Origin: Scenedesmus sp. ARA3
Lineage: Eukaryota > Chlorophyta > Chlorophyceae > Sphaeropleales > Scenedesmaceae
Assembly: GCA_004335835.1 (NCBI GenBank)
Contig: RWJK01001949.1
Location: 1-64,000 of the forward strand
Length of the DNA stretch: 64,000 nt
Direction of reading: 5' to 3'
The notes under the pieces were generated by a model. It was not told where the DNA came from, did no database searches, and saw only the letters and a program-made list of their open reading frames with translations. Positions 1 to 64,000 of the stretch are shown in pieces. Every line of letters starts with the position of its first letter. Within the stretch, counting starts at the first letter, position 1. Position numbers and translations under genes: made by a program.

Positions 1-1348
1 CGGAAGGCACATCCATGCACATGATCACTTCAGCCTTGGTGCTTCTGAGTTTCTCAAGACCAACTTTATCCTCTGTGTCTAAGTTAATGCATATGGGGCT
101 GCCTCAACACTGGCTATAACCATGTAGCTAGGTGGCCACCATGCGGCACTGTAACGTTTGTTGCACGCTAGCAAAGCGCTGTGTTGCTTGCTTTGGTGTG
201 CACTCAATACTTGCACTGCTGCTGGCCCACCGCACTGGCAGTACGTTCTTATTACTGTGAAGCAGACCTGTGTAAAGCTGCACAGCGTGTGCACGTGGAT
301 CAACGCCCTTTGGCACCAGCTTATTATACGCTGCTGCAGCCAGCTTGTCTTGGTGTGGCGTGGCAAACCCCTTGAGCCTGTAACCCTGGTGTCATCATCG
401 TCATCAACATGTTACCCATCAAGCCATAGCTTACTATATACGGCAGGGTGTGCCCGGTGCAACATCTATGTGATGTAATTGTAGGTTACTGTGCCTCAGC
501 CTGGTGTTAGATGAGATAATGATGAAAGCGACCTGAGCATTGGAACCGTGCCTAAAAAGGCATTTGCACAAGTCTTTACTTGACATCCACGGCGTGGCTT
601 CCATGCGGCATGCTTTGCCCTGCTTTTGTGTTGATAAAGAAGGAAACATGCGCATAGCTCTCCCAAGGCCCCACTACCAGGCGCATGGCTGCGCAAGCAC
701 GAAAGGCATGCACACCCCAAAGCTGCGCAACCAGTAGAGCACCGTGCGGATCAGCACACATACTCATGAACCGCGCTGTACACATGTGGCATACAAACTG
801 GGGCAGCCATCTAGTGATGTTGTGGTCCTCATGTTGTCGTCTTCGATCACCAACCAAGTTGCGATGCCTGCATGCAAACTGAAGCAGCCCTGCTGCCACC
901 ACACAGCCATAGCCTCATGCTCCTCAGGCTGCCCTGACGGCAGAGGGCTGCTCGGGCTTCCATGCGAGCACAGATAGTGTTGCTCAGGCAACAGGCACAC
1001 TCTGGTGTTGCTGAACTCTTGGCGGCTCACATTGCAGTGACGTGTTTTGCAGCTCAAAATTGGCCAAACAAAGCCTGCACTAAGGAGTGCAGCCACCGTG
1101 GCTGTTGAACAGCAAACCACCATTGTCAAACCTAGGTATGCCCCACAGTAGAGTGCTGCCCAGTGCCTGCGGCACACGCTGTGGCGCGCTGCTTAAATCT
1201 TGGCCGATCACAAGCCAGCTAATTAGCTCATTGCCACTGCAATCTGCCGCTGCAGGGCTAGGCGGCTGGGTCACAGTCGCCAACAAGCAGGTGGTTACAT
1301 TACAGCTTCTGCTGGCTTGTTGAGTTGCAGGTTGCTGCTCTCCCGTAC
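1..1348. other. Intergenic and 3' flank, no supported gene
   Basis: No reading frame here has recognisable domain content or consistent splice phases. The right end is the 3' flank of the minus-strand Armadillo gene and holds its probable poly(A) motifs. Short stretches resemble sequence near 4100-4260, on the other side of that gene, for example a shared 'gacctgagcattg' core at about 531 and 4226. This may be an old dispersed repeat, but the similarity is weak. Confidence 0.5.
1290..1302 (-). promoter_or_regulatory. Probable poly(A) signals (TGTAA x2)
   Basis: Read on the minus strand this is TGTAATGTAAC, two overlapping copies of the TGTAA motif that chlorophyte nuclear genes use as a poly(A) signal. 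It lies about 50 nt past the stop codon of the Armadillo gene. Confidence 0.5.
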
Positions 1349-3325
1349 TCATTCCAGCAGATCCCAAACTTCTGGCATAGCACGGATCCGCCTCGTCACG
1401 TCTTTGTTGCCTTGGCCTAAGGCGTACAGTGTCCAAGCTGCTGCAATCTGCACATCCTTGCTGCTGCTCGCCAGCAGCTGCACCAGCTGCTCTACAGCTT
1501 GCGCCACAGCCGCTATCTGCTGCTGCAAGGCCCGGTTGATGGCAGCTAGATTGAAAAGCACGTCTGTTGCTGCCTTCTGCACCTCCTGGCAGCTGCTGGC
1601 CAGCAGCGGCAGCAGCTGCTCTACTGCTGTTGGCACAACGACAATCTGGTGCAACAACTTGCAACCAGTCAGGATGCGCAGTACACCTGCAGCTGCCTTC
1701 TGCACATCGTGGCTGCTGCTGGCCAGCAGCTGCACCAACTGCTCGACAGCGTTTGGCACAGCAGCAATTTGCCGCGTTGTATCCATGCTGGTAAGAGCTA
1801 GTTGAGACAGTGCGCTGGCTGCTGCCTCCTGCACGTCCTGGCTGCTGCTGGCCAGCAGCTGCACCAGCTGCTCCACAGCTGTCGGCACAGCGGCAATTTG
1901 CCACTTAACCGTGCTGCCAAGAGCTAGGTTGAAGAGTGCAGTTGCTGCAGCCGCCTGCACACCCTGGCTGCTGCTGGCCAGCAGCTGCACCAGCTGCTCT
2001 ACAGCTGTTGGCACAGCCGCAATCTGCCGCTGCAAGGTCAGGTTTTTATAAGATAGGGTGGACAGCGCTGCTGCTGCAGCTGCCTGCACCTCCTGGCTGC
2101 TGCTGGCCAGCAGCTGCACCAGCTGCTCTACAGCTGTTGGCATAGCGGCAATCTGCTGCTGCAAGGTCAAGTTTTTATAAGCAAGGTTGCGCAGTGTGTC
2201 GGCTGCTGCCTGCTGCACATCCTGGCTGCTGCTGGCCAGCAGCTGCACCAGCTGCTCTGGAGCTTTTGGCCTAGCGGCAATCTGCTGCTGCAATGCCGGA
2301 ATGTGTATGGCTAAAACGCACAGTGCGCGTGCTGCTGCAGCCTGCACATCCTGGCTGCTGCTGCCCAGCAGCTGCAGCAGCTGCTCCACAGCACCAGGCA
2401 TACTGGCAACCTGCTGCTTGAAGGCTGCGCTGCCGTGAGCCAGATATTGCAGTGTCCTTGCTGCTTCCATCTGCACAGCTTGGCTGCTGCTGCCCAGCAG
2501 CTGCACCAGCTGCTCCACAGCACCCGGCACAGCAGCAACCTGCCGCCGCCTGGCCAGGTTGCCGGCAGCCAGGTTTGCCAGTGCGCCTGCTGCTGCCTCC
2601 TGCACAGCCTGGCTGCTGCTGGCCAGCAGCTGCACCAGCGGCTCCACAGTTTGTGGCATAGCAGCAATCCGCGGCTTCCTGGCCATGTTGCCAGCAGCTA
2701 GGTTGCGCAATGCACCTGCTGCTGCCACCTGTACATCTTGGCTGCTGATGGCCAGCAGCTGCACCAGCTGCTCTACAGCACCAGGCATACTGGCAATCTG
2801 ACGCGTAAAGGCTGGGTCGTTGTAAGCTAGGTCGTACAATGTGTCTGCTGCCTTCTTCTGCGCATCCCGGCTGCTGCTGGCCAGCAGCGGAAGCAGCTGC
2901 TCAAAAGCAGCCGGCATTGCGGCCGCCTGCTGCTTCGCTGCCGGTCCAGCAAAAGCTCGTTTGCTGAAAGCAGCTGCCGACTGCTGCACATCCTGGCTGC
3001 TGCTGCCTATCAGCTGCAGAAGACCCGCTGCAGCTTGCGGCGCAGCAGCAGCTTGTCGCTGCAAGGCTAGGCTGCCAGCAGCCAGGCTGCGCAGTGCACC
3101 TGCTGCTACCCTAAACATGGCTGTAACAGCTGCTGCTACTGTTGCAGCTGCTGTCTGCTGCCCCTGGTGGCTCGCAGGAAGGGCGTCCCTGCAACAGCTG
3201 CGCCGGCCAAGCTGCTTCAGCGATGTGACAGCACGCTGTTCTCTGGGGTGGCTGACCGGTGGTGCCCCTCTAACAGCTGCCTGCAAGCTTGAAGAGGCTG
3301 CCGCGCCTGCACATACGGAAGTAGG
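1349..3325 (-). CDS. Armadillo-repeat protein, about 13 repeats
   Basis: A single long open frame of about 655 codons. After an Ala/Arg-rich N-terminal 100 residues it consists almost wholly of units of about 42 residues. The consensus starts I-A-A-V-P-x-A-V-E-Q-L-V-Q-L-L-A-S-S-S-Q-D, continues with V-Q-x-A-A-A and ends near L-x-N-L-A; thirteen full units and one partial can be counted. This is the three-helix Armadillo pattern seen in importin-alpha and ARM-type E3 ligases, so a protein-interaction scaffold is the natural reading. No U-box, F-box or other partner domain is visible. The frame has no ATG at its left limit; the upstream boundary is probably a splice acceptor near 3307 (TATGTGCAG), and the first internal Met is at about 3118. 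The first exon is not identified. The units are also alike at DNA level, so recent unit gain is likely. Partners and location are unknown. Confidence 0.8.
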   Translation of the reverse strand, partial: PTSVCAGAAASSSLQAAVRGAPPVSHPREQRAVTSLKQLGRRSCCRDALPASHQGQQTAAATVAAAVTAMFRVAAGALRSLAAGSLALQRQAAAAPQAAAGLLQLIGSSSQDVQQSAAAFSKRAFAGPAAKQQAAAMPAAFEQLLPLLASSSRDAQKKAADTLYDLAYNDPAFTRQIASMPGAVEQLVQLLAISSQDVQVAAAGALRNLAAGNMARKPRIAAMPQTVEPLVQLLASSSQAVQEAAAGALANLAAGNLARRRQVAAVPGAVEQLVQLLGSSSQAVQMEAARTLQYLAHGSAAFKQQVASMPGAVEQLLQLLGSSSQDVQAAAARALCVLAIHIPALQQQIAARPKAPEQLVQLLASSSQDVQQAAADTLRNLAYKNLTLQQQIAAMPTAVEQLVQLLASSSQEVQAAAAAALSTLSYKNLTLQRQIAAVPTAVEQLVQLLASSSQGVQAAAATALFNLALGSTVKWQIAAVPTAVEQLVQLLASSSQDVQEAAASALSQLALTSMDTTRQIAAVPNAVEQLVQLLASSSHDVQKAAAGVLRILTGCKLLHQIVVVPTAVEQLLPLLASSCQEVQKAATDVLFNLAAINRALQQQIAAVAQAVEQLVQLLASSSKDVQIAAAWTLYALGQGNKDVTRRIRAMPEVWDLLE

Positions 3326-3329
3326 CACA

Positions 3330-5332
3330 ACAAAAACAACATTATATCATATAGTGATGCTAAGCATCCTCTCCTGGGAATCCAAGGCAAGGCAAAGGGG
3401 CTGGGTGTGTGCAGCTCCTGCAGGTACAGACACAAGGGCGTTGATGGCAGATAGAAGCCATCTCTTTGAGTAGTCCTACAAACTCACCGAGCACACGTCG
3501 CGCTTAGAGCAGCCCTGCAGCCGCCTCCTTCGCTTAGAGATTGAGTGCAATGTCTGCTGTTTCACATACCAGCGCTGCTGCGGCACAGCTGCACTGCTGT
3601 TCCCGCTGTACTACGAGCGCAATTTAGTCAGTTCATATCTTTCCTGTCGCCTGCAATCTCTCTAAGCACGCCTTGCGTTATTGCCACTGTTATTGTTTGT
3701 GCAGACCGAGGCATGAGTCTGATCAGCTAGGCGAACAGTCCTGATGATGGAAGTATAAAGTCAGGCTTGCTTATTTTTCAACGCAAGACCGAGGCGTAAA
3801 CTCTGCGAGGAGACATCAGGAGAACCCCCAGGGCCCGGCCTGGCGTGCCTCGAAACTGCCTGCGAGGTAGCTTTCATCTTCAACACCAAGCGACGTTTTC
3901 GGCTGGTTCATTAATGTTACATAATAAACACATAAACTTTAGCAGGTCAGTCGCAGACCTCGCGCAGCATAGTGCTGCTGCTGCAGGAATTGTAAACCCT
4001 GGACATGGCCATAGTCAATGTACGTGTCCGTCGTGTACACCGCGACACGGAACCAAACATTAGTTACATGTAACCTTAGATATTCCCAACATTGAGTGCT
4101 GCACAGTGGCTGCAGCGCAAGCTCTGGTGTGTTGCTTGAACCTTACCAGGTTGCAAGCCAATTGGCGGCTCACATCCTGAACACATCCGGTGTGAACTGG
4201 GGTCCCCAGCTCGGTTGCTCACCTGACCTGAGCATTGCAACCTTGCCTCAAGCAAGCAGAAGTGCACGGCAAATTTTACGTACAGCTGATAACTGCTTTG
4301 GCAAGCGACCCCAATGTTGCGCATGGAAGCTTCGAGCGTGGGCGTGTGCAGGCCACCGCCAGTGCACTGGCGCGTGCCGGCGGCACTGCTGATGAGATGC
4401 GGGGTGCTGGATCCCTCTGCAACTTCAGACAGAGAAATTAAAATCCACTGCTACCATGCAATGCCATTGCAGAGCGGCACACATGATGGACAAGAGGCAG
4501 GCACAATGGTGCAGTGGCTAACACAGTTCTATGATGATGGTGATTACACAGTTCCTTCACACTCCTTGGCAGAATCTACTTTGAGATCACAACATTTAAA
4601 AACACATCACGCTGACCAGCAACATCTGCCAGCACACCTGCTGCGCTGCAGCTCCTTGACGAGCGATGACCACTCGCTGAACAGCAACTGCACACTGCTG
4701 AACAGCAGCAGTTAGGTTTATGGCAAATTTATGGCCTTCAAGCTGCAGCACAATGAGTTGCAACACATAAGCCACAGTACACTGCCTCACAACTCATCCT
4801 GCTGAGCCACCCAGAGGTGCTGTGCCCTTCAGGGCAAGCTTGCAGCAAAAAGGTTGAAGTTGCTAGCTGAGTGGCACTTTCACTGAACCTGGGCCAGACG
4901 GACACACATGATGACGTTGCTCAACGCAGAACGGGCACACATCATGCTGCCACCTCTCCTGCAAACACACTGCACGTCAGCCACACTTCGTTTCACTGAA
5001 AAACCAAAGTGACGTACATGATGACGTTGCTCGATGCGGATAATGGCACGCATTGTGCCGCATATGCTCCTGCCAACACACTGGCAAAGCTCTACAAGTT
5101 ATCATCACAATTGCAGCTCACGCACAGCTGCTGCTACACGTGCACACACCTGTGCCTGTGCCACACTCCTGCACGACACCTGCACACACACAGCACACAC
5201 GTCCTGCTGCTGGTGCTGCTGCTGCTGCCTGGCCACCTGCAGTTGCCTTGCGCAGCTAGCCTCACACCTGCATACAAGCCATGTGGCTCCCATGTACATC
5301 ACATACCCCGCACTACACTGTCCCGCCAGCCC
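3330..5332. other. Intergenic, no supported gene
   Basis: It contains the unresolved 5' end of the Armadillo gene (possible first exon between 3330 and 3480) and the 3' flank of the Tha4 gene. A segment of about 45 bp around 'acatgatgacgttgctc' occurs twice, at about 4905-4947 and 5017-5055. Nothing else is supported. Confidence 0.45.
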
Positions 5333-6247
5333 TTACTCGCTCTTTGCCGTCTCCTTCTTCTCTTCCTGCTTCGCTGCTGGCTTGGCTGCTGCTGCTCCCT
5401 CCTCGTCCTCTCCCTTTGCTGCCGTCTCAAGCTCAGTTTTGAACTCCTCCGCTGCGGTCTGGAAGCTCCTGACTGTTTTTCCCAGGCCCTTGCCAAGCTC
5501 TGGAAGCTTGCTGGGACCAAAAATGAGTGCAGCAACGCCTGCAATGACAGCGATTTCGGGCAGGCCCAGACCGAAGAGGCCCTGGCAGACAACGCCGCGC
5601 TGCTGCTGCTGCTGCCGCTGCAGCAGGGGGCTGGCTGCCAGGCTGCTGCCTGAGAAGGGGCGGGCTGGCACCTACACCGCGGAAGAGCAGAAGTGAGGGA
5701 GTTAGTGATGCTTGTGACACGGAAGTAAACCTGTGTATAGTGGTGTGCGCCTGTGGTGCTGGCAAGACACAGCCAGACACGGCCTGATGTGCTGTGGTGA
5801 GGGGAGGAGGGGTGCAGGGGTGTTCCAAAGTTGTGTGCCTCACAAATGGCGTGCATCCATACAAAAGCCACTCCAACCGTTCTAACAGTATAACAAGGCT
5901 GGATGACGATTAAGAACACCCAACAATATCCATGTCACAGCAAGCACTGCTGGCTGCATGGTTGTGCTGAGATGGACAGCAGCAGCATGCCACACGTGCT
6001 ACTGCTGCCAGTGCTGCCATTGCTGCCATGACTTGCATGCATCTGCATGCGTCATGCCAATGACACTTATCACAGTTTTAGTGTGCATACAATGGCTGCC
6101 AACTGTTCAATTGTCTCAGCAGTCCTTGCTTGCCTGCACTGTGCTCCGCAGCAGTGTTGCTGGCCGCTGCACTGCCGTGGGCTGTGTGGCTCCCGATCGG
6201 CCCAGCATTGACGTCTTTCCAGTTGTGTGCATTGCAGAGACGGCCAT
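5333..6247 (-). CDS. Thylakoid Sec-independent translocase TatA/Tha4
   Basis: Pore-forming subunit of the thylakoid delta-pH/Tat pathway, which exports folded proteins across the thylakoid membrane. Exon 2 (5671-5333) encodes the whole family signature: a short membrane helix with the hallmark acidic residue near its start (L-P-E-I-A-V-I-A-G), the hinge F-G-P-S-K-L-P-E-L-G, an amphipathic helix, and an acidic Ala/Lys/Glu-rich tail. Exon 1 is proposed at 6247-6140 (or to 6134 with a GC-AG intron). It encodes a Ser/Thr/Arg-rich, acid-poor leader typical of a chloroplast transit peptide. Both donor choices are phase 0 and match the acceptor at 5672 (GTGTAG). The product is about 148 aa, within the usual range for a Tha4 precursor. 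A pea Tha4/HCF106-type protein is the closest reading; the short tail favours Tha4. Exon 2 is certain and exon 1 is inferred. Confidence 0.85.
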
Positions 6248-6616
6248 GGCGAGCAGGCAATTAGTTGGTGTCGAGATGCGATGACAGGACACGGAAGCAC
6301 GCTCAGTGGCTGCGCAGGCTTCTGTTGCGAAATTAATACAATCGATGCTACCAATGGACGTAGTTGATCCCGTACTGTCAGAACTTCGTGTCACAAGGCT
6401 TGTCCTTTTCCTGCCACCGAGAATTGCAAAGCCATCGGTCGCCAACTTGAAATCATAGCCACGTTCAGGTTCTTTGCGGTGGTCGCTTCAGCGACAGCCG
6501 CTGGAACAGCCAGCCACGCGCAGCACCCACCTAGCTGTTGCAGACAAGTGCACATGGCACACCGCTTCACTAGTTCAAGCTGCTAGGTCTTGCGGTGGTA
6601 GTTGCCTAGACTCACG
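6248..6616. promoter_or_regulatory. Divergent intergenic region Tha4 / RING gene
   Basis: These 369 bp separate two divergently transcribed genes, so both promoters should lie here. No TATA box or other element stands out. Confidence 0.4.
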
Positions 6617-7615
6617 ATGTCTACGGCGCTCACGGCGTCTGTTTGGGGCCAGGGCCGGGCTGCTGTTGCTTTATCAGCCCAAGTAGTGCAGCAAGGACTC
6701 AAGGAAGGGGATGAAGAGTGCCACATCTGCAGAGACGATATCCCAGCCACGATAGCCTTCGTGCCATGCAAGCACAAGGTCTGCTTCGGCTGTGTGGAGA
6801 ACATGAGGGCCAAGAACATCTTCAAGGTGCGCTGGCAAGCAGGCAGGAAGCAGTTTGGTGGTGCTGTTCATGCTGTGCATGCTGTGCAGCCAGGATAAAT
6901 GCAATGTTACATGGAGATCTCGTAGTTTTTGTAGCTGGATCATGAAATTGCTTAACGGGTGCTAATGTCAGCGCTGATCACAGTGTCATGGAGCTTCAGC
7001 GCAGCGTGCCAGCAGCAGCGGAGGCAGCAGTAGCACCAGCCAGTATGCTTTCTGTGCCCCGCAAAGCATCTGGAGGCTTGTTGCGTGCTGCGGACTGTTG
7101 AAAAGACCATCCAGCAATGCAGTTCATTGCGGCATGGCAGTGCAAGCGGCTCACCCTGCATGCCACATCCTGCCTTCTGTACTGCACACGTTGCTAGCAG
7201 GCAGTTGCCTTGACAACGCACGTGTTGCGTAGTCCTTGCTGCACGTTGCATAACAGGCGGCAGGCTTCTTCATGATGCACGCAGCAGCGCATGATCCCTG
7301 TGATCTGCTGATCATGCTATGCTTCCCTGATCCTCAACCCTGTACAGAAGATCCCGTTCACACATCTCACCCACTTTTGTGCCACGCGTCCCTGCACTGA
7401 TCCTCCTCATTGTCCATCCGTGGCGCCGGCACTGTTACTTACCCATTTTGTGTGCTTGCGCATATCACGTTTCATGCACCCTTGCAGTACGTTTACTGTA
7501 CAGCTGTTGTGACTGCACCTCCACTGCCCATTTCGTGTGCCCTTGCAGGCCGACAAGGGCATCAAGTGCCCTTTCTGCAGACAGTACGTGGACGGCTACC
7601 GGTCAACCCTCACGT

Positions 7616-7671
<56 letters not shown>

Positions 7672-10600
7672 CATGACTGCATGATGGCATTGCAGCTGCA
7701 AAAGCATCCTGCATTGCAACAGCTGGTTGCGATTGGGAGGCTGGCTGCCGGTGGGATCTGATGTGGATGCGCAAAGAAGACGGCTGCGTGTGGCAGCACA
7801 ACATGGCATTGCTGTGTTGCACTGTGCAAAGCCTGCAATTTTGATGCGATTGTCTGAGGGAAGGGGCGGCTGGGTGGCACACGGTGCCTCTCTCTGCACC
7901 TGCTTGCTCACCAAGCAGTTTGCGTGCTGCAGCTGCCGTATAGTTGTGCTCCGTGTGCTACCCGGCACAAACGTTGTCTACATCGTCGCATATGCGCTCG
8001 CCGTTGACTGTTTCCTGCAGGGCCAATGCAGCAGTGCAGAGGTTCCTGCTAGAGGCCAATAAGGCCGCCAACATTGCAGCAGCAGCGCGTGCAGCAGCGG
8101 AGCGTAAGGCCATGGGCCAGCAGGGGCCGGCACCTGCAGCAGCAGCAGCAGCCAGCTCGGCTGGCAGCAGCAGCAGCAGCGCTGCAGCAGCATCAGGCGG
8201 CCTCAGGCCTCCTTCGGTGAGTGGGGTGGGGTTGGCGGGTGAATTGCTGGAAATTTGTGGCAGGGCTAGCAGCAGCAGCAGCGGTTGGCCTCAGGCCTCC
8301 TTCGGTGAGTGGGGTGGGGATGGGGAATGCATTGCCGAGGAGCTGTGGCAGGGGTAGTAGCAGCAGCAGCAGCAGCAGCGGGCGGCCTCAGGTCTTTCTC
8401 GGTGAGCTGTTGGGGGTGGATGGCTGGGAATCTCTGGAAGGAATGGCAGGGCCAGCAGCAGCAGCAGGAGCAGGAGCGGCAGCAGCGGGCGGCCTCAGGC
8501 CTCCCTTGGTGAGCTGTTGGAAGTGGATCGCTGGGGCGCCATGTGAGCTGTGGCAGGCGTAGCAGCAGCAGCAGCAGGCGGCCTCAGGCCTCCCTCGGTG
8601 AGCTGTGGGGAGTGGATTGCTGCGGAGCTGTGGCAGGGGCAGCAGCAGCAGCAGCAGCGGGTGGCCTCAGGCCTCCCTCGTTGAGTGAGCCTCTCGTCCC
8701 CTTTGAGCCTCTCGTTGGCTCCTGACTGGGGTTCCCACTCCTCGTTGAGTGGAGCATGTAATGTAATGTAATGTAATGAGGTGGGGGTGGGGGATGCATT
8801 GCCAAGGAGCTGTGGCAGGGGTAGTAGCAGCAGCAGCAGCACCGGGCGGCCTCAGGTCTTCCTCGGTGAGCTGTTGGGAGTGGATGGCTGGAAGGAATGG
8901 CAGGGGTAGCAGCAGCAAAGGAAAGCGCTGGAAGGAATGGCAGGGGTAGCAACAGCAGCAGGAGCATTAGCGGCAGCCGGCCGCGTCAGGCCTTCCTCCG
9001 TGAGCTGTTGTTAGTGGATCGGCGGGGCGCAGTGGGAGCTGTGGCAGGGGTGGAGCAGCAGCAGCAGCGGGTGGCCTCAGGCCTCCCTCGATGAGTGTCT
9101 GTGTGGGTTTGGATTGCTGCGGAGCTGTGGCAGGGGTAGCAGCAGCAGCAGCAGCAGCAGCAGCGGGTGGCTTCAGGCCTCCCTCGGTGAGCTGTGGGGA
9201 GTGGATTGCTGCGGAGCTGTGGCAGGGGTAGCAGCAGCAGCAGCGGGTGGCCTCGGGCCTCCCTCGGTGTGTTTCTGTGGGGGTTTGTATTGCTGCGGAG
9301 CTGTGGCAGGGGTAGCAGCAGCAGCGGGTGGTCTCAGGCCTCCCTCGTTGAGCGAGGTGGGGCTGGCGGGTGAAGTGCGTCACCTTTCTCCTCGGTATCG
9401 TGTGTGCATGGCATGCTGGCGCGCCAGCTGCAGCAGCAGCAGCAGCAGCGGGCGAGGACTGCAGTTCCTGCGGCCGCACCCAACTGCGAATGTTGTCACT
9501 GTCTGTAACTGTGTTTCTGCAGGCTGGCGCGTCAGCTGCTGCAGCAGCAGCGGGCGAGGACCAGACGTGGAACTGCGGCGGCTGTGGCCGCCAGAACTTT
9601 ATCTGGCGCGAGTTCTGCAGCCACTGCAAGCGGCCCTGCGCCAACCCCTACGCAACAGACAAGCTCAGCCAGACCAAGAAGGTGGGCAGGGGGGGATTGG
9701 GTGCTTGCAGTACATAAAGGAATGCTTAGTTGTGACTGGGACACTTGCTGCTGCTGTGCCAACCCCTACGCAGCAGACAAGCTCAGCCAGACCAAAAAGG
9801 TGGGCAGGGGGGATTGGGTGCCTGCAGACATATTGCTTCATGGCGACTGGGACACTGGCTGCTGCTGCGCCAACGCCTACTGTTACACATATGCAAAAGA
9901 CAAGCTCAGCCAGACCAAGAAGGTGGGCAGGGATGGGATCGTTCGCCTGCAGCACATACGTTTCATTGCAACTGGACACATGCTGCTGCTGTGCCCACCC
10001 CTACGCATCAGGCAAGCTCAGCCAGACCAAGAAGGTGGGCAGGGGTGGATTGGGTGCTTGCAGTGCAGCAAGGTGATGTAGGGACTTATTCCGGGGCACT
10101 TTGGGACACTTGCTGCTGCTGCGCCAACCCCTACGGCTCAGACAAGCTCAGCCAGGCCAAGAAGGTAGGTGGTGCAATCAAGTGCGTGCAGTGCAGCTGT
10201 GTGATGTGCTGGGGCCAGTTGTACTGTAGAGGAAGAGCACTGTTGAAACTGAGCACTCTTGCAACTGACATGTCAGTATGTTTCTTCTGTATTTTCACCC
10301 GCAGGGCCTGTCTGCGGTGACGCGCGAGGAGCTGTGGGCTACACACTTTCTCACTTTGACCAGCACTCGAAAATTTTCATACTAGGCATGACAACCAACC
10401 TTTTTACTCTTCCGCCTGCAGGACCTGTCTGCCGTGAGCCGCGAGGAGCTGGTGGGCTACATCAGGGACCAGGGCGGCTTCAGCCTGCGCAAGGGCCTGC
10501 GCGACATGGGCGTCAGCATCGATGGCCAAAAGAGCTACGGTGCGGTTTGTTTCAAGTCGCTGTGCTAGATGATCCTCGTTTGCTGCAGGAATCTTGGCGG

Positions 10601-13600
10601 CTGTGAGTGCTGTTGCATGACATGGGAGTCAGCGTCGACGGCCAGAAGAGCTATGGTGCGCGTGGCGTCCTCTGTTGTTGATGTGACGCATGTTTACTGC
10701 TTGCTGAGCTGTCGCTGGTTGGAAGTGCTGTTGCGCGACATGGGCGTCAGCATCGACGGACAAAAGAGCTACAGTGCGGCCGCAATCAGACTATGTTTCT
10801 TGCACTTGCTGTAGCAGTTGATTGCGGCCTTTTCCACATATTGCTGTGCCGGATTGTTGTTGCTGCATTACTAACTAGAAGCTGGTTCTGAGCTCCATTC
10901 GTAGCCTGTCACTGGTGGTCAGGACTGATATGCGTGGTCAGCGCTGGGTTGCATGCAACACACCTTCAACTGCCGTTCTGCTGTCCCTGGCTTTTTCTGC
11001 ATGGCCGTCTGCAGGCAGCGTGCAGAGCGTGCGTGAGGCCACAGCCATGTTTGGGCTCAAGCGGGTGCTGCACATAGCAGGTGCGGGGTGGTCTGATGCT
11101 CATTTTGTGTGACTGCTTTGAATGTAAGAGACAGCTGTCAACCAGCGAGTTGTTGCTTGCGCATGCATGATCATGCACGGGCTTTGCTGTGGGTAGCAGT
11201 GCCGCCACCAGTTGTAAAGGTGCTGCGAATTTGGGCGGCGAGAGCGCTACTGTCTTAGCCTGCTGCCTGTCAGCATGCCACACCTCCTCGCCACTTGTCT
11301 GCCTGCTGTGCCCCTTACTGCTGCTGCTGCCAGAGATGCTGTGCGACCCTGATGCGCTGCGTGACGCATCGCTGCACTACCTGGGTAACATCGGCGTGCA
11401 GGTGGGCGCGGCATGCAGTGCAATTTAAAACCTTTGTTTCCGCTCTTGACTGTTATGTCTCCTGTTACATTCTGTATGTTTCACGTTGAGCGCCGTGCTG
11501 TTGCACATCAGCTGAGCCAGTTTCCTTCAGGTCCTGCAGCTGCATCTTGCCAGAGCTGCATTTGTGTGCTCTTTATGGCTTTCAGACTGCACCCCTGATG
11601 CCTTGTCATTGGGGCTGACTAAAGTAGGAGATGGCCATTGCTCTCCCTACAAAAGTAAATATGTAAGTAGCTGTGTCATCACTTGATGCATTTTGGTGTA
11701 TCTGCAGCGCGTGTTTGAGTATCCGGCACAGCTGCAGCTGACTGGTAACTTGGCTAGTAATGTCACAACCTGACCCTCTCGGTTTTCTCACTGTGTTGCT
11801 GTGCCTGCGGCGCGTGTTTTGAGTCGCTGGCCAAGCTGCGGCCGACCAGAAGGTGGACGTGCTGCTGATCTCACTTTTGGATCCTCTCACTCTTCTGGCT
11901 TCCTGTTTCGTTGCATCTGCAGCGCGTGTTTAGGTCGGTGGCCAAGCTGGGCTGACCAGAAGGTAGACGTGCTGCTGATGTCACCTTTGGACCCTCTCAC
12001 TCTTCTGCTTTTCTGTTTCGTCACATCTGCAGCGCGTGTTTGAGTCGCTGGCCAAGCTGCGGCTGGCGTTCCCGCCCGACCGCCCCAACAAGGACTTACA
12101 GGAGTGGACGGCGACACACGGCGGGCGCGACCCCTTCGGTGAGTTTGTTTCAGCATGAAGACCTTAAAATCAAACCTGCTGATGTGGTGGGCCTGCGCTT
12201 ATGCACTGATAGCTGATGTGTCAGCTTCTACTGCAAGCCAAATCAATTGCAACGTTTCAGCGCAGCGGCTCACTCTGATGGATCTGTGCTGTCCAGTGTG
12301 TTGCTCGCCCTTGCCAGCTGCGGCCTTGCCTGTTGGCTGCGCTGCTGTTCAGGCTCACTCTGTTGCCTCACACGTTGTTTTCTGCTGTTATTTGATCTTT
12401 TGATGCAGCCTGCCTGCTGTCTGCGCTGCTGGCGCGCTCGCTGGAGTTCTGCATGCACGACAAGGGCGTGTACGTGGCGCAGTGCGCCGCCAACCTGGCC
12501 AGCAATGCGGAGCTGGTGGAGATGGCCAAGGTGGGTGGGGTTGCCAAGCTGACTGCTAAGGTTTGAGGCTCATGAAAAAGCGGTGAGCGTGTATGTGGCG
12601 CAGTGCGCCGCCAACTTGGCCAGCAACGCAGAACTCGTGGAAATGGCCAAGGTGCGGGTTACGCCCATTTCTGACTGCTAAGGTTACAGGTTGATGATAA
12701 GGCAGTGTGCATGTATGTGGCGCAGTGCGCCGCCAACTTGGCAAGCAACGCGGAGCTTGCTGAGATGGTCATGGTGGGGCTCATGCTGCGTTGAGGGTGC
12801 TCGGGTGGTTTGAGGCTGTGTGCACGTTGTGGTGCTGGCAAGACTCTTGTGCCGGGCGCAGGAACAGGCATGCAAGCCTGTCACCATGTGCAACAGGGCT
12901 CGGGCAAAGCATGCCAAATACTCAGGCCCCGCTTCTGTGTTAGATATCTTTCTGCACACAATATCAGCCTCGAAACTTACGCTTCTGCTGCTGCCGCTGC
13001 TGCCGCTGCTGCCAGGCTGTATTCCCGCTGGCGCTGCCTGTCAGCCGTGACCCTCGTGGCGTGTTTGTGCTGCTGTCGCTGCTGGACCTGTTCAGCCAGC
13101 GCATCTGGGAGGACACCGTCAACTGCCCGCTGGCGCTGCAGGTATGAATGTACGCATTTTGTTTGTATTTTTGGCTATGAATGTTTATGTTCTTGTATTT
13201 GTGCTGCTGTCGCTGCTGGACCTGTTCAGCCAGCGCATATGGGAGGACACCGTCAACTGCCCCCTGGCGCTGCAGGTGATATTGCTGGATTTCTGGACTT
13301 CATGTTGATTTCAGGGTGAAGACAGTGTTGTTGGTCTGTGTGTTTGTGCTGCTGTCGCTGCTGGTCTGTCAACAGCGCATCTGGGAGGACGCCTTTGACT
13401 GACGTGCTATGACGCGCGCCCCTGGCGCTGCAGATGAGGGTGATCTGATACATGTGTTTGGACTGATGTGTTTGGTTTGTGTGTTTGTGCTGCTGTCGCT
13501 GCTGGACCTGTTCAGCCAACGCATTCTGGAAGGACACCGTCAACTGCCCTCTGGCGCTGCAGGTGAGGACATTGACTGCATGTGTTTGGATTGATTTATT

Positions 13601-16600
13601 TGTTGCCGGCAAGTGTTGCGAACCGCCAGCTGGCGCCGGATTGGCATGCAGCGACGTTGCAGGGGCAGTCGCCTGGACTGTGAGTGCTGCTCGCAATAAA
13701 CTGCCGATTTTTGCGTTCCTGCGTGCTGCGCTGTGCTCCAGCTGCAAGCCGCGCTCACTCACATCGTGACTCACCCCTGACTGCCTGCTGCCGCCTGCAC
13801 CGGCTGTCTTTGTGGAACCTTGGACAGGCCGTGGACCTGCTGTGCAACCAGTTCTCCTGCAGCGACAAGCAGCTAGTGCACACCTGCCACCACGCACTGT
13901 CCGGCAAAGTGGTCGTCCGCGCGATCGCAGTGTCGATGCCGCGGACGCCCGCGCTAAAACTCGCGATAAAGATCGCGAGCCATGCTGCAACTCTCGCGGG
14001 CTCTGGTGGGGGTTTGACTACGCTGATGGAGCTGATGCAGCTGTATGGGCACAACCAGCAGGCTGCGGAGGGGCTGCGGGATGTGGTGACCATGATGTGC
14101 TACAGCCTGCAGGGCCAGATGGGCAGGTGCGTGCGGGGTGACAAAGCAAGGCAGGGTTTTGCCTTTTCTTTTCGATCCTTTGCAACCAGCAGGCTGCGGA
14201 GGGGCTGCGGGACGTCGTGGCCATGATGTGCTACAGCCTGCAGGGCCAGATGGGCAGGTGAGGTTGCGGGGTGGGTCGGATACAGTGTGTCTGAGGCGTG
14301 TCAAGGTTTGGCGGCGGTTGCCGGCCATTGGGAGTTGACCATGACGTGCTACAGCCTGCATGGCCAGGTGTGAGCAGGGTGGATGGCGTGCGGTGTGGCG
14401 TGTGCGTGGTGACGTGGTGAAAAATGTGGCGACCATGATGTGCTACAGCCTGCAGGGCCAGATGGGCAGGTGCGTGCGGGGTGACAAAGCAAGGCAGGTT
14501 TTGCTTTTTCTTTTCAATCCTTTGCAACCAGCAGGCTGCGGAGGGGCTGCGGGACGTGGTGACGATTATGTGCTACAGCCTGCAGGGCCAGATGGGCAGG
14601 TGCGTGAAAGTGGAATGGGAATGCGGGGAAGGGTTTAGTGTTGTTTTCAGGCCGTGCGGGTATTGCCGGTGGTTTGAAAAGCGATTAAATGTACGGCCTG
14701 CAAGCCGTACTGGTGCCTGCCAGCGCTGTATGAAAAGTGAACGTGATGGAGCTGATGCAGCTGTATGGGCACAACCAGCAGGCTGCGGAGGGGCTGCGGG
14801 ACGTGGTGACCATGATGTGCTACAGCCTGCAGGGCCAGATGGGCAGGTGAGGTTGCGGGGTGGGTCGGATACAGTGTGTTTAAGGCGTGTCAGGGTTTGT
14901 CGGCGGTTGCCGGTGATATGATAAGTGACCAAGATGTGTTGCAGCCTGCAGGGCCAGATGGGCAGGTGTGTTTGCGGGGTGGATGGTGTGCGGTGTGGTG
15001 TATGTGTGGTGACTAGGGATGTAAGCAGCACCCACAACAGCAGGTGCTGGGTGGGCGGTGACCATGATGTGCTACAGCCTGCAGGGAGAGATGGGCAGGT
15101 GTGTGCAGGGTGGAGTGGATCAAGTGTTTGGGGGCCATGCCGTGCCTTTGCTAGGTGTGGCAGGTGATATGATTGGCCATGATGTGCTACAGCCTGCAGG
15201 GTTAGATGGGCATGTGCGTGCAGTGTGGGGTGGATACAGTGAGTCGTGTCAAGGTTTGTCGGCGGTTGCCGGCCATTGGGAGGTCGACCATGATGTGCCA
15301 CAGCCTGCAGGGCCAGATGGGCAGGTGCGTGAAAGTGGAATGGGGATGCGGGGAAGGGTTTGCTGTGTTTTCAGGCCTTGCTGGTAGTTGGCGGTGATCT
15401 TGAAGTGTGACCATGTGTTGCTGCGTGCAGACACACATTAGCAGGCGCGTGCACCGTGGGGCGGATACAGTGTGCTTGGGTTGTGTCGGGGTTTGTCGGC
15501 GGTTGCCGGCCATTGGGAATTGACCATGATGTGCCACAGCCTGCAGAGCCAGATGGCCAGGTGTGAGCAGGGTAGGCGGTGTGCGGTGTGGTGTGTACGT
15601 CGTGACGTGGTGGGGACGTGGTGACCATGATGTGCTACAGCCTGCAGGGCCAGATGGGCAGGTGTGAGCAGGAGTAAAGCGCGCAGCAGTCCTTTAATCT
15701 TGTCTTTTGCCAAGCATTTCTGGTGCTCCTGGAGCTGCTAGGATCGGCGGCAGCTGCTCAGTGCAGTGTCTTGTACGTGTCTGCAGGTTTGCCACTTCAT
15801 GAGATGAGGCGGCTCAGGAGATGCTGCTGTGCATGGTGGAGCGGCTGCTGCGTGGTATCCACTGCAACTTGATTGCTGCTGTTGCTGCTGCTGCTGCCGT
15901 GCATGTCAATGTCACCCTTGTGCTGCAGGTTTGCCACCTCTAAGGACGTAGGCGCGCAGGAGATGCTGCTGTGCCTGGTGGAGCGGCTGGGCCACGAGCA
16001 GGAGGTGGGCTGGCTGGACAGCATTGCGCAGGAGCTGGTGGGCTGCGCGGACGCCCTGCAGGACAACCCAGGGGTGAGTGTAGTGCAAGTTTATGGTTGC
16101 TTTGCTGTTGGTTAAAGTATATCATCAAGCCACTTTGCATAGCATGCAGCCACTGGACAGCATTGCGCAGGAGCTGGTGGGCTGCGCAGACGCCCTGCAG
16201 GACAACCCAGGGGCGAGATGCAGATTTATGTCTGGTATGGTGTTACATTCGCCGAGTGTGCAGAGGCTGCAGCTGCTGGTCAGCATCTCGCAGTATCTGG
16301 TCGATGCTGCTGAAGCACTGCACGTCAACCAGCCATCCTGACAGCCTTGAGCCGTATGTTGTGTGCGGCTTGCAGTCAGTTGAGACCCATCATGTACCTG
16401 TCGAATGCGGCGCTCAGAGGCCCGCAGGTCTCCCACAAACAAACTTCACATACAACTTCACACCCCGCAGGGCATAGAGGTCTCGAAGTTCATGCTCAGC
16501 CAGCCCTTCATGGACCTGGACAACATCTCAGCACACATCTCCGACATGAAGCACCTGCTCCTACAAACATACTTCACACTCAACTTCACTCTCAACTTCA

Positions 16601-19066
16601 CACCCGGCAGGGCATGGAGATCCTGAAGTTCACGCTGAGCCAGCCCTGCATGGACCTAGACAACATCTCCGCACACATCTCAGACATGAAGCACCTGCTC
16701 CTAGAAACATACTTCACACTCGACTTCACTCTCAACTTCACACCCTGCAGGGCATGGAGATCCTGAAGTTCACGCTGAGCCAGCCCTTCATGGACCTGGA
16801 ATCCATCTCAGCACACATCTCAGACATGAAGCACCTGCTTCCACAAACACACTTCACACTCAACTTCACTCTCAACTTCACACCCCGCAGGGCATGGAGA
16901 TCCTGAAGTTCACGCTGAGCCAGCCCTGCATGGACCTGGACAACATCTCAGCACACATCTCAGACATGAAGCACCTGCTGGGCAAGAAAGCCCTACTGCC
17001 TGTAGTGGCGGATGTGATGGAGCGTGTGGGCGCCAACCCGCTGCCGCCCGCTGCACCCAAGTACCCGGCAGCAAGCGTCATCCAGCCGGAGCTCAAGTAG
17101 GTGGCTTCGTTTGTAGCACTCTATTTTGTGTACAGATCAAGATGTGCGTGGTGCGCGGTGTGTGTTGGGCTATCACTGGGTGGTGGGCGGGTGTCAAGAC
17201 TGCTAGCAGCTGCACATTGCAAAAGCACCTGCTGGGCAAGAAAGCCCTACTGCCTGTGGTGGCAGATGTGATGGAGCGCGTGGGCGCCAACCCGCTGCCG
17301 CCCAAGTACCCCGCAGTGAGCGTTATCCAGCCAGAGCTCAAGTGGGTGGCTTCGTTTTCAGCACCCTGATTTGTTACAGATCAAGTTGTGCGTGGTACAG
17401 TTGCAGATCAAGATTCTCGTTGTTCGCAGTGTGTGTGGCTATCACTGGGTGGTGGGGGCTGGCTTCAGACTGCCAGCAGTTGCACCATACAGATGACCTG
17501 CAATGGGATGGGCAAGAAAGTGCTGCTGCCTGTGGTGGCAGACGTGATGGAGCGTGTGGGCGCTAACCCGCTGCCGCCCGCTGCACCCAAGTACCCGGCA
17601 GCGAGCGTCATCCAGCCGGAGCTCAAGTGGGTGCCGCAACTTCATGTTGGTGTTACTGTTGCGTTGATCGTTGGACAAAACTGCTGCCAGTTCGTGTGAT
17701 TGGCAAGTATCGCACTGGGCGGTCAATGCAACGCGTTCAACACGGCACCAGGCACACTGTAGGGATGTTGTTGCAATGCAGAGGCGGGATGATTGTGGCT
17801 GTAATTAGCACGATGTCACCTGCTGTGCTCGGGTACCTAGCAGCTAGCACCGTCAGGGCACTGGAGGACTGTAAATAGATTTTGTCCTTACAATGTGTTT
17901 GGCATGGCTGCTATGCCCTGTGTTCCCTGCCCTACACTTGATGCGCTATGCTGCTGCTGGGTAACCGACAGCAGAGTGAGTAATGCGCGTAATGACAGTC
18001 ATGCGTGCTGTTCTTTCCCTGGCCCTGCAGGTACTACCTGTCTCAAGGCTGGCGCACCCCACTGCCTCCCCCACCCCCACCAAAGGCAGGAGAGCCAGGT
18101 TACGAGGAGTACGCAGCACAGGCAGCAGCACGCGCAGAGGCGCAGGCAGCAGCAGCAGCCAAAGCACGCGCAGAAAAGGAGGCAGCAGCCAAGGCGCGGC
18201 GAGAGGCAGCAGCAGCAGCAGCTGCCAACGGTGCGAATGGCGGCGGCGGCAGCGGTGCTGCTGCGGCGGCGGATGCTTGGAGCAGGATTCGGTCTGCTGG
18301 TACGAGCAGCAGCGCCAGCGCGTGGGATGTGGGACCAATTGCTGACAACAGCAGCAGCAGCGCGGCAGGCAATACTGCATTAGCATCAGCAGCAGCAGCA
18401 GCGGCGGGATCTAGTGCTGCTGACAATGCAGCTGCAAACCCGTGGGCTACGGTTATGCAGGGTTCACAAGCTGGCAGCAGCAGCGCTGATGCATGGGGCG
18501 GCAGCTGGGGTGAGCAGCAGCAGCAGCAGCAGCCTGCTGCTAACAGCGCACCCGCAGCGCCAGCAGCAGCAGCAGCAGGGTTCAGTGTGCCGCTTGCAGT
18601 GCCCATTGCTGTGCCTATTGCTCTGCCAGTTGCAGCACCAGTGGCACCTGCACCAGCTGCTGCTGCTGCAGTGCCAGCAGCAGCGCCGCCGCGGGCTCCG
18701 TTTGCAGTGCCTGTAGCAATGCCAGTTGCAGCAACACCTGCAGCAGCACCTGTGCAGCCTGCGCCAGCTAGGACCAGCATGCCTGTTCCGCAGCAGCTGC
18801 TGCTGCAGCAGCAGCAAGGGTACCAGCGCCCTACAGCTGGTGGCATTGCTGTTGCAGACTTCAGTTCTGCTGCGCCTGCGCGCCTGCAGCCCGGCAATAC
18901 GCCGGCTGTGTTGAGCACACATCATTGGCCTGCACCGCAGCAGGCAGGGCAGATTGCGCAGCAGCACAGGCAGGCGCAACGCATGCAGCAGCAGCAGGCG
19001 CCGCCACCACCACAGCAGCAGCAGCAGCAGCAGCAGCGGCCTGGCAGTGCGCCGAGGGGACCAGCT

Positions 19067-19101
<35 letters not shown>

Positions 19102-19198
19102 TGGGCCGTGGTCGTGCAGCGTGTGCACGTATGAGCATGCTGGGGCGGAGGCGGAGTTTCTGTTCTGTGCGATGTGCAGCTCTCAGAGGCCGGCATGA
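6617..19198 (+). CDS. RING + RanBP2-type zinc finger protein, 15 exons, 1033 aa
   Basis: Exons: 6617-6826, 7549-7613, 8021-8216, 9523-9681, 10422-10539, 11015-11080, 11334-11401, 12033-12138, 12409-12530, 13016-13141, 13828-14126, 15929-16073, 16380-16427, 16891-17096, 18031-19198. All phases join and the total is 3102 nt. Residues 35-80 form a C3HC4 RING (C35, C38, C51, H53, C56, C59, C77, C80) split by intron 1. Residues 173-192 are a RanBP2-type finger (W173, C175, C178, N182, C189, C192). Residues of about 211-640 are helix-rich and may be degenerate helical repeats, with a Pro-rich stretch and an Ala/Glu helix after them. The C-terminal 400 residues are low complexity (Ala, Gln, Pro, Val), and the last 30 carry a second W-x-C-x2-C...C-x2-C finger. 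A ubiquitin-ligase role follows from the RING; RanBP2-type fingers bind ubiquitin or RNA. Substrate and pathway are unknown. Most introns hold repeated copies of neighbouring exon edges. Confidence 0.75.
7618..7672. repeat. (CAG)n microsatellite, intron 2
   Basis: About 18 uninterrupted CAG units start right at the GTGAGCAGCAG donor of exon 2 of the RING gene, so the repeat begins inside the splice site consensus. Confidence 0.95.
8190..9352 (+). repeat. 12-fold repeat of exon 3 donor end (RING gene)
   Basis: The segment coding Gly-Gly-Leu-Arg-Pro-Pro-Ser and its GTGAG donor recurs about 12 times, near 8200, 8290, 8382, 8492, 8580, 8663, 8847, 8980, 9071, 9167, 9247 and 9331. Each copy is preceded by a CAG tract and a 'gagctgtggcaggg' spacer. 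Unit length varies from about 80 to 180 bp, and most copies keep a usable GTGAG donor. A (TAATG)n patch lies at 8757-8778. Confidence 0.9.
9640..10168 (+). repeat. 5-fold repeat of exon 4 donor end (RING gene)
   Basis: The stretch coding Asn-Pro-Tyr-Ala-x-Asp-Lys-Leu-Ser-Gln-x-Lys-Lys followed by GTGGGC or GTAGGT recurs at about 9645, 9764, 9873, 9998 and 10126. The spacers share 'gggacacttgctgctgctg'. Only the first copy is joined to the RanBP2-type finger. Confidence 0.9.
10307..10780 (+). repeat. Copies of both edges of exon 5 (RING gene)
   Basis: A copy of the acceptor edge precedes exon 5 (10307-10345, with its own CCGCAG acceptor). Two copies of the donor edge follow it (about 10617-10659 and 10736-10777). 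In the last copy the donor is changed from GGTGCG to AGTGCG, so it can no longer act as a standard donor. Confidence 0.8.
11704..12060 (+). repeat. 4-fold repeat of exon 8 acceptor edge (RING gene)
   Basis: TCTGCAG or a related acceptor followed by 'cgcgtgttt(g)ag' and 'ggccaagctg' occurs at about 11706, 11807, 11921 and 12030. Only the last copy runs into the full exon 8. The earlier copies carry indels that shift the frame. Confidence 0.8.
12466..12776 (+). repeat. 3-fold repeat of exon 9 donor end (RING gene)
   Basis: The segment coding Cys-Ala-Ala-Asn-Leu-Ala-Ser-Asn-Ala-Glu-Leu and its GTG donor appears in exon 9 and again at 12604-12651 and 12720-12767. Both extra copies start after GGCGCAG and end before GTGCGG or GTGGGG. 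Each is 48 nt and phase 0-0 compatible. Confidence 0.85.
13060..13562 (+). repeat. 4-fold repeat of exon 10 donor end (RING gene)
   Basis: 'ttgtgctgctgtcgctgctgg' and the downstream exon sequence ending in GCGCTGCAG recur at about 13068, 13200, 13348 and 13485. The third is degenerate. The second could be spliced as a 42-nt phase 0-0 piece from an internal CAGCCAG acceptor. Confidence 0.85.
14041..15662 (+). repeat. 12-fold repeat of exon 11 donor end (RING gene)
   Basis: 'atgtgctacagcctgcaggg' followed by 'ccagatgggcagg' recurs about 12 times, near 14092, 14224, 14342, 14437, 14567, 14813, 14932, 15065, 15178, 15291, 15528 and 15628; a further decayed copy lies at about 15420. Longer versions that include the 'aaccagcaggctgcggagg' segment occur at 14041, 14187, 14527 and 14765. 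The first copy belongs to exon 11; the rest lie in intron 11. Confidence 0.92.
15782..16340 (+). repeat. Copies flanking exon 12 (RING gene)
   Basis: A copy of the acceptor half at about 15782-15850 has TGA within its first codons. A copy of the donor half at 16147-16219 has GCGAGA where exon 12 has GTGAGT. A more diverged donor-half copy lies at about 16260-16340 and codes a Leu-Leu-Val-Ser-Ile-Ser-Gln-x-Leu-Val pattern that matches the exon 12 helix. Confidence 0.8.
16471..16978 (+). repeat. Four exon 14 copies with exact 140-bp period
   Basis: The acceptor edge of exon 14 (GGCATGGAG after CCGCAG, GGCAG or CTGCAG) starts at 16471, 16611, 16751 and 16891, exactly 140 bp apart, with few differences between copies. 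Only the last runs into the rest of exon 14. Because 140 is not a multiple of three, use of an earlier acceptor gives a stop (TGA) inside the next copy. Confidence 0.95.
16975..17636 (+). repeat. Three copies of exon 14 3' half (RING gene)
   Basis: The segment coding Gly-Lys-Lys-x-Leu-Leu-Pro-Val-Val-Ala-Asp-Val-Met-Glu and ending in GAGCTCAA plus donor (GTAGGT or GTGGGT) is present at about 16979-17096, 17232-17340 and 17511-17627. The second copy lacks a 9-nt Pro-Ala-Ala stretch. Confidence 0.9.
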
Positions 19199-19361
19199 TG
19201 CCTTGCAGCAAAGCTGGTGGTTAGGAGGCATTGTGACTCAGCACAACAAGTCAGCAGGCAGCATAGCATCTGGTAGGCAATCTTGGCATGATGCCTTGCA
19301 GGAAGCTGGTGGTGAGGGGGCATTGTGACTCAACTCCTTTAGTCAGCAGGCAGCCTAGCAT
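19194..19361 (+). repeat. 93-bp direct repeat starting at the stop codon
   Basis: 'catgatgccttgcag' and the following 80 bp (19194-19286) are repeated from 19287 with small differences. The first copy contains the TGA of the RING gene, so the last codons and the start of the 3' UTR were duplicated together. Confidence 0.85.
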
Positions 19362-20304
19362 CTGTTCAGGATGAACTGTAGATGTGCAGAGTCAGCAGGC
19401 TGGGTATGCAGTGACTTGCCAGGAGCCAGGGGTGGTAGTTTGTTCGCTGTTGGCAGCCCTGGCATGTTTGATGAGCCTGGCTTTCTGTATACAGATTTTC
19501 TGTGCCTACAGCGCTAGGGTGGCAGGACGAGTGCCAGTGGCAGTACATCAAAGTTACACTTGTGCTGTGCTGGGCCTAGCGCGTGCCTAGCACAGCAAGC
19601 CAGCAAAGTCAAGGTGTGAGTTTTCTTGCGTTGCTGCAGGCTGTTGTACCTGGCCATGTGTTATGCTGCTTTGTGTTGTTGCTGCTGCATGTGCACGGCG
19701 TGATGTTGGATACGCCAGCTTGCAAGCTGAACAATTATAAGCTTTGCACCCTGCAGGCGGCTGCACGGGCTGTTGTTGGTTGTGGTCTGAGCGACTATAT
19801 CTGTGTACAGCAGCGCAATATCACTCCGTGCATGATGCGTGCTCTGCTTGGCATGCTGGCAGGTGTTGTCATCAGCTCTGCTGAACAGAACAACCCTAGT
19901 CAGGCTGGTGTGCTGGAGTTGTGTGTGTTGCCTGGATACTAGGTGTGTCAGCCGTAGCCTGCACTGCTGGATGCCTGTGTTGGTGATTTGAGCTTATCTG
20001 CTTGGTTTTATGCAGAAGGGCTGACTACCACTTTGAAATCGAGTGAGTGACACTCCGTACGTGTTACATCCTGCCAGACCCACATCCTGCCAGACCTCCA
20101 TGCCTCCATGAACTCAGGAGTGATCAGCACGTAGTGTTAGGCTCGCACCTTGCAATCACTATACGTCCCGTTTATGTCAGAGAGAAGTCTCAACTGCTCG
20201 TGGCAGTTACTGTGCACTCCGTACTGTACGCTTCTTCCCTCTTTCTTAATCTGCAAACAAGTCTTTTTGCCTGAAGCTGAGCAGGACGCATCACAGGCAG
20301 CAGC
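19362..20304. other. Intergenic: 3' flank of RING gene, 5' flank of transporter
   Basis: No supported coding sequence. The promoter and 5' UTR of the transporter should lie in the last few hundred bases; a short 'cacatcctgccagacc'-type duplication is at about 20066-20097. Confidence 0.4.
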
Positions 20305-21582
20305 ATGAGCTGGTTCGATAGAGTGCTGGGGGTTGCCCCGCCTGGAAGCTCTGCAGCCGATGGAGGGGAGCAATTGCCTTTGCTTCAAGGCAGGGAGGCC
20401 AGTTATGCAGAGGTCCTGCAGTCGTCGCAGCAGCAGCCCGTAGAGACCGAGGTGGTCAGGGAGAGCTCCCTTAGCAGCAAGTCCAGCCACCATCGCTCTG
20501 TCGATGTGACAGCTAGCACCGACAGCAAACAGCAAGATGAGCTACGACTCAGCATAAAGCAGCCGTTAGGCCAGTTGCAGCAGCAAGCAGGCGCAGCAGC
20601 AGGTCCGCCGTTGCAGCAGAAGCAGCAGCAACAACAACAGCAGCCATCAAGCAGCAGTAGCGCGGTCAAGGCCACGCTGTTTGGTTTGACCAACCTCAGC
20701 AGCGTGGTGGCCATCGTGTTTGCAAACAAGCTAGTGCTGTACACGCACGACTTCCACTTTGCAGCCACGCTGACTTGGCTACACACCATCTTCACCACCA
20801 TTGGCATGATTGCCATGGCAGCTGTCGGCTTTTTTGAAATCAAGCGCGTGCCAGTCTCCAAATCCCTGCCAGTAGCGACAGTGTACGTGGGCTTCATCGT
20901 CCTCAACAACCTCAGCATACAGCTCAACACAGTGGGCTTCTACCAAATCAGCAAAATAGCCATCACTCCAGTGGTGGTGGCTATTGAATGGGCCTTTTAC
21001 AGCAAGCCAGCCTCACCTCGCATCCTGGCATCCATTGCAGTGCTGCTAACCGGCATCACACTGGCTACAGTAACAGACTCACAGGTGTCCAGCCGGCCCC
21101 TAGGCATGCTGGTTGCAGCCATCAACGTATGTGTCACAGGGCTGTACCAAGTCTGGGCAGGCACCAAGCAGCGGGAGCTTGGGCTGAATGGGCTGCAGCT
21201 GCTGCACCAAGTCGCGCCGCTGTCAGTGGCGCTACTGGCAGTGATGATTCCGCTACTGGAGCCAGTAGGGTTCATCAACCCGGGACCCGACACGGTGCTC
21301 GGCTATACCCTAACACCTGGAGCCGCATTCTGGATCATTGTGAGCTCTATGCTGGGGCTGGTTGTTACACTGTCAACATTCCTGTTCATTGGAGCCACCA
21401 GCAGCTTAACATACAATGTGGTGGGCCATATGAAGACGGTGCTGATTGTGGCAGGTGGTGTGCTGCTGTTTGGGGACAGCATGAGCGCCAAGAAGCTCGC
21501 AGGACTGGGCTGCGCCATGGCGGGGATAGTGTGGTACTCGCAGATCAAGCTGGGCGAGGCGAGTAAGGCAGGCAAGCAGTAG
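20305..21582 (+). CDS. SLC35E3-like nucleotide-sugar / triose-phosphate-type transporter
   Basis: An intronless 425-aa protein of the drug/metabolite transporter superfamily, TPT/NST branch. Residues 1-130 are a hydrophilic Ser/Gln-rich cytosolic tail with a poly-Gln run. Residues 132-415 contain about ten membrane helices. Family landmarks include the N-N-L-S-x-Q-x-N-T-V-G-F-Y-Q segment, the ensuing T-P-V-V-V-A-I-E-W helix start, L-Y-Q-V-W-x-G-T-K-Q-x-E-L, and near the end Y-N-V-V-G-H-x-K-T. These match SLC35E3 and the plant UDP-rhamnose/UDP-galactose and UDP-xylose transporters of the Golgi, which exchange a nucleotide sugar for a nucleoside monophosphate. Substrate cannot be assigned from sequence; a Golgi role in wall or glycoprotein synthesis is inference. 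The start is the first ATG after a long non-coding stretch. Being intronless among intron-rich neighbours, it may be a retrocopy. Its last 26 codons are duplicated just downstream. Confidence 0.85.
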   Translation: MSWFDRVLGVAPPGSSAADGGEQLPLLQGREASYAEVLQSSQQQPVETEVVRESSLSSKSSHHRSVDVTASTDSKQQDELRLSIKQPLGQLQQQAGAAAGPPLQQKQQQQQQQPSSSSSAVKATLFGLTNLSSVVAIVFANKLVLYTHDFHFAATLTWLHTIFTTIGMIAMAAVGFFEIKRVPVSKSLPVATVYVGFIVLNNLSIQLNTVGFYQISKIAITPVVVAIEWAFYSKPASPRILASIAVLLTGITLATVTDSQVSSRPLGMLVAAINVCVTGLYQVWAGTKQRELGLNGLQLLHQVAPLSVALLAVMIPLLEPVGFINPGPDTVLGYTLTPGAAFWIIVSSMLGLVVTLSTFLFIGATSSLTYNVVGHMKTVLIVAGGVLLFGDSMSAKKLAGLGCAMAGIVWYSQIKLGEASKAGKQ

Positions 21583-21695
21583 CAGCAGCGGCAGCAGCAG
21601 CAGCAGCGGCAGCAGGACTGGGCTGCGCCATGGCAGGCATCGTATGATACCTGCAGATCAAGCTGGGTGAGGCAAGCAAAGCAGGCAAGCAGTAG
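21505..21695 (+). repeat. Duplicated 3' end of the transporter gene
   Basis: The last ~78 nt of the coding sequence (21505-21582, from GGACTGGGCTGCGCCATGG to the TAG) recur at 21616-21693 after a CAG tract. In the copy a codon equivalent to Trp has become TGA and several other bases differ, so it is a decayed 3' UTR copy. Confidence 0.85.
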
Positions 21696-23489
21696 CAGCA
21701 GGGAGAACAGTAGCAGCAGGGTGAGTAGCAGCAGCAGGTTGAGCAGCAGCAGCAGTGGCAGGGTGCGCGGCAGTTGCTGGGAGCTGCTGCACCCACCACC
21801 AGCAGCAGCAGCTGCAGCAGCAGCAGCAGCGGCGGCAGGGTGTGCGCCACATGTAGGAGCTGCTGTGACCACCACAAGCAGCAGCAGCAGCAGGGTGCAC
21901 GGCGCCTGCTGGGAGCTGCTGTGATCAGCAACAGCAGCGGCAGGAGCGGCGGGATGAGCGACGCCTGTTGGAAACTGTGGTGATTACCAGCAGCAGTAGC
22001 AACAGCAGCAGCCGCGCAAGCGCTGTGCACGGCTTGCAGCAGCAACATCAGCAGCAGCAGAAGGAGCCGCTGCTGCAAGCAGTGCAGCAGCTGGATGTTA
22101 CTCTTGTTGTGCTGTATGCTGCACCGGTGTCGACTTGTTGCAGCAGCAGCAGCTGTGGGTGATGGGTGCCGTGGGCAGCGAAGTAGCGGCACATGCAGCG
22201 GCAGCCCGGCTGAGCAGCTGGGCCAGGCGCAACTCTGCAGCTTACTACAGCAGCAGCGGCGGCAGTGACATCGGCTGCATGGCAGGCGCGGCCTGCAGAG
22301 CACCGACAGGGCACCAGCAACAGGGTACTAGCTATGCCAGCAGGGATGCGGTGCAGCGGCGGCTGCTGCAGGACACTTCTCTGTCGATTTGTCAAGCTTT
22401 GTGTGCGTGGTTGTGTGCAAGGTCTGCAGCAGTGCACCTTGTTCTTCAGCGCCGATGGTGCATGGTGCGTGCCTCTGCGCGTAGCCGGTGCTTTGCCATG
22501 ATTGTAGTTCAAATGGGCTGCAATTCGTTGCATGATCACCGGTGACAGGTGCTTGCAGTGCGATGCGTACTGCTGCCGCATGCAGCACTGCTGGCATCTT
22601 GTTGCTTTCCATGCATTTCAGGGCTGTCACTTCGAAGGGACTGTCCCTGCAACCTGTAAAGTGCTTTCAACAAAAGATGGCTGATGTCTTCGACTTTCAC
22701 TTGCACCTTGGTTACTTGCTTGATGGGGTTATTGCCCACTGGGCATGTGGCACCTGCGGTACCACCGCACCAATGATGTTGCTTGGGCGGTCACTGCAAT
22801 AAGACTGGTGCGCATCACACCTGTGTGGCCCTTGTATGTACAACTGCCTCATGTTGCAAACAGCACCAGGAGACAGCCACGTAATCACGTCTCTCGTTGT
22901 GTGCACCGGGTGGTTGATGTGGGTCAACAACCACCCTCCATATCGTGACTTCGAATTCCGCACAGCCGGTCAAGCACAGCCTGACAATGTAATGTCAACA
23001 ATCAATATTTGAATACAACCCCGTGAATTTGCTTTAGATCTTCGAAGTTCGACAGCTACCAGGGTGCCATGATCTTCAACTTGTCCAACGCTTGGACAGG
23101 CAGAACTTCCTGCAAGCTGCACGTAATGGCCACACACGCGCTGATCATTGACCACAGAGGCACGTGGGTAGCGATCTTTTCTGTTGTGCATATGCGTATC
23201 GATGATGTGGCTGCTGCGTAGCCTGTTGCACTGCAACTGAGCGACACAACGGCTTCCGTCGTGAACCAAAACCGGCCTGCAACGTGCGACTCTCACTCGA
23301 AAAGCAAACTAACTCACTGAAAACTTTCATACAGCGTTGAGCTCTGCTCCTCCTGCACTGCTCGCGCTCTGTGCTGCCACCCCTGTCCACTTAGCTGCAG
23401 CAGCACTGCACGCAGACAGAGCCCCAGCTGCTGCTGCTGCTGCTGCTGCTGCTGACGCTGACGCTGACGCTGCTTGTTCCTGGAAGACA
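21696..23489. other. CAG-rich 3' flank and intergenic region
   Basis: 21696-22160 is a field of CAG/GCA tracts with a repeated 'gggagctgctg' unit (about 21778, 21909). A frame at 22135-22545 is open but has no family features. No gene is supported before the ATG at 23490. Confidence 0.45.
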
Positions 23490-25822
23490 ATGGCAACAGC
23501 ATCAGTCATTTCAGCTCACCTGCACCGCACCCATGGCAGCGACAGCTGGACTATCCCAGCAGAGCCACCTGGACAGGTTGACTATGGCGCAGACAAGGTC
23601 AAACCGCTGCGGCACAGGATAAGGCGACAGCTGCAGCAGGTTCTGCGGGTGAGCCGCTGCATCTTGCGTCATGCAGTACAATACTGGCCACACACATACA
23701 GCACATGGCTGCTGCCAGCCGTACGGTTCCCTTGTAGATTTGGAAGCATGCCATGCTCTGCAGGGTGCGTACTGCTTTTCAAAATCTCCCGCAGATGGAC
23801 AGCCGCTAGTCAATGCATTAAACGGTATGAGCCAATTTTGAAAAGCAGTACGCACCCTGCAATGCACGTGCCAGGCGCATGTGTGCTGCTGCGTGGGTGA
23901 CGTAGATGCCACAACAAGTAGATGCAACCGTTCAACGCGGTGCTGAACGTCAACTCATCTACCCAACTGATGTTGTGCTGCAGCTTGGCCAGAAGCCTGC
24001 ATTCCTCGCTGTTATGGCCCTAGCCATCACCACAGCAGTGCTGGCACGAAACCCCCCGCACCCAACAGCACATTCCCCCCACCATAGCAATATCACTCAA
24101 CATACTCAATCATTGTGTTACGTTTCACCCTGCAGCTGGGCCAGAAGCCTGCCTTTTTGGCTGTCATGGCCCTAGCCATCACCACAGCAACCCTGGCAAT
24201 GATGACTGTGCACGAGGCGCTGAATGTGGCAATCGACATCTCACCACCCAGAGCCGGCCTGCCCTGGCAGCAGCAGCAGCAGCAGCAGCAGCTGCAGCAG
24301 CAGTCTGGCAGGCTGTCCGAGGTTGTGCCGCACCGCTTGCTGCTGGCTACACACAACGTGAGTGCTGAGAGGCCTGCTGATTGTGTGCGCCAGCATCCAC
24401 ATACCGCGCCCTGCATGCAGACAGTAATTCTGCGGTTCTCTTGAGTGATTATCTCCTGGAGCTGTTACCGAATGACTGTGCATACATGTTGCCAAGGCGT
24501 GTGTGCTGTGTGTGTCTGGCCCTGCAAGTGCTGGCTTGGTACTACGCGCAGCAACCTGACACACTTTTCTGTGCAGTGCTTTGCATCTAGGAAATGCTGC
24601 TTAGATGATCCTGAGAGGTGCCTCCCTGGTGTATACTACGTAAGTAGTACTTGCTGGCTGATTGTGCAAACTGCTGTTTGTGTCTGGCGCTGCAGGTGCT
24701 GGCCTGGTACTACCCGCAGTATGACACCATGGAGGAGCTGCACAGGGGAGAGGTGAGGCGGCAACACACATAGCTGTTGCCGGCTGACATGGTGCTATGT
24801 TCGCATTGCTTACCGTCAGCACAGTAGTATGACACCATGGAGGAGCTGCACAGGGGAGAGGTGAGGCACCATACAATACGCGGCCAAGCCACCCTGCTGC
24901 TGCAGGCTATTGGGGAGTTGCAGCTCAGGCTGCAAGCACAGTAGTTGCTGCTATGTACAGCGTACTGCGCTTGAAAGACGTGTCTTTGTTGCACCTGTAC
25001 ACACCCACAGCGTGAACAGCGCTAGCCTAACTTCCTGCCAGGAGGTTGTGACAACCCACTGCTGCTGCTGGTGGTGGTGCTGCTGCTGCTGGTGCTGCTG
25101 CTGCTGCTGCTGCTGGTGCTGCTGCTGCTGCTGCAGGGTGTGCATTATGGTATGTTCCCTGGGGAGCCTGTGGCCGGCCACCCCCGCACGCTGTGGAACG
25201 TGCTGCGGCCCCACAACTGGCGGCCCACCAGCGAGCAGGAGCACCTGGTGCAGTTTGACGCAGACACAGGTGCGATGCCCAACATAACATGTCACAATTG
25301 CATCTGGAGGCCTGACAGCCCAAAACAACAGCCGGCACATCGGCCGCAGCGACTGCTTTTGCTTGTAAGCCCAAGCAGCCTAATAGAAGGTATTGTCACC
25401 GCAGTTTGCACCACCGCAGCACGTCCATCACAATGCATGCAATGACACGTTGTACAGGCCACCCAGCTTCAACCACCTGTGCATGCCAATGTGGTGATGA
25501 TTGTTAACTTGTTGGCGGCGGCTGCCCTGGCTGCAGGGATGGAGCTGGCGCGTGTGCAGCTGCCTGCTCGCTTCACTCACGATGCGGTGAGGCGGTGCTG
25601 CTGCTGATGTGGCAGCATGTGACACCTGAAAGCATATGATCGCCCTGCATGCCATGGCCGTGCCCAAGGCCAATTGATTTATGTTGCCGGCAGCCAGCTG
25701 GTTTGTGTGTATGTCATGCAGCAGCAAGCCCTGTTGCCAAACAACAGAGGCAGCAGTACGTTACTGCTGACTGCAGGGCAGGGCAGTGCTCATAGACTGA
25801 CAGGCTTCTGCTGGTGCTGCTG

Positions 25823-25861
<39 letters not shown>

Positions 25862-27780
25862 GCGTCGGTGCAGATCCGCATGGGTGAGCGCGTGTATGTG
25901 AGCAGCACAGGAGACGGCTCCATACTGGAGCTGTCATACCCAGGCATGAAACTGGTGCGTGATTGAGGAAACCGCAGTAGGCATCACCATCAGCAGCAGC
26001 TGTTGCAATGAAGAATGATGGCAGCCATGTCTTGCACGGCTGTGTCTGCCAGTTGGCTGGGGCATCAGTTGTTTGGACATGCACACTTTGCTATTGGGTA
26101 TTGACGCGACAGTGGTAAACAGCAGTGTGCACATACTTTCAGCTCACTTAGCAGAAGCTGCTGCACACAATGCGCCTGCATGAACAGAGTGCAGTTGCGT
26201 GCAAACGCTGACCTGCTGCCTGCTGCCTGCCCCGTTGCCTGCAGCTGCGCAAGATGCACCTGTTCAGCGAGGCAGACCACCCCAACACACTGGCTGCTGC
26301 TGACGATGATCATCTGTGGGTGATGCTGCACAACCTGGGCCCAGTGAGTGGCTGTGGACAGGCAGCACTTCTGAGGTCCTTGTACAACATTTGCCTTTGC
26401 ATTCCTGTGTCGGCGCTTTGATATGTCAGCAGGTCTACGCAAACGTTACTTAGAGATGCCATTGCTGTCAAGTGTACGACACACAAACACAATTTGCTGC
26501 CCTCCTGCCAGCCGACAGCCTGTACATGTAGCGCCTGACACACCCCTTGATGTAACACCTTGCATTACTGCTGATGTGCAGAGTGACCTGGTCAAGTGTT
26601 TGTGGGCCCTGCCAGCCCTCTCCATGAAGTCTGTCGCATCCGCAACACCTGAAACCCCATCTGAACAACAACCAACTGCACTGCCATGCCGCAGAGTGAC
26701 CTGGTCAAAGTTTATGTGGGCCCTTCCAGCCCTCCCCATGAGGTGTCCCGCATCCGCAACATTGGCAGCAAGGCACATGGCCTGGTGGCTTGGGGCAGGC
26801 AGGGGCAGCAGCAGCTCATTCTGTTGGACTCTGACAATGCTGCGCTAGTCAGTTTGGACCCTGCCACTGGTGATGAGGTGGAGCTGTGGCAGGTGAGGCT
26901 GGCCTGGTGTGACGCTGTTGTAGGTTTTGGTCAAGTGTGGGATGCAAGCAAAGAGCTGCACAGTGCAGGTGCATGCAGGGAAGTGCGCTGAAAAATTCGT
27001 TTTGTAGAATGGCTCCGCCCGGCAGGCCGGGGTGGCAGCAGCAGACGATAATCATGCTTGACTCTGACAATGCAGCGCTGCTCGGCCTGGATCCCTTCAT
27101 ACACTTGTGCATGTGCACACCTGTAGTGCTACCACACTTTGCTTACGACATAGCAGCATTGTGGTGCCGGCACAGTCCATGCACTCCATTGTGGTGCCGG
27201 CACAGTCCATGCACTCCATTGTGGTGCCGGCACAGTCCATGCACTCCATTGTGGTGCCGGCACAGTCCATGCACTCCATGCCGTGTTGCGTGCAGGTGCC
27301 AGAGGAGGGCAAGTTCCTGAAGGGCCTGGCAGTGCTGGACCACAAAGCAAAATGATTGCATTGTTGCCGACACGCTGCATGTATTGCTGCTATGGTGCCA
27401 GGTGCCAGAGGAGGGCAAGTTCCTGAAGGGCCTTGCCGTGCTGGATGATATTGCCTACTTTGGCATCACCACCTGGAGCCACAGGTGGGCAGGCAGCCTG
27501 TTTCAGGGAGGGCGCAGTTCCTTGTGGGTCCTGCTCTGAGAGGGTCTGAGAGCTTGGTACAGAGGACGGGTTTGAGAGGTTTGCACCTCAGAGTGAGGGG
27601 TGTGGATTTCCCCTGTGGCGTACTTGGTTTTGACATGAGAGGCAGCATAATTTGGAATCATACACAGTCTGGGGCTGCGTGGCTTTAGGTGCTGAGCAGT
27701 GCAAGCTTGCCTCAGGGCACCTGCACACACCTGCCAGTGGCATATCACCAGTGATATTTTCATGCCGCTGCTGCTTGCTA

Positions 27781-27837
<57 letters not shown>

Positions 27838-27887
27838 NNNNNNNNNNNNNNNNNNNNNNNNNNNNNNNNNNNNNNNNNNNNNNNNNN

Positions 27888-27947
<60 letters not shown>

Positions 27948-30900
27948 TCTTCAGGTCTGTGCGTGACAGTGCTGACAGCCATGGCGAGCTGGCCGCCTTT
28001 GACCTCATGAGGAACAAGCTGCTGTGGAGGAGAGTGGTGCGTGACAGGCACTGTGTTTTTGTGTTGTTTTCTTTTTCTATTCTTGTATTGTGTCTCTCGC
28101 GCCCATGTTTCATGCAGTGTCTGTCACATAGGGCCCACAGATGTTCATAGCCAGTTGTTCGATGCCCCTGATGAGTTGCAGCAACGTTATATGTACATGA
28201 TCGTCTAGTTAGCTGCCACTCAGCAACAAATAGTTGTCATTGGACGCCGTGGCATGCGCTTGAATGTAATAACAGCAGAACCAGGCATGGCAACTACAGG
28301 GCAAAGCCAGCTGGGAGACGGGCAGTGGCTGTGCATGCAGTGGCGGCTGGCCTCGGTCCCGGCCAAGCAAGTCCTTTGCACCGCGCAGCAGCCGGCATTG
28401 TGGCACGCATACGTGTTTGCGGTGCGATCGCTAGAAGCGGTCCCGCTTCTGGGCGTAGCACTTTGGTTCTATAGAACCAAAGGTAGCGCTTTGGTTCTAT
28501 AGAACCAAAGGCGAACAGCGCTGGTTTTCCAAGGAAAACCAGGCATAGCAAAAAGCACTTGTGGTGCACGCGTGCGCGGTTTCAATGCTGGCTGGTGGGC
28601 GGTGCCAAGCGCCTGATTGGGCGGGGCTGAGGCTGGCTGACATTGCTGTGCTGATTAGGCCAGACATGGCCACACTCGCCTGCCTCCTGGCATTACCGTG
28701 GCTTTTGCGATGCGGCTGCTGTGGGGCGTACGCTCCCTGCAGCGCTGCAGCGATCCCGATATAGTGCTGTGCCTGAAAACAAACGGTGTGGGTGGGCAAT
28801 TTGAAATCGCTGCAGAGCTGCTGCTGCCAGCAGCATGCAATGCTGTAGTGATGCATGCCACCCAAAACATGTGTTGTTTGCGCTTCAATTCATTTGAAAG
28901 TACAGATAGACATGTGGCTGGTCAGACAGAGCACATGCTGCAGTTACGGTTGCTCAACCAGTTGCTCGCAAGCTGTTCAGTCGCATAAGCATCAACTCCG
29001 CTGCTATCCTTCAGCCATACCCAGCGTGCTGCCGCCTGCTGCCGCCTGTTGTTGCTGCCTGCTGCCTGCTGCTGCCTGCTGCTGCCTGCCTAGGTGCACA
29101 CATCTGGGCTGCTCAACATCATTGGGGCACCCCACCTCGCCCCTGATAGCACATACGTGGCAACCTACACACGCACTCTGGTTCCGCCCACAGTAATGCA
29201 AGGTAGGTTGCACTGCTGCCCCAACATGTGCTACTAGCGTGTCCGCACGCACTTGAGGGAGAGCGGTGAGCCGCCACATCCCTTGATTGTCGCCAAGATT
29301 GCTGCTCCAGCTGTAAAGCCATAAGACAGCTGCTTTTGGTTTACACCAATTTGTTCATCCATACGTGCTTCAACCTTGAGATTGTTGCAATATACTGCAT
29401 CACAGCGGCAACACCCTGCGGCACAGCAGTGCTCAGCACCACCACCCGCATTTTCAATACATTCGCTGACCCTGCTCTTTTCACTCGCCCACACCCTGCT
29501 GCTCCACTTCTACCCCACCACACAGAAAGCGCCTACGCATCAGACACCACAGCAGCAGCAGCAGCAGCAGCAGCAGTGACAGCACTACAATCTATCACAG
29601 GACCCTCTGGACATCCAACTGCAGCAACATCAACAACAGCTGGCATACCTCACTCTCTAGCCACACTTCAAGTTGCACCAGCTTCCCACCTCAAGCCACT
29701 GGGACCCCTAGTGCTGCCAGACAGTGCAGCCATGGTGGATGCTGCTGTTGCACACCTGGCAGCAGCAGGGCACCACCCGCCACGCTTGGGGCCCACCAAC
29801 TACTGGAGCAGCGGTTGGCCCAGGTAAGCAGCACCATAATGCTGTACCTTAAAATGTAAGCGCTGAGGTTTGCGGCATGCAGTGTAGAGGTGCATCAGTC
29901 GAGCCGTTTTGCAAGTAGTGTTCCTGTGAACACAGCAGCGGGGCACCACCCGCCACACCTGGGGCCTACCAACTACTGGAGCAGCGGTTGGCCTAGGTGA
30001 GGGGCAGCACCCAACGCACGTCTATCAAAATCCCTGGTTATGCGTTGTTGATGCTCCTGTGGCAGCAGGCAATGCAGACGCATTGCGAGCCCAGTATGCT
30101 GGCATGTACGTGTTAGTAATGGCATGCCCTGCTAACCGTGCAGTTAGCAGCACAGTCCTCAGCACCACACTGATACTGCCTTTTTGCTGCTGCTGCCGCT
30201 GCTGCTTCTGCTGCTGCCGCCGCTGCTGCTGCAGGCTGGACATCGAGCCCAAGCTGACCAGCTATGCGGAGGCTGCAGGGCTGCAGCTGCCGCTGTTCCA
30301 TGCTGACATCAGCGCATTGAAAGCAAAGCTGCTGGCCATGCCCCCAGCCATGTGGAGCAAGGTGCGGCCTGGTTGTTGTGTATGTTGAAACAGCTGTGAT
30401 GATTGCTCATTGATAGAACTGCACACTGGTCCGCAAGACCACAGCTGTGCAGTTGTGCAGCTGCTCGCTGCAACTGCCTGCAGCTGACATGTAGAACGTA
30501 GCGGTCTACACAGCAGCCATACCAGCGCTGATGCATCAGCATTGAAAATCCGCCTCACTGGAAGCTCTGCATTACCCAGCCGTACTAATCAGTCTGCACT
30601 GGCCTATCCCATCTGCAGGAGGAGCAGGCCGTTAGTAATGCTGTCATGAACTGCCGCAACAGCAACATGGAGCGCTTCACCGACCTGTAAAAGCTCTTCT
30701 GCCGCCCTACTGGTGTTGATGGTGCTCAATGCTCGCCTGCAGGAGGAGCAGGCGGTTAGTAACGCTGTTATGAACGGCCGCAACAGCAACATGGAGCGCT
30801 TCAAGCCTGGGGTCGATGGCATGGTGCTGCTGTTCAGCGACAACAACGGAGAGGTTGTGTACCAGTTCCCATACTACGAGTACTTCAAGGCAGAGCTGGA

Positions 30901-32048
30901 GCCGCTGCTGCACGAGGTGAACAGCCCTTCTGTTATGCTACTGTTATGTTACTTTTGGAACATTCAAAAACACTAGTGAGGTGGTGTACCACTTTTCCTA
31001 GTATGACTACTTCAAGGCAGAGCTGGAGCCGCTGCTGCATGAGGTGGGCGGACCAAAGTTGTTGCGTGGTTGTGCGGTTGAATATCAGAAGCTAATCTGA
31101 CACATTGCACTGCCGCTGCTGCCTGCCGCCACCATTCTTGTCAACACTCTTCAAAGGCCACACCCTGGGTCCTTCGGACTTCTTCAACACTATGCACATT
31201 CAACCACCCCACATATTGTCCTGTTTTGTGTCTGCACATTCGCAGATCTTGGGTCCTGCGGATGCCCGCAACATCGTGCGCATCCAATTCGCCCTCATGA
31301 AGCCAGGCACCAGTGACATCCGATGATGTCTTGAGTCAAGCTGCACGTTGAAAACCGGTCCCTTGCAAAGCCTTCGGCTCACGCTGCGCTGCTGCTGCTG
31401 CTGCCTGCCGCCACCTTTCCTGCAAACACTCTTCAAAGGGCACCCCCTGGGTCCTGCAGACCCCCTCACTGTGCGCAATCAATTCGCTCACATAGTTGTT
31501 GTTTGTGTGTCTGCACAATTGCAGATTCTGGGTCCTGCAGACGCCCGCAACATTGTGCGCATCCAATTTGCCCTCATGAAGCCAGGCACAAGCGACATCA
31601 AGCTGCACGACGACACATGGACCCCTGCAGAACCTTCGACTCACTCTGCTCTGCTGCTGCTGCGTGCCGCCACCCTTCCTGCAAACCCTCATTACTGCGT
31701 GCATTGACTTCTTCCACACAAATCCACTGTCTGTGTATGCACATTCGCAGATCTTGGGCCCTGCAGACGCCCGCAACATCGTGCGCATCCAATTCGCCCT
31801 CATGAAGCCAGGCACCAGTGACATCAAACTGCACGTTGACAGCGGCGGCTACGCAAAGCGAGGCCACCGAATCCACGTGCCCATCATCACACACCCGCAC
31901 GTCTTGTTCGACGTATGCCCGCTTCCGGCGCCGCTGGAACAGCTGGCAGCCATCGGTGCTGCAGCTGCTGCTGATGCAGCTCCTACTCCTGCGGAGGCAG
32001 CAGCACTTGTGGCAGATACTGCTGGGTTGGATGCCCATGAAGATGACG

Positions 32049-32087
<39 letters not shown>

Positions 32088-33853
32088 GTGCAACCCCTAG
32101 CAGCCGCTGGTGGTGGCTGCACAGAGAGCACAAGCACAGCCAGCTGCAGCAGCCCAGCCGGCAGCAGCAGCAGGCCCTGCTGCAGCAGCAGGTGCAGCAC
32201 AAGGAGCAGCAGCAGATGCAGGCCCCAGAGCCGCTCATCCGTGGCTTGCTGGCAAAACAGCAGCAGCAGCAGCAGCAGCAGCACTTTGATGCGGAGAATC
32301 CCAATACGTGTGTGAAGATCCATGCACCTGAGGGCCTTGTGTTTGAGCTGAACAACCGCGTGCAGCACAAGGTGGCAAACCCTGGACCAGGTGTGTGAGG
32401 CTGCTGTTGGTTGGATGCACACCAACTGGATATCCACTGCATGGCAGAACAGTGGCTGGTGCAGATGTTGTGACTGAGCTTTTACTTTGCTTGCCTGTAT
32501 CAGGTGCCATGGGCGTTGGCCGCTGCGCTAGCCTAGCATCCGGCATGCCCAGCAAGGCTTGCTCTGCCACTGACTGCGCCACATATTTTGCACCGCTGAC
32601 ACCGCCTTTTGCAGGCCCGCGCGTCCACCTGGTGGTTGATGTCTTTGAGGACTACCGCCCCCGCACCATGGTGCCAGCTGGCAGCTCCTGCGAGTATGGC
32701 GGCCAGCTGTCATCGCTGCAGCAGATATCCACCATCATGCAGCTGGCCCTGCAGGAGGGCATGGACGAAGCGGCACTGGCAGCTGAAATCCAGCTGCTGC
32801 TGGCAACTGCAGGTGGGCGTGTGACGGCATATGCGTGCCAATGCCAGTGAGCGTGGTATGCTGTAAATGTTTTGCTTTGGCAGCTGTTGGAAGCATGCAG
32901 CTGGCCCTGAGGGAGGGCATGGACAAAGCAGCACTGGCAGCAGAGATCCAGCTGCTGCTGGCAACTGCAGGTGATCAGTTGAAGGCACAGAAACTGTGTG
33001 CAAATGCCAGTGCATGTGCCATGCTGTCAATTTTTTTTGCTTTGGCAGCTGTTGGAAGCATGCAGCTGGCTCTGCAGGAGGGCATGGGCGAGGCAGCACT
33101 GGCAGCAGAGATCCAGCTGCTTCTGGCAACTGCAGGTGCCTTGGCTGCTGAGCACACATGCTGATCTGGTGTTGCACTCAGCTTGCATTGCTGTGCCAGC
33201 CTGATTCGAAGTGCTTGCTCTTGCCGAGCACCAGGCTGCTTGTATGCAGGGGTAAGTGGCCCCTGATCAGAGATCAGCTGCTCTGTGTCAGTACAGGCGG
33301 CATGTGCAGTTCCTGCAAGCATGTCATTCACACCCTGTGAGCTCATCCGTATGCATCTGCTGCCTCTGCTGCAGGCATGGCTTGCAAGACACCAGAAGGC
33401 GAGCGCATCCTGCCAAGAGTGACACAAGCAGCCGCAGAAGACCTAGCCAAGCGAGCAGCAGACCAGCAGGCGCTGATTGACGCGCTGTTCACTGGCATGC
33501 AGCTGCAAGGCGTTGCAACACAGCGCCAGGGTACCGCTGCAGATGGCAACACACAACAGCAGGTGCTTGGAGATGCAGCTGCTAAGCAGGTAGCTCAAGG
33601 AAGCGAGGCACAACAGCAGCAGCTGCCTGCGCACAGTCAGCAAACCGATCCACAGCGTCCAGCAGCTGTCGGTCAAAGTTTGACCGGTCAAAGTTTGACC
33701 AGCGCTGGGACAGGTGGCAGTGCCATGCGTGGGCTGCCCTTTGACCAGGCAGCTCTGCAGAAGGCCTTGCATCTTTTGCAGCAGCAGGCACTGCAGCAGC
33801 TGCAGCCTGGCCTGGCTGCTGCTGGTGTGAGTGGCACAAAGAAGGCAGCCTGA
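23490..33853 (+). CDS. Type II membrane aspartyl/asparaginyl beta-hydroxylase with propeller-like domain
   Basis: Exons: 23490-23648, 24136-24357, 24696-24752, 25137-25269, 25537-25586, 25874-25954, 26245-26343, 26695-26892, 27402-27484, 27955-28036, 29094-29202, 29406-29823, 30235-30361, 30743-30916, 31751-32390, 32615-32812, 32884-32970, 33049-33135, 33375-33853. All phases agree and give about 1160 aa (1102 if the two 87-nt exons are skipped). Residues 58-77 form a single membrane anchor. Residues of about 150-420 have repeated beta-strand patterns (D-D-H-L-W-V-M-L-H, L-L-D-S-D-N-A, D-I-A-Y-F-G) that suggest a propeller. Exons 15-16 carry the hydroxylase core: K-L-H-V-D, then G-H-R-I-H-V-P, F-E-L-N-N-R-V-Q-H-K-V, and R-V-H-L-V-V-D. 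This is the PF05118 Fe(II)/2-oxoglutarate oxygenase pattern, interrupted by a poly-Ser/Gln insert of about 130 residues. A secretory-pathway hydroxylase acting on lumenal proteins is the likely role; the substrate is unknown. Confidence 0.75.
23759..23861. repeat. 27-bp perfect inverted repeat in intron 1
   Basis: The arms 23759-23785 and 23835-23861 are exact reverse complements separated by 49 bp. Transcribed with the intron, they would fold into a long hairpin. No transposon ends or target-site duplication were noticed. Confidence 0.9.
23984..24046 (+). repeat. Upstream copy of exon 2 acceptor edge (hydroxylase gene)
   Basis: CTGCAG followed by a near copy of the first ~55 nt of exon 2 (Leu-Gly-Gln-Lys-Pro-Ala-Phe-Leu-Ala-Val-Met). 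The true exon starts at 24136. The copy has no donor, and its reading frame soon diverges. Confidence 0.85.
24529..24866 (+). repeat. Copies of both edges of exon 3 (hydroxylase gene)
   Basis: A copy of the acceptor edge lies at 24529 with its AG changed to AA. A copy of the donor end lies at 24829-24861, with a possible CAGTAG acceptor and an intact GTGAGG donor. That second copy is 33 nt, phase 0-0, coding Tyr-Asp-Thr-Met-Glu-Glu-Leu-His-Arg-Gly-Glu. Confidence 0.8.
26579..27095 (+). repeat. Copies of exon 8 (hydroxylase gene)
   Basis: A frameshifted copy of the acceptor half lies at 26580-26650 (real exon from 26695). A copy of the interior around Leu-Asp-Ser-Asp-Asn-Ala-Ala-Leu lies at about 27037-27095 and has no splice sites. 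Confidence 0.8.
27161..27280. repeat. 30-bp minisatellite x4
   Basis: Four identical 30-bp units beginning 'gtggtgccggcacagtccat' sit in intron 8, just before a decayed copy of exon 9 (27296-27345, own GTGCAG acceptor, ending in TGA). Confidence 0.95.
27783..27948. repeat. Long (CTG)n tract with 50-N gap
   Basis: At least 39 CTG/GCT units flank a run of 50 N (27838-27887). The true length is unresolved. The tract ends 6 bp before the TTCAG acceptor of exon 10 and so serves as its pyrimidine-rich region. Confidence 0.95.
28424..28542. repeat. Cluster of perfect palindromes in intron 10
   Basis: GCGATCGC at 28424-28431, an 8+2+8 hairpin at 28433-28450, two copies of a perfect 22-bp palindrome built on TTTGGTTCTATAGAACCAAA (28461-28482 and 28489-28510, 28 bp apart), and a 10+2+10 inverted repeat (28521-28542) lie within 120 bp. 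Confidence 0.92.
29941..29998 (+). repeat. Copy of exon 12 donor end (hydroxylase gene)
   Basis: It repeats the segment coding Gly-His-His-Pro-Pro-x-Leu-Gly-Pro-Thr-Asn-Tyr-Trp with a GTGAGG donor. Spliced after exon 12 it would be read out of frame and end in TAG. Confidence 0.8.
30617..31043 (+). repeat. Copies of both edges of exon 14 (hydroxylase gene)
   Basis: An acceptor-edge copy (30620-30690) ends in TAA. A donor-edge copy at 31002-31043 has a good acceptor (CACTTTTCCTAG), an intact GTGGGC donor, 42 nt and phase 0-0. It codes Tyr-Asp-Tyr-Phe-Lys-Ala-Glu-Leu-Glu-Pro-Leu-Leu-His-Glu, so it is a candidate cassette exon. Confidence 0.85.
31247..31620 (+). repeat. Two upstream copies of exon 15 acceptor edge
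   Basis: Copies start at 31247 and 31526 (real exon 31751), each preceded by a CGCAG or TGCAG acceptor and coding Ile-Leu-Gly-Pro-Ala-Asp-Ala-Arg-Asn-Ile-Val-Arg. The first hits TGA soon after; the second diverges after His-Asp-Asp. Neither has a donor. Confidence 0.88.
32738..33135 (+). repeat. Triplicated 29-aa helix with two in-frame cassette exons
   Basis: The end of exon 16 (from about 32738) is repeated as 32884-32970 and 33049-33135. Both copies have a TTTGGCAG acceptor, a GCAG/GT donor, 87 nt, phase 1-1 and no stop. They code near-identical helical repeats (M-Q-L-A-L-x-E-G-M-x-x-A-A-L-A-A-E-I-Q-L). Confidence 0.9.
33671..33700. repeat. Tandem 15-bp palindrome inside last exon
   Basis: GGTCAAAGTTTGACC occurs twice, back to back, in frame within exon 19 of the hydroxylase gene and codes Gly-Gln-Ser-Leu-Thr twice. 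Confidence 0.92.
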
Positions 33854-34307
33854 GCATCCGACAGTTTGGACTATGGTGTGTTTGGCCGCCCTGGCCTGCG
33901 AACAGATATTGGTGATAGGCACTGACAAATGGTTGCAGTTGGAGTTGACGTTGGTGGTGCGCTTGCAGCCACGTTTGTGGTGTTTCTGCGTCCCTTAGAA
34001 AGTTTGTATCGTGATTTGTGTTAGGAGTGATGCCAGTTGATTGTTTCTGCTGGACTGCAACATGCACGCACGCAGTTGAGCATGTAGAACTGTTGCAGAT
34101 ATTGTACTGCAACACAGGGATAGGCAACCCTTGTTGGTGACAGTTGCAGATATGCCTTGACGTGTGATTTGCCTGGCGCATTATCAAGCACCAGCTAGCC
34201 GCATTGGCTGTAGCCGCAGCGTAGCTGCTACTGCCGCACGCTGCTGTTGATTTTGTTACAATGTTTGAAGGGCTGACCCAGCCTGGCGTCATCTGCTGCA
34301 GAAACCT

Positions 34308-34313
34308 GTAACC
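34308..34313 (+). promoter_or_regulatory. Possible poly(A) signal TGTAAC
   Basis: A TGTAAC motif about 455 nt after the stop of the hydroxylase gene. Long 3' UTRs are usual in chlorophytes, but the assignment rests on the motif alone. Confidence 0.35.
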
Positions 34314-34821
34314 AGAGCCGGGTGCACTTGCTGTTTAGCCCCGTCGCCGCTCCCTGAACAAATCAGATGTACAAGCTTTGCTGCACATGAAACCACGCTG
34401 TCCTCGTCTTTTCCTTTACCAACCAGCACCTGCTGCATTGGTGCCAATGTCGCCATGTGAATAAAGTCCGCTGCTCCACATCATGTGGAGCCAGTGACTC
34501 CCATCACTGCACAAGATGCACAGTGATGCAGCTTCCCTGTGAGTTGTACTTATGTACTGGCTGCGTCACTGCTGCGCCAGTCCTGCAACTGCTCAACCCT
34601 CAGCCGCGGCATTGCCCTGCAACACTGAGGCAACTGCTGCAACACTCACCGCACTGCTGCATCACTGTCTTCACAAACGTGCTCGCTGTTTGCTGTGCTG
34701 CTCTCAGCCAACCCAGCATACAAGCCAAGAGACTGCAACCAGCTGTCCTCTTCCTTTTTTCCATCCTTCCCAGGGCCGCAAGCACAAACATGCACTCAAG
34801 GTGGGGCTGCTGTGCAGTGGA

Positions 34822-34966
34822 TGAAAGATACAAGGGTGGATGAAAGATACAAGGGTGGATGAAAGATACAAGGGTGGATGAAAGATACAAGGGGTGGATG
34901 AAAGGTACAAGGGGTGGATGAAAGGTACAAGGGTGGATGAAAGATACAAGGGGTGGATGAAAGGTA
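34822..34966. repeat. 18-20 bp minisatellite, about 8 units
   Basis: Units of the form 'tggatgaaagatacaaggg' with occasional extra G or A-to-G change (gatacaag / ggtacaag). Confidence 0.95.
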
Positions 34967-34995
34967 GAAGAAGTGCATGGTTTATCAAACCCTTG

Positions 34996-36045
34996 GAGGG
35001 GCAAGGGTGTCCACTGTGCAGCGCAGGTGCCACACACCGATAAACAGCCTGCTGGCTGTGGAGCAGTGCTTGACTATTCAAAGCAGTACATCATATTATT
35101 ATAGAAAAACAGGAACCCAGGAACCCGAGGGTCAAAGAGCCAACCAGGCCTGTCACGGCTGCAAGACCTGGACACGGTGGTAGACAGAAAGCAACCCAGG
35201 CCTGCACAACCATCCACTTCATAACCCATGCACACTGCATGCACGAAGGATGAATACTCAACTGTCCATGCCAGATTCACTGCCATGTCGGATTGGCATG
35301 CTAAAAGTGCACCCCTGTGATACGCATTCACACCTCAAACCATGACTGTCGCGCAGAATCACCCAAGGCTGGTATGTATGCATCGCGGGGAATGTAAAAA
35401 GGCAGTGCACGGTATGCCGCACACATGATGGCAGCAAGGATTCACACTGTGCAGCATGGTTGCCACAGTTTGAACAGCCTTCTGACTGCGGATGTGGAGC
35501 ACTACATGACTAGTCAAAGCAGTACATGACTAGTCAAAGCAATACATGACCAGTCAAAGCAGTACATCTTCTCAAGTTGCAAGGGCCACGGGACAAGCTC
35601 AGCCATGATTTAATACTCAGCCAATCAGGCTGTCCACCAACTGCATGTCCGGGACATAACGGCACAGTGAAAGAAAACTGCTGTTGCTCAACCGCCCACC
35701 TCATGCCCCAGGCATGCTGCATACACCAGTGATGCAAACTGTGCGCCAGCAAGTAGCAATGCCAAAAGTTGCTGCACACGGAGTTGGCAAGCCAGCAATT
35801 GCAACCCTGCAACATGCACTCACACCAGGAAGCAGGGTCAACGCCTGCAATAAGCACGCACACCATAAACCATAACCCGCCCGTGCAATAAGCATTTGTG
35901 TTGTTGATGGAAGAAACTTGGGGTATGCAAGGCTCGCTAGGCCTGTGTGAAGCACTCCCCTGTGCAGCAAAAGTGCCACCCGCTAATGGACAGCCTTTTG
36001 GCTGTTGGGACAGTACACGACTAGTCAAAGCAGTGCAATACCTGA
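34996..36045. repeat. Degenerate ~450-500 bp spaced repeat, 3 copies
   Basis: A block with 'gtgcagc...gtgccac...acagcct..tggctg...gact(a/g)(g/t)tcaaagcagt' appears at about 35015-35090, 35445-35570 and 35955-36045. In the middle block the 'tgactagtcaaagcagtaca' core is itself tripled (35507-35567). Confidence 0.7.
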
Positions 36046-36446
36046 CATCGAAAGGGCAGCGCAACAAGGTTAGGATCTTGAACAAACAGCCACTGTGTGT
36101 GAAGGCGTGAGGTTGAATGCCAGTCTTGCTGTATTGTGAGTTGGCATGCCACTTCTCCACCCCCAATCTCAACACTCAACCACCGTGAACCCTGACAGAC
36201 AAGCCGTAAACAAGCACACAAGTTGGCCTGCATATGCTGCGTGTGTTGTGGTTGAAAAGGCAACATGAAAATCTGCCACACCCGCAGCAAAAACAAAAGA
36301 CACCGTTGTTGCCAAGTGTGTCAGTGTGCAGTCACAGAGTGCGGCATACAAGCAGCAAAACCTCCCCCAAAAGTTCTTTTCATGGCAGCAGGCTCCGAGC
36401 CCTTTCATCAGTGCATGCATACACTGCACACAAGCTGCCGAGGTGT

Positions 36447-37616
36447 CTAGCACGGCCAGATGGAACCACGCTTGAAGCACCCGACACCAAACCACCCCTT
36501 GCAGCACCTGCCATTGTTGCAACTGCCATTCTCACAGTCCGGGGAATCGTTGCCGGATTCCCGGGTGGGTGGGTTCGCGCTTGGGTTCCCGGGTCTGCTG
36601 GCCGGGGGCCCGGTGGGGCCGCGATGCGGAGGAGGGGGGTTGTAATCGCTTGGGTCACCCCCGTCGCCCTTGCAGCAGATGTAGTTGAACCCCACGCACT
36701 GGTCGGGTTGGTCACAGCCATAGCCGAGCTTGGGGATGATGGTCTCGTCATCCACTTTCTTCCATCGTGAAGCCTTCTCGAGGTCAAGCCCAAGCTGCCT
36801 GCAAAACTCGACAGCTGCAGGCTTTCCGCACTGTTTGCCAATGCCGTCCCTGCACCAGTCAACGGCCATGGATTGGTACTGGGGGTTGACGCCATCACGG
36901 CTGCCATCGTCCAGTTCTGTTTGAGGTGATTTGCACGGGTTGGCCTGTGCAGAATCAGCAGCCTGTGCAGAATCGGTGGCCTGTGCAGAATCAGCAGCCT
37001 GTGCAGAATCGGCGGCCTGTGCTGAGTCAGCGGCCTGTGCTGAATCAGCAGCAAGGAGTGCCCTGCTTATCCTGGTAGTTTTGGACATCTTGATGGCCCT
37101 GCCAGCACTCTCGGCTGCAGGTCCCTCCAGCAAGCCAGGCTCATGATTGGCAGCAGCTGCAATTGCAAGAAGCAGAAAAAAGCAAGACTCAACATGTGAG
37201 GTCACTGGGCCTACTACTGGGAGGATGTGCACATCATGGTAGCGTACGGGCATTGCATACTAGGCTAAGTGATGACCAGGCTGAGGTGTGACCGGAACCA
37301 CGTGACCCATGCTAGGCAACACGTCAGCTGCTTTATGATGCACAGTGCAGCACACATATGTGCATGCATGCAGCTGTTGCCAGTAACATTTAAGAACTTT
37401 GGTAAAGGTGCCGTGAACTGGAAAGGCAGCACTTGCTTGCAGACGCCAAGCACGCGGTGCATGACACAAGTGATACATGCTGCCTTGTCGGCTGCTACTG
37501 CCTGTGCCAATGCAATTGCAAGCGAACAGTACCGGCACCGTGCCCTTACATGTTGCGATGAGCGCAGCCAGAAGGCCCGCCAACAGCATGAAGACACTGG
37601 GTTTGAAGGGCGCCAT
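36447..37616 (-). CDS. Secreted Cys-rich protein with AADSAQ repeats
   Basis: Exon 1 (37616-37550) encodes a clear signal peptide: Met-Ala-Pro-Phe-Lys, then a hydrophobic core ending near Ala-Thr-Ser-Ala. Its GTAAGG donor (phase 1) fits the TTGCAG acceptor of exon 2 (37156-36447), giving 258 aa. The mature protein has about six tandem Ala-Ala-Asp-Ser-Ala-Gln units (residues ~50-90). Next comes a Cys-rich block with D-W-C-R-D-G-I-G-K-Q-C-G-K-P-A-A and, further on, Y-G-C-D...C-V-G-F-N-Y-I-C-C. A Pro/Arg/Asn-rich linker follows, and the tail is C-E-N-G-S-C-N-N-G-R-C-C...C. The W-C...C-G-K-P-A-A...F-C pattern resembles small extracellular domains seen in plant and algal secreted proteins, but I cannot name the family with certainty. 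An extracellular or wall function is inferred from the signal peptide and the many cysteines. Confidence 0.7.
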
Positions 37617-40279
37617 TGTGGCCCTGGTGTCCTCTGGTGTCTCTGCAGGCGATTGGTTGCATCCATGGGCACGTGGGCCGATGCAGCAGCGCAGCGGTGA
37701 AGGTGATAAAAGAAAACTTTGCTTACTAACAAGATCCTGTTCGTAGCAAGGCGCCTAACGTGCTGAGCAAGCGGCATGCAGCTGATAAGCTGACCGTAAG
37801 CCTTAGGGCCTTCGCAGTGCAGGTGATTACGCCCCATGCAATCACAGAATGGACAGCATCATCTTACTGAGTATACGTCATTTTTTGGCTGATAAGTTTG
37901 TCTGAAATGAGATCGGCAGCCCGCTATGCATGCAAGCACATGAAGGCCACGCCAGCCTGGGCTGGCAGGCACGTGCCCTCGCCGGTACTTCCTTAGGACC
38001 TCTACCCACGTCTACACAACTTAATTACGTTATGTTGATATGAATATGTACATAATATGTGACAATTGGCTCCATTTCAACTGCTCACCTCTAAGAAAGG
38101 CCTCGAGGCAGTTACGAAAGGCTGTGGGAAAGTGCTCCGACGTGCAAGGAGGTTGATCAAGGACATGCAAGTTCCTGAACATGATAACGTTCAAATAGGC
38201 ATTTACGTGCTGTGCGGGTGGCACGCAAGTGACCTTCATTCCCAACGCCCAAAACATTACGTTCCCTGATGTACCTGACCTTCGCTACGGGAAGCTTCCC
38301 TAATAGCTTAAGCTAGGAAGCTCGGCTGCATGCCACTGGAAGGAGAGAAGCACGTGCTATCAGACCAAGTATTACACATGTACAGGCAAATCAGTAACCT
38401 CAGTTGACCCGCTGCAGGTCCCAGGCTGCACGCTGCTCAGCAGCAGTGCTGCTGCCGCTGCCATCACCCCTGCCCCTGCTGCTGCAGTTGTCAAAGGACG
38501 AAACCGAACTGCTAACCGACTCCAAAGAACAGAGGTAAATGCATAACTACGCACCTTGACTGCTCGCTGCACTCTGCTGCGTCAAGCCCACTTGAGCCGA
38601 TCTGCAAGACAAAACAGTTGTACTGCAAGACAATTGTACTGCAATTGTACTGCATGCAGTGGCGTTTTGTGATATGTTTACTGCTTGACCGCTTAACCCT
38701 GTGAGCCTCTCAGTTGCTCCTCATTGTTGAGCAAGCACAGCCTGATGTGTGCACTGAGCTGAACAGTGGTGGGGCTAGCGCCACGCCGCGCCATGTGACT
38801 ATACTGCTGTTATGTTCACATGGGTTAACGTCACAACTCTGTCATCACGATGATGATGCACGCAACACAGCATGCGGCCTCCCTGTTTTACCCATACGGC
38901 GCTGCTGGCTTTAGTCTTTGTCTGCTGAGCACCGCATATGGTACAAGCATCCAGCATGCTCAGCTGATCACACTGAGCCGCTAGTATGCTGATCCAGGCA
39001 TATCACAAGACACTCTCTGCTACGTATACCCACAGCATCATGCATGCCGTAATGATGCAACATCCACGGCAGCTGCTGCACCACTGAACCAATGCTCGTT
39101 GACTGCAGCTGCAGCAGCATCACATACACACCGTTGCCGTTGAAAAATGTTCGAGATAAGTCACAATACACAGTAACGGAACCATGTCAGTCCTGGAAGC
39201 ATCACCACTTCCAAACCCCCTTGGCACACGCCAAACTTCTGTTCCAGATCAAAGCTGTCCAATCCTGAAAGAAACATGCGCAGCAAATGGGCCCGTCTTC
39301 ATTGAGCAGTCCCAGAAGCCAGCACATGGTTATGCACGCGCATACCACAAACAGTGCAGTGCACCTCCCTGACAATCTTTGATGGACCTGTGCATCGCAC
39401 TGCGGAACGGTTGAGCCAGACACCGACTACTGCTACGTCAACCGAGCAGCCTGAGCCAGCCACCCAACTAACCACCTAATCAATGCACAATCCGCAATTC
39501 ATGCAGCTGCCGTGCACGGCAATGCATTGTAGGCTGAATGAGGCTCAAACTTCAGAGCATTTGCTGCATGTGGCATCCTTCCCCGTGCTGTGAATGCCTA
39601 CATTGACATGCACACGCTTTGGTTCCACGCTGTGGTGTTCAACACAGTTGCAGACACATCAGAGCAGTCCTGCCCCCTCTTCTTTGTGCTCTGAGCGGGG
39701 CGGGTGCTGATGGCAACATCACTACTTTGCTTTACAAAGATATGCCACTGCTAATGACAATGCTGACCATGATGCAGTTCCCTGCACACATAGAGCACCA
39801 CCATCTGATGGTCTCAGCACAACTCTGGGGAGGGAAGGGGTGCATGTGCAATGCGCCACTAAACCCACAAGTGCATACATGTTCATCCAAAAATGCAGCG
39901 CTGAAAGCCTAAACCCACGAATGTAAGCTGTCAATGCATAACAGACTACAAACCACGAGTACGTACACGGCATTTCGTAAAAGACCACAACCCACGACTG
40001 CACTTGCGACACTCCATGCTATCTTGGAGGAGAGAGTGCAAGCATAACCAGCCTTGAGCCCAAGAGTGCATGCGCAACAAGCGACGAACCCACGAGAACA
40101 TCATGACATTTTGTGCACCCTTGGAGGAATGTGTGCACCATACTCGTGTAAACCCAAGAGGGCATGCATGCCATGCATCAACCCATGAGTACATGCACAA
40201 CACTTCATACAACTTTGATGGAGTGCAGGGCGCAACAGGCCGTAAACGATACGCATTGTGCAGCAAGTCGCCTGCTAGC
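37617..40279. other. Intergenic, no supported gene
   Basis: Several open frames exist on both strands but lack family features. Two adjacent 12-bp palindromes lie at 38289-38300 and 38304-38315. From about 39860 to 40200 a short 'aacccacgagt/aagagtgcatgc' motif recurs about eight times at irregular spacing. Confidence 0.45.
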
Positions 40280-43200
40280 TTAAGCACACAAACCTTTCAT
40301 TAACTGAGGCAGTGTGATGGGGTTGGTGGGAGTGCCGATTCCCAACTGCGAGTACAAGTTCATACCCCAACACACAACACGCTGGGAGACAGTCAAGGCA
40401 CATGTAGAGTGGTACGCCGCAAACAGTGCTGTCACTTTGCTGATGCCTTTCACTCGGACAGGCGCCAGCACACCCGCTGTGGGCTGGCTACTGTTGACAT
40501 TGCCTTGACCCAGCTGCCCAATCGTATTGTCACCCCAGCAATACACATCCCCGCTACCCGCAGATGTCTCAACCACTGCACACACATGATTGATGCCAGC
40601 TGCGACGTCCAATACATTGCCTTCAAGAGCATCCACGCGCCAAGGTATGTCACTGTTTGACACACCAGCGGACTTCCCCCAGCACCAAAGCAAACCTGCT
40701 GAGCCAGCACTACGGGTGACAGCACAGCCAAAAGCTGCCCCTGCAGCAACACGCACTGCATTGCTTATGCCTGCAACAGGCACCGCTACCACATTCGGCT
40801 GCATCCAGCACGACACGGTGCTGTCACTGAGCAACGCACAGAAGTAGTCGTCGTTGCCAGCCAAAAACACAGTGCCGCTGGTGCCACCTATGTCGATAGG
40901 TGTGGTGTCATAATAGTCACCCCAGCACTGCACAGTGTCAAAGTCACCTGTGCCAGCATACGAGGCACACATCTGCCATGTGCCAACCACCTGCCGGATG
41001 AGGGATGTCTGTTTCAAGCCCTGAATCGCCACAGGCTGGTTCGACAACCCTTTGCTGAAATTGCCACTTCCCAGCGTTCCGAACGCATCAGAACCCACAC
41101 AGTAAACCTTGCTGGCATCTGCAGCAGCAACTGCTACACAGGTGATGCTGTCCGCAACCCCCACAGTGCTGACTTCTCCTTTAGCACTTAGTGCAGTTGC
41201 CGCAACAAGCGTGGTCTCAAAGCGGCCACGAGAGCTCCAGCCGTCTCCCAACTGGCCGTAGTTGCCTGCCCCAACACATGCTACACTGGCATCATAAAAC
41301 AGGACGCATGTGTGGCCGCTAGAGATTGCAATGTCGCGCACGCAGCGGCTGCAGACAGGTTCGGCTGCGCGTTCCAGCGTGCAGGTCTCAACACCACCTG
41401 CACGGCAGGCAGCAGCACCCAAAGCAGCTGAATGAGAAATTGGGTGCAGTATGCTTGATGGCTTCGAGTCAGTACCACCATTGCAGGCACCAGGTGTTGT
41501 TTCTGCTGGGCACTACAAGCAGCTACTCACCTCTAGCATATGTGCTGATGCGACGTGGCGTGATTAGAGAGCAGCAGCATGATGATATGCACGCTCAAGC
41601 AGCTGTGCCATGCAGGTGAAGGTTACATTACTTTTGGCAGAATGCATCGGAGCAGCGTTGCTCTTGCGAAGTGTGCCTGCCAAGGCCGTGTAAGAGTGTG
41701 CATTATGTGTTATTGTGATCACTCTCTGCTTCCTGCTCTCAAACCATGGGCTCATCCTGTTGCAGCTCATACCGTTTTGGATGGTGCCAGGACACACATT
41801 TTCTATTCTCTCTCATCGAGCTGCAAGAATGCGCTGCACTGCCCCTGAAGATTCACATGCACGTGCAAGGTAGCAACACAACCAAACTACCACAAATCAG
41901 CCCACCAGGATTTGGCTTTGGTGAGGGAGACGGTGCCGGCGACGGTGTCGCTCCCGGGGAAGGTGAAGGTGAAGGTGCAGGGCTTGCAGCTGGCGGCGGC
42001 CCCCGCAGCAGCAAGTACCTCAGCAGACGTGCTGTCTTGCCGCAGAGCAGGAACGGCCCTGTGCTAGCCGCTGACAAGCTTCTGTTCATGTATCCGAGAT
42101 TGGAGGCGACGAGGTCGAAGATTATCTCGGCCCTGCGCACGCGGGGCGCTGCAGCTGGCGCCGTCAGCGCAAGCGTGTTGATGTCGTCAGCAAGCTTGAT
42201 CAGCCGCATTTGCTGGTCTTTAGAACTGTATGCCAGGCACTCTGGCTTCCAGCCAGAAGCATTCAAAGCAGCCGGCGGCTTGCGAGACAAGTTGGGTCTG
42301 AGCTTGCGGCTGATTAGTGCGGCCCTGGCGCTCATGCTGGCTGTGTTGTACTGCAGGGCGAAGGTGTAGTCGGGCTGCATGATGTTGGCGGCTGCGTAGG
42401 CAACACGGAAAGAGCCTTGCAGGCCCCACGAGGAGCCCCAGCTGTGGTGCAATGCAGGAAAACACATTTGAGTTTTGTTAGTGACACCGTCATGATGGCA
42501 CCATGGGTCGCACTGCGGTGTTGCGTAGGCGACACGGAAGGAGCCTTGCAGGCCCCATGAGGAGCCCCAGCTGCAAAGCAGACACAAAGTGACAGAGATG
42601 AAGTTGCGGGTGACACTGCGGGTTACACCAGCACGAGGTGAGTGCAAAGAGCCGCGGAGGCCCCACGAGAAGCCCCAGCTGCGAAGCAGTTACACATTGT
42701 CACACCGTCAAAGCAGTCAAAGCAGTGACGCAGTGATCAATGCAACATGACGCAGCAAAGATCTCTGCAAGCCCCAGCAGGATGACCAGCTGCACGAGTT
42801 GCAGTGACAGGTGACAGGTGACGGGTGACAAGTGACAGGGGACAAGTGACAAGTGACACATGGGGAGACGCCACCATGGTGTGAGTGTAACTGCGAGCGA
42901 CACTGGCAGTCACACCACCAGGTGTTGACTGGTTTCTTGGGTGACATGTGCCTGCTGCATTGCAGCAAGCAGCGACCACTCCTACCTGTTCTTGCAGATC
43001 CAGTAACCGTCATCAGCCCTAACTGGGTTGTCCCACCAGCCATAGCAAAAGACAGCGTGCATGACCACACTGCTCGGCACAACCATGCGTAGGTCTTCTG
43101 CCACACTGAATGCGCCGTTAGCAGCCGTTTTGTTTGCCTTGAAATCCTTGAAAGCGCCGTTAACACCATCTGACATTGCGAGCGATGTCAGGACACCGCC

Positions 43201-46079
43201 ATTGAGCATGATCTGCTCTTTAACCTTAGCCATTTTGTCAAGCGCATTGCCGTCATATGCCACCGACAGCACGCCTCCTGCACGACAGCAAACACAAGTA
43301 CGGGTTTGATATCACGCATCATCTGCTGCCTGGCTCGCATATGCCACCGCCTTACGCCACAGGCAGCACACCACACCCCCTGCAGGGCAGCAGGCACATG
43401 GTTTGATGCTGTGCTCAGCTGCTGGCCATGTGTAATCAAAGAGGTTGGGTAAAATTTACAGTAGCACATCTGCTTTGAGCCCTGCAGATACCAGCAATGC
43501 TTGAAGGTGCGCATATTTGCATCTTTCATGCTGGACTGTCCTTCTTTAGATACCAGCGGCACCGCCCATCAACAGCAAACCTAGCAGCCCCTGCCTCACC
43601 TGCAGGCAGCTGCGACTTGCATGCGCGGGGGTTTTCTTCAGAGACCGGAAAGCAGCTCTCGGCTTCACCGTTATAGCCGTAACACGTCCGTGCTGCCCAG
43701 CTGCTGACGTCGCCCCTGCCAATGCTAGCCACCACTGAATCGTAGGAGGATCCAGTTTCACAGCTGATACGGCCAACCAGCCTGCAGTGCACACATATCA
43801 TCGACATGCACCATGAAAAGCAGCTCGTGCAGAGATGAGGCCACATTGACTGATGAATTCTACAGCACCAACGAGGGTGTTTGACATACCACTAGCACAG
43901 TGCTGTAGAGCAGATCGCAGCACACGTGCAGCCGCTGCTGCTGTTGCTGCTGCTGTTGTTCAAATGCTTCAATGTAACTGAAATTGGAGGAGCAGTCGAA
44001 ACATATGTCACAGCCACCTGCAACTGCACACCGCAGACTCCCCCCTTTTCCCTCCTGCTGCCGCCAAGCTATTGACCATGGGCTGTTGGTCTTCAAAAGG
44101 ACATGACACGAGCTTCACAGCAATGCCTGCCATGCAGTAGCAAGACACCAGGCAGCAGCAACTGCTCACTTGCAAAAGCTGAGGTCAGATTCTGATAGCC
44201 CTGTGCTCTGCCAGCTTTGCTGCTTGTACACGTTGACAGCAGCCTCAGCAGCGGCTGTGACAGCAAAACCCACACATACGGCGCAGTTGCCTTGGTCCTG
44301 CAAGGGCAGGCAGCAGATATCACCACAGTCAGCAACAGCAGCATTACCCATGTAGTTACAGCAACAACGAGCCGCTTTGAACTGGCATGTGTTGCACTTG
44401 CGCACTGCAGCCAACAACGCACATGGAGAGCAATGCATAGACACGTCAAGCCGTCAGCTGCTGCTGTGCCTCCATCTGGTAAGTGCCTGCAAAACAAACC
44501 AAAAATCGTGTCGTCAAGGTAATCTACAGGTTGGAAATGGGACAAGACACTAAGCAACATGACACGAGGACGCTCACCTGAGCAGGGCTGATCAAAGCGG
44601 GGCCCCCAGGAGTGTCAGCTGTATTGTTGGAGTTGTAAGCATCAGGCGTAAGCGCTAGCAGCAGCACATCGCTGCATGCGGGATCTTCTGTGACATTATC
44701 TTTGCCGCACACCGCGCGCGCGATCTGCGTTGTGTTGGCGCCTGCCCCCAGATTGCTGAGGATGCCCCTTTTGAGCCTGCTGTACACATAGCTGCGGCGT
44801 GTGGCGTTGGGTGGGGACCGCATGCCCTTAGCTTCATACAGTAGCCCTGTGAATGGACTGCTTGTGCAGAGATGCAGATAATGACAGCAGCGCAGCACAC
44901 AAGAAGATGCAAGTTGTCAGAAGCTGGGGCGATCTTCGCTGTAGAGTGCGTGCCCCTGGACACATACAGCAACCCCTGCACAAGCGATGTTACCTACATG
45001 TGGCATGCCTGCAGCTGCGGCAGCAGCAGCAGCAGCAGCGCATAGAGTTTGAGCCTGAAAGTTGCTGCCGCATCTGCCCCTGCCTGATACAGCAAAGCAG
45101 TGCAGCGTGTTCTGCATGTGGCGCGCCTGCAACACAAGATGTGGCAGCAGCAGCAGCAGCAGCCACAGCACACCACAGTTAAGTTTCGCGGCACAGGTGT
45201 TATACAGGTGCTGCTGATAGTGATTGCTGAATGGTGCTCAGCACGGCAAGCAGGCACACTATGCTACTCACCGTGCTGGCGGCTGCAGCAGCTGCCTCTG
45301 AGGAGCACCTGCAGCAGCAGAGGGTGCCACACAGCCTTTGAAACTCTGTCGAGTCAGCGCTGTGGGTGAGGTGTACTCTGCAGAGGTGCTCCCTGTGGTG
45401 CCCTTTTGCTGAAGGCTGCAGGCCCAGGGACACATGCTGCCTGCCTGGCAATGCATGCTGCAAGCCTAGCGACGCATGATGCACGCCTGGTGACACTTGC
45501 TGCACGCCTGGTGACACTTGCTGCAAAGCCTGGTGACACATGCTGCAAAGCCTGGTGACACATGCTGCCTGCCTGGCAATGCATGCTGCAAGCCTAGCGA
45601 CGCATGATGCACGCCTGGTGACACTTGCTGCACGCCTGGTGACACTTGCTGCAAAGCCTGGTGACACTTGCTGCAGAGCCTGGTGACACTTGCTGCAGAG
45701 CCTGGTGACGCATGCTGCCGGCATAGCGCCGCATGCTGCCGGCATAGCGACGCATGCTGCAGGCCTGGTGACACATGCTGCAAAGCCTGGTGACACATGC
45801 TGCACTCCTGGCGGCAGATTGCGACATAGATATTCAGCATGTATGCTTCAGTCTCAGTAGAAAGCATACTGCTGTAGCTGCTGTAGCTGCAAAAGGTTTG
45901 CGAGCACAGCTGAGCCGGTGCGTACCGTGCTGTGCCTGCCTATTGCCAGGCTGTGTCATCCACTGTCCTGCAGGCTGTGCCAGTGCCAGCTGTGCAGTGA
46001 TGACCAGCAGCATAACCAGCATAGCCACGCCTGCCAAAGCAACAGCAGACAAGCACCGAGTCCTGTTGGTCCAAGCCAT
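40280..46079 (-). CDS. Papain-family protease fused to RCC1-like propeller
   Basis: Well-supported exons: 44846-44578, 44297-44170, 43781-43600, 43277-42986, 42441-41906, 41397-40280; phases agree throughout. The second carries Q-G-N-C-A-V-C-V-G-F and L-S-E-S-D-L-S-F-C, the catalytic Cys region of peptidase family C1A. The fourth carries M-H-A-V-F-C-Y-G-W (catalytic His) and ends in W-I-C-K-N; the next exon completes N-S-W-G-S-S-W-G (catalytic Asn). About 140 residues follow, then a Pro-Ser linker, then 373 residues with seven RCC1-like blades, each with a C-x(n)-V-x-C-W/V-G pair and G-Q-L-G-type turns. A signal peptide is proposed at 46079 (M-A-W-T-N-R-T-R, then a long hydrophobic stretch), but the exons between it and 44846, including the propeptide, are not resolved. 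The protein is likely secreted or vacuolar, with the propeller as a binding module. Confidence 0.78.
42365..42800 (-). repeat. 4-fold repeat of the catalytic-Asn exon edge
   Basis: CAG followed by CTGGGGCTCCTCGTGGGGCC and downstream sequence occurs, reading on the minus strand, at 42441, about 42571, about 42681 and (degenerate) about 42793. The copy nearest the gene's 3' side (42441) is the only one continuing into the long exon. Confidence 0.85.
42806..42860. repeat. (GTGACAGG)n-like minisatellite
   Basis: About six degenerate units of GTGACAGG, GTGACAAG or GTGACGG lie inside an intron of the protease gene. Confidence 0.85.
45440..45800. repeat. ~21-bp tandem repeat, about 16 units
   Basis: Units like 'cctggtgacacatgctgcaa', with variants 'gacgcatgatgcacg' and 'gcatagcgccgcatgctgcc', plus a higher-order unit of about 126 bp (45444-45570 versus 45570-45690). 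It lies in the unresolved 5' part of the protease gene and creates spurious open frames. Confidence 0.9.
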
Positions 46080-47601
46080 ACCGTATGTGACATACCTAGC
46101 TCTAGGCTGGTGATGACATACCCCTGGGTGATTACGATGTCAGCAGGCAGCTGTGGTATCAGCAAGTGGACGACACACTGTGGCACATCACACACCGTGT
46201 GGCACACGGCACCATTTGCTGCAAACACAAACTTTTTCAGTCCAAAAGTGTGCTTTCAATGTCACAGCATAATGGTGTGGTCAATTTGCCTGGACAAGTG
46301 CATGCACCACTGGTGCAGGTGGATGATCCACCTACTGCAGTTATGTTGGGGCTGTGTGACAGGAGGAACAGCGCTGCTGTACTATACACACTACACTAAC
46401 AAGACGTCTACATGGCCGTGCACACGCGACATGAACTCATGTAGCTGATTGATAGCTAAGCTCTGCCAAATAAACGCTTCAATTGTTGAGAGTACAGGCC
46501 TGCAGCCGATTGACAGCAGTGCTGTCACTGCAGCGCTGAACAGTGATCAGTCGCGCTTGAGCTCCAGTCCGAGGTGCACCACTGTTGGATGGCTCACAAA
46601 TCGAACAGCATCTGCTGATGTGGCAACAGGCTGCTGTCTTTCCAAAGCGCTGCTGCTGCTGCCACCCGTGCCTCTTGGGTCCTTTCGGCCGTGCTGCGTT
46701 CTACCGATGCCTCACCTGAAAGCATGGTTCGTTGTAGCGTTGTTACAAAAGCAGATCACCCGGGTATCACGGTCAGTAGGTACAGCAAGTAAACTTCAGT
46801 ACTCGCCAGCCAGGTGAAAAGACATCGAAGGCCGTTCAATATCAAAATTCACCGTCTCTTTAAGTTACGTCTGCATAATAGTTTGATTGTGAGGCATCAA
46901 ATGGCAACAGGGTCACACGCAGAGGCCCTAGCGAAGTTTGTAAGTGTGTTTGCAGAACCGAAAGCCAGAATCCTCCTCGTCCTCCTCTCTCAAGTATCAC
47001 GTGACTATCAAATCCACCACATCACCGGCTTGGAATATTCACCCAAGCCAGCGAAGTGACGATGAGGGTTCTGCGCCCAGTCAGGAAGGTCAGGGGAGTG
47101 GGCCAGGGGCAGCTGATTGGGACAGATGTCGTGCCACATTCGTCCATCGTGTGTAATTCTACTCTACTGATGCGTTTGCTATGCCTTCGTAGCCATACTC
47201 TCCTGCACCGCACCCAGCTGGGTCAACTGAGGTGCGCCTGCAGCCACTGGGCCTCAGGCTGCAGCTGACCTGCAACCGGCCTGCAGCTGACCTGCAGAGT
47301 CTGGGGCGTGCTAACATGTGTTGTGTCGTGATCCTTGCAGTCCAGGTCACGCCTTCGACAGAGTTGACAGCGATATTGAAACAACTTAACACACCGTTCG
47401 AGGTTGTGGTGAAGCGGCGCACGCACCCTTACCCTAGCTGCCCTGACAAGCACTTGCTGGGTCCTGGCTCGTGCTTCGCCTGGCCACCTGGGTCTGGACC
47501 TGGGATCTCGATCTCAACCTGACTCTCACACATCCTCCTCCGCTCCTCTAGTTTAGAATAGGGACAAGAGTGTTGCAAATTGGATTCAAGCACGCCACAG
47601 T
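46080..47601. other. Intergenic between protease and EI24 genes
   Basis: No supported gene. A possible short exon at 46901-46939 (ATG to GTAAGT donor) has no convincing partner. A triple 'ttcaagcacgccaca' repeat lies at 47585-47660. Confidence 0.4.
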
Positions 47602-47607
47602 GTTACA
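47602..47607 (-). promoter_or_regulatory. Probable poly(A) signal TGTAAC (EI24 gene)
   Basis: On the minus strand TGTAAC lies about 120 nt beyond the EI24 stop codon, a typical chlorophyte distance. Confidence 0.45.
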
Positions 47608-47726
47608 CATCGAATTCAAGCACGCCACAATCTTCAAATTGAATTCAAGCACGCCACAGTGTACAAATTCAGGCTGCAGCCCAACTCCTGCAGGCACGCT
47701 TGCAGGAACGTGCACATCCACTGCTG

Positions 47727-48215
47727 TCAGGCTGCATGCACCCTGCTGGATCTGCCGCCAAACAGCCGCCGAATGATCCAGTAGGTGGGCCGCAGGGCAA
47801 GCTTGAATATGGGAATGCTGCGCAAGCTGCTGCCTTCAGGAGCCACCACACGCCCTGCACGACAAAAAAAAAGGCAAAAACAAGGCAGGGGCGCACATGC
47901 AGCAAAAGATTCAGATGAGATGTAAGGCTTGAAGACGGGGATGCTGCGCAAGCTGCTGCCTGCTGGAGCCACCACACGCCCTGAACGCCAAAACAGGGCA
48001 GGGGCGCACATGCAGCAAAAGATTCAGAGGAGATGCAAAGTTTGAAGATGGATATGCTGCACAAGCTGCTGCCTTCTGGAGCCACCACATGCCCTGCGGG
48101 CCAAAACAGGGCAGGGGCGCACATGCAGCAAAAGATTCAGAGGAGATGTGAAGCTTGAAGATGGGTATGCTGCGCAAGCTGCTGTCTTCCGGAGCCAGCA
48201 CACGCCCTACAGGGC
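47727..48215 (-). repeat. 4-fold repeat of the last EI24 exon edge
   Basis: CAG acceptor plus the segment coding Val-Val-Ala-Pro-Glu-Gly-Ser-Ser-Leu-Arg-Ser-Ile-Pro-Ile-Phe-Lys recurs four times at about 120-bp spacing (minus-strand starts 47854, ~47980, ~48093, ~48211). Only the 47854 copy continues to the C-terminus and stop. Confidence 0.92.
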
Positions 48216-49847
48216 ACAGCAGAGCCGTGGTGTGGGGGATGATTGAAACCTAAACACAAAGCAGCACTGAAACGGGTGTGGCCATGCAACTCAAAAGCAC
48301 AGCAGGGGCTGAGCAGTGTGTGCTTACCACGTGTTGCGCCAACTCGCTGCGACATGCCACGCTGCGGTTGTGTGCATCAGTGTTCTGGTGATTGCTCATC
48401 ACTGCCCGAACACCAAGATAGGCAGCAACCCACGTTGTGCAGCCAGCGGGTCGGCGCCGGTCGCCACCAGCATGGAGACAGACTACCACAATTCAGCCTG
48501 GCGCTACCTACAGGCGAGCTGTTATGCAGCCAATCATTGTACAGCCAAGCCACTCACGTTGCGCAGCCAGTGGATCCGCGCCAGCCGCCACCAGGATGAA
48601 GGCAGGGAACAGCAGGTTGGCCAGCGCAGCACCAATGTGCATTGGAAAGAAGGCCGTAGCCGCCACACACGGGAAGCCAAACCCTTGCGGCAAACATGTG
48701 ATTGCACCAGAGCAGCATGTGCAGAGCAGCAGAACAGCAGATGCAGGGTGAGTCATCACAGACTGATGCAGCAAAGAACTGATGCATGTGACGAAACGGT
48801 AGCCTGCGACAGCCAGCAACAGAAGCCGGTGAACAGCAGGTTGGCCAGCGCAGCGCCGATGTGCAGCGGAAAGGAGGGCGTGGCTGCCACACAGACGAAG
48901 CCAAAGCCTGAGCAGCAGATGCAGCAGCGCAGCAGCACGTCCAGAGCAAAAGGAAAGCAGAAAAGCAGATGCAGAGTGTGAACAATAGCAGGCCAGAGCA
49001 GCATAGACCAATGGAGCAAACGAGCGATGCATGTGACCAAAAGCCATGATCAAAGATTGGGAACAGCAGGTTGGCCAGCGCAGCGCCAATGTGAGTGGGG
49101 AAAAGGACGTGGCTGCCACGCATGGGAAGCCAAAGGTCCCCCACCTGCAAAGCAGGCCCAGTGGGTCAGGTCTCAAAGAAGGCCAGCCGCTGCCGCAGCT
49201 GCCGTCCAGCGCATCACGTTCCTCAAACACGCGTCCTTGCTTTGGCAGAAACACTAACGAAAGCCCAGTGCAGTTCAGCAAGCGCCAGCAGCTGCTGCTA
49301 TCCCTGTCTGCTGCGCACAAAAGCGTTCTGACCATATGTGCATTCCTTGACCCGCCCTCAACCAGCACACCTGCGAAGAAGGCCCAGTGCGCCTCGAAAA
49401 ACGCCAGCCGCTGCGGCAGCCGTGCGCCCTGCAGCGCCCACTTGTAGTCAAAGCAGTAGTAGGCGTACAGCCAGGACAGCAGCAGCACGTTCAACACCGG
49501 ACCTGCAGGCAATCAAGACAGAGGAGCATGGTCGTTATGATGATAGCAGTAGTAGGAGTACAGCCAGGGCAGCAGCAGCAGCACGTTCAACACCGGACCT
49601 GCAAGCACACGGACACAGTGGACGGATCGCTGGTATGATGATAGCAGTGATGTGCGTACAGCCATGACAGCAGCAGCACGTTCAACAGGTGGCCTGCAAG
49701 CCATAGCCGACAGTTTGCAAACACATCCAGACCGAGGAACCACATGTTGAGATCGTGTGAGAAGCACACCAGCATAGCAGCCCTGTTGACAGTATGAACG
49801 CCCGCTGGCGTGGGGAAAGCCTCACTGAAGCATCACAGTGACACCTG

Positions 49848-49887
<40 letters not shown>

Positions 49888-50565
49888 CAACCAGATAGCC
49901 ACTTTGCAGCACAATGTTACTCTTGCTGCTACTGCAGCTGGAGCAGCAGCAGCTCCACTCACCTACAAAAGGCAATAGACTGATGACAAACACTTCCAGC
50001 GTAAACACCAGGAACAGCAGCACCCGGAACACCTCCTGCGCTGTGCCTTCAAGCACCTGCATCATGCCACCAGCAGCAGCAGCTGGCACCGCTGCTGCTC
50101 CGGCTGCTGCTGCTGCTTGTGTCCCGTCTAATCTTGACTGATTATTGCTGCTGCTGCTGCAGGTGCTGGCAGGCCACGGCCCTGCTGCTGCTCCTACCAA
50201 AGCTGGGTGGATGGATGGCCGGCCTTGCTGCTGCTGCTGCTGCTGCTGGTGCTGCAGCCCATCAGGCTGCCCTGTCTGTGGCGCTTGCTGCTGCTGCTGC
50301 TGCTGCTGCTGCTGGCAGATGACGTCATATGCTGCAGCTGCTACTTGCTGGTACCTACACACGAGACAGTGACGCAGGCAGTGCACGGAGCAACTGCTCA
50401 GCGAAGCATTGTGCAATACGATACATAACAAAACAGCTGAAATGCCAGCACAGGAACGCAAGCATCTGCGTGCGCGCCACAAGCTGCTGCCATGGCAGCA
50501 GCAGCAGCAGCAGCAGCAGCGGGCCGCCACTCACCAGATGCAGCTGACCACGATGCTGATGTTAT

Positions 50566-50621
<56 letters not shown>

Positions 50622-50661
50622 GCACCACTCACCAGATGCAGCTGACCATGATGCTGATGTT

Positions 50662-50698
<37 letters not shown>

Positions 50699-50738
50699 GC
50701 ACCACTCACCAGATGCAGCTGACCATGATGCTGATGTT

Positions 50739-50789
<51 letters not shown>

Positions 50790-51658
50790 GGCCGCCGCTC
50801 ACCAGATGCAGCTGACCATGATGCTGATGCCATACAGCGGCATCAGCCACAGCAGCTGGAACAGCAGTCCAAGCAGCTGCTGCCATGCTGCCACGGCTGC
50901 TGCGCCATACACGGGCTGTGCGTACGCCTGCAGCAGCCAGGTGACTGCTCTGGTTGTGCAGTAGTGGTTTAAGGCAATGCTGCAGTGGTGTAGAGGGCGT
51001 GGCACACGAGCGGGTCAGCAGCAGCAGTAGCGGTGGCGGCAGCAACAGTGACATTCAGCATCAGCAGTGCAACAACAAGCCCAACATGCCACCATTCCCG
51101 CAGCAGGAATCAGAGCAAAGGGTACTGCACTGTGATGGTGTGAGGGCCACGCACTTCCACAGCAGTTGTTGTTGGGTGTGCCTGCCCCACATGCAGCATC
51201 TGCATGACTGTGCTATTGCACACAGCAGTTACTCTATTATAATGGCAAAGCTGTGCGGTTTTCGGACAGCATCATCAAGCATCAAGGTAGTTTTGCTGGG
51301 TGCTGCTGCCATGTAGCTTGCTGGTGGCGTTGCTGTGCTCACCTGCCCAAGTAGATGAGCCCATTCACCACAAAGCATTTGGTTGTTTGCGACTGCAGTG
51401 ACAGTGAACAATTGCTGTATCAGCAGTGCACTCAAGTTATGGCCAAGCAAGCAGCTGTTGGTATCACATGCGAGCTCATGCAAGCATACATGCGTCACAG
51501 CACGCATTCTGTATGCAGGGCAATGTGCACTACTTAAGGTGTATGATATAACAACATAAACAAAGCTCATAAAGCAGCTGACCCACCAGGACCCTCCCAG
51601 AGCTGTCTAGCACAAAGAACACAACACAACGCTGCAGCTGCAGCGCCTCCCATAGGCC
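47727..51658 (-). CDS. EI24: EI24 (etoposide-induced 2.4) homologue, 5' end open
   Basis: Exons: 51658-51587, 51392-51343, 50979-50803, 50354-49963, 49502-49371, 48683-48558, 47854-47727; 1077 nt, phases consistent, 358 aa plus an unidentified N-terminus. EI24 is a multi-pass ER membrane protein linked to autophagy, ER export and growth control in animals; plants have single homologues. Landmarks in order: G-L-W-E-A-L-x-L-x-R; C-F-V-V-N-G-L-I-Y-L-G; L-L-W-L-M-P-L-Y-G-I-S ending in C-I-W-Y-Q; F-V-I-S-L-L-P-F-V-G; L-L-L-S-W-L-Y-A-Y-Y-C-F-D-Y-K-W; G-F-G-F-P-C-V-A-A-T; and at the C-terminus L-A-L-R-P-T-Y-W-I-I-R-R. Between Tyr-Gln-Gln-Val and the next helix there is an insert of about 90 residues rich in Gln and Ala. 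Four of the exons have tandem copies in neighbouring introns. Confidence 0.85.
48558..49146 (-). repeat. 3-fold repeat of EI24 exon 6 edge
   Basis: The segment coding Phe-Gly-Phe-Pro-Cys-Val-Ala-Ala-Thr and the following 'ctggccaacctgctgttc' appears at 48683, about 48910 and about 49140 (minus-strand starts). The two upstream copies have acceptors but no donor. Confidence 0.88.
49460..49705 (-). repeat. 3-fold repeat of EI24 exon 5 edge
   Basis: GCAG followed by the segment coding Val-Leu-Asn-Val-Leu-Leu-Leu-x-Trp-Leu-Tyr occurs at 49502, about 49602 and about 49695. Only the 49502 copy continues into the full exon. Confidence 0.88.
49847..49883. repeat. (CTG)n microsatellite
   Basis: About 12 units in the intron after EI24 exon 4. 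Confidence 0.9.
50510..50835 (-). repeat. 4-fold repeat of EI24 exon 3 donor end plus CAG tracts
   Basis: The segment coding Ile-Ser-Ile-Met-Val-Ser-Cys-Ile-Trp and its GTGAGTGG or GTGAGCGG donor occurs four times (about 50523-50560, 50627-50660, 50708-50738, 50803-50832), separated by (CAG)n tracts of 34-56 bp. The 50803 copy belongs to the real exon. Confidence 0.92.
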
Positions 51659-52929
51659 CTGCTGCCTGCATGGCAGTGTCAATTGCATGCATGATGTGCA
51701 TCAGAAGTTATAAAACATACAGCAAGCACCAGGAAAGCTGCGATTTGTTCACAGGGTTATAACAGCAGCAGAGGAGGGCAACAGCAGCTGCAACAGCAGC
51801 AGTACGCTGTGTTCCCATGTGCGTACCACAGCGCAGCTGCAAGCCGAATGTTCGTCCAGGTACGACGCATGGCATCCGCTTCGGCAGGATCGGACCTACT
51901 TTCTCGTCTATTTCTGCCTACGTGGGACATGGAACGTCATGATCTGGCTACCGGGACGCAGCGCCCACGCTAGCCTAGCCATAAAGCTGTGATTATGTTG
52001 TTAGTGATTTAAATGGCATGTTTACAACCTTAACAGTTGGTGAAGCAACGTTCAGCGTCAGAAGCGCATCATCAGTAGTGCAGCAATAGACACAAGCTGT
52101 TCTCACAGGCCTTGCTGTGAGGGCTGCAGCGTCTACACTATGTGAGCATACTGAGCATATAATCTTGACACACTCGATTCCACATTCGTTTGGCCAGGTT
52201 CTTGCAGGGTGGTGTTACCTGGAACACGTCCCTCCTGTGCTAGGGTTTATCCAGCCGCTCCATGGCTGCTGCACCACACTACCACCACCAACACTCATGC
52301 AGACACAAACAGCCTTAGTAACATGACAATCACATCTTGAGAACTACCACAAAGCCAAGCAGTTGAGCAATTGTCTAACAGCAACGTTTAGGCCCGCGCC
52401 TTGCATGCAAGGCGAAAGCCGCACAATTACCCCAACACATGCTGCTTTATGCATGCATGTTGTCATTTGCAGCACATTCTTGGCCTGTAAAATCACAAGA
52501 TAAACAGCATGTACATGCATGCATGCTCACACGAGATGCTCACAGCAATGAGATGCTTACAACAACAAGGATAACAGCAGGTGTGCTGGTGAACTGATCC
52601 CAAACTAACAATGACACTGCAGAATAACACAGCTATATGCACACTTGCCAGCAGCAGCGAGCTTGTGACGCGTACTGATAATGCGGAAATATGTCAAGAA
52701 CATCACTGTCTTATTCACCACAATCTCTGCTGTTTGGGCCCCATGCGGCTGTATCTTTGGAGAATCAGCATCAGGTTCTTCCATCAAAGTTCTGCATTGC
52801 ATGTCGTGGCACCAACATGATAGCACCGCAACAATGCACAAGCGCGCCCCAAACATGCAGGAACATAACTACAAGTACTGCGCACCAGCAGCATGGATTC
52901 TGACACTCACACCTTACAAAACGCTATAC
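51659..52929. other. 5' flank of EI24 and 3' flank of START gene
   Basis: The N-terminal exon and promoter of EI24 should lie between 51660 and about 51960, but no start is certain. An 18-bp perfect palindrome is at 52397-52414. No other gene is supported. Confidence 0.45.
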
Positions 52930-52934
52930 TTACA
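52911..52934 (-). promoter_or_regulatory. Probable poly(A) signals (TGTAA) of START gene
   Basis: Two TTACA on the plus strand (TGTAA on the minus strand) lie about 55-75 nt past the stop at 52989. Confidence 0.45.
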
Positions 52935-52988
52935 ATATATGCACAAAGTGTACACCATTGCAGCAGCCGCAATGGCATGCCCCGCCAT

Positions 52989-55900
52989 TCACAGCCTGAT
53001 GGTGATCTCTAAAGGCACTGCCGCTGCCAGCAGATCCGGCAGAGACAGGAAGCCACTGCTGCTGCTGTTTGTCTTCCTGCTGCTTGCCGCACTGTTCAGC
53101 TCCCACGCACCGTCCATGCTGCTGCTGCTGCTGCGCATGCTGCTGCTGCTGCTGCGCATGCTGCTGGCGGTGATACTCGCAACCGGCAGCGATGACACCA
53201 CCTTCTTCCCGCCCTTGCCCTTCGCAGACTTCGCTGCTGCTGCTGCTGCATCCTCTGCTGCTTCAAGCTGCCGCCGCCGCTGCACCTCTAGCCGCAGGTC
53301 TGCCATCATGTTCTGCAGCACGCGCGCACACAGCCCCCGCACCAGGTGCATCAGGGGCCCAGGGGGGCGGGCTTTTGGGGCTAGCGCCTGCTCCAGCGTC
53401 ACTAGTGTGGAGCAGTCCTGGCTGCTGCCGTTGTGCAGGCCTGCGAAAGAGACAGACAACAAGGCATGCAGCAGATGTGAAATGAACGCCAATGAAATGG
53501 CGTTGTGCTGCACCACCGAGGTGCATAACAGGAGCGGGTCAATGCTGGCGTGACCCTAGTAGGATTACCAAGCACGCGCATTTAGTGATCGCTGAATGAA
53601 ACAAGCACCTGCTGCGGCAACAATGAGGCCAGACAAGCCAAGCAGGCCAGCATCCAACTCACGTTGCTGCAGCGCTGACAGTGCTGAGCCCGGCGCCAGC
53701 CAGCCATGCTGCTGCTGCTGCTGCTGCTGGCCTGGCCTGTAGATGCTGTCCAGCGTGCTCTGCGTGAAGGGCTGCACGTTCCAGGTGCCGTCAAACTTCT
53801 TCATAAAGCCGTCGTTGCGCGCGTTGGTGAAGCGGATGGTACGCGCGTTGTCATCCTCCCACACAAACAGCTCTGCAGGCAGCAGCAGAAGCAAAAGGCG
53901 GTCCTAAAGTGCCTTTGGACTGGTGTTGATGCACACGTTCGTGAAGTGGATGGTGCGCGCGTTGTCATCCTCCCACACAACTAGCTCTGCAAGCACAGCG
54001 GCAACCGGCAAGTGTGGCCATGAGTGTGAGATGGTGTCATCATAGGTGTTGCAGGGGGCAGGAAGAAGCATTCATGTGGCAGGGTGAAAAGGATGGTGCG
54101 CGCGTTGTCGTCCTCCCACACAAACAGCTCTGCAGGCACAGCAGCAGCAGTCACAAGTGCCTTTAGATTGACGGTGTTGCCTGTGTTGGTGTGAAGCAGA
54201 TCATGCTCACATATAACACTAGAGCACAAACCCACACACATGCGTCATACATCAGTGAGTGAGTGAGTGACTACCCAGGCAGCTCTGCAGCTCCTGGGTA
54301 AGTTAAGGCTAAGAGGGTGTGTGTGGCNNNNNNNNNNNNNNNNNNNNNNNNNNNNNNCTACCCGTCCACTTGCGCCCTAGGGCACAAGCGGGGCGTATCG
54401 CTTGCGTGCGCTCATCTAAACCGTGGCTTTTTGCGGTGGTCTGGTTCGCCTGTACCGTGCTGTCGTTTCTTTGCAGGGTTCGAGTTCGGCTGTGCTAGTC
54501 TTGTGCCAATACATTTCCTTGCTGCCATCATGATTGCCTTGTCATACATCACCATCACCCACAGGAAGTATGAACGCCATGTACCCTACAAAAGCCAACC
54601 AAAATCACCCCCAGCCGCACAACCCCACACACCTGTATCAAAGCAACAGACAGCCACAGGTAACAAACATTCAACAAACATTCAAATAACACCCGCGCAC
54701 CTGTGTCAAAGGTGACAGACAGCCACAGGAACTTGGTGACTGCCCTGTGCCCGATGCGCAGCTTCCTGGCACCGTTTGAAAACACCCACACTCTAAGGTC
54801 GCAAGCAGCCACAACCCCACGCACCTGTGTCAAAGGTGACTGACAGCCACAGGAACTTGGTGACCGCCCTGTGCCCGATGCGCAGCTTGCGCAAGCCCTT
54901 GCCGTCATCCTCAAACATCACAAATAGCCACGACCCCTTGCACTTTTGTCATACACACAACCGACACCCACAGGAAGATTGCCACTGCTGTGCGCCCCAT
55001 GCGCAGTTCGCGGGCCTTCTTGCCGTCGCCAGGAAAGGTCCACCAAGTTCATCACAGCCGCACAACCCCACGCACCTGTGTCAAAGGTGACTGACAGCCA
55101 CAGGAACTTGGTGACTGCCCTGTGCCCGATGCGCAGCTTCCTGGCACCCTTGCCATCATCCTCCAGTGTGGTGCGGTGCAGCGTGTCTTTGATGCCGCGG
55201 AAGATCTCGTGCGAATCTGGTCAAACGTAACATAACAAGGCGGTCAAACATGACCACAGTCAGAGAGGGGAATGGCTGGACCTAGGCATAAGCAGTTGGA
55301 GAATGTTTCATGCACAAGCACACCAAAGTGCGACACTGCCACAGCCAGCATAGCAGGTGCTGCATGTGCAGTGTGCATGAGATGGGCAGTGCTGCTGTGG
55401 CAGACATGTAATGGATATGATGGCGTGTTTCCTGCAAAGGACTGCTGCCTATGCATGCAGTGCTGCCAGCCACAGCTGCTGCTGCAACACATACCAGGCA
55501 CCCGCTGCATGCATGCATACACCCACACTGCACTGCGAGAGGCCTGAGAATGTCCATCACCATGCATCTCAACCTTATCAGCCCTCATTGGCTACTGTGC
55601 CAGTGTGCTGTGCTGCAGGTGAGACCGCTGCAATGTTGTGTGATGACTTTCAGCAGCACCACAAAAGCTGTCTCAGCTAAGTCAGTGCTGATTCATCACT
55701 GCTAGGCTGCTGCATCTGCCTGCTGCTCATGGCCGCTCCAGCCACACTCACTGGGATCCCTCAGCACGCTGTACACATCATCAGGGGGAGCAACAATCTG
55801 CAGACATGTGGAGCACATGCACAAGGTTAGGTACGCATGCATAGCTGAGGACCACCAGCCGCTACTATACTGTGCTTATGTGCGTCATAGCAAGAATCAA

Positions 55901-56276
55901 ATTGTTCCTGCAAGCTGCTGATGTTAAAGGCACGCTTGCGCTGGCTTGACGCATAAGTGCTGGGATGGAATTTGCTCCATACAACAATCGACTGACTTGC
56001 ATGCCACTGATGCCCGCATGCATGCATGACAGTCGTTGACAGTTCCCACACAGCAGCAGCTGCAACCCAGTCTGGCACCAGTCCTGAAAGTCAGCACACC
56101 TTCGCCCTGAGGATCAGGTCATACAGGAATCCACTTGCGGGTTGACTGACAACAATTCGCTGGTCCTTTTCGCTCCAGCTATCCACTGATGGGCCCTCTG
56201 CTACTGCTGAATCCTGGTCCGGAGATGCAGCCTGGTGCTGCTGCGCGCTGCTGCTGTGTGCTGCAGGCATTGCCAT
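52989..56276 (-). CDS. COQ10/START-like polyketide cyclase family protein
   Basis: Exons: 56276-56100, 55797-55752, 55216-55076, 53872-53663, 53440-52989; phases 0, 1, 1, 1; 1026 nt, 341 aa. The fold is the SRPBCC 'coenzyme Q-binding COQ10 / polyketide cyclase' domain. It shows the first strand and helix (I-V-A-P-P-D-D-V-Y-S-V-L-R-D-P), then F-R-G-I-K-D-T and G-A-R-K-L-R-I-G-H-R-A-V; later W-E-D-D-N-A-R-T-I-R-F-T-N, D-G-F-M-K-K-F-D-G-T-W-N-V-Q-P-F, and a final helix R-G-L-C-A-R-V-L-Q-N-M-M-A-D-L. Plant and algal relatives are plastid or mitochondrial lipid- or quinone-binding proteins; the ligand here is unknown. The 59 N-terminal residues lack an obvious transit peptide, and a further upstream exon is possible (an acceptor-like GTTTCAG lies near 56300). 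The C-terminal tail is Ala/Lys/Ser-rich. Exons 3 and 4 have tandem copies. Confidence 0.8.
53813..54140 (-). repeat. 3-fold repeat of START exon 4 acceptor edge
   Basis: GCAG plus the segment coding Glu-Leu-Phe-Val-Trp-Glu-Asp-Asp-Asn-Ala-Arg-Thr-Ile starts at 53872, about 53986 and about 54131 on the minus strand. Only 53872 continues into the full exon. Confidence 0.9.
54328..54357. other. Assembly gap (30 N)
   Basis: A run of 30 N within intron 3 of the START gene, next to a GAGT repeat at about 54254-54270. Sequence on the two sides may not be truly adjacent. Confidence 0.99.
54700..55215 (-). repeat. 4-fold repeat of START exon 3 donor end
   Basis: The segment coding Arg-Lys-Leu-Arg-Ile-Gly-His-Arg-Ala-Val-Thr-Lys-Phe-Leu-Trp and its GTGCGTGG donor occurs in the real exon (55216-55076) and again at about 54985-54920 (more diverged), 54900-54820 and 54770-54700. 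A short trace of the segment end is also seen at about 54600-54550. Confidence 0.88.
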
Positions 56277-56807
56277 GCGACCACCCGTGACCGTCTGAAA
56301 CTTGGTTCGCTTTCACAGCACCCGGTGCGTGGAATTGGCAGCACTTGATCAACGTGAGATGCCGTACAATCAGCGGGTGCAAAGCCAAGCATACAGTGAA
56401 CGCGTCCACCACAGAAAAGTTGTTTGATGACGATGAGATTGTCTATGTATACACCACACGCTGAGGAAACGAGGGGTCGCAGCGGTTTGAGCAAAAATAC
56501 CTGTTACTCCTCAGGTACTCTGCATGGCGCCCTGTGCTAAAGGTAAAAGGTACATCTGCGAGGGAAGATATTCAGGAACCGGAACGAGTGCCATAAGAGC
56601 ATGGCACTGGCTGACAGCAAACTGAACTGCTGCATCCTCTAGTTGTAGCGAGCTCCTGTGGGCGGATCAGTGACTTGTGATCGCACACTTACACACTCAA
56701 CAAGAACTGGAGACGCTGCTCATCAATACCCGACCAGCAAGGGCACGCCTCTGTACTGCTGCTGCTGCAGCAGCAGGCCCTGAGGGGCTTCAGCAGCAAC
56801 AGCAGCA
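56277..56807. promoter_or_regulatory. Divergent intergenic region START gene / SPT5
   Basis: These 531 bp separate the START-like gene (minus) from SPT5 (plus), so both promoters lie here unless the START gene has a further 5' exon. No consensus element is evident. Confidence 0.4.
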
Positions 56808-59249
56808 ATGGCCAGGGATGAGGAGGAGCAGGTAAAGCACCTTTGCATTTGCCATCTGCAGAAAGCAGCCTTCCACCGAGCTAGCATGCTGTGGTGGTGT
56901 TACTGCCATCCCTGCACTTGCAGCGCTTGGGCTGCCCAACTTGTCTAGCCATTCACCTTGCACTGCAGCCATTCGTTGGTACCTTGTAGGCATTCTACCC
57001 AGCAGAGAACACATGCTGCATGTCTGATTCCCGCAAAGGCTCTGCGGTGGCCGCCATGTGACTATGTTTGTGGTATGCGTTGCCATGTGTTTGCTCAAAT
57101 TGGCTGCTCTGCTGTGCTTTTGCTTGCAGGAGTTCGAGGAAGAGGAGGACAGCGACTTTGAGGGAGGCTCCGGCGGAGATGATGATGTGGGTGCAGCAGC
57201 TTGTCTGCCTTTGCAGTATCAGCAGCTGATGGTTACCAGCAGCTAAGCAGCATGCGTAGAGCAGTGAAGGATCACTGCAGCAAGCACGCATGTGCACCTG
57301 GTCCAATGGACAACATGAGTTGGCAGGCTGCACGCTGCTGCTGCTGGTGCACGGTGGTTGCTGCAGGCTGTTAGGCACAGCTGGATGTAGCACCTTGTTC
57401 CTGTGTTTAGGCACTCTGCAGGGCTTGCAGTATTGCAGCAAGCTGGTGGTGCCAGGGTGTCCACTGCAACAGCAAGGCAACAGTTTGACAAGCGCATTTC
57501 ATTCGCAATAACATGTTGGTGCTTTTAACTCTGCTTTATATATCAAACTCAATGCTTGCAGGAAGAGGAGCTAGAGGAGGAGGAAGAGGAGGATGCCGGC
57601 AAAGGCCGCAGCAGCAAAGCCAGCAAGGCCAAAGCCAGCAGCAGCAGGGGGGCCAAGGGCAAGGCCGCCAGCGGCAGCAAGCGCAAGAAGTCGCAGTTCA
57701 TAGAGGCAGATGAGGCAGATGAGGTGAGCCCTGCCGCTGATCATTATGCACAGCATGCATGCGTGTTGCCAGCAGTGCTGCTGGCAGTAGCAGCAGCTGT
57801 AGTGGCAGTGGCTCTCACCAGAGCCATTTTGCCCGCAGCATGTGCAGTGGAGCTGTTGCCGGCGGTGCAACGGCAGTGAGCAGCAATGCTAGCGGCCTTC
57901 TGTATTGCAGTGCAACACCAGCGGCAGCAGCGGCTGTTGCCACAGCCATAGTGCCCGCAGCATGTGCAGTGGGCTGTTGCCAGCTATGCAGAGGCAGGAG
58001 CAGCAGTGCCAGCGGCGGCTACGGCAGCAGTGGCAATGACAGCAGTGGCAGCAGCCATAGCGCCGGCACTAGGAGGGGCTGCCGGCACATGTCAGGGGAT
58101 ACACGCCAGTAAAGCAGCATCCTGCAAGGCAATGGTCATGTCAGCAGCATGCTAGCAGTACACAGCAGCTGCTTCAGGCTTGCAGCGGCAGCACACCTGC
58201 AGGTGTTACTGCTGATGCCTCTGTGCTCGCAAGAGACGCGGCAGTGCTGCACCAGCTCCCGGCAGCTACCGACACAGCACAACATTTGCCCTGCAAGCAG
58301 TACCCAAGCACCAATGCTGCAGAACGTCACAATGCTTGTGTGTAAGTCAGTCTTGCTGCCGTGCTTGTTAAAACACCTCCTGCAGGACGATGATGAGGAA
58401 GAGGAGGGCGATGGAGGCGGCGGCAGGAAGCGGCCCAAGGCGTCCCGCTTCATTGATGACATAGCAGCAGTGGACAGCGATGAAGAGGAGGAGGAGGCAG
58501 ACGTGAGTGGTGCTGTGCACGTATGCTGCACGTGCGCAGTGGCAGCTGCGTGAGTGTGCATTGGTGGTGCTGCACCGGCTGTGACGTCTTGTCGCAGTGC
58601 AGCACTGGCAGCACTGGCAGCACTGGGGTAGTCTCAAATGGTGCCTTACTGGTAATGGCGTAGCATTGGATTGTAGCAGAAAATGCAGTAGGTGGAGCAG
58701 CTATTGCAAGCACACCAGCAGTCGGCACCTGCAGGACAACTGCCAGCTGTCTTATGCAGTGCCAGTGCTGCAGGCAGCAGAACGCATCTCAGTTCTTATA
58801 AAATGAAACCTGCTGGTTCATGCCTGCAGGAGGAGATGGACGACATGCTCGCTCATGAGGAGGACCTGGGGGGTGAGGAGCTTGGGGGCGCTAACGCTGC
58901 CGCGCACTACCGCGACCTGGAGCTGCGGCGCGGCGACAAGCGTGAGCAGACAGAAGAAGAGATGGCAAAGTACATCGAGGAAAAGTACAAGTGAGGCTGC
59001 AGGGGTTGAGTTTTGGGCTGCCGAGGTGGGGTCAAAAGGGTATAGGGTGCAAGACAGTTTTGGTGGCAACCTAGGATGCTGTTGGGAGCGCGAGCAAACC
59101 GAGGAGGAGATGGCAAAGTACATCGAGGAAAAGCACAAGTGAGGCTTGGGTGCAAGGCTGAGGGTTTCAGCAGCAGGGATACATTGCAGCTTGGCTTGAC
59201 TCAATGGTACAAGCCATGCCACTGACTTCTCAACTGCGCAGTGGCTGCC

Positions 59250-59302
<53 letters not shown>

Positions 59303-59381
59303 GGCTGCTGCTGCTGCAGGGGCGCGGACTGTGATGACGAAGGGGATGACTACGGGCACTACTGATCTTTGTCGCCTTTGT

Positions 59382-59423
<42 letters not shown>

Positions 59424-62104
59424 AGGGAGGCGGACTACGATGACGAGGAGGACGACTACGGCCACTACGGCGAAGAGGAGGACGTGGGCCAGCAGGGGCT
59501 GCAGCCCACCAAGGAGGACCCAGGCCTGTTCATCGTGACCTGCAGGTGCGGCAGGGGCAGTGGGTACTGTTTTGGCAGGGGTGTCAGGGGAGTGTTGAGT
59601 TTGCGCATGCTAGCATGCGACAGGCAGTTTGGCTTGGGGCTTGTGGCTTGTGTGTGTTTGCAAGCGCTGTCCAACTGCTAAATTCACCTGCTTAAACAAC
59701 CATCTGTCTGCCCTGCTGTCTGCTGTCTGCTGTCCTCCTCAGGCTGGGCTCTGAGCGCGAGGCGTGCATGCAGCTGCTGCAGAAGTGCTACAACATGGCG
59801 GAGCGTGGCACTCCCCTGGCCATCAAGTCTGCGGTGTGCCTGGACCACCTGAAGGGCTTCTTCTACGTGGAGGCGTTTAGGGACTCACACGTGAGTGGGG
59901 GAAACCAGTGAAACAGCGCAGGATAGTGCAGAACAACGGGATACAAGGCTTGGTTGCTGCTCGCGGGGGAGCTTGTGCAGGGCTAGGGGGAGGGGCCTGT
60001 GCTAGAGAGTTGGTGAACTGTTGAGAGTGCCACCATGAGCGGTTCTTCTGTGTGCTTTTCTGTTACAGACAGCTGGTGCAGGACAAGCACTCACACGCAG
60101 AATGATGAAATTGTCTGCCTCACAGCACAACCGCTGTGCATGCTCACCCACACATGCATGCATGCTCGCACATTGTGTGTCAATCTCGCAGGTCATGGAG
60201 GCGGTGCGTGGCCTGCGCACCATCTTCCCCAGCAAGGGCGCGCGCCTGGTGCCGCTGAAGGAGCGGCCCGCGGCCATCACCGTCAACCGCGCAGCTAAGG
60301 CGGCCATCGAGCGCGACAGCTGGGTGCGTGTGAGGGGAGGGCTCTACAAGGATGACCTGGCCAAGGTGCGGGTGTGTTTGTGTGTGGCTATACTGCTTTG
60401 TGTGCGCCGTTTCTAATAATGGTCTTAGCTTTTGTGGGGAGTTGTTGTGGGATCGTGCCTATGAACGTGCAGCGTGAGGGGCGGGCTCTACAAGGACGAC
60501 CTGGCCAAGGTGCGCATCACTGCAATGGCCTTGTTATTCCTGGTGGGAGGTATGTCAGTGACAGCAGGGTCAGTGACAGCTAGGTGCGTGTGAGGGGAGG
60601 GCTCTACAAGGATGACCTGGCCAATGTGCGTGCACTGTCTTGTGTGCGTTGCTTGTGAGCAGGATACGGATGTTTCTAGGGTGTTTAGTGGATTGTGCTC
60701 AAGACAGTGCAGTGCAACATCAATAACAATGCCATCAACAACGTCTCAAATGTTGTGCTGGTTTGTCTGTTGCAGGTGTTTGACGTGGACTTTGCCGGGG
60801 GGCGCGCCACCATCAAGCTGGTGCCACTTCTCATCACATTGGCTTTCAAGCTCAAGCAACGACGTGCGTTATTCCACTTTCGCTGCAGGTGGCCAACGTG
60901 GACTTCGCCGGCTGTGCCGCCATCCAGCTGGTGCTGCGCCTTGTCATGTTGCAACCTTTTGTCATGTGTTACTTATTACTGCAGGTGGTGGACGTGGACT
61001 TTGCCGGGGGCCGTGCCACCATCAAGCTGGTGCCGCGCCTGGACCTGGCAGCCATGGCCAAGGACCACATGGGAGGCGGTGAGGCGCTGCTGCTTTGATA
61101 CTGCATTGATATAATAGTCTTATTGTAAGCCATACCTTTCGGCATCAGCACCGCGCCTCACCACATGGACTACATGGGGGGCGGTGAGGCGCCTGGCGTG
61201 CTGCGTGGATATTGAGATAATATAATAGCCGTGTTGTAAGCCATACCTTTCGGCATCGGCGCCGCGCCTCACCCAGCCTGGCTGCCATGGCCAAGGACCA
61301 CATGGGAGGCGGTGAGGCGCAGCTGGGCAGCACTTGCGGCTGCACTGCGGCGCTGCTGCATTGTAGCACTGCAGCTTATAATGCAGCTGCAGCTGCTGCT
61401 GCATCACTGATGTGGGCCTGGTGCGTGTACGCCGCGTACTGCTTGCACTCACCAGCTTTTTGAGTTGAGAAGTAACAAGTTGCAATCTCTCGCCCTGTGC
61501 AGGCGGGCGGCGCAATCCGTTTGGGCGCCAGGCGGTGCGCCCTCCACCCAAGCCGTGGCGGTCCAGGGAGGCGGGCGACCTGGGCTTGCCAGTGGGCAAG
61601 GACAGGAACGACCCCAACGTGTTCACACTGAACACACACAGGTGAGAAGTTCACACTGAACACATGCGCAACCTTGAGTTTCACACTGAATAAACGTGTG
61701 AGCTGGGGCTGCCAGTGGGCAAGGACAGGAACGACCCCAACGTGTTCACACTGAACACGCACAGGTGAGAAGTTCACACTGAACACATGCGCAACCTCGA
61801 GTTTCACACTGAATAAACGTGTGAGCTGGGGCTGCCAGTGGGCAAGGACAGGAACGACCCCAACGTGTTCACGCTCAACACACACAGGTTATCAACACTA
61901 ACACCATGAACACTAACACCATGGATTGCAATCTGAGTTGCTGGCAATGACAGGGACAACCCTAGCGTCACCATGTCTGCGCAGACAAGTCATGCCACTA
62001 TTGATCTTGTTTCACCAGTCGCGCGTGTGGGTCCTGGCGCCATCGAGGAGTGAGGTACTTGTGTATGCTGAACATGCCAATCTGCTGACACTCTGCTGTG
62101 TTAT

Positions 62105-62145
<41 letters not shown>

Positions 62146-64000
62146 GGTTCATTGAGGGCTACACGCTGCGCAGCTACACGCTCAAGGGCCTCATCCTGCA
62201 GGTGGGGCAAGCAGCAGCTCTGCAAAAGTTATGTGTGGTTGCACCGGCATGCCAACCTTGCTTTTGCAGGGTTTTGACCCTATCATGTACCAGCGTCAGC
62301 AAGTTCACGCTCAAGGGCCTCATGCTGCAGGTGGGGCAAGTGTGAATTGTGTGTGTGTAACGTGATATGTGCCATGTGGCGCAGCCAACTTCTGACCTGA
62401 TCTTGCCCTTAGTGGTAGCGTGTTCGCCGATTCGGGCTGTGGCAGCTGTCTGAATGCTGCTGTGTTAGCTTGATTGCTTCCTTGCTGCTGCCAAGCTCTG
62501 TTGCTGCTGCCAGCCTCTGACGCCGCTGCTGCTGCTGCTCCTGCTGCTGCTGCTGCTGCTGCAGGATGTGGCGCCGCCGCTGGATGAGATCAGCCGCTTC
62601 AACCAGGCTGGGCAGTCGGGCGAGGTGGAGGACCTTACGGTGAGGACACAAGCCATGCACAGCACACTGCTGCTGCTGTGACACACGTGTTGGTGTTGCC
62701 TGGTCACTGCTGTGTGCTGCTCTTGCACTATGGCATCAGTTGCCTTGTCGGCCCCTGCTGCTAACTCGATATGCCCTGGTGATTTATGTCCTCCTCAAAG
62801 GACCCCACGTCTGGCCTGAAGCAACTGCTCAAGGCGCTGCCTGACAGACCCCACTTTGGGGCTCAAGCTGTTGCCAACCCTCTTTGCTGTGTTTGTTGTT
62901 GTGCACAATGTCCTTGCAGGACCCCACCTCTGGGCTGAAGCAGCTGCTCAAGGCGCTGCCTGATGGCGCCACATACATCAGCTTCTGCTGCTGCTGCTGC
63001 TGCTGCTGCTAACTGCTGCTGGCTGTGCCTGGTGCCTTTGCAGGACCCCACGTCTGGGCTGAAGCAGCTGCTCAAGGCGCTGCCTGATGGCGGCGCGCCC
63101 AAGGCCACCTACGTGAAGGGCGACCGCGTGGTGGTGGTGGCGGGAGACCTCAACACCCTGGAGGGTGAGCTCTCTAGACGGGTTTCATTGTTATTTGCAA
63201 ATTCAAAATGTGAAGGGCGACCGCGTGGTGGTGGTGGCGGGAGACCTCAACACACTGGAGGGTGAGCTCTCTAGACGGGTTTCATTGTTATTTGCAAATT
63301 CAAAATGTGAAGGGCGACCGCGTGGTGGTGGTGGCGGGAGACCTCAACACACTGGAGGGTTAGCATTTATAAAAAGGTCGTGGTTGTTATCTGCAAATTC
63401 AAATGTGAAGGGCGACCGCGTGGTGGTGGTGGCGGGAGACCTCAACACGCCGGAGGGTGAGGAATTGGAGACTTGGCAGTTGTTTTGTAGCAGCTACATG
63501 CCGAGGCTGGGTAGTGATGTAACAGTGTTCTCTGCAGTTTCATCCCATGAGGCAGATTTTGCAACTATTTGCAGCAATTTAGGTATGAATAAAGCTCGTA
63601 CATCATGGGCGACCGCGTGATGGTGATGGCGGGAGACCTCAAAACGCTGGAGGGGTGTGGGAGCGTTGAATGCAGCTCCCCCTTGTAGCGCTGGCAATGT
63701 GCTTTCCGGTTGTGCAGATGTGGCGTGAACGCATCTCGCGAGTACGGATCATGCAGCTTGCGCTGATGCGCCAGCCATTCGCCGCAGCTGCATCACAACT
63801 CACATGCTGTGCGCTGTGCGTATCAATGTGTGCTGCAGGCACTGTGGAGGATGTGCGCCCCGATGACGGCAAGCTGCTGGTGCGGCCCGACCTCATGGCT
63901 GACCAGGTGGTGGAGCTGGAGCTGGATGAGGTGCAGAAGCTGTTCAAGGTGAGAAGGGCAAGTGGCTGGCCAAAGGCCTGATGCAGTGATTGAGTGAGTG
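56808..64000 (+). CDS. SPT5: Transcription elongation factor SPT5 (5' part, runs off window)
   Basis: Exons: 56808-56831, 57130-57186, 57562-57723, 58386-58502, 58830-58990, 59426-59545, 59743-59890, 60192-60365, 60985-61078, 61503-61641, 62147-62201, 62565-62639, 63044-63164, 63839-63948; 519 codons in frame, continuing beyond the edge. SPT5 with SPT4 forms DSIF, which binds RNA polymerase II and controls pausing and processivity. The N-terminus is the usual acidic region with Lys/Ser patches (S-R-F-I-D-D-I motif). Exons 6-8 give the NGN domain (C-Y-N-M-A-E-R-G-T-P-L-A-I-K-S-A, then L-K-G-F-F-Y-V-E-A-F and V-R-G-L-R-T-I-F). KOW motifs follow: W-V-R-V-R-G-G-L-Y-K-D-D-L-A with V-D-F-A-G-G-R-A-T-I-K-L-V-P-R-L-D-L, then V-K-G-D-R-V-V-V-V-A-G-D-L-N. 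The start is the ATG before Ala-Arg-Asp-Glu-Glu-Glu. Seven exons have tandem edge copies in the introns. Confidence 0.9.
59085..59140 (+). repeat. Copy of SPT5 exon 5 donor end
   Basis: It repeats the segment coding Glu-Gln-Thr-Glu-Glu-Glu-Met-Ala-Lys-Tyr-Ile-Glu-Glu-Lys with an intact AAGTGAGG donor, 150 bp after the real one. Confidence 0.88.
59250..59425 (+). repeat. CTG tracts with a decayed exon 6 copy
   Basis: A (CTG)n tract of about 65 bp ends in CTGCAG and a copy of exon 6 start (59321-59364) whose frame reads Cys-Asp-Asp-Glu-Gly-Asp-Asp-Tyr-Gly-His-Tyr and then TGA. A second tract ends in the true CTGCAG acceptor at 59425. Confidence 0.9.
60470..61078 (+). repeat. Copies of SPT5 exon 8 donor and exon 9 acceptor edges
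   Basis: Exon 8 donor-end copies lie at about 60473-60510 and 60587-60625. Exon 9 acceptor-edge copies start at 60777 and 60890; the real exon starts at 60985. All three start GTG-x-x-x-(G/A)AC-GTG-GAC-TT and have TTGCAG or CTGCAG acceptors. Further copies of the exon 9 end lie at about 61150-61190 and 61275-61320. Confidence 0.88.
61560..61888 (+). repeat. 3-fold repeat of SPT5 exon 10 donor end
   Basis: 'ccagtgggcaaggacaggaa' through 'cacacag' and its donor appears at 61589-61641, 61711-61765 and 61836-61888. The first two share about 60 bp of intron, and the copies are about 120 bp apart. Confidence 0.92.
62290..62340 (+). repeat. Copy of SPT5 exon 11 donor end
   Basis: 'acgctcaagggcctcat' and 'ctgcaggtggggcaag' of exon 11 (62169-62210) recur here with an intact donor. 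Confidence 0.85.
62799..63655 (+). repeat. Copies of both edges of SPT5 exon 13
   Basis: Acceptor-edge copies start at 62800 and 62921 (real exon 63044). Donor-edge copies of the KOW segment (GTGAAGGGCGACCGCGTGG) start at 63210, 63307, 63405 and about 63605, after the real one at 63113. The first three intervals are 97, 97 and 98 bp. Confidence 0.93.

Follow-up and report, generated by a model that had tools for sequence, protein, structure and literature searches.

Genes and repeat arrays of the window

The window, by which we mean the whole 64-kb stretch of DNA analysed here, belongs to a green alga that is Tetradesmus obliquus or closely related to it, and holds three plus-strand genes that were curated by hand as four blocks: gene A, SPT5, and the blocks E1 (10 exons) and E2 (5 exons), which are parts of one gene, gene E. 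Gene A was drawn with 15 exons, with the boundaries of exons 11 and 12 uncertain; exon 11 as drawn contains an in-frame stop and is unreliable, and the reading frames of exons 12-14 were set by hand. SPT5 has 14 exons inside the window. A single-exon transporter gene and predicted minus-strand genes are also present, and the repeat arrays associated with all of these are collected in Table 1.

Comparison of the window with itself (E <= 1e-5, at least 30 bp) returned 109 pairs of direct repeats less than 5 kb apart and no pair, direct or inverted, more than 5 kb apart; every listed pair is thus local, as the original prediction had it. In the curated blocks, 26 arrays include or touch an intact exon edge, one lies wholly within an intron (57784-58072), and one sits at a stop codon. 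An exon edge of gene E that was added later carries a further array (29760-30009), outside the count of 26. Probing each of the 40 curated introns with its flanking edges gave 70 exon-edge copies at 30 of the 80 edges and in 22 introns, confirming that introns hold copies of exon edges together with their splice signals; reversed-sequence probes on the same introns gave zero matches, even at a still lower score limit. One copy was found at 14 edges, two at 10, three at 2, four at 2, and 11 at 2, so that the predicted multiplicity stands while its upper figure of 12 does not.

Copies extend to the splice junction in 55 of 70 cases, with GT directly after 43 of 52 donor-type copies and AG directly before 16 of 18 acceptor-type copies. 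Copy lengths range from 31 to 119 bp, one end being fixed and the extent variable, and the spacing falls between 80 and 170 bp in 96 of 117 cases (mean 123, SD 20 within those 96). Donor-edge copies lie downstream and acceptor-edge copies upstream of the intact exon, as predicted, with the probes covering only those sides; this layout follows from topological necessity for tandem duplication. The prediction that both strands are affected holds as far as minus-strand arrays were seen, two of which (53811-54138 and 54692-55151) have minus-strand coding scores, but the curated genes are all on the plus strand.

Table 1. Repeat arrays at exon edges and related features in the window
Feature	Position	Strand	Detail
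Gene A exon 3 (8021-8216)	8021..9356	+	11 donor-edge copies downstream (8269-9347), CAG-rich
Gene A exon 4 (9523-9681)	9415..10164	+	upstream acceptor-edge copy 9415-9477; four downstream donor-edge copies 9754, 9885, 9989, 10119
Gene A exon 5 (10422-10539)	10305..10773	+	acceptor-edge copy 10307-10343; donor-edge copies 10614-10653, 10732-10772
Gene A exon 9 (12409-12530)	12409..12773	+	two donor-edge copies 12587-12651, 12709-12771
Gene A exon 10 (13016-13141)	13016..13562	+	three donor-edge copies
Gene A exon 12 edge	14024..15661	+	11 donor-edge copies, spacing mostly 94-133
Gene A exon 14 (16891-17096)	16442..17633	+	three upstream acceptor-edge copies; two downstream donor-edge copies
Control: single-exon transporter CDS (20305-21582)	21499..21701	+	end copied 113 bp downstream into 3' UTR
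Gene E exon 24696-24752	24696..24860	+	donor-edge copy 24826-24860
Gene E exon 30743-30916	30619..31043	+	acceptor-edge copy 30619-30679 upstream; donor-edge copy 30969-31043 downstream
Gene E exon from 31751	31246..31841	+	acceptor-edge copies at 31246, 31529
Gene E exon 32615-32812	32615..33135	+	two donor-edge copies 32894-32970, 33059-33135
SPT5 exons 5 and 6	58830..59545	+	donor-edge copy 59087-59138; acceptor-edge copy 59324-59362
SPT5 exons 8 and 9	60192..61311	+	donor copies 60467, 60575, 61258; acceptor copies 60776, 60889
SPT5 exon 10 (61503-61641)	61503..61887	+	two donor-edge copies, exact 123-bp steps
SPT5 exon 13 (63044-63164)	62801..63653	+	acceptor-edge copies 62801, 62920; donor-edge copies 63210, 63307, 63405, 63599
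Arrays among predicted minus-strand genes	47799..55163	-	47799-48230, 48424-49135, 49452-49704, 50619-50740, 53811-54138, 54590-55163

Boundaries and spacers of the copies

The gene E copy at 24826-24860 is identical at 42 of 42 bases including the start of the donor, and similarity is absent beyond it on both sides. In a set of 108 copies the intron side was alignable in only 24, leaving an unalignable spacer between direct copies in the other 84, and this was also true of 19 of the 26 copies with at least 95% identity; simulated intron sides stayed alignable in 84-99% of cases at 20% substitution and 3-5% indels per base, and in 48% at 10% indels. Slippage of the exon edge with its intron, as originally suggested, does not suffice as the sole process given so few alignable intron sides. 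The simplest form of that suggestion, plain tandem duplication of exon edge and intron followed by neutral decay, can draw on the homologous spacers of this minority and on arrays of exact period (16442-16979, 61582-61889, and 63113-63461), the first of which includes acceptor-edge copies of gene A exon 14 in exact 140-bp steps with homologous spacers. Broken copies also match the neutral expectation (see below), and the 11 copies of gene A exon 12, which differ from most other arrays, sum to 10 synonymous and 25 nonsynonymous differences. These observations are opposed by the shortfall of alignable spacers relative to simulation and by the frameshift-free copies, in which 266 of 457 changes are synonymous versus 194.7 expected, an excess that is unchanged with one copy per edge. 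As a sole cause, plain tandem duplication with neutral decay is therefore disfavoured, and we consider it quite unlikely. A minisatellite, in which the whole unit and spacer are repeated, likewise describes the exact-period subset and fails for the copies overall.

Past the splice consensus, similarity is near background for donors and acceptors, broken copies included. Such a stop, with one fixed end and a varying length, would be consistent with copying tied to the splice junction, for example via partly spliced RNA that writes exon ends back near their source. However, the copies contain intronic splice consensus, which is absent from mature mRNA, and the coding edge at the transporter stop codon, where no splice site is involved, has been copied in the same manner; we judge junction-tied copying quite unlikely. 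The CAG/CTG tracts proposed as helpers of duplication show no association with copies, as a tract of at least five units is found in 19 of the 54 introns that carry copies and in 70 of the 154 that lack them (Fisher p 0.2), and on the basis of these 208 introns a role as drivers is not supported.

Coding signature and splicing of the copies

Copies without a frameshift or stop have a dN/dS of 0.24 (n=79), compared to 0.59 for broken copies (n=29; Fisher 4e-7, 14 stop changes left out), the latter value lying close to the 0.50 predicted when a copy drifts neutrally while its exon stays constrained. All dN/dS tests exclude the donor copies of gene A exon 3; the synonymous excess and dispersion were taken from 106 copies and the broken/unbroken contrast from 108, the latter without simple-repeat masking. 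The gene A exon 9 copy at 12587-12651, for instance, has 7 synonymous and 0 nonsynonymous differences, while copies of gene A exon 10 show three single-base gaps in one and a one-base insertion in another, and the gene E donor-edge copy at 30969-31043 has an in-frame stop, judged by eye. The 24 copies with alignable spacers also have a low dN/dS of 0.22, so the coding stamp is not confined to old arrays. Taken together, the undamaged copies have changed in the manner of protein-coding sequence, a feature that ordinary tandem duplication followed by decay leaves unaccounted for. Gene conversion between a copy and its exon was rejected as the source of the synonymous excess on the argument that it would make the excess smaller.

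Dispersion across the 106 copies is 2.32 for nonsynonymous and 1.12 for synonymous change, making the synonymous distance near uniform, and the two are correlated at 0.11; in unbroken copies taken one per edge, synonymous and nonsynonymous rates correlate with r 0.33 (p 0.02). Simulated continuous neutral ages give dispersions of 2.25-2.4 and 2.7-3.0 for synonymous and nonsynonymous change, respectively. The continuous series of ages read from near-identical to decayed copies is thus not borne out, as nonsynonymous change varies but synonymous distance hardly does.

A near-uniform synonymous distance with variable dN, unrelated intron flanks, a sharp junction and a step of about 120 bp would all be produced if exon edges of a diverged haplotype or strain had been joined to this sequence, either by the assembler, the step being near read length, or by recombination between alleles. 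Simulated copies with a synonymous head start at birth show dispersions (1.25-1.49 for synonymous and 1.99-2.63 for nonsynonymous change) near those observed, the assembly has N gaps at 27838-27887 and 54328-54357, and the related strain NREL 46B-D3, described as likely diploid in the available text of PMC7955037, adds to the case. The same simulations, however, yield a correlation of 0.30-0.40 rather than 0.11, the 29 broken copies among the 108 have the same dS as the rest, and 16 of 30 edges carry at least two copies, with 11 at two of them. For the transporter, one full-length copy and no second haplotype was seen in the assembly among the 40 of 140 candidates scored. The exon-edge copies are also more distant than the alternate scaffolds of NREL 46B-D3 (1,606 of 2,661), for which the same text gives a criterion of >95% identity over more than half the length. 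We regard haplotype chimaerism as disfavoured and unlikely, although worth serious consideration.

With respect to splicing, the 902-aa SPT5 obtained by splicing the exons by hand is covered by a protein from a public contig, P0122, at 100% identity (rounded) and with none of the copies included, so that copies are probably skipped in this gene, the sole one with transcript-like evidence. The spliced frame is continuous without copies in both SPT5 and gene E. A second splice site that is strong and frame-preserving accompanies 8 of 70 copies versus 12.7% of random intron positions (scored as donor-type), which rejects the copies as complete exons, and in-frame read-through into copies is rare, with 0 of 17 donor edges and 2 of 13 acceptor edges allowing it. 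The supply of alternative exons envisaged in the original prediction finds no support in these counts. A functional role of the copies as alternative exons or exon ends might be argued from the coding stamp of unbroken copies, their retained splice signals, and two 87-nt in-frame stretches in gene E (32884-32970 and 33049-33135), but given the splice-site and read-through counts and the copy-free SPT5 protein we lend this reading hardly any credence. Within gene E, the two donor-edge copies that those stretches contain are the best candidates for real in-frame mini-exons. A homology search intended to detect gene E isoforms that include copies returned no close Tetradesmus protein (best identity 51%), and a named T. 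obliquus protein matches at 50% identity over 22% of the query.

Recurrence in the genome and possible origin

Twenty further loci were sampled, with genes predicted by a purpose-built self-trained model; two of these (L013 and L018), being mostly masked, were excluded from gene prediction. At the sampled loci, 32 of 168 predicted introns hold a copy and reversed probes gave none. Locus L002, which continues the window directly, accounts for five of the 32 and nine further contigs for the others, and the pattern, which the original prediction would have given up if confined to the window, recurs beyond it. Predicted exon edges are touched by 39 of 59 sampled arrays, versus 21.9 expected by random placement (three short-period arrays excluded), and exon interiors hold 1 of 59 versus 3.0 expected; copies belonging to one array are not independent. 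Density is uneven, with loci L004 and L007 lacking any array. Pooled with the window, 54 of 208 examined introns, about a quarter, carry extra exon edges, and their median length is 489 bp (n=54) compared to 277 bp in introns without copies (n=154), in keeping with the predicted gain of intron length.

Whole-assembly searches with two introns matched only the introns themselves and their own neighbouring exon edge, so that no source elsewhere in the genome was found for the copies or spacers of these two, and a search with SPT5 59743-61641 returned local copies and a dispersed repeat of ~50 bp. Duplications of overlapping size with complete or near-complete unit homology also occur in noncoding sequence (L009:102-710, L021:7610-7880, L014:9328-9549, and window positions 57784-58072 and 19192-19364), which counts in favour of a short-range duplication process.

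A literature search of titles and abstract openings, whose coverage leaves out most subscription journals, found no description of the pattern, yet the claim that no named system fits is too strong, as it has three close relatives. Internal gene duplication, or tandem exon duplication, reportedly treated by Gao and Lynch in 2009, also consists of partial duplications inside genes; here, however, the copies mostly have one splice site, the similarity beginning inside the exon in the displayed cases, rather than being whole exons with both, and their steps fall in a narrow range. Intron gain by tandem genomic duplication, in which the duplicated unit, an exonic segment with AGGT, itself turns into a new intron (reviewed in PMC3443670 as far as its accessible part goes, with Drosophila cases in that of PMC2891723), similarly involves a short local duplication with splice signals that is tolerated since splicing hides one copy. 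In contrast, the copies described here are one-sided copies of existing exon edges gained by pre-existing introns, and lie inside longer introns between intact exons. Introners, copies of one element in many genes according to the portion of PMC9860276 available, likewise alter intron content in many genes; the two introns searched here, in contrast, have no similar counterpart at many unrelated loci. Closest in geometry are the "alternative duplications" seen in yeast and human cells whose flap processing is impaired, attributed to 3'-flap Okazaki fragment maturation, which leave two direct copies with internal sequence between them, like the 84 unalignable spacers; the accessible text of PMC12633238 connects them neither with exon edges nor with lasting arrays.

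We tentatively favour a process of short-range duplication, active at many places in the genome and with a step of about 120 bp, whose products survive beyond intact coding edges. It would set down a direct copy of a segment close to the original, in many cases separated from it by sequence that was not duplicated, possibly by the replication-associated route of unprocessed 3' flaps at Okazaki fragments, the closest described (PMC12633238, in the part available). A copy in an intron or 3' UTR would be tolerated wherever the coding edge stays intact, since the outer, undamaged site is the one that serves splicing or termination; the transporter stop-codon end counts for such a process at coding edges without a splice site. 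Secondary unequal exchange between repeats may then generate exact-period arrays such as those of SPT5 exons 10 and 13, and the exon 10 array, with a homologous inner spacer and unrelated sequence past its last copy, has the pattern that such exchange would leave. Copies able to recombine with their own exon would remain intact in the coding sense, because loop-out between close repeats would bring a damaged copy into the exon, while those acquiring a frameshift or stop would decay neutrally. Three observations argue against this duplication account: random endpoints would not yield a sharp stop at the splice junction, a continuing process does not predict a near-uniform synonymous distance, and the low dN/dS extends to the copies with alignable spacers. 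The junction-sharp ends and the coding stamp are left unexplained by duplication, and any reason for a segment to end at a splice junction would be conjectural. The fuller proposition, that a genome-wide Tetradesmus process copies junction-cut exon ends about 120 bp into the adjacent intron and that some untranslated copies are coding-constrained because they act as a back-up that recombines with the exon edge, seems quite improbable to us.

How introns lengthen and exon edges change has long been asked, and few cases can be watched in living organisms. Extra edges, intact or broken, in 54 of 208 introns of a cultured alga make their origin, splicing, and loss directly testable. Should the sequences instead prove to be chimaeric assembly, they would serve as a warning that short-range haplotype joins can mimic a genome-wide biological pattern; long-read confirmation of the coding stamp on untranslated copies would suggest that selection acts through recombination.

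Exon-edge copies within and beyond the window

Edge probes applied to the curated genes of the window detected 70 intronic copies of adjacent exon edges, at 30 of 80 edges and in 22 of 40 introns, a count that omits the introns flanking the two middle exons of gene E, the exons added last. The copy reaches the splice junction exactly in 55 of the 70, and GT is kept in 43 of 52 donor-type copies (downstream of the intact exon) and AG in 16 of 18 acceptor-type copies (upstream of it). The copied exon piece is 31 to 119 bp long in the window. Successive junctions lie 80-170 bp apart in 96 of 117 cases (mean 123, SD 20 among those 96), while the other 21 distances exceed 170 bp, many of them being about twice the step; multiples of three are not favoured among these distances (33 of 117).

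At 18 sampled loci, whose structures come from a self-trained gene model, a copy was present in 32 of 168 predicted introns, and reversed probes found none in any of the 168. Five of the 32 lie in L002, the direct continuation of the window, and the rest on nine other contigs; thus the pattern, for which the original prediction had asked whether it occurs solely in the window, extends past it. Its distribution is uneven, as two of the sampled loci, L004 and L007, are without repeat arrays. For the part of SPT5 within the window, the self-trained model gives 18 exons versus 14 curated: its four additional exons are copies, and it extends one curated exon by eight bases and swaps another for a copy.

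Source genome and gene models

Four gene blocks were curated by splice signals and open frame, two of them forming the single gene E. A homology search with gene E found no close Tetradesmus protein (best match 51%), and its relatives carry the name Asp/Asn hydroxylases.

Curated gene blocks and the transporter in the window
Feature	Position	Strand	Remarks
Gene A	6617-19198	+	RING-like start judged by eye
Transporter	20305-21582		single exon
Gene E (E1 and E2)	23490-33853	+	1062 aa, 17 exons as curated
SPT5	from 56808	+	

The transporter has 98% identity with a Tetradesmus obliquus protein, and the hand-spliced SPT5 protein has 99% identity with a model labelled Sobl393, a label that probably denotes T. 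obliquus UTEX 393. The transporter and SPT5 identities place the organism in T. obliquus or very close to it. SPT5 also matches P0122, a protein of 1145 aa encoded on a public 4268-bp contig with the source label lgn, at a rounded 100% identity, with three single-residue differences and one residue lost through hand splicing. This contig is probably transcript-derived, since it is too short for the introns of the SPT5 gene, and exon-edge copies are absent from P0122 when compared with hand-spliced SPT5.

The assembly containing the window comprises 87.27 Mb in 1567 contigs. Runs of N at 27838-27887 (within a CTG tract) and 54328-54357 are gaps in the assembly. A dispersed repeat of ~50 bp in an SPT5 intron (61111-61157) recurs in at least 38 places on other contigs and may also break the assembly, because at least four of these lie no more than ten bases from the contig's first base.

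Spacers, coding stamp and duplications away from splice edges

Simple tandem duplication followed by decay fails as the sole explanation, with spacer homology, the coding stamp and synonymous distance all against it. The intron sequence beside the copy is alignable to that beside the exon for 24 of 108 copies; simulated spacers were alignable in 84-99% of cases at 20% substitution with 3-5% indels per base, in 48% at 10% indels and in 10% at 40% substitution with 8% indels. Among 48 donor and 33 acceptor copies, all with an unalignable spacer, similarity over the ten junction-proximal exon bases is 0.77-0.98 (donor) and 0.67-0.94 (acceptor); on the intron side the splice consensus is kept for about five bases, after which the mean is 0.31 versus a background of 0.26-0.28. 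The same drop at the junction is seen in 25 broken copies, those with a frameshift or stop. Near acceptors, intron-side similarity is slightly raised, which may reflect a remnant of homology.

The dN/dS ratio is 0.24 in 79 unbroken copies versus 0.59 in 29 broken ones (Fisher 4e-7). The broken set controls internally for mutation bias, although its stops and alignment gaps may raise its dN; the expectation for a neutral copy next to a constrained exon is 0.50. From these sequences, unbroken copies look as if they descend from working exon edges, and we found no route to present-day translation of copies above chance level. Synonymous distance is 0.18-0.22 across all copy classes. Over 106 copies, synonymous change is near Poisson (dispersion 1.12), nonsynonymous change is overdispersed (2.32) and the two are uncorrelated (r 0.11, p 0.28); with one unbroken copy per edge they correlate (r 0.33, p 0.02). 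Simulated continuous ages gave a synonymous dispersion of 2.25-2.4 and a correlation of ~0.6. The best fit came from one common age combined with variable constraint, closely followed, for the dispersions, by a synonymous head start at birth. Gene A exon 12 runs against a uniform synonymous distance: its 11 copies show few synonymous differences, 10 next to 25 nonsynonymous ones.

Noncoding duplications of overlapping unit length show 66 to 90% identity across roughly the whole unit, and the stop-codon end of the transporter recurs in its own 3' UTR at an offset of 113 bp. Fourteen clusters with homology over at least 85% of the unit and at least 80% identity were scored as five exon plus noncoding, seven intron and two outside. 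Of the seven intron clusters, 16442-16979 proved to be the exon 14 edge array of gene A, and three others are minisatellites, their units measuring 21-30 bp. By these location scores, the edge excess sits mainly in copies with homology confined to the exon part. Elsewhere in the window, a 659-aa open frame on the minus strand (1349-3328) is built for the most part from a 43-codon (129-bp) unit in tandem; such a coding array stays in frame, a kind of duplication that purifying selection would tolerate. In gene E, an acceptor-edge copy has four identical 30-bp units (27157-27279) just upstream. Inverted repeats at 28337-28646, 23754-23866 and 33546-33835 could represent hairpins or else foldback elements of small size.

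Origin of the copies and published systems

One account that remains derives the copies from diverged, still functional versions of the gene in other haplotypes, brought in by recombination or by assembly. The near-uniform synonymous distance and sharp junction speak for such an origin. Against it stand the broken copies, the presence of two or more copies at 16 of the 30 edges, the finding of just one full-length transporter copy among the 40 of 140 candidates scored, and the small distance between haplotypes of a related strain (PMC7955037); these weigh most on the assembly version. With low confidence, we rank above it copies linked to their exon through recombination, by which selection on the exon would extend to the copies.

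In intron gain by tandem genomic duplication, as outlined in PMC3443670 and PMC2891723, an AGGT-bearing exon segment is duplicated to give a new intron, whereas the copies here sit inside introns already present. Their geometry is like that of the "alternative duplications" reported in PMC12633238, which have internal sequence between copies and arise from 3'-flap Okazaki maturation. Intron repeats are not mentioned in three reports on related genomes (PMC5552973, PMC7291106 and the available portion of PMC7590803, where the words "intron" and "tandem" are absent). The exon-edge copies are real, recurrent and unusual, and fall within short-range duplication as already known, as a variant marked by two puzzling properties, the junction limit and the coding stamp.
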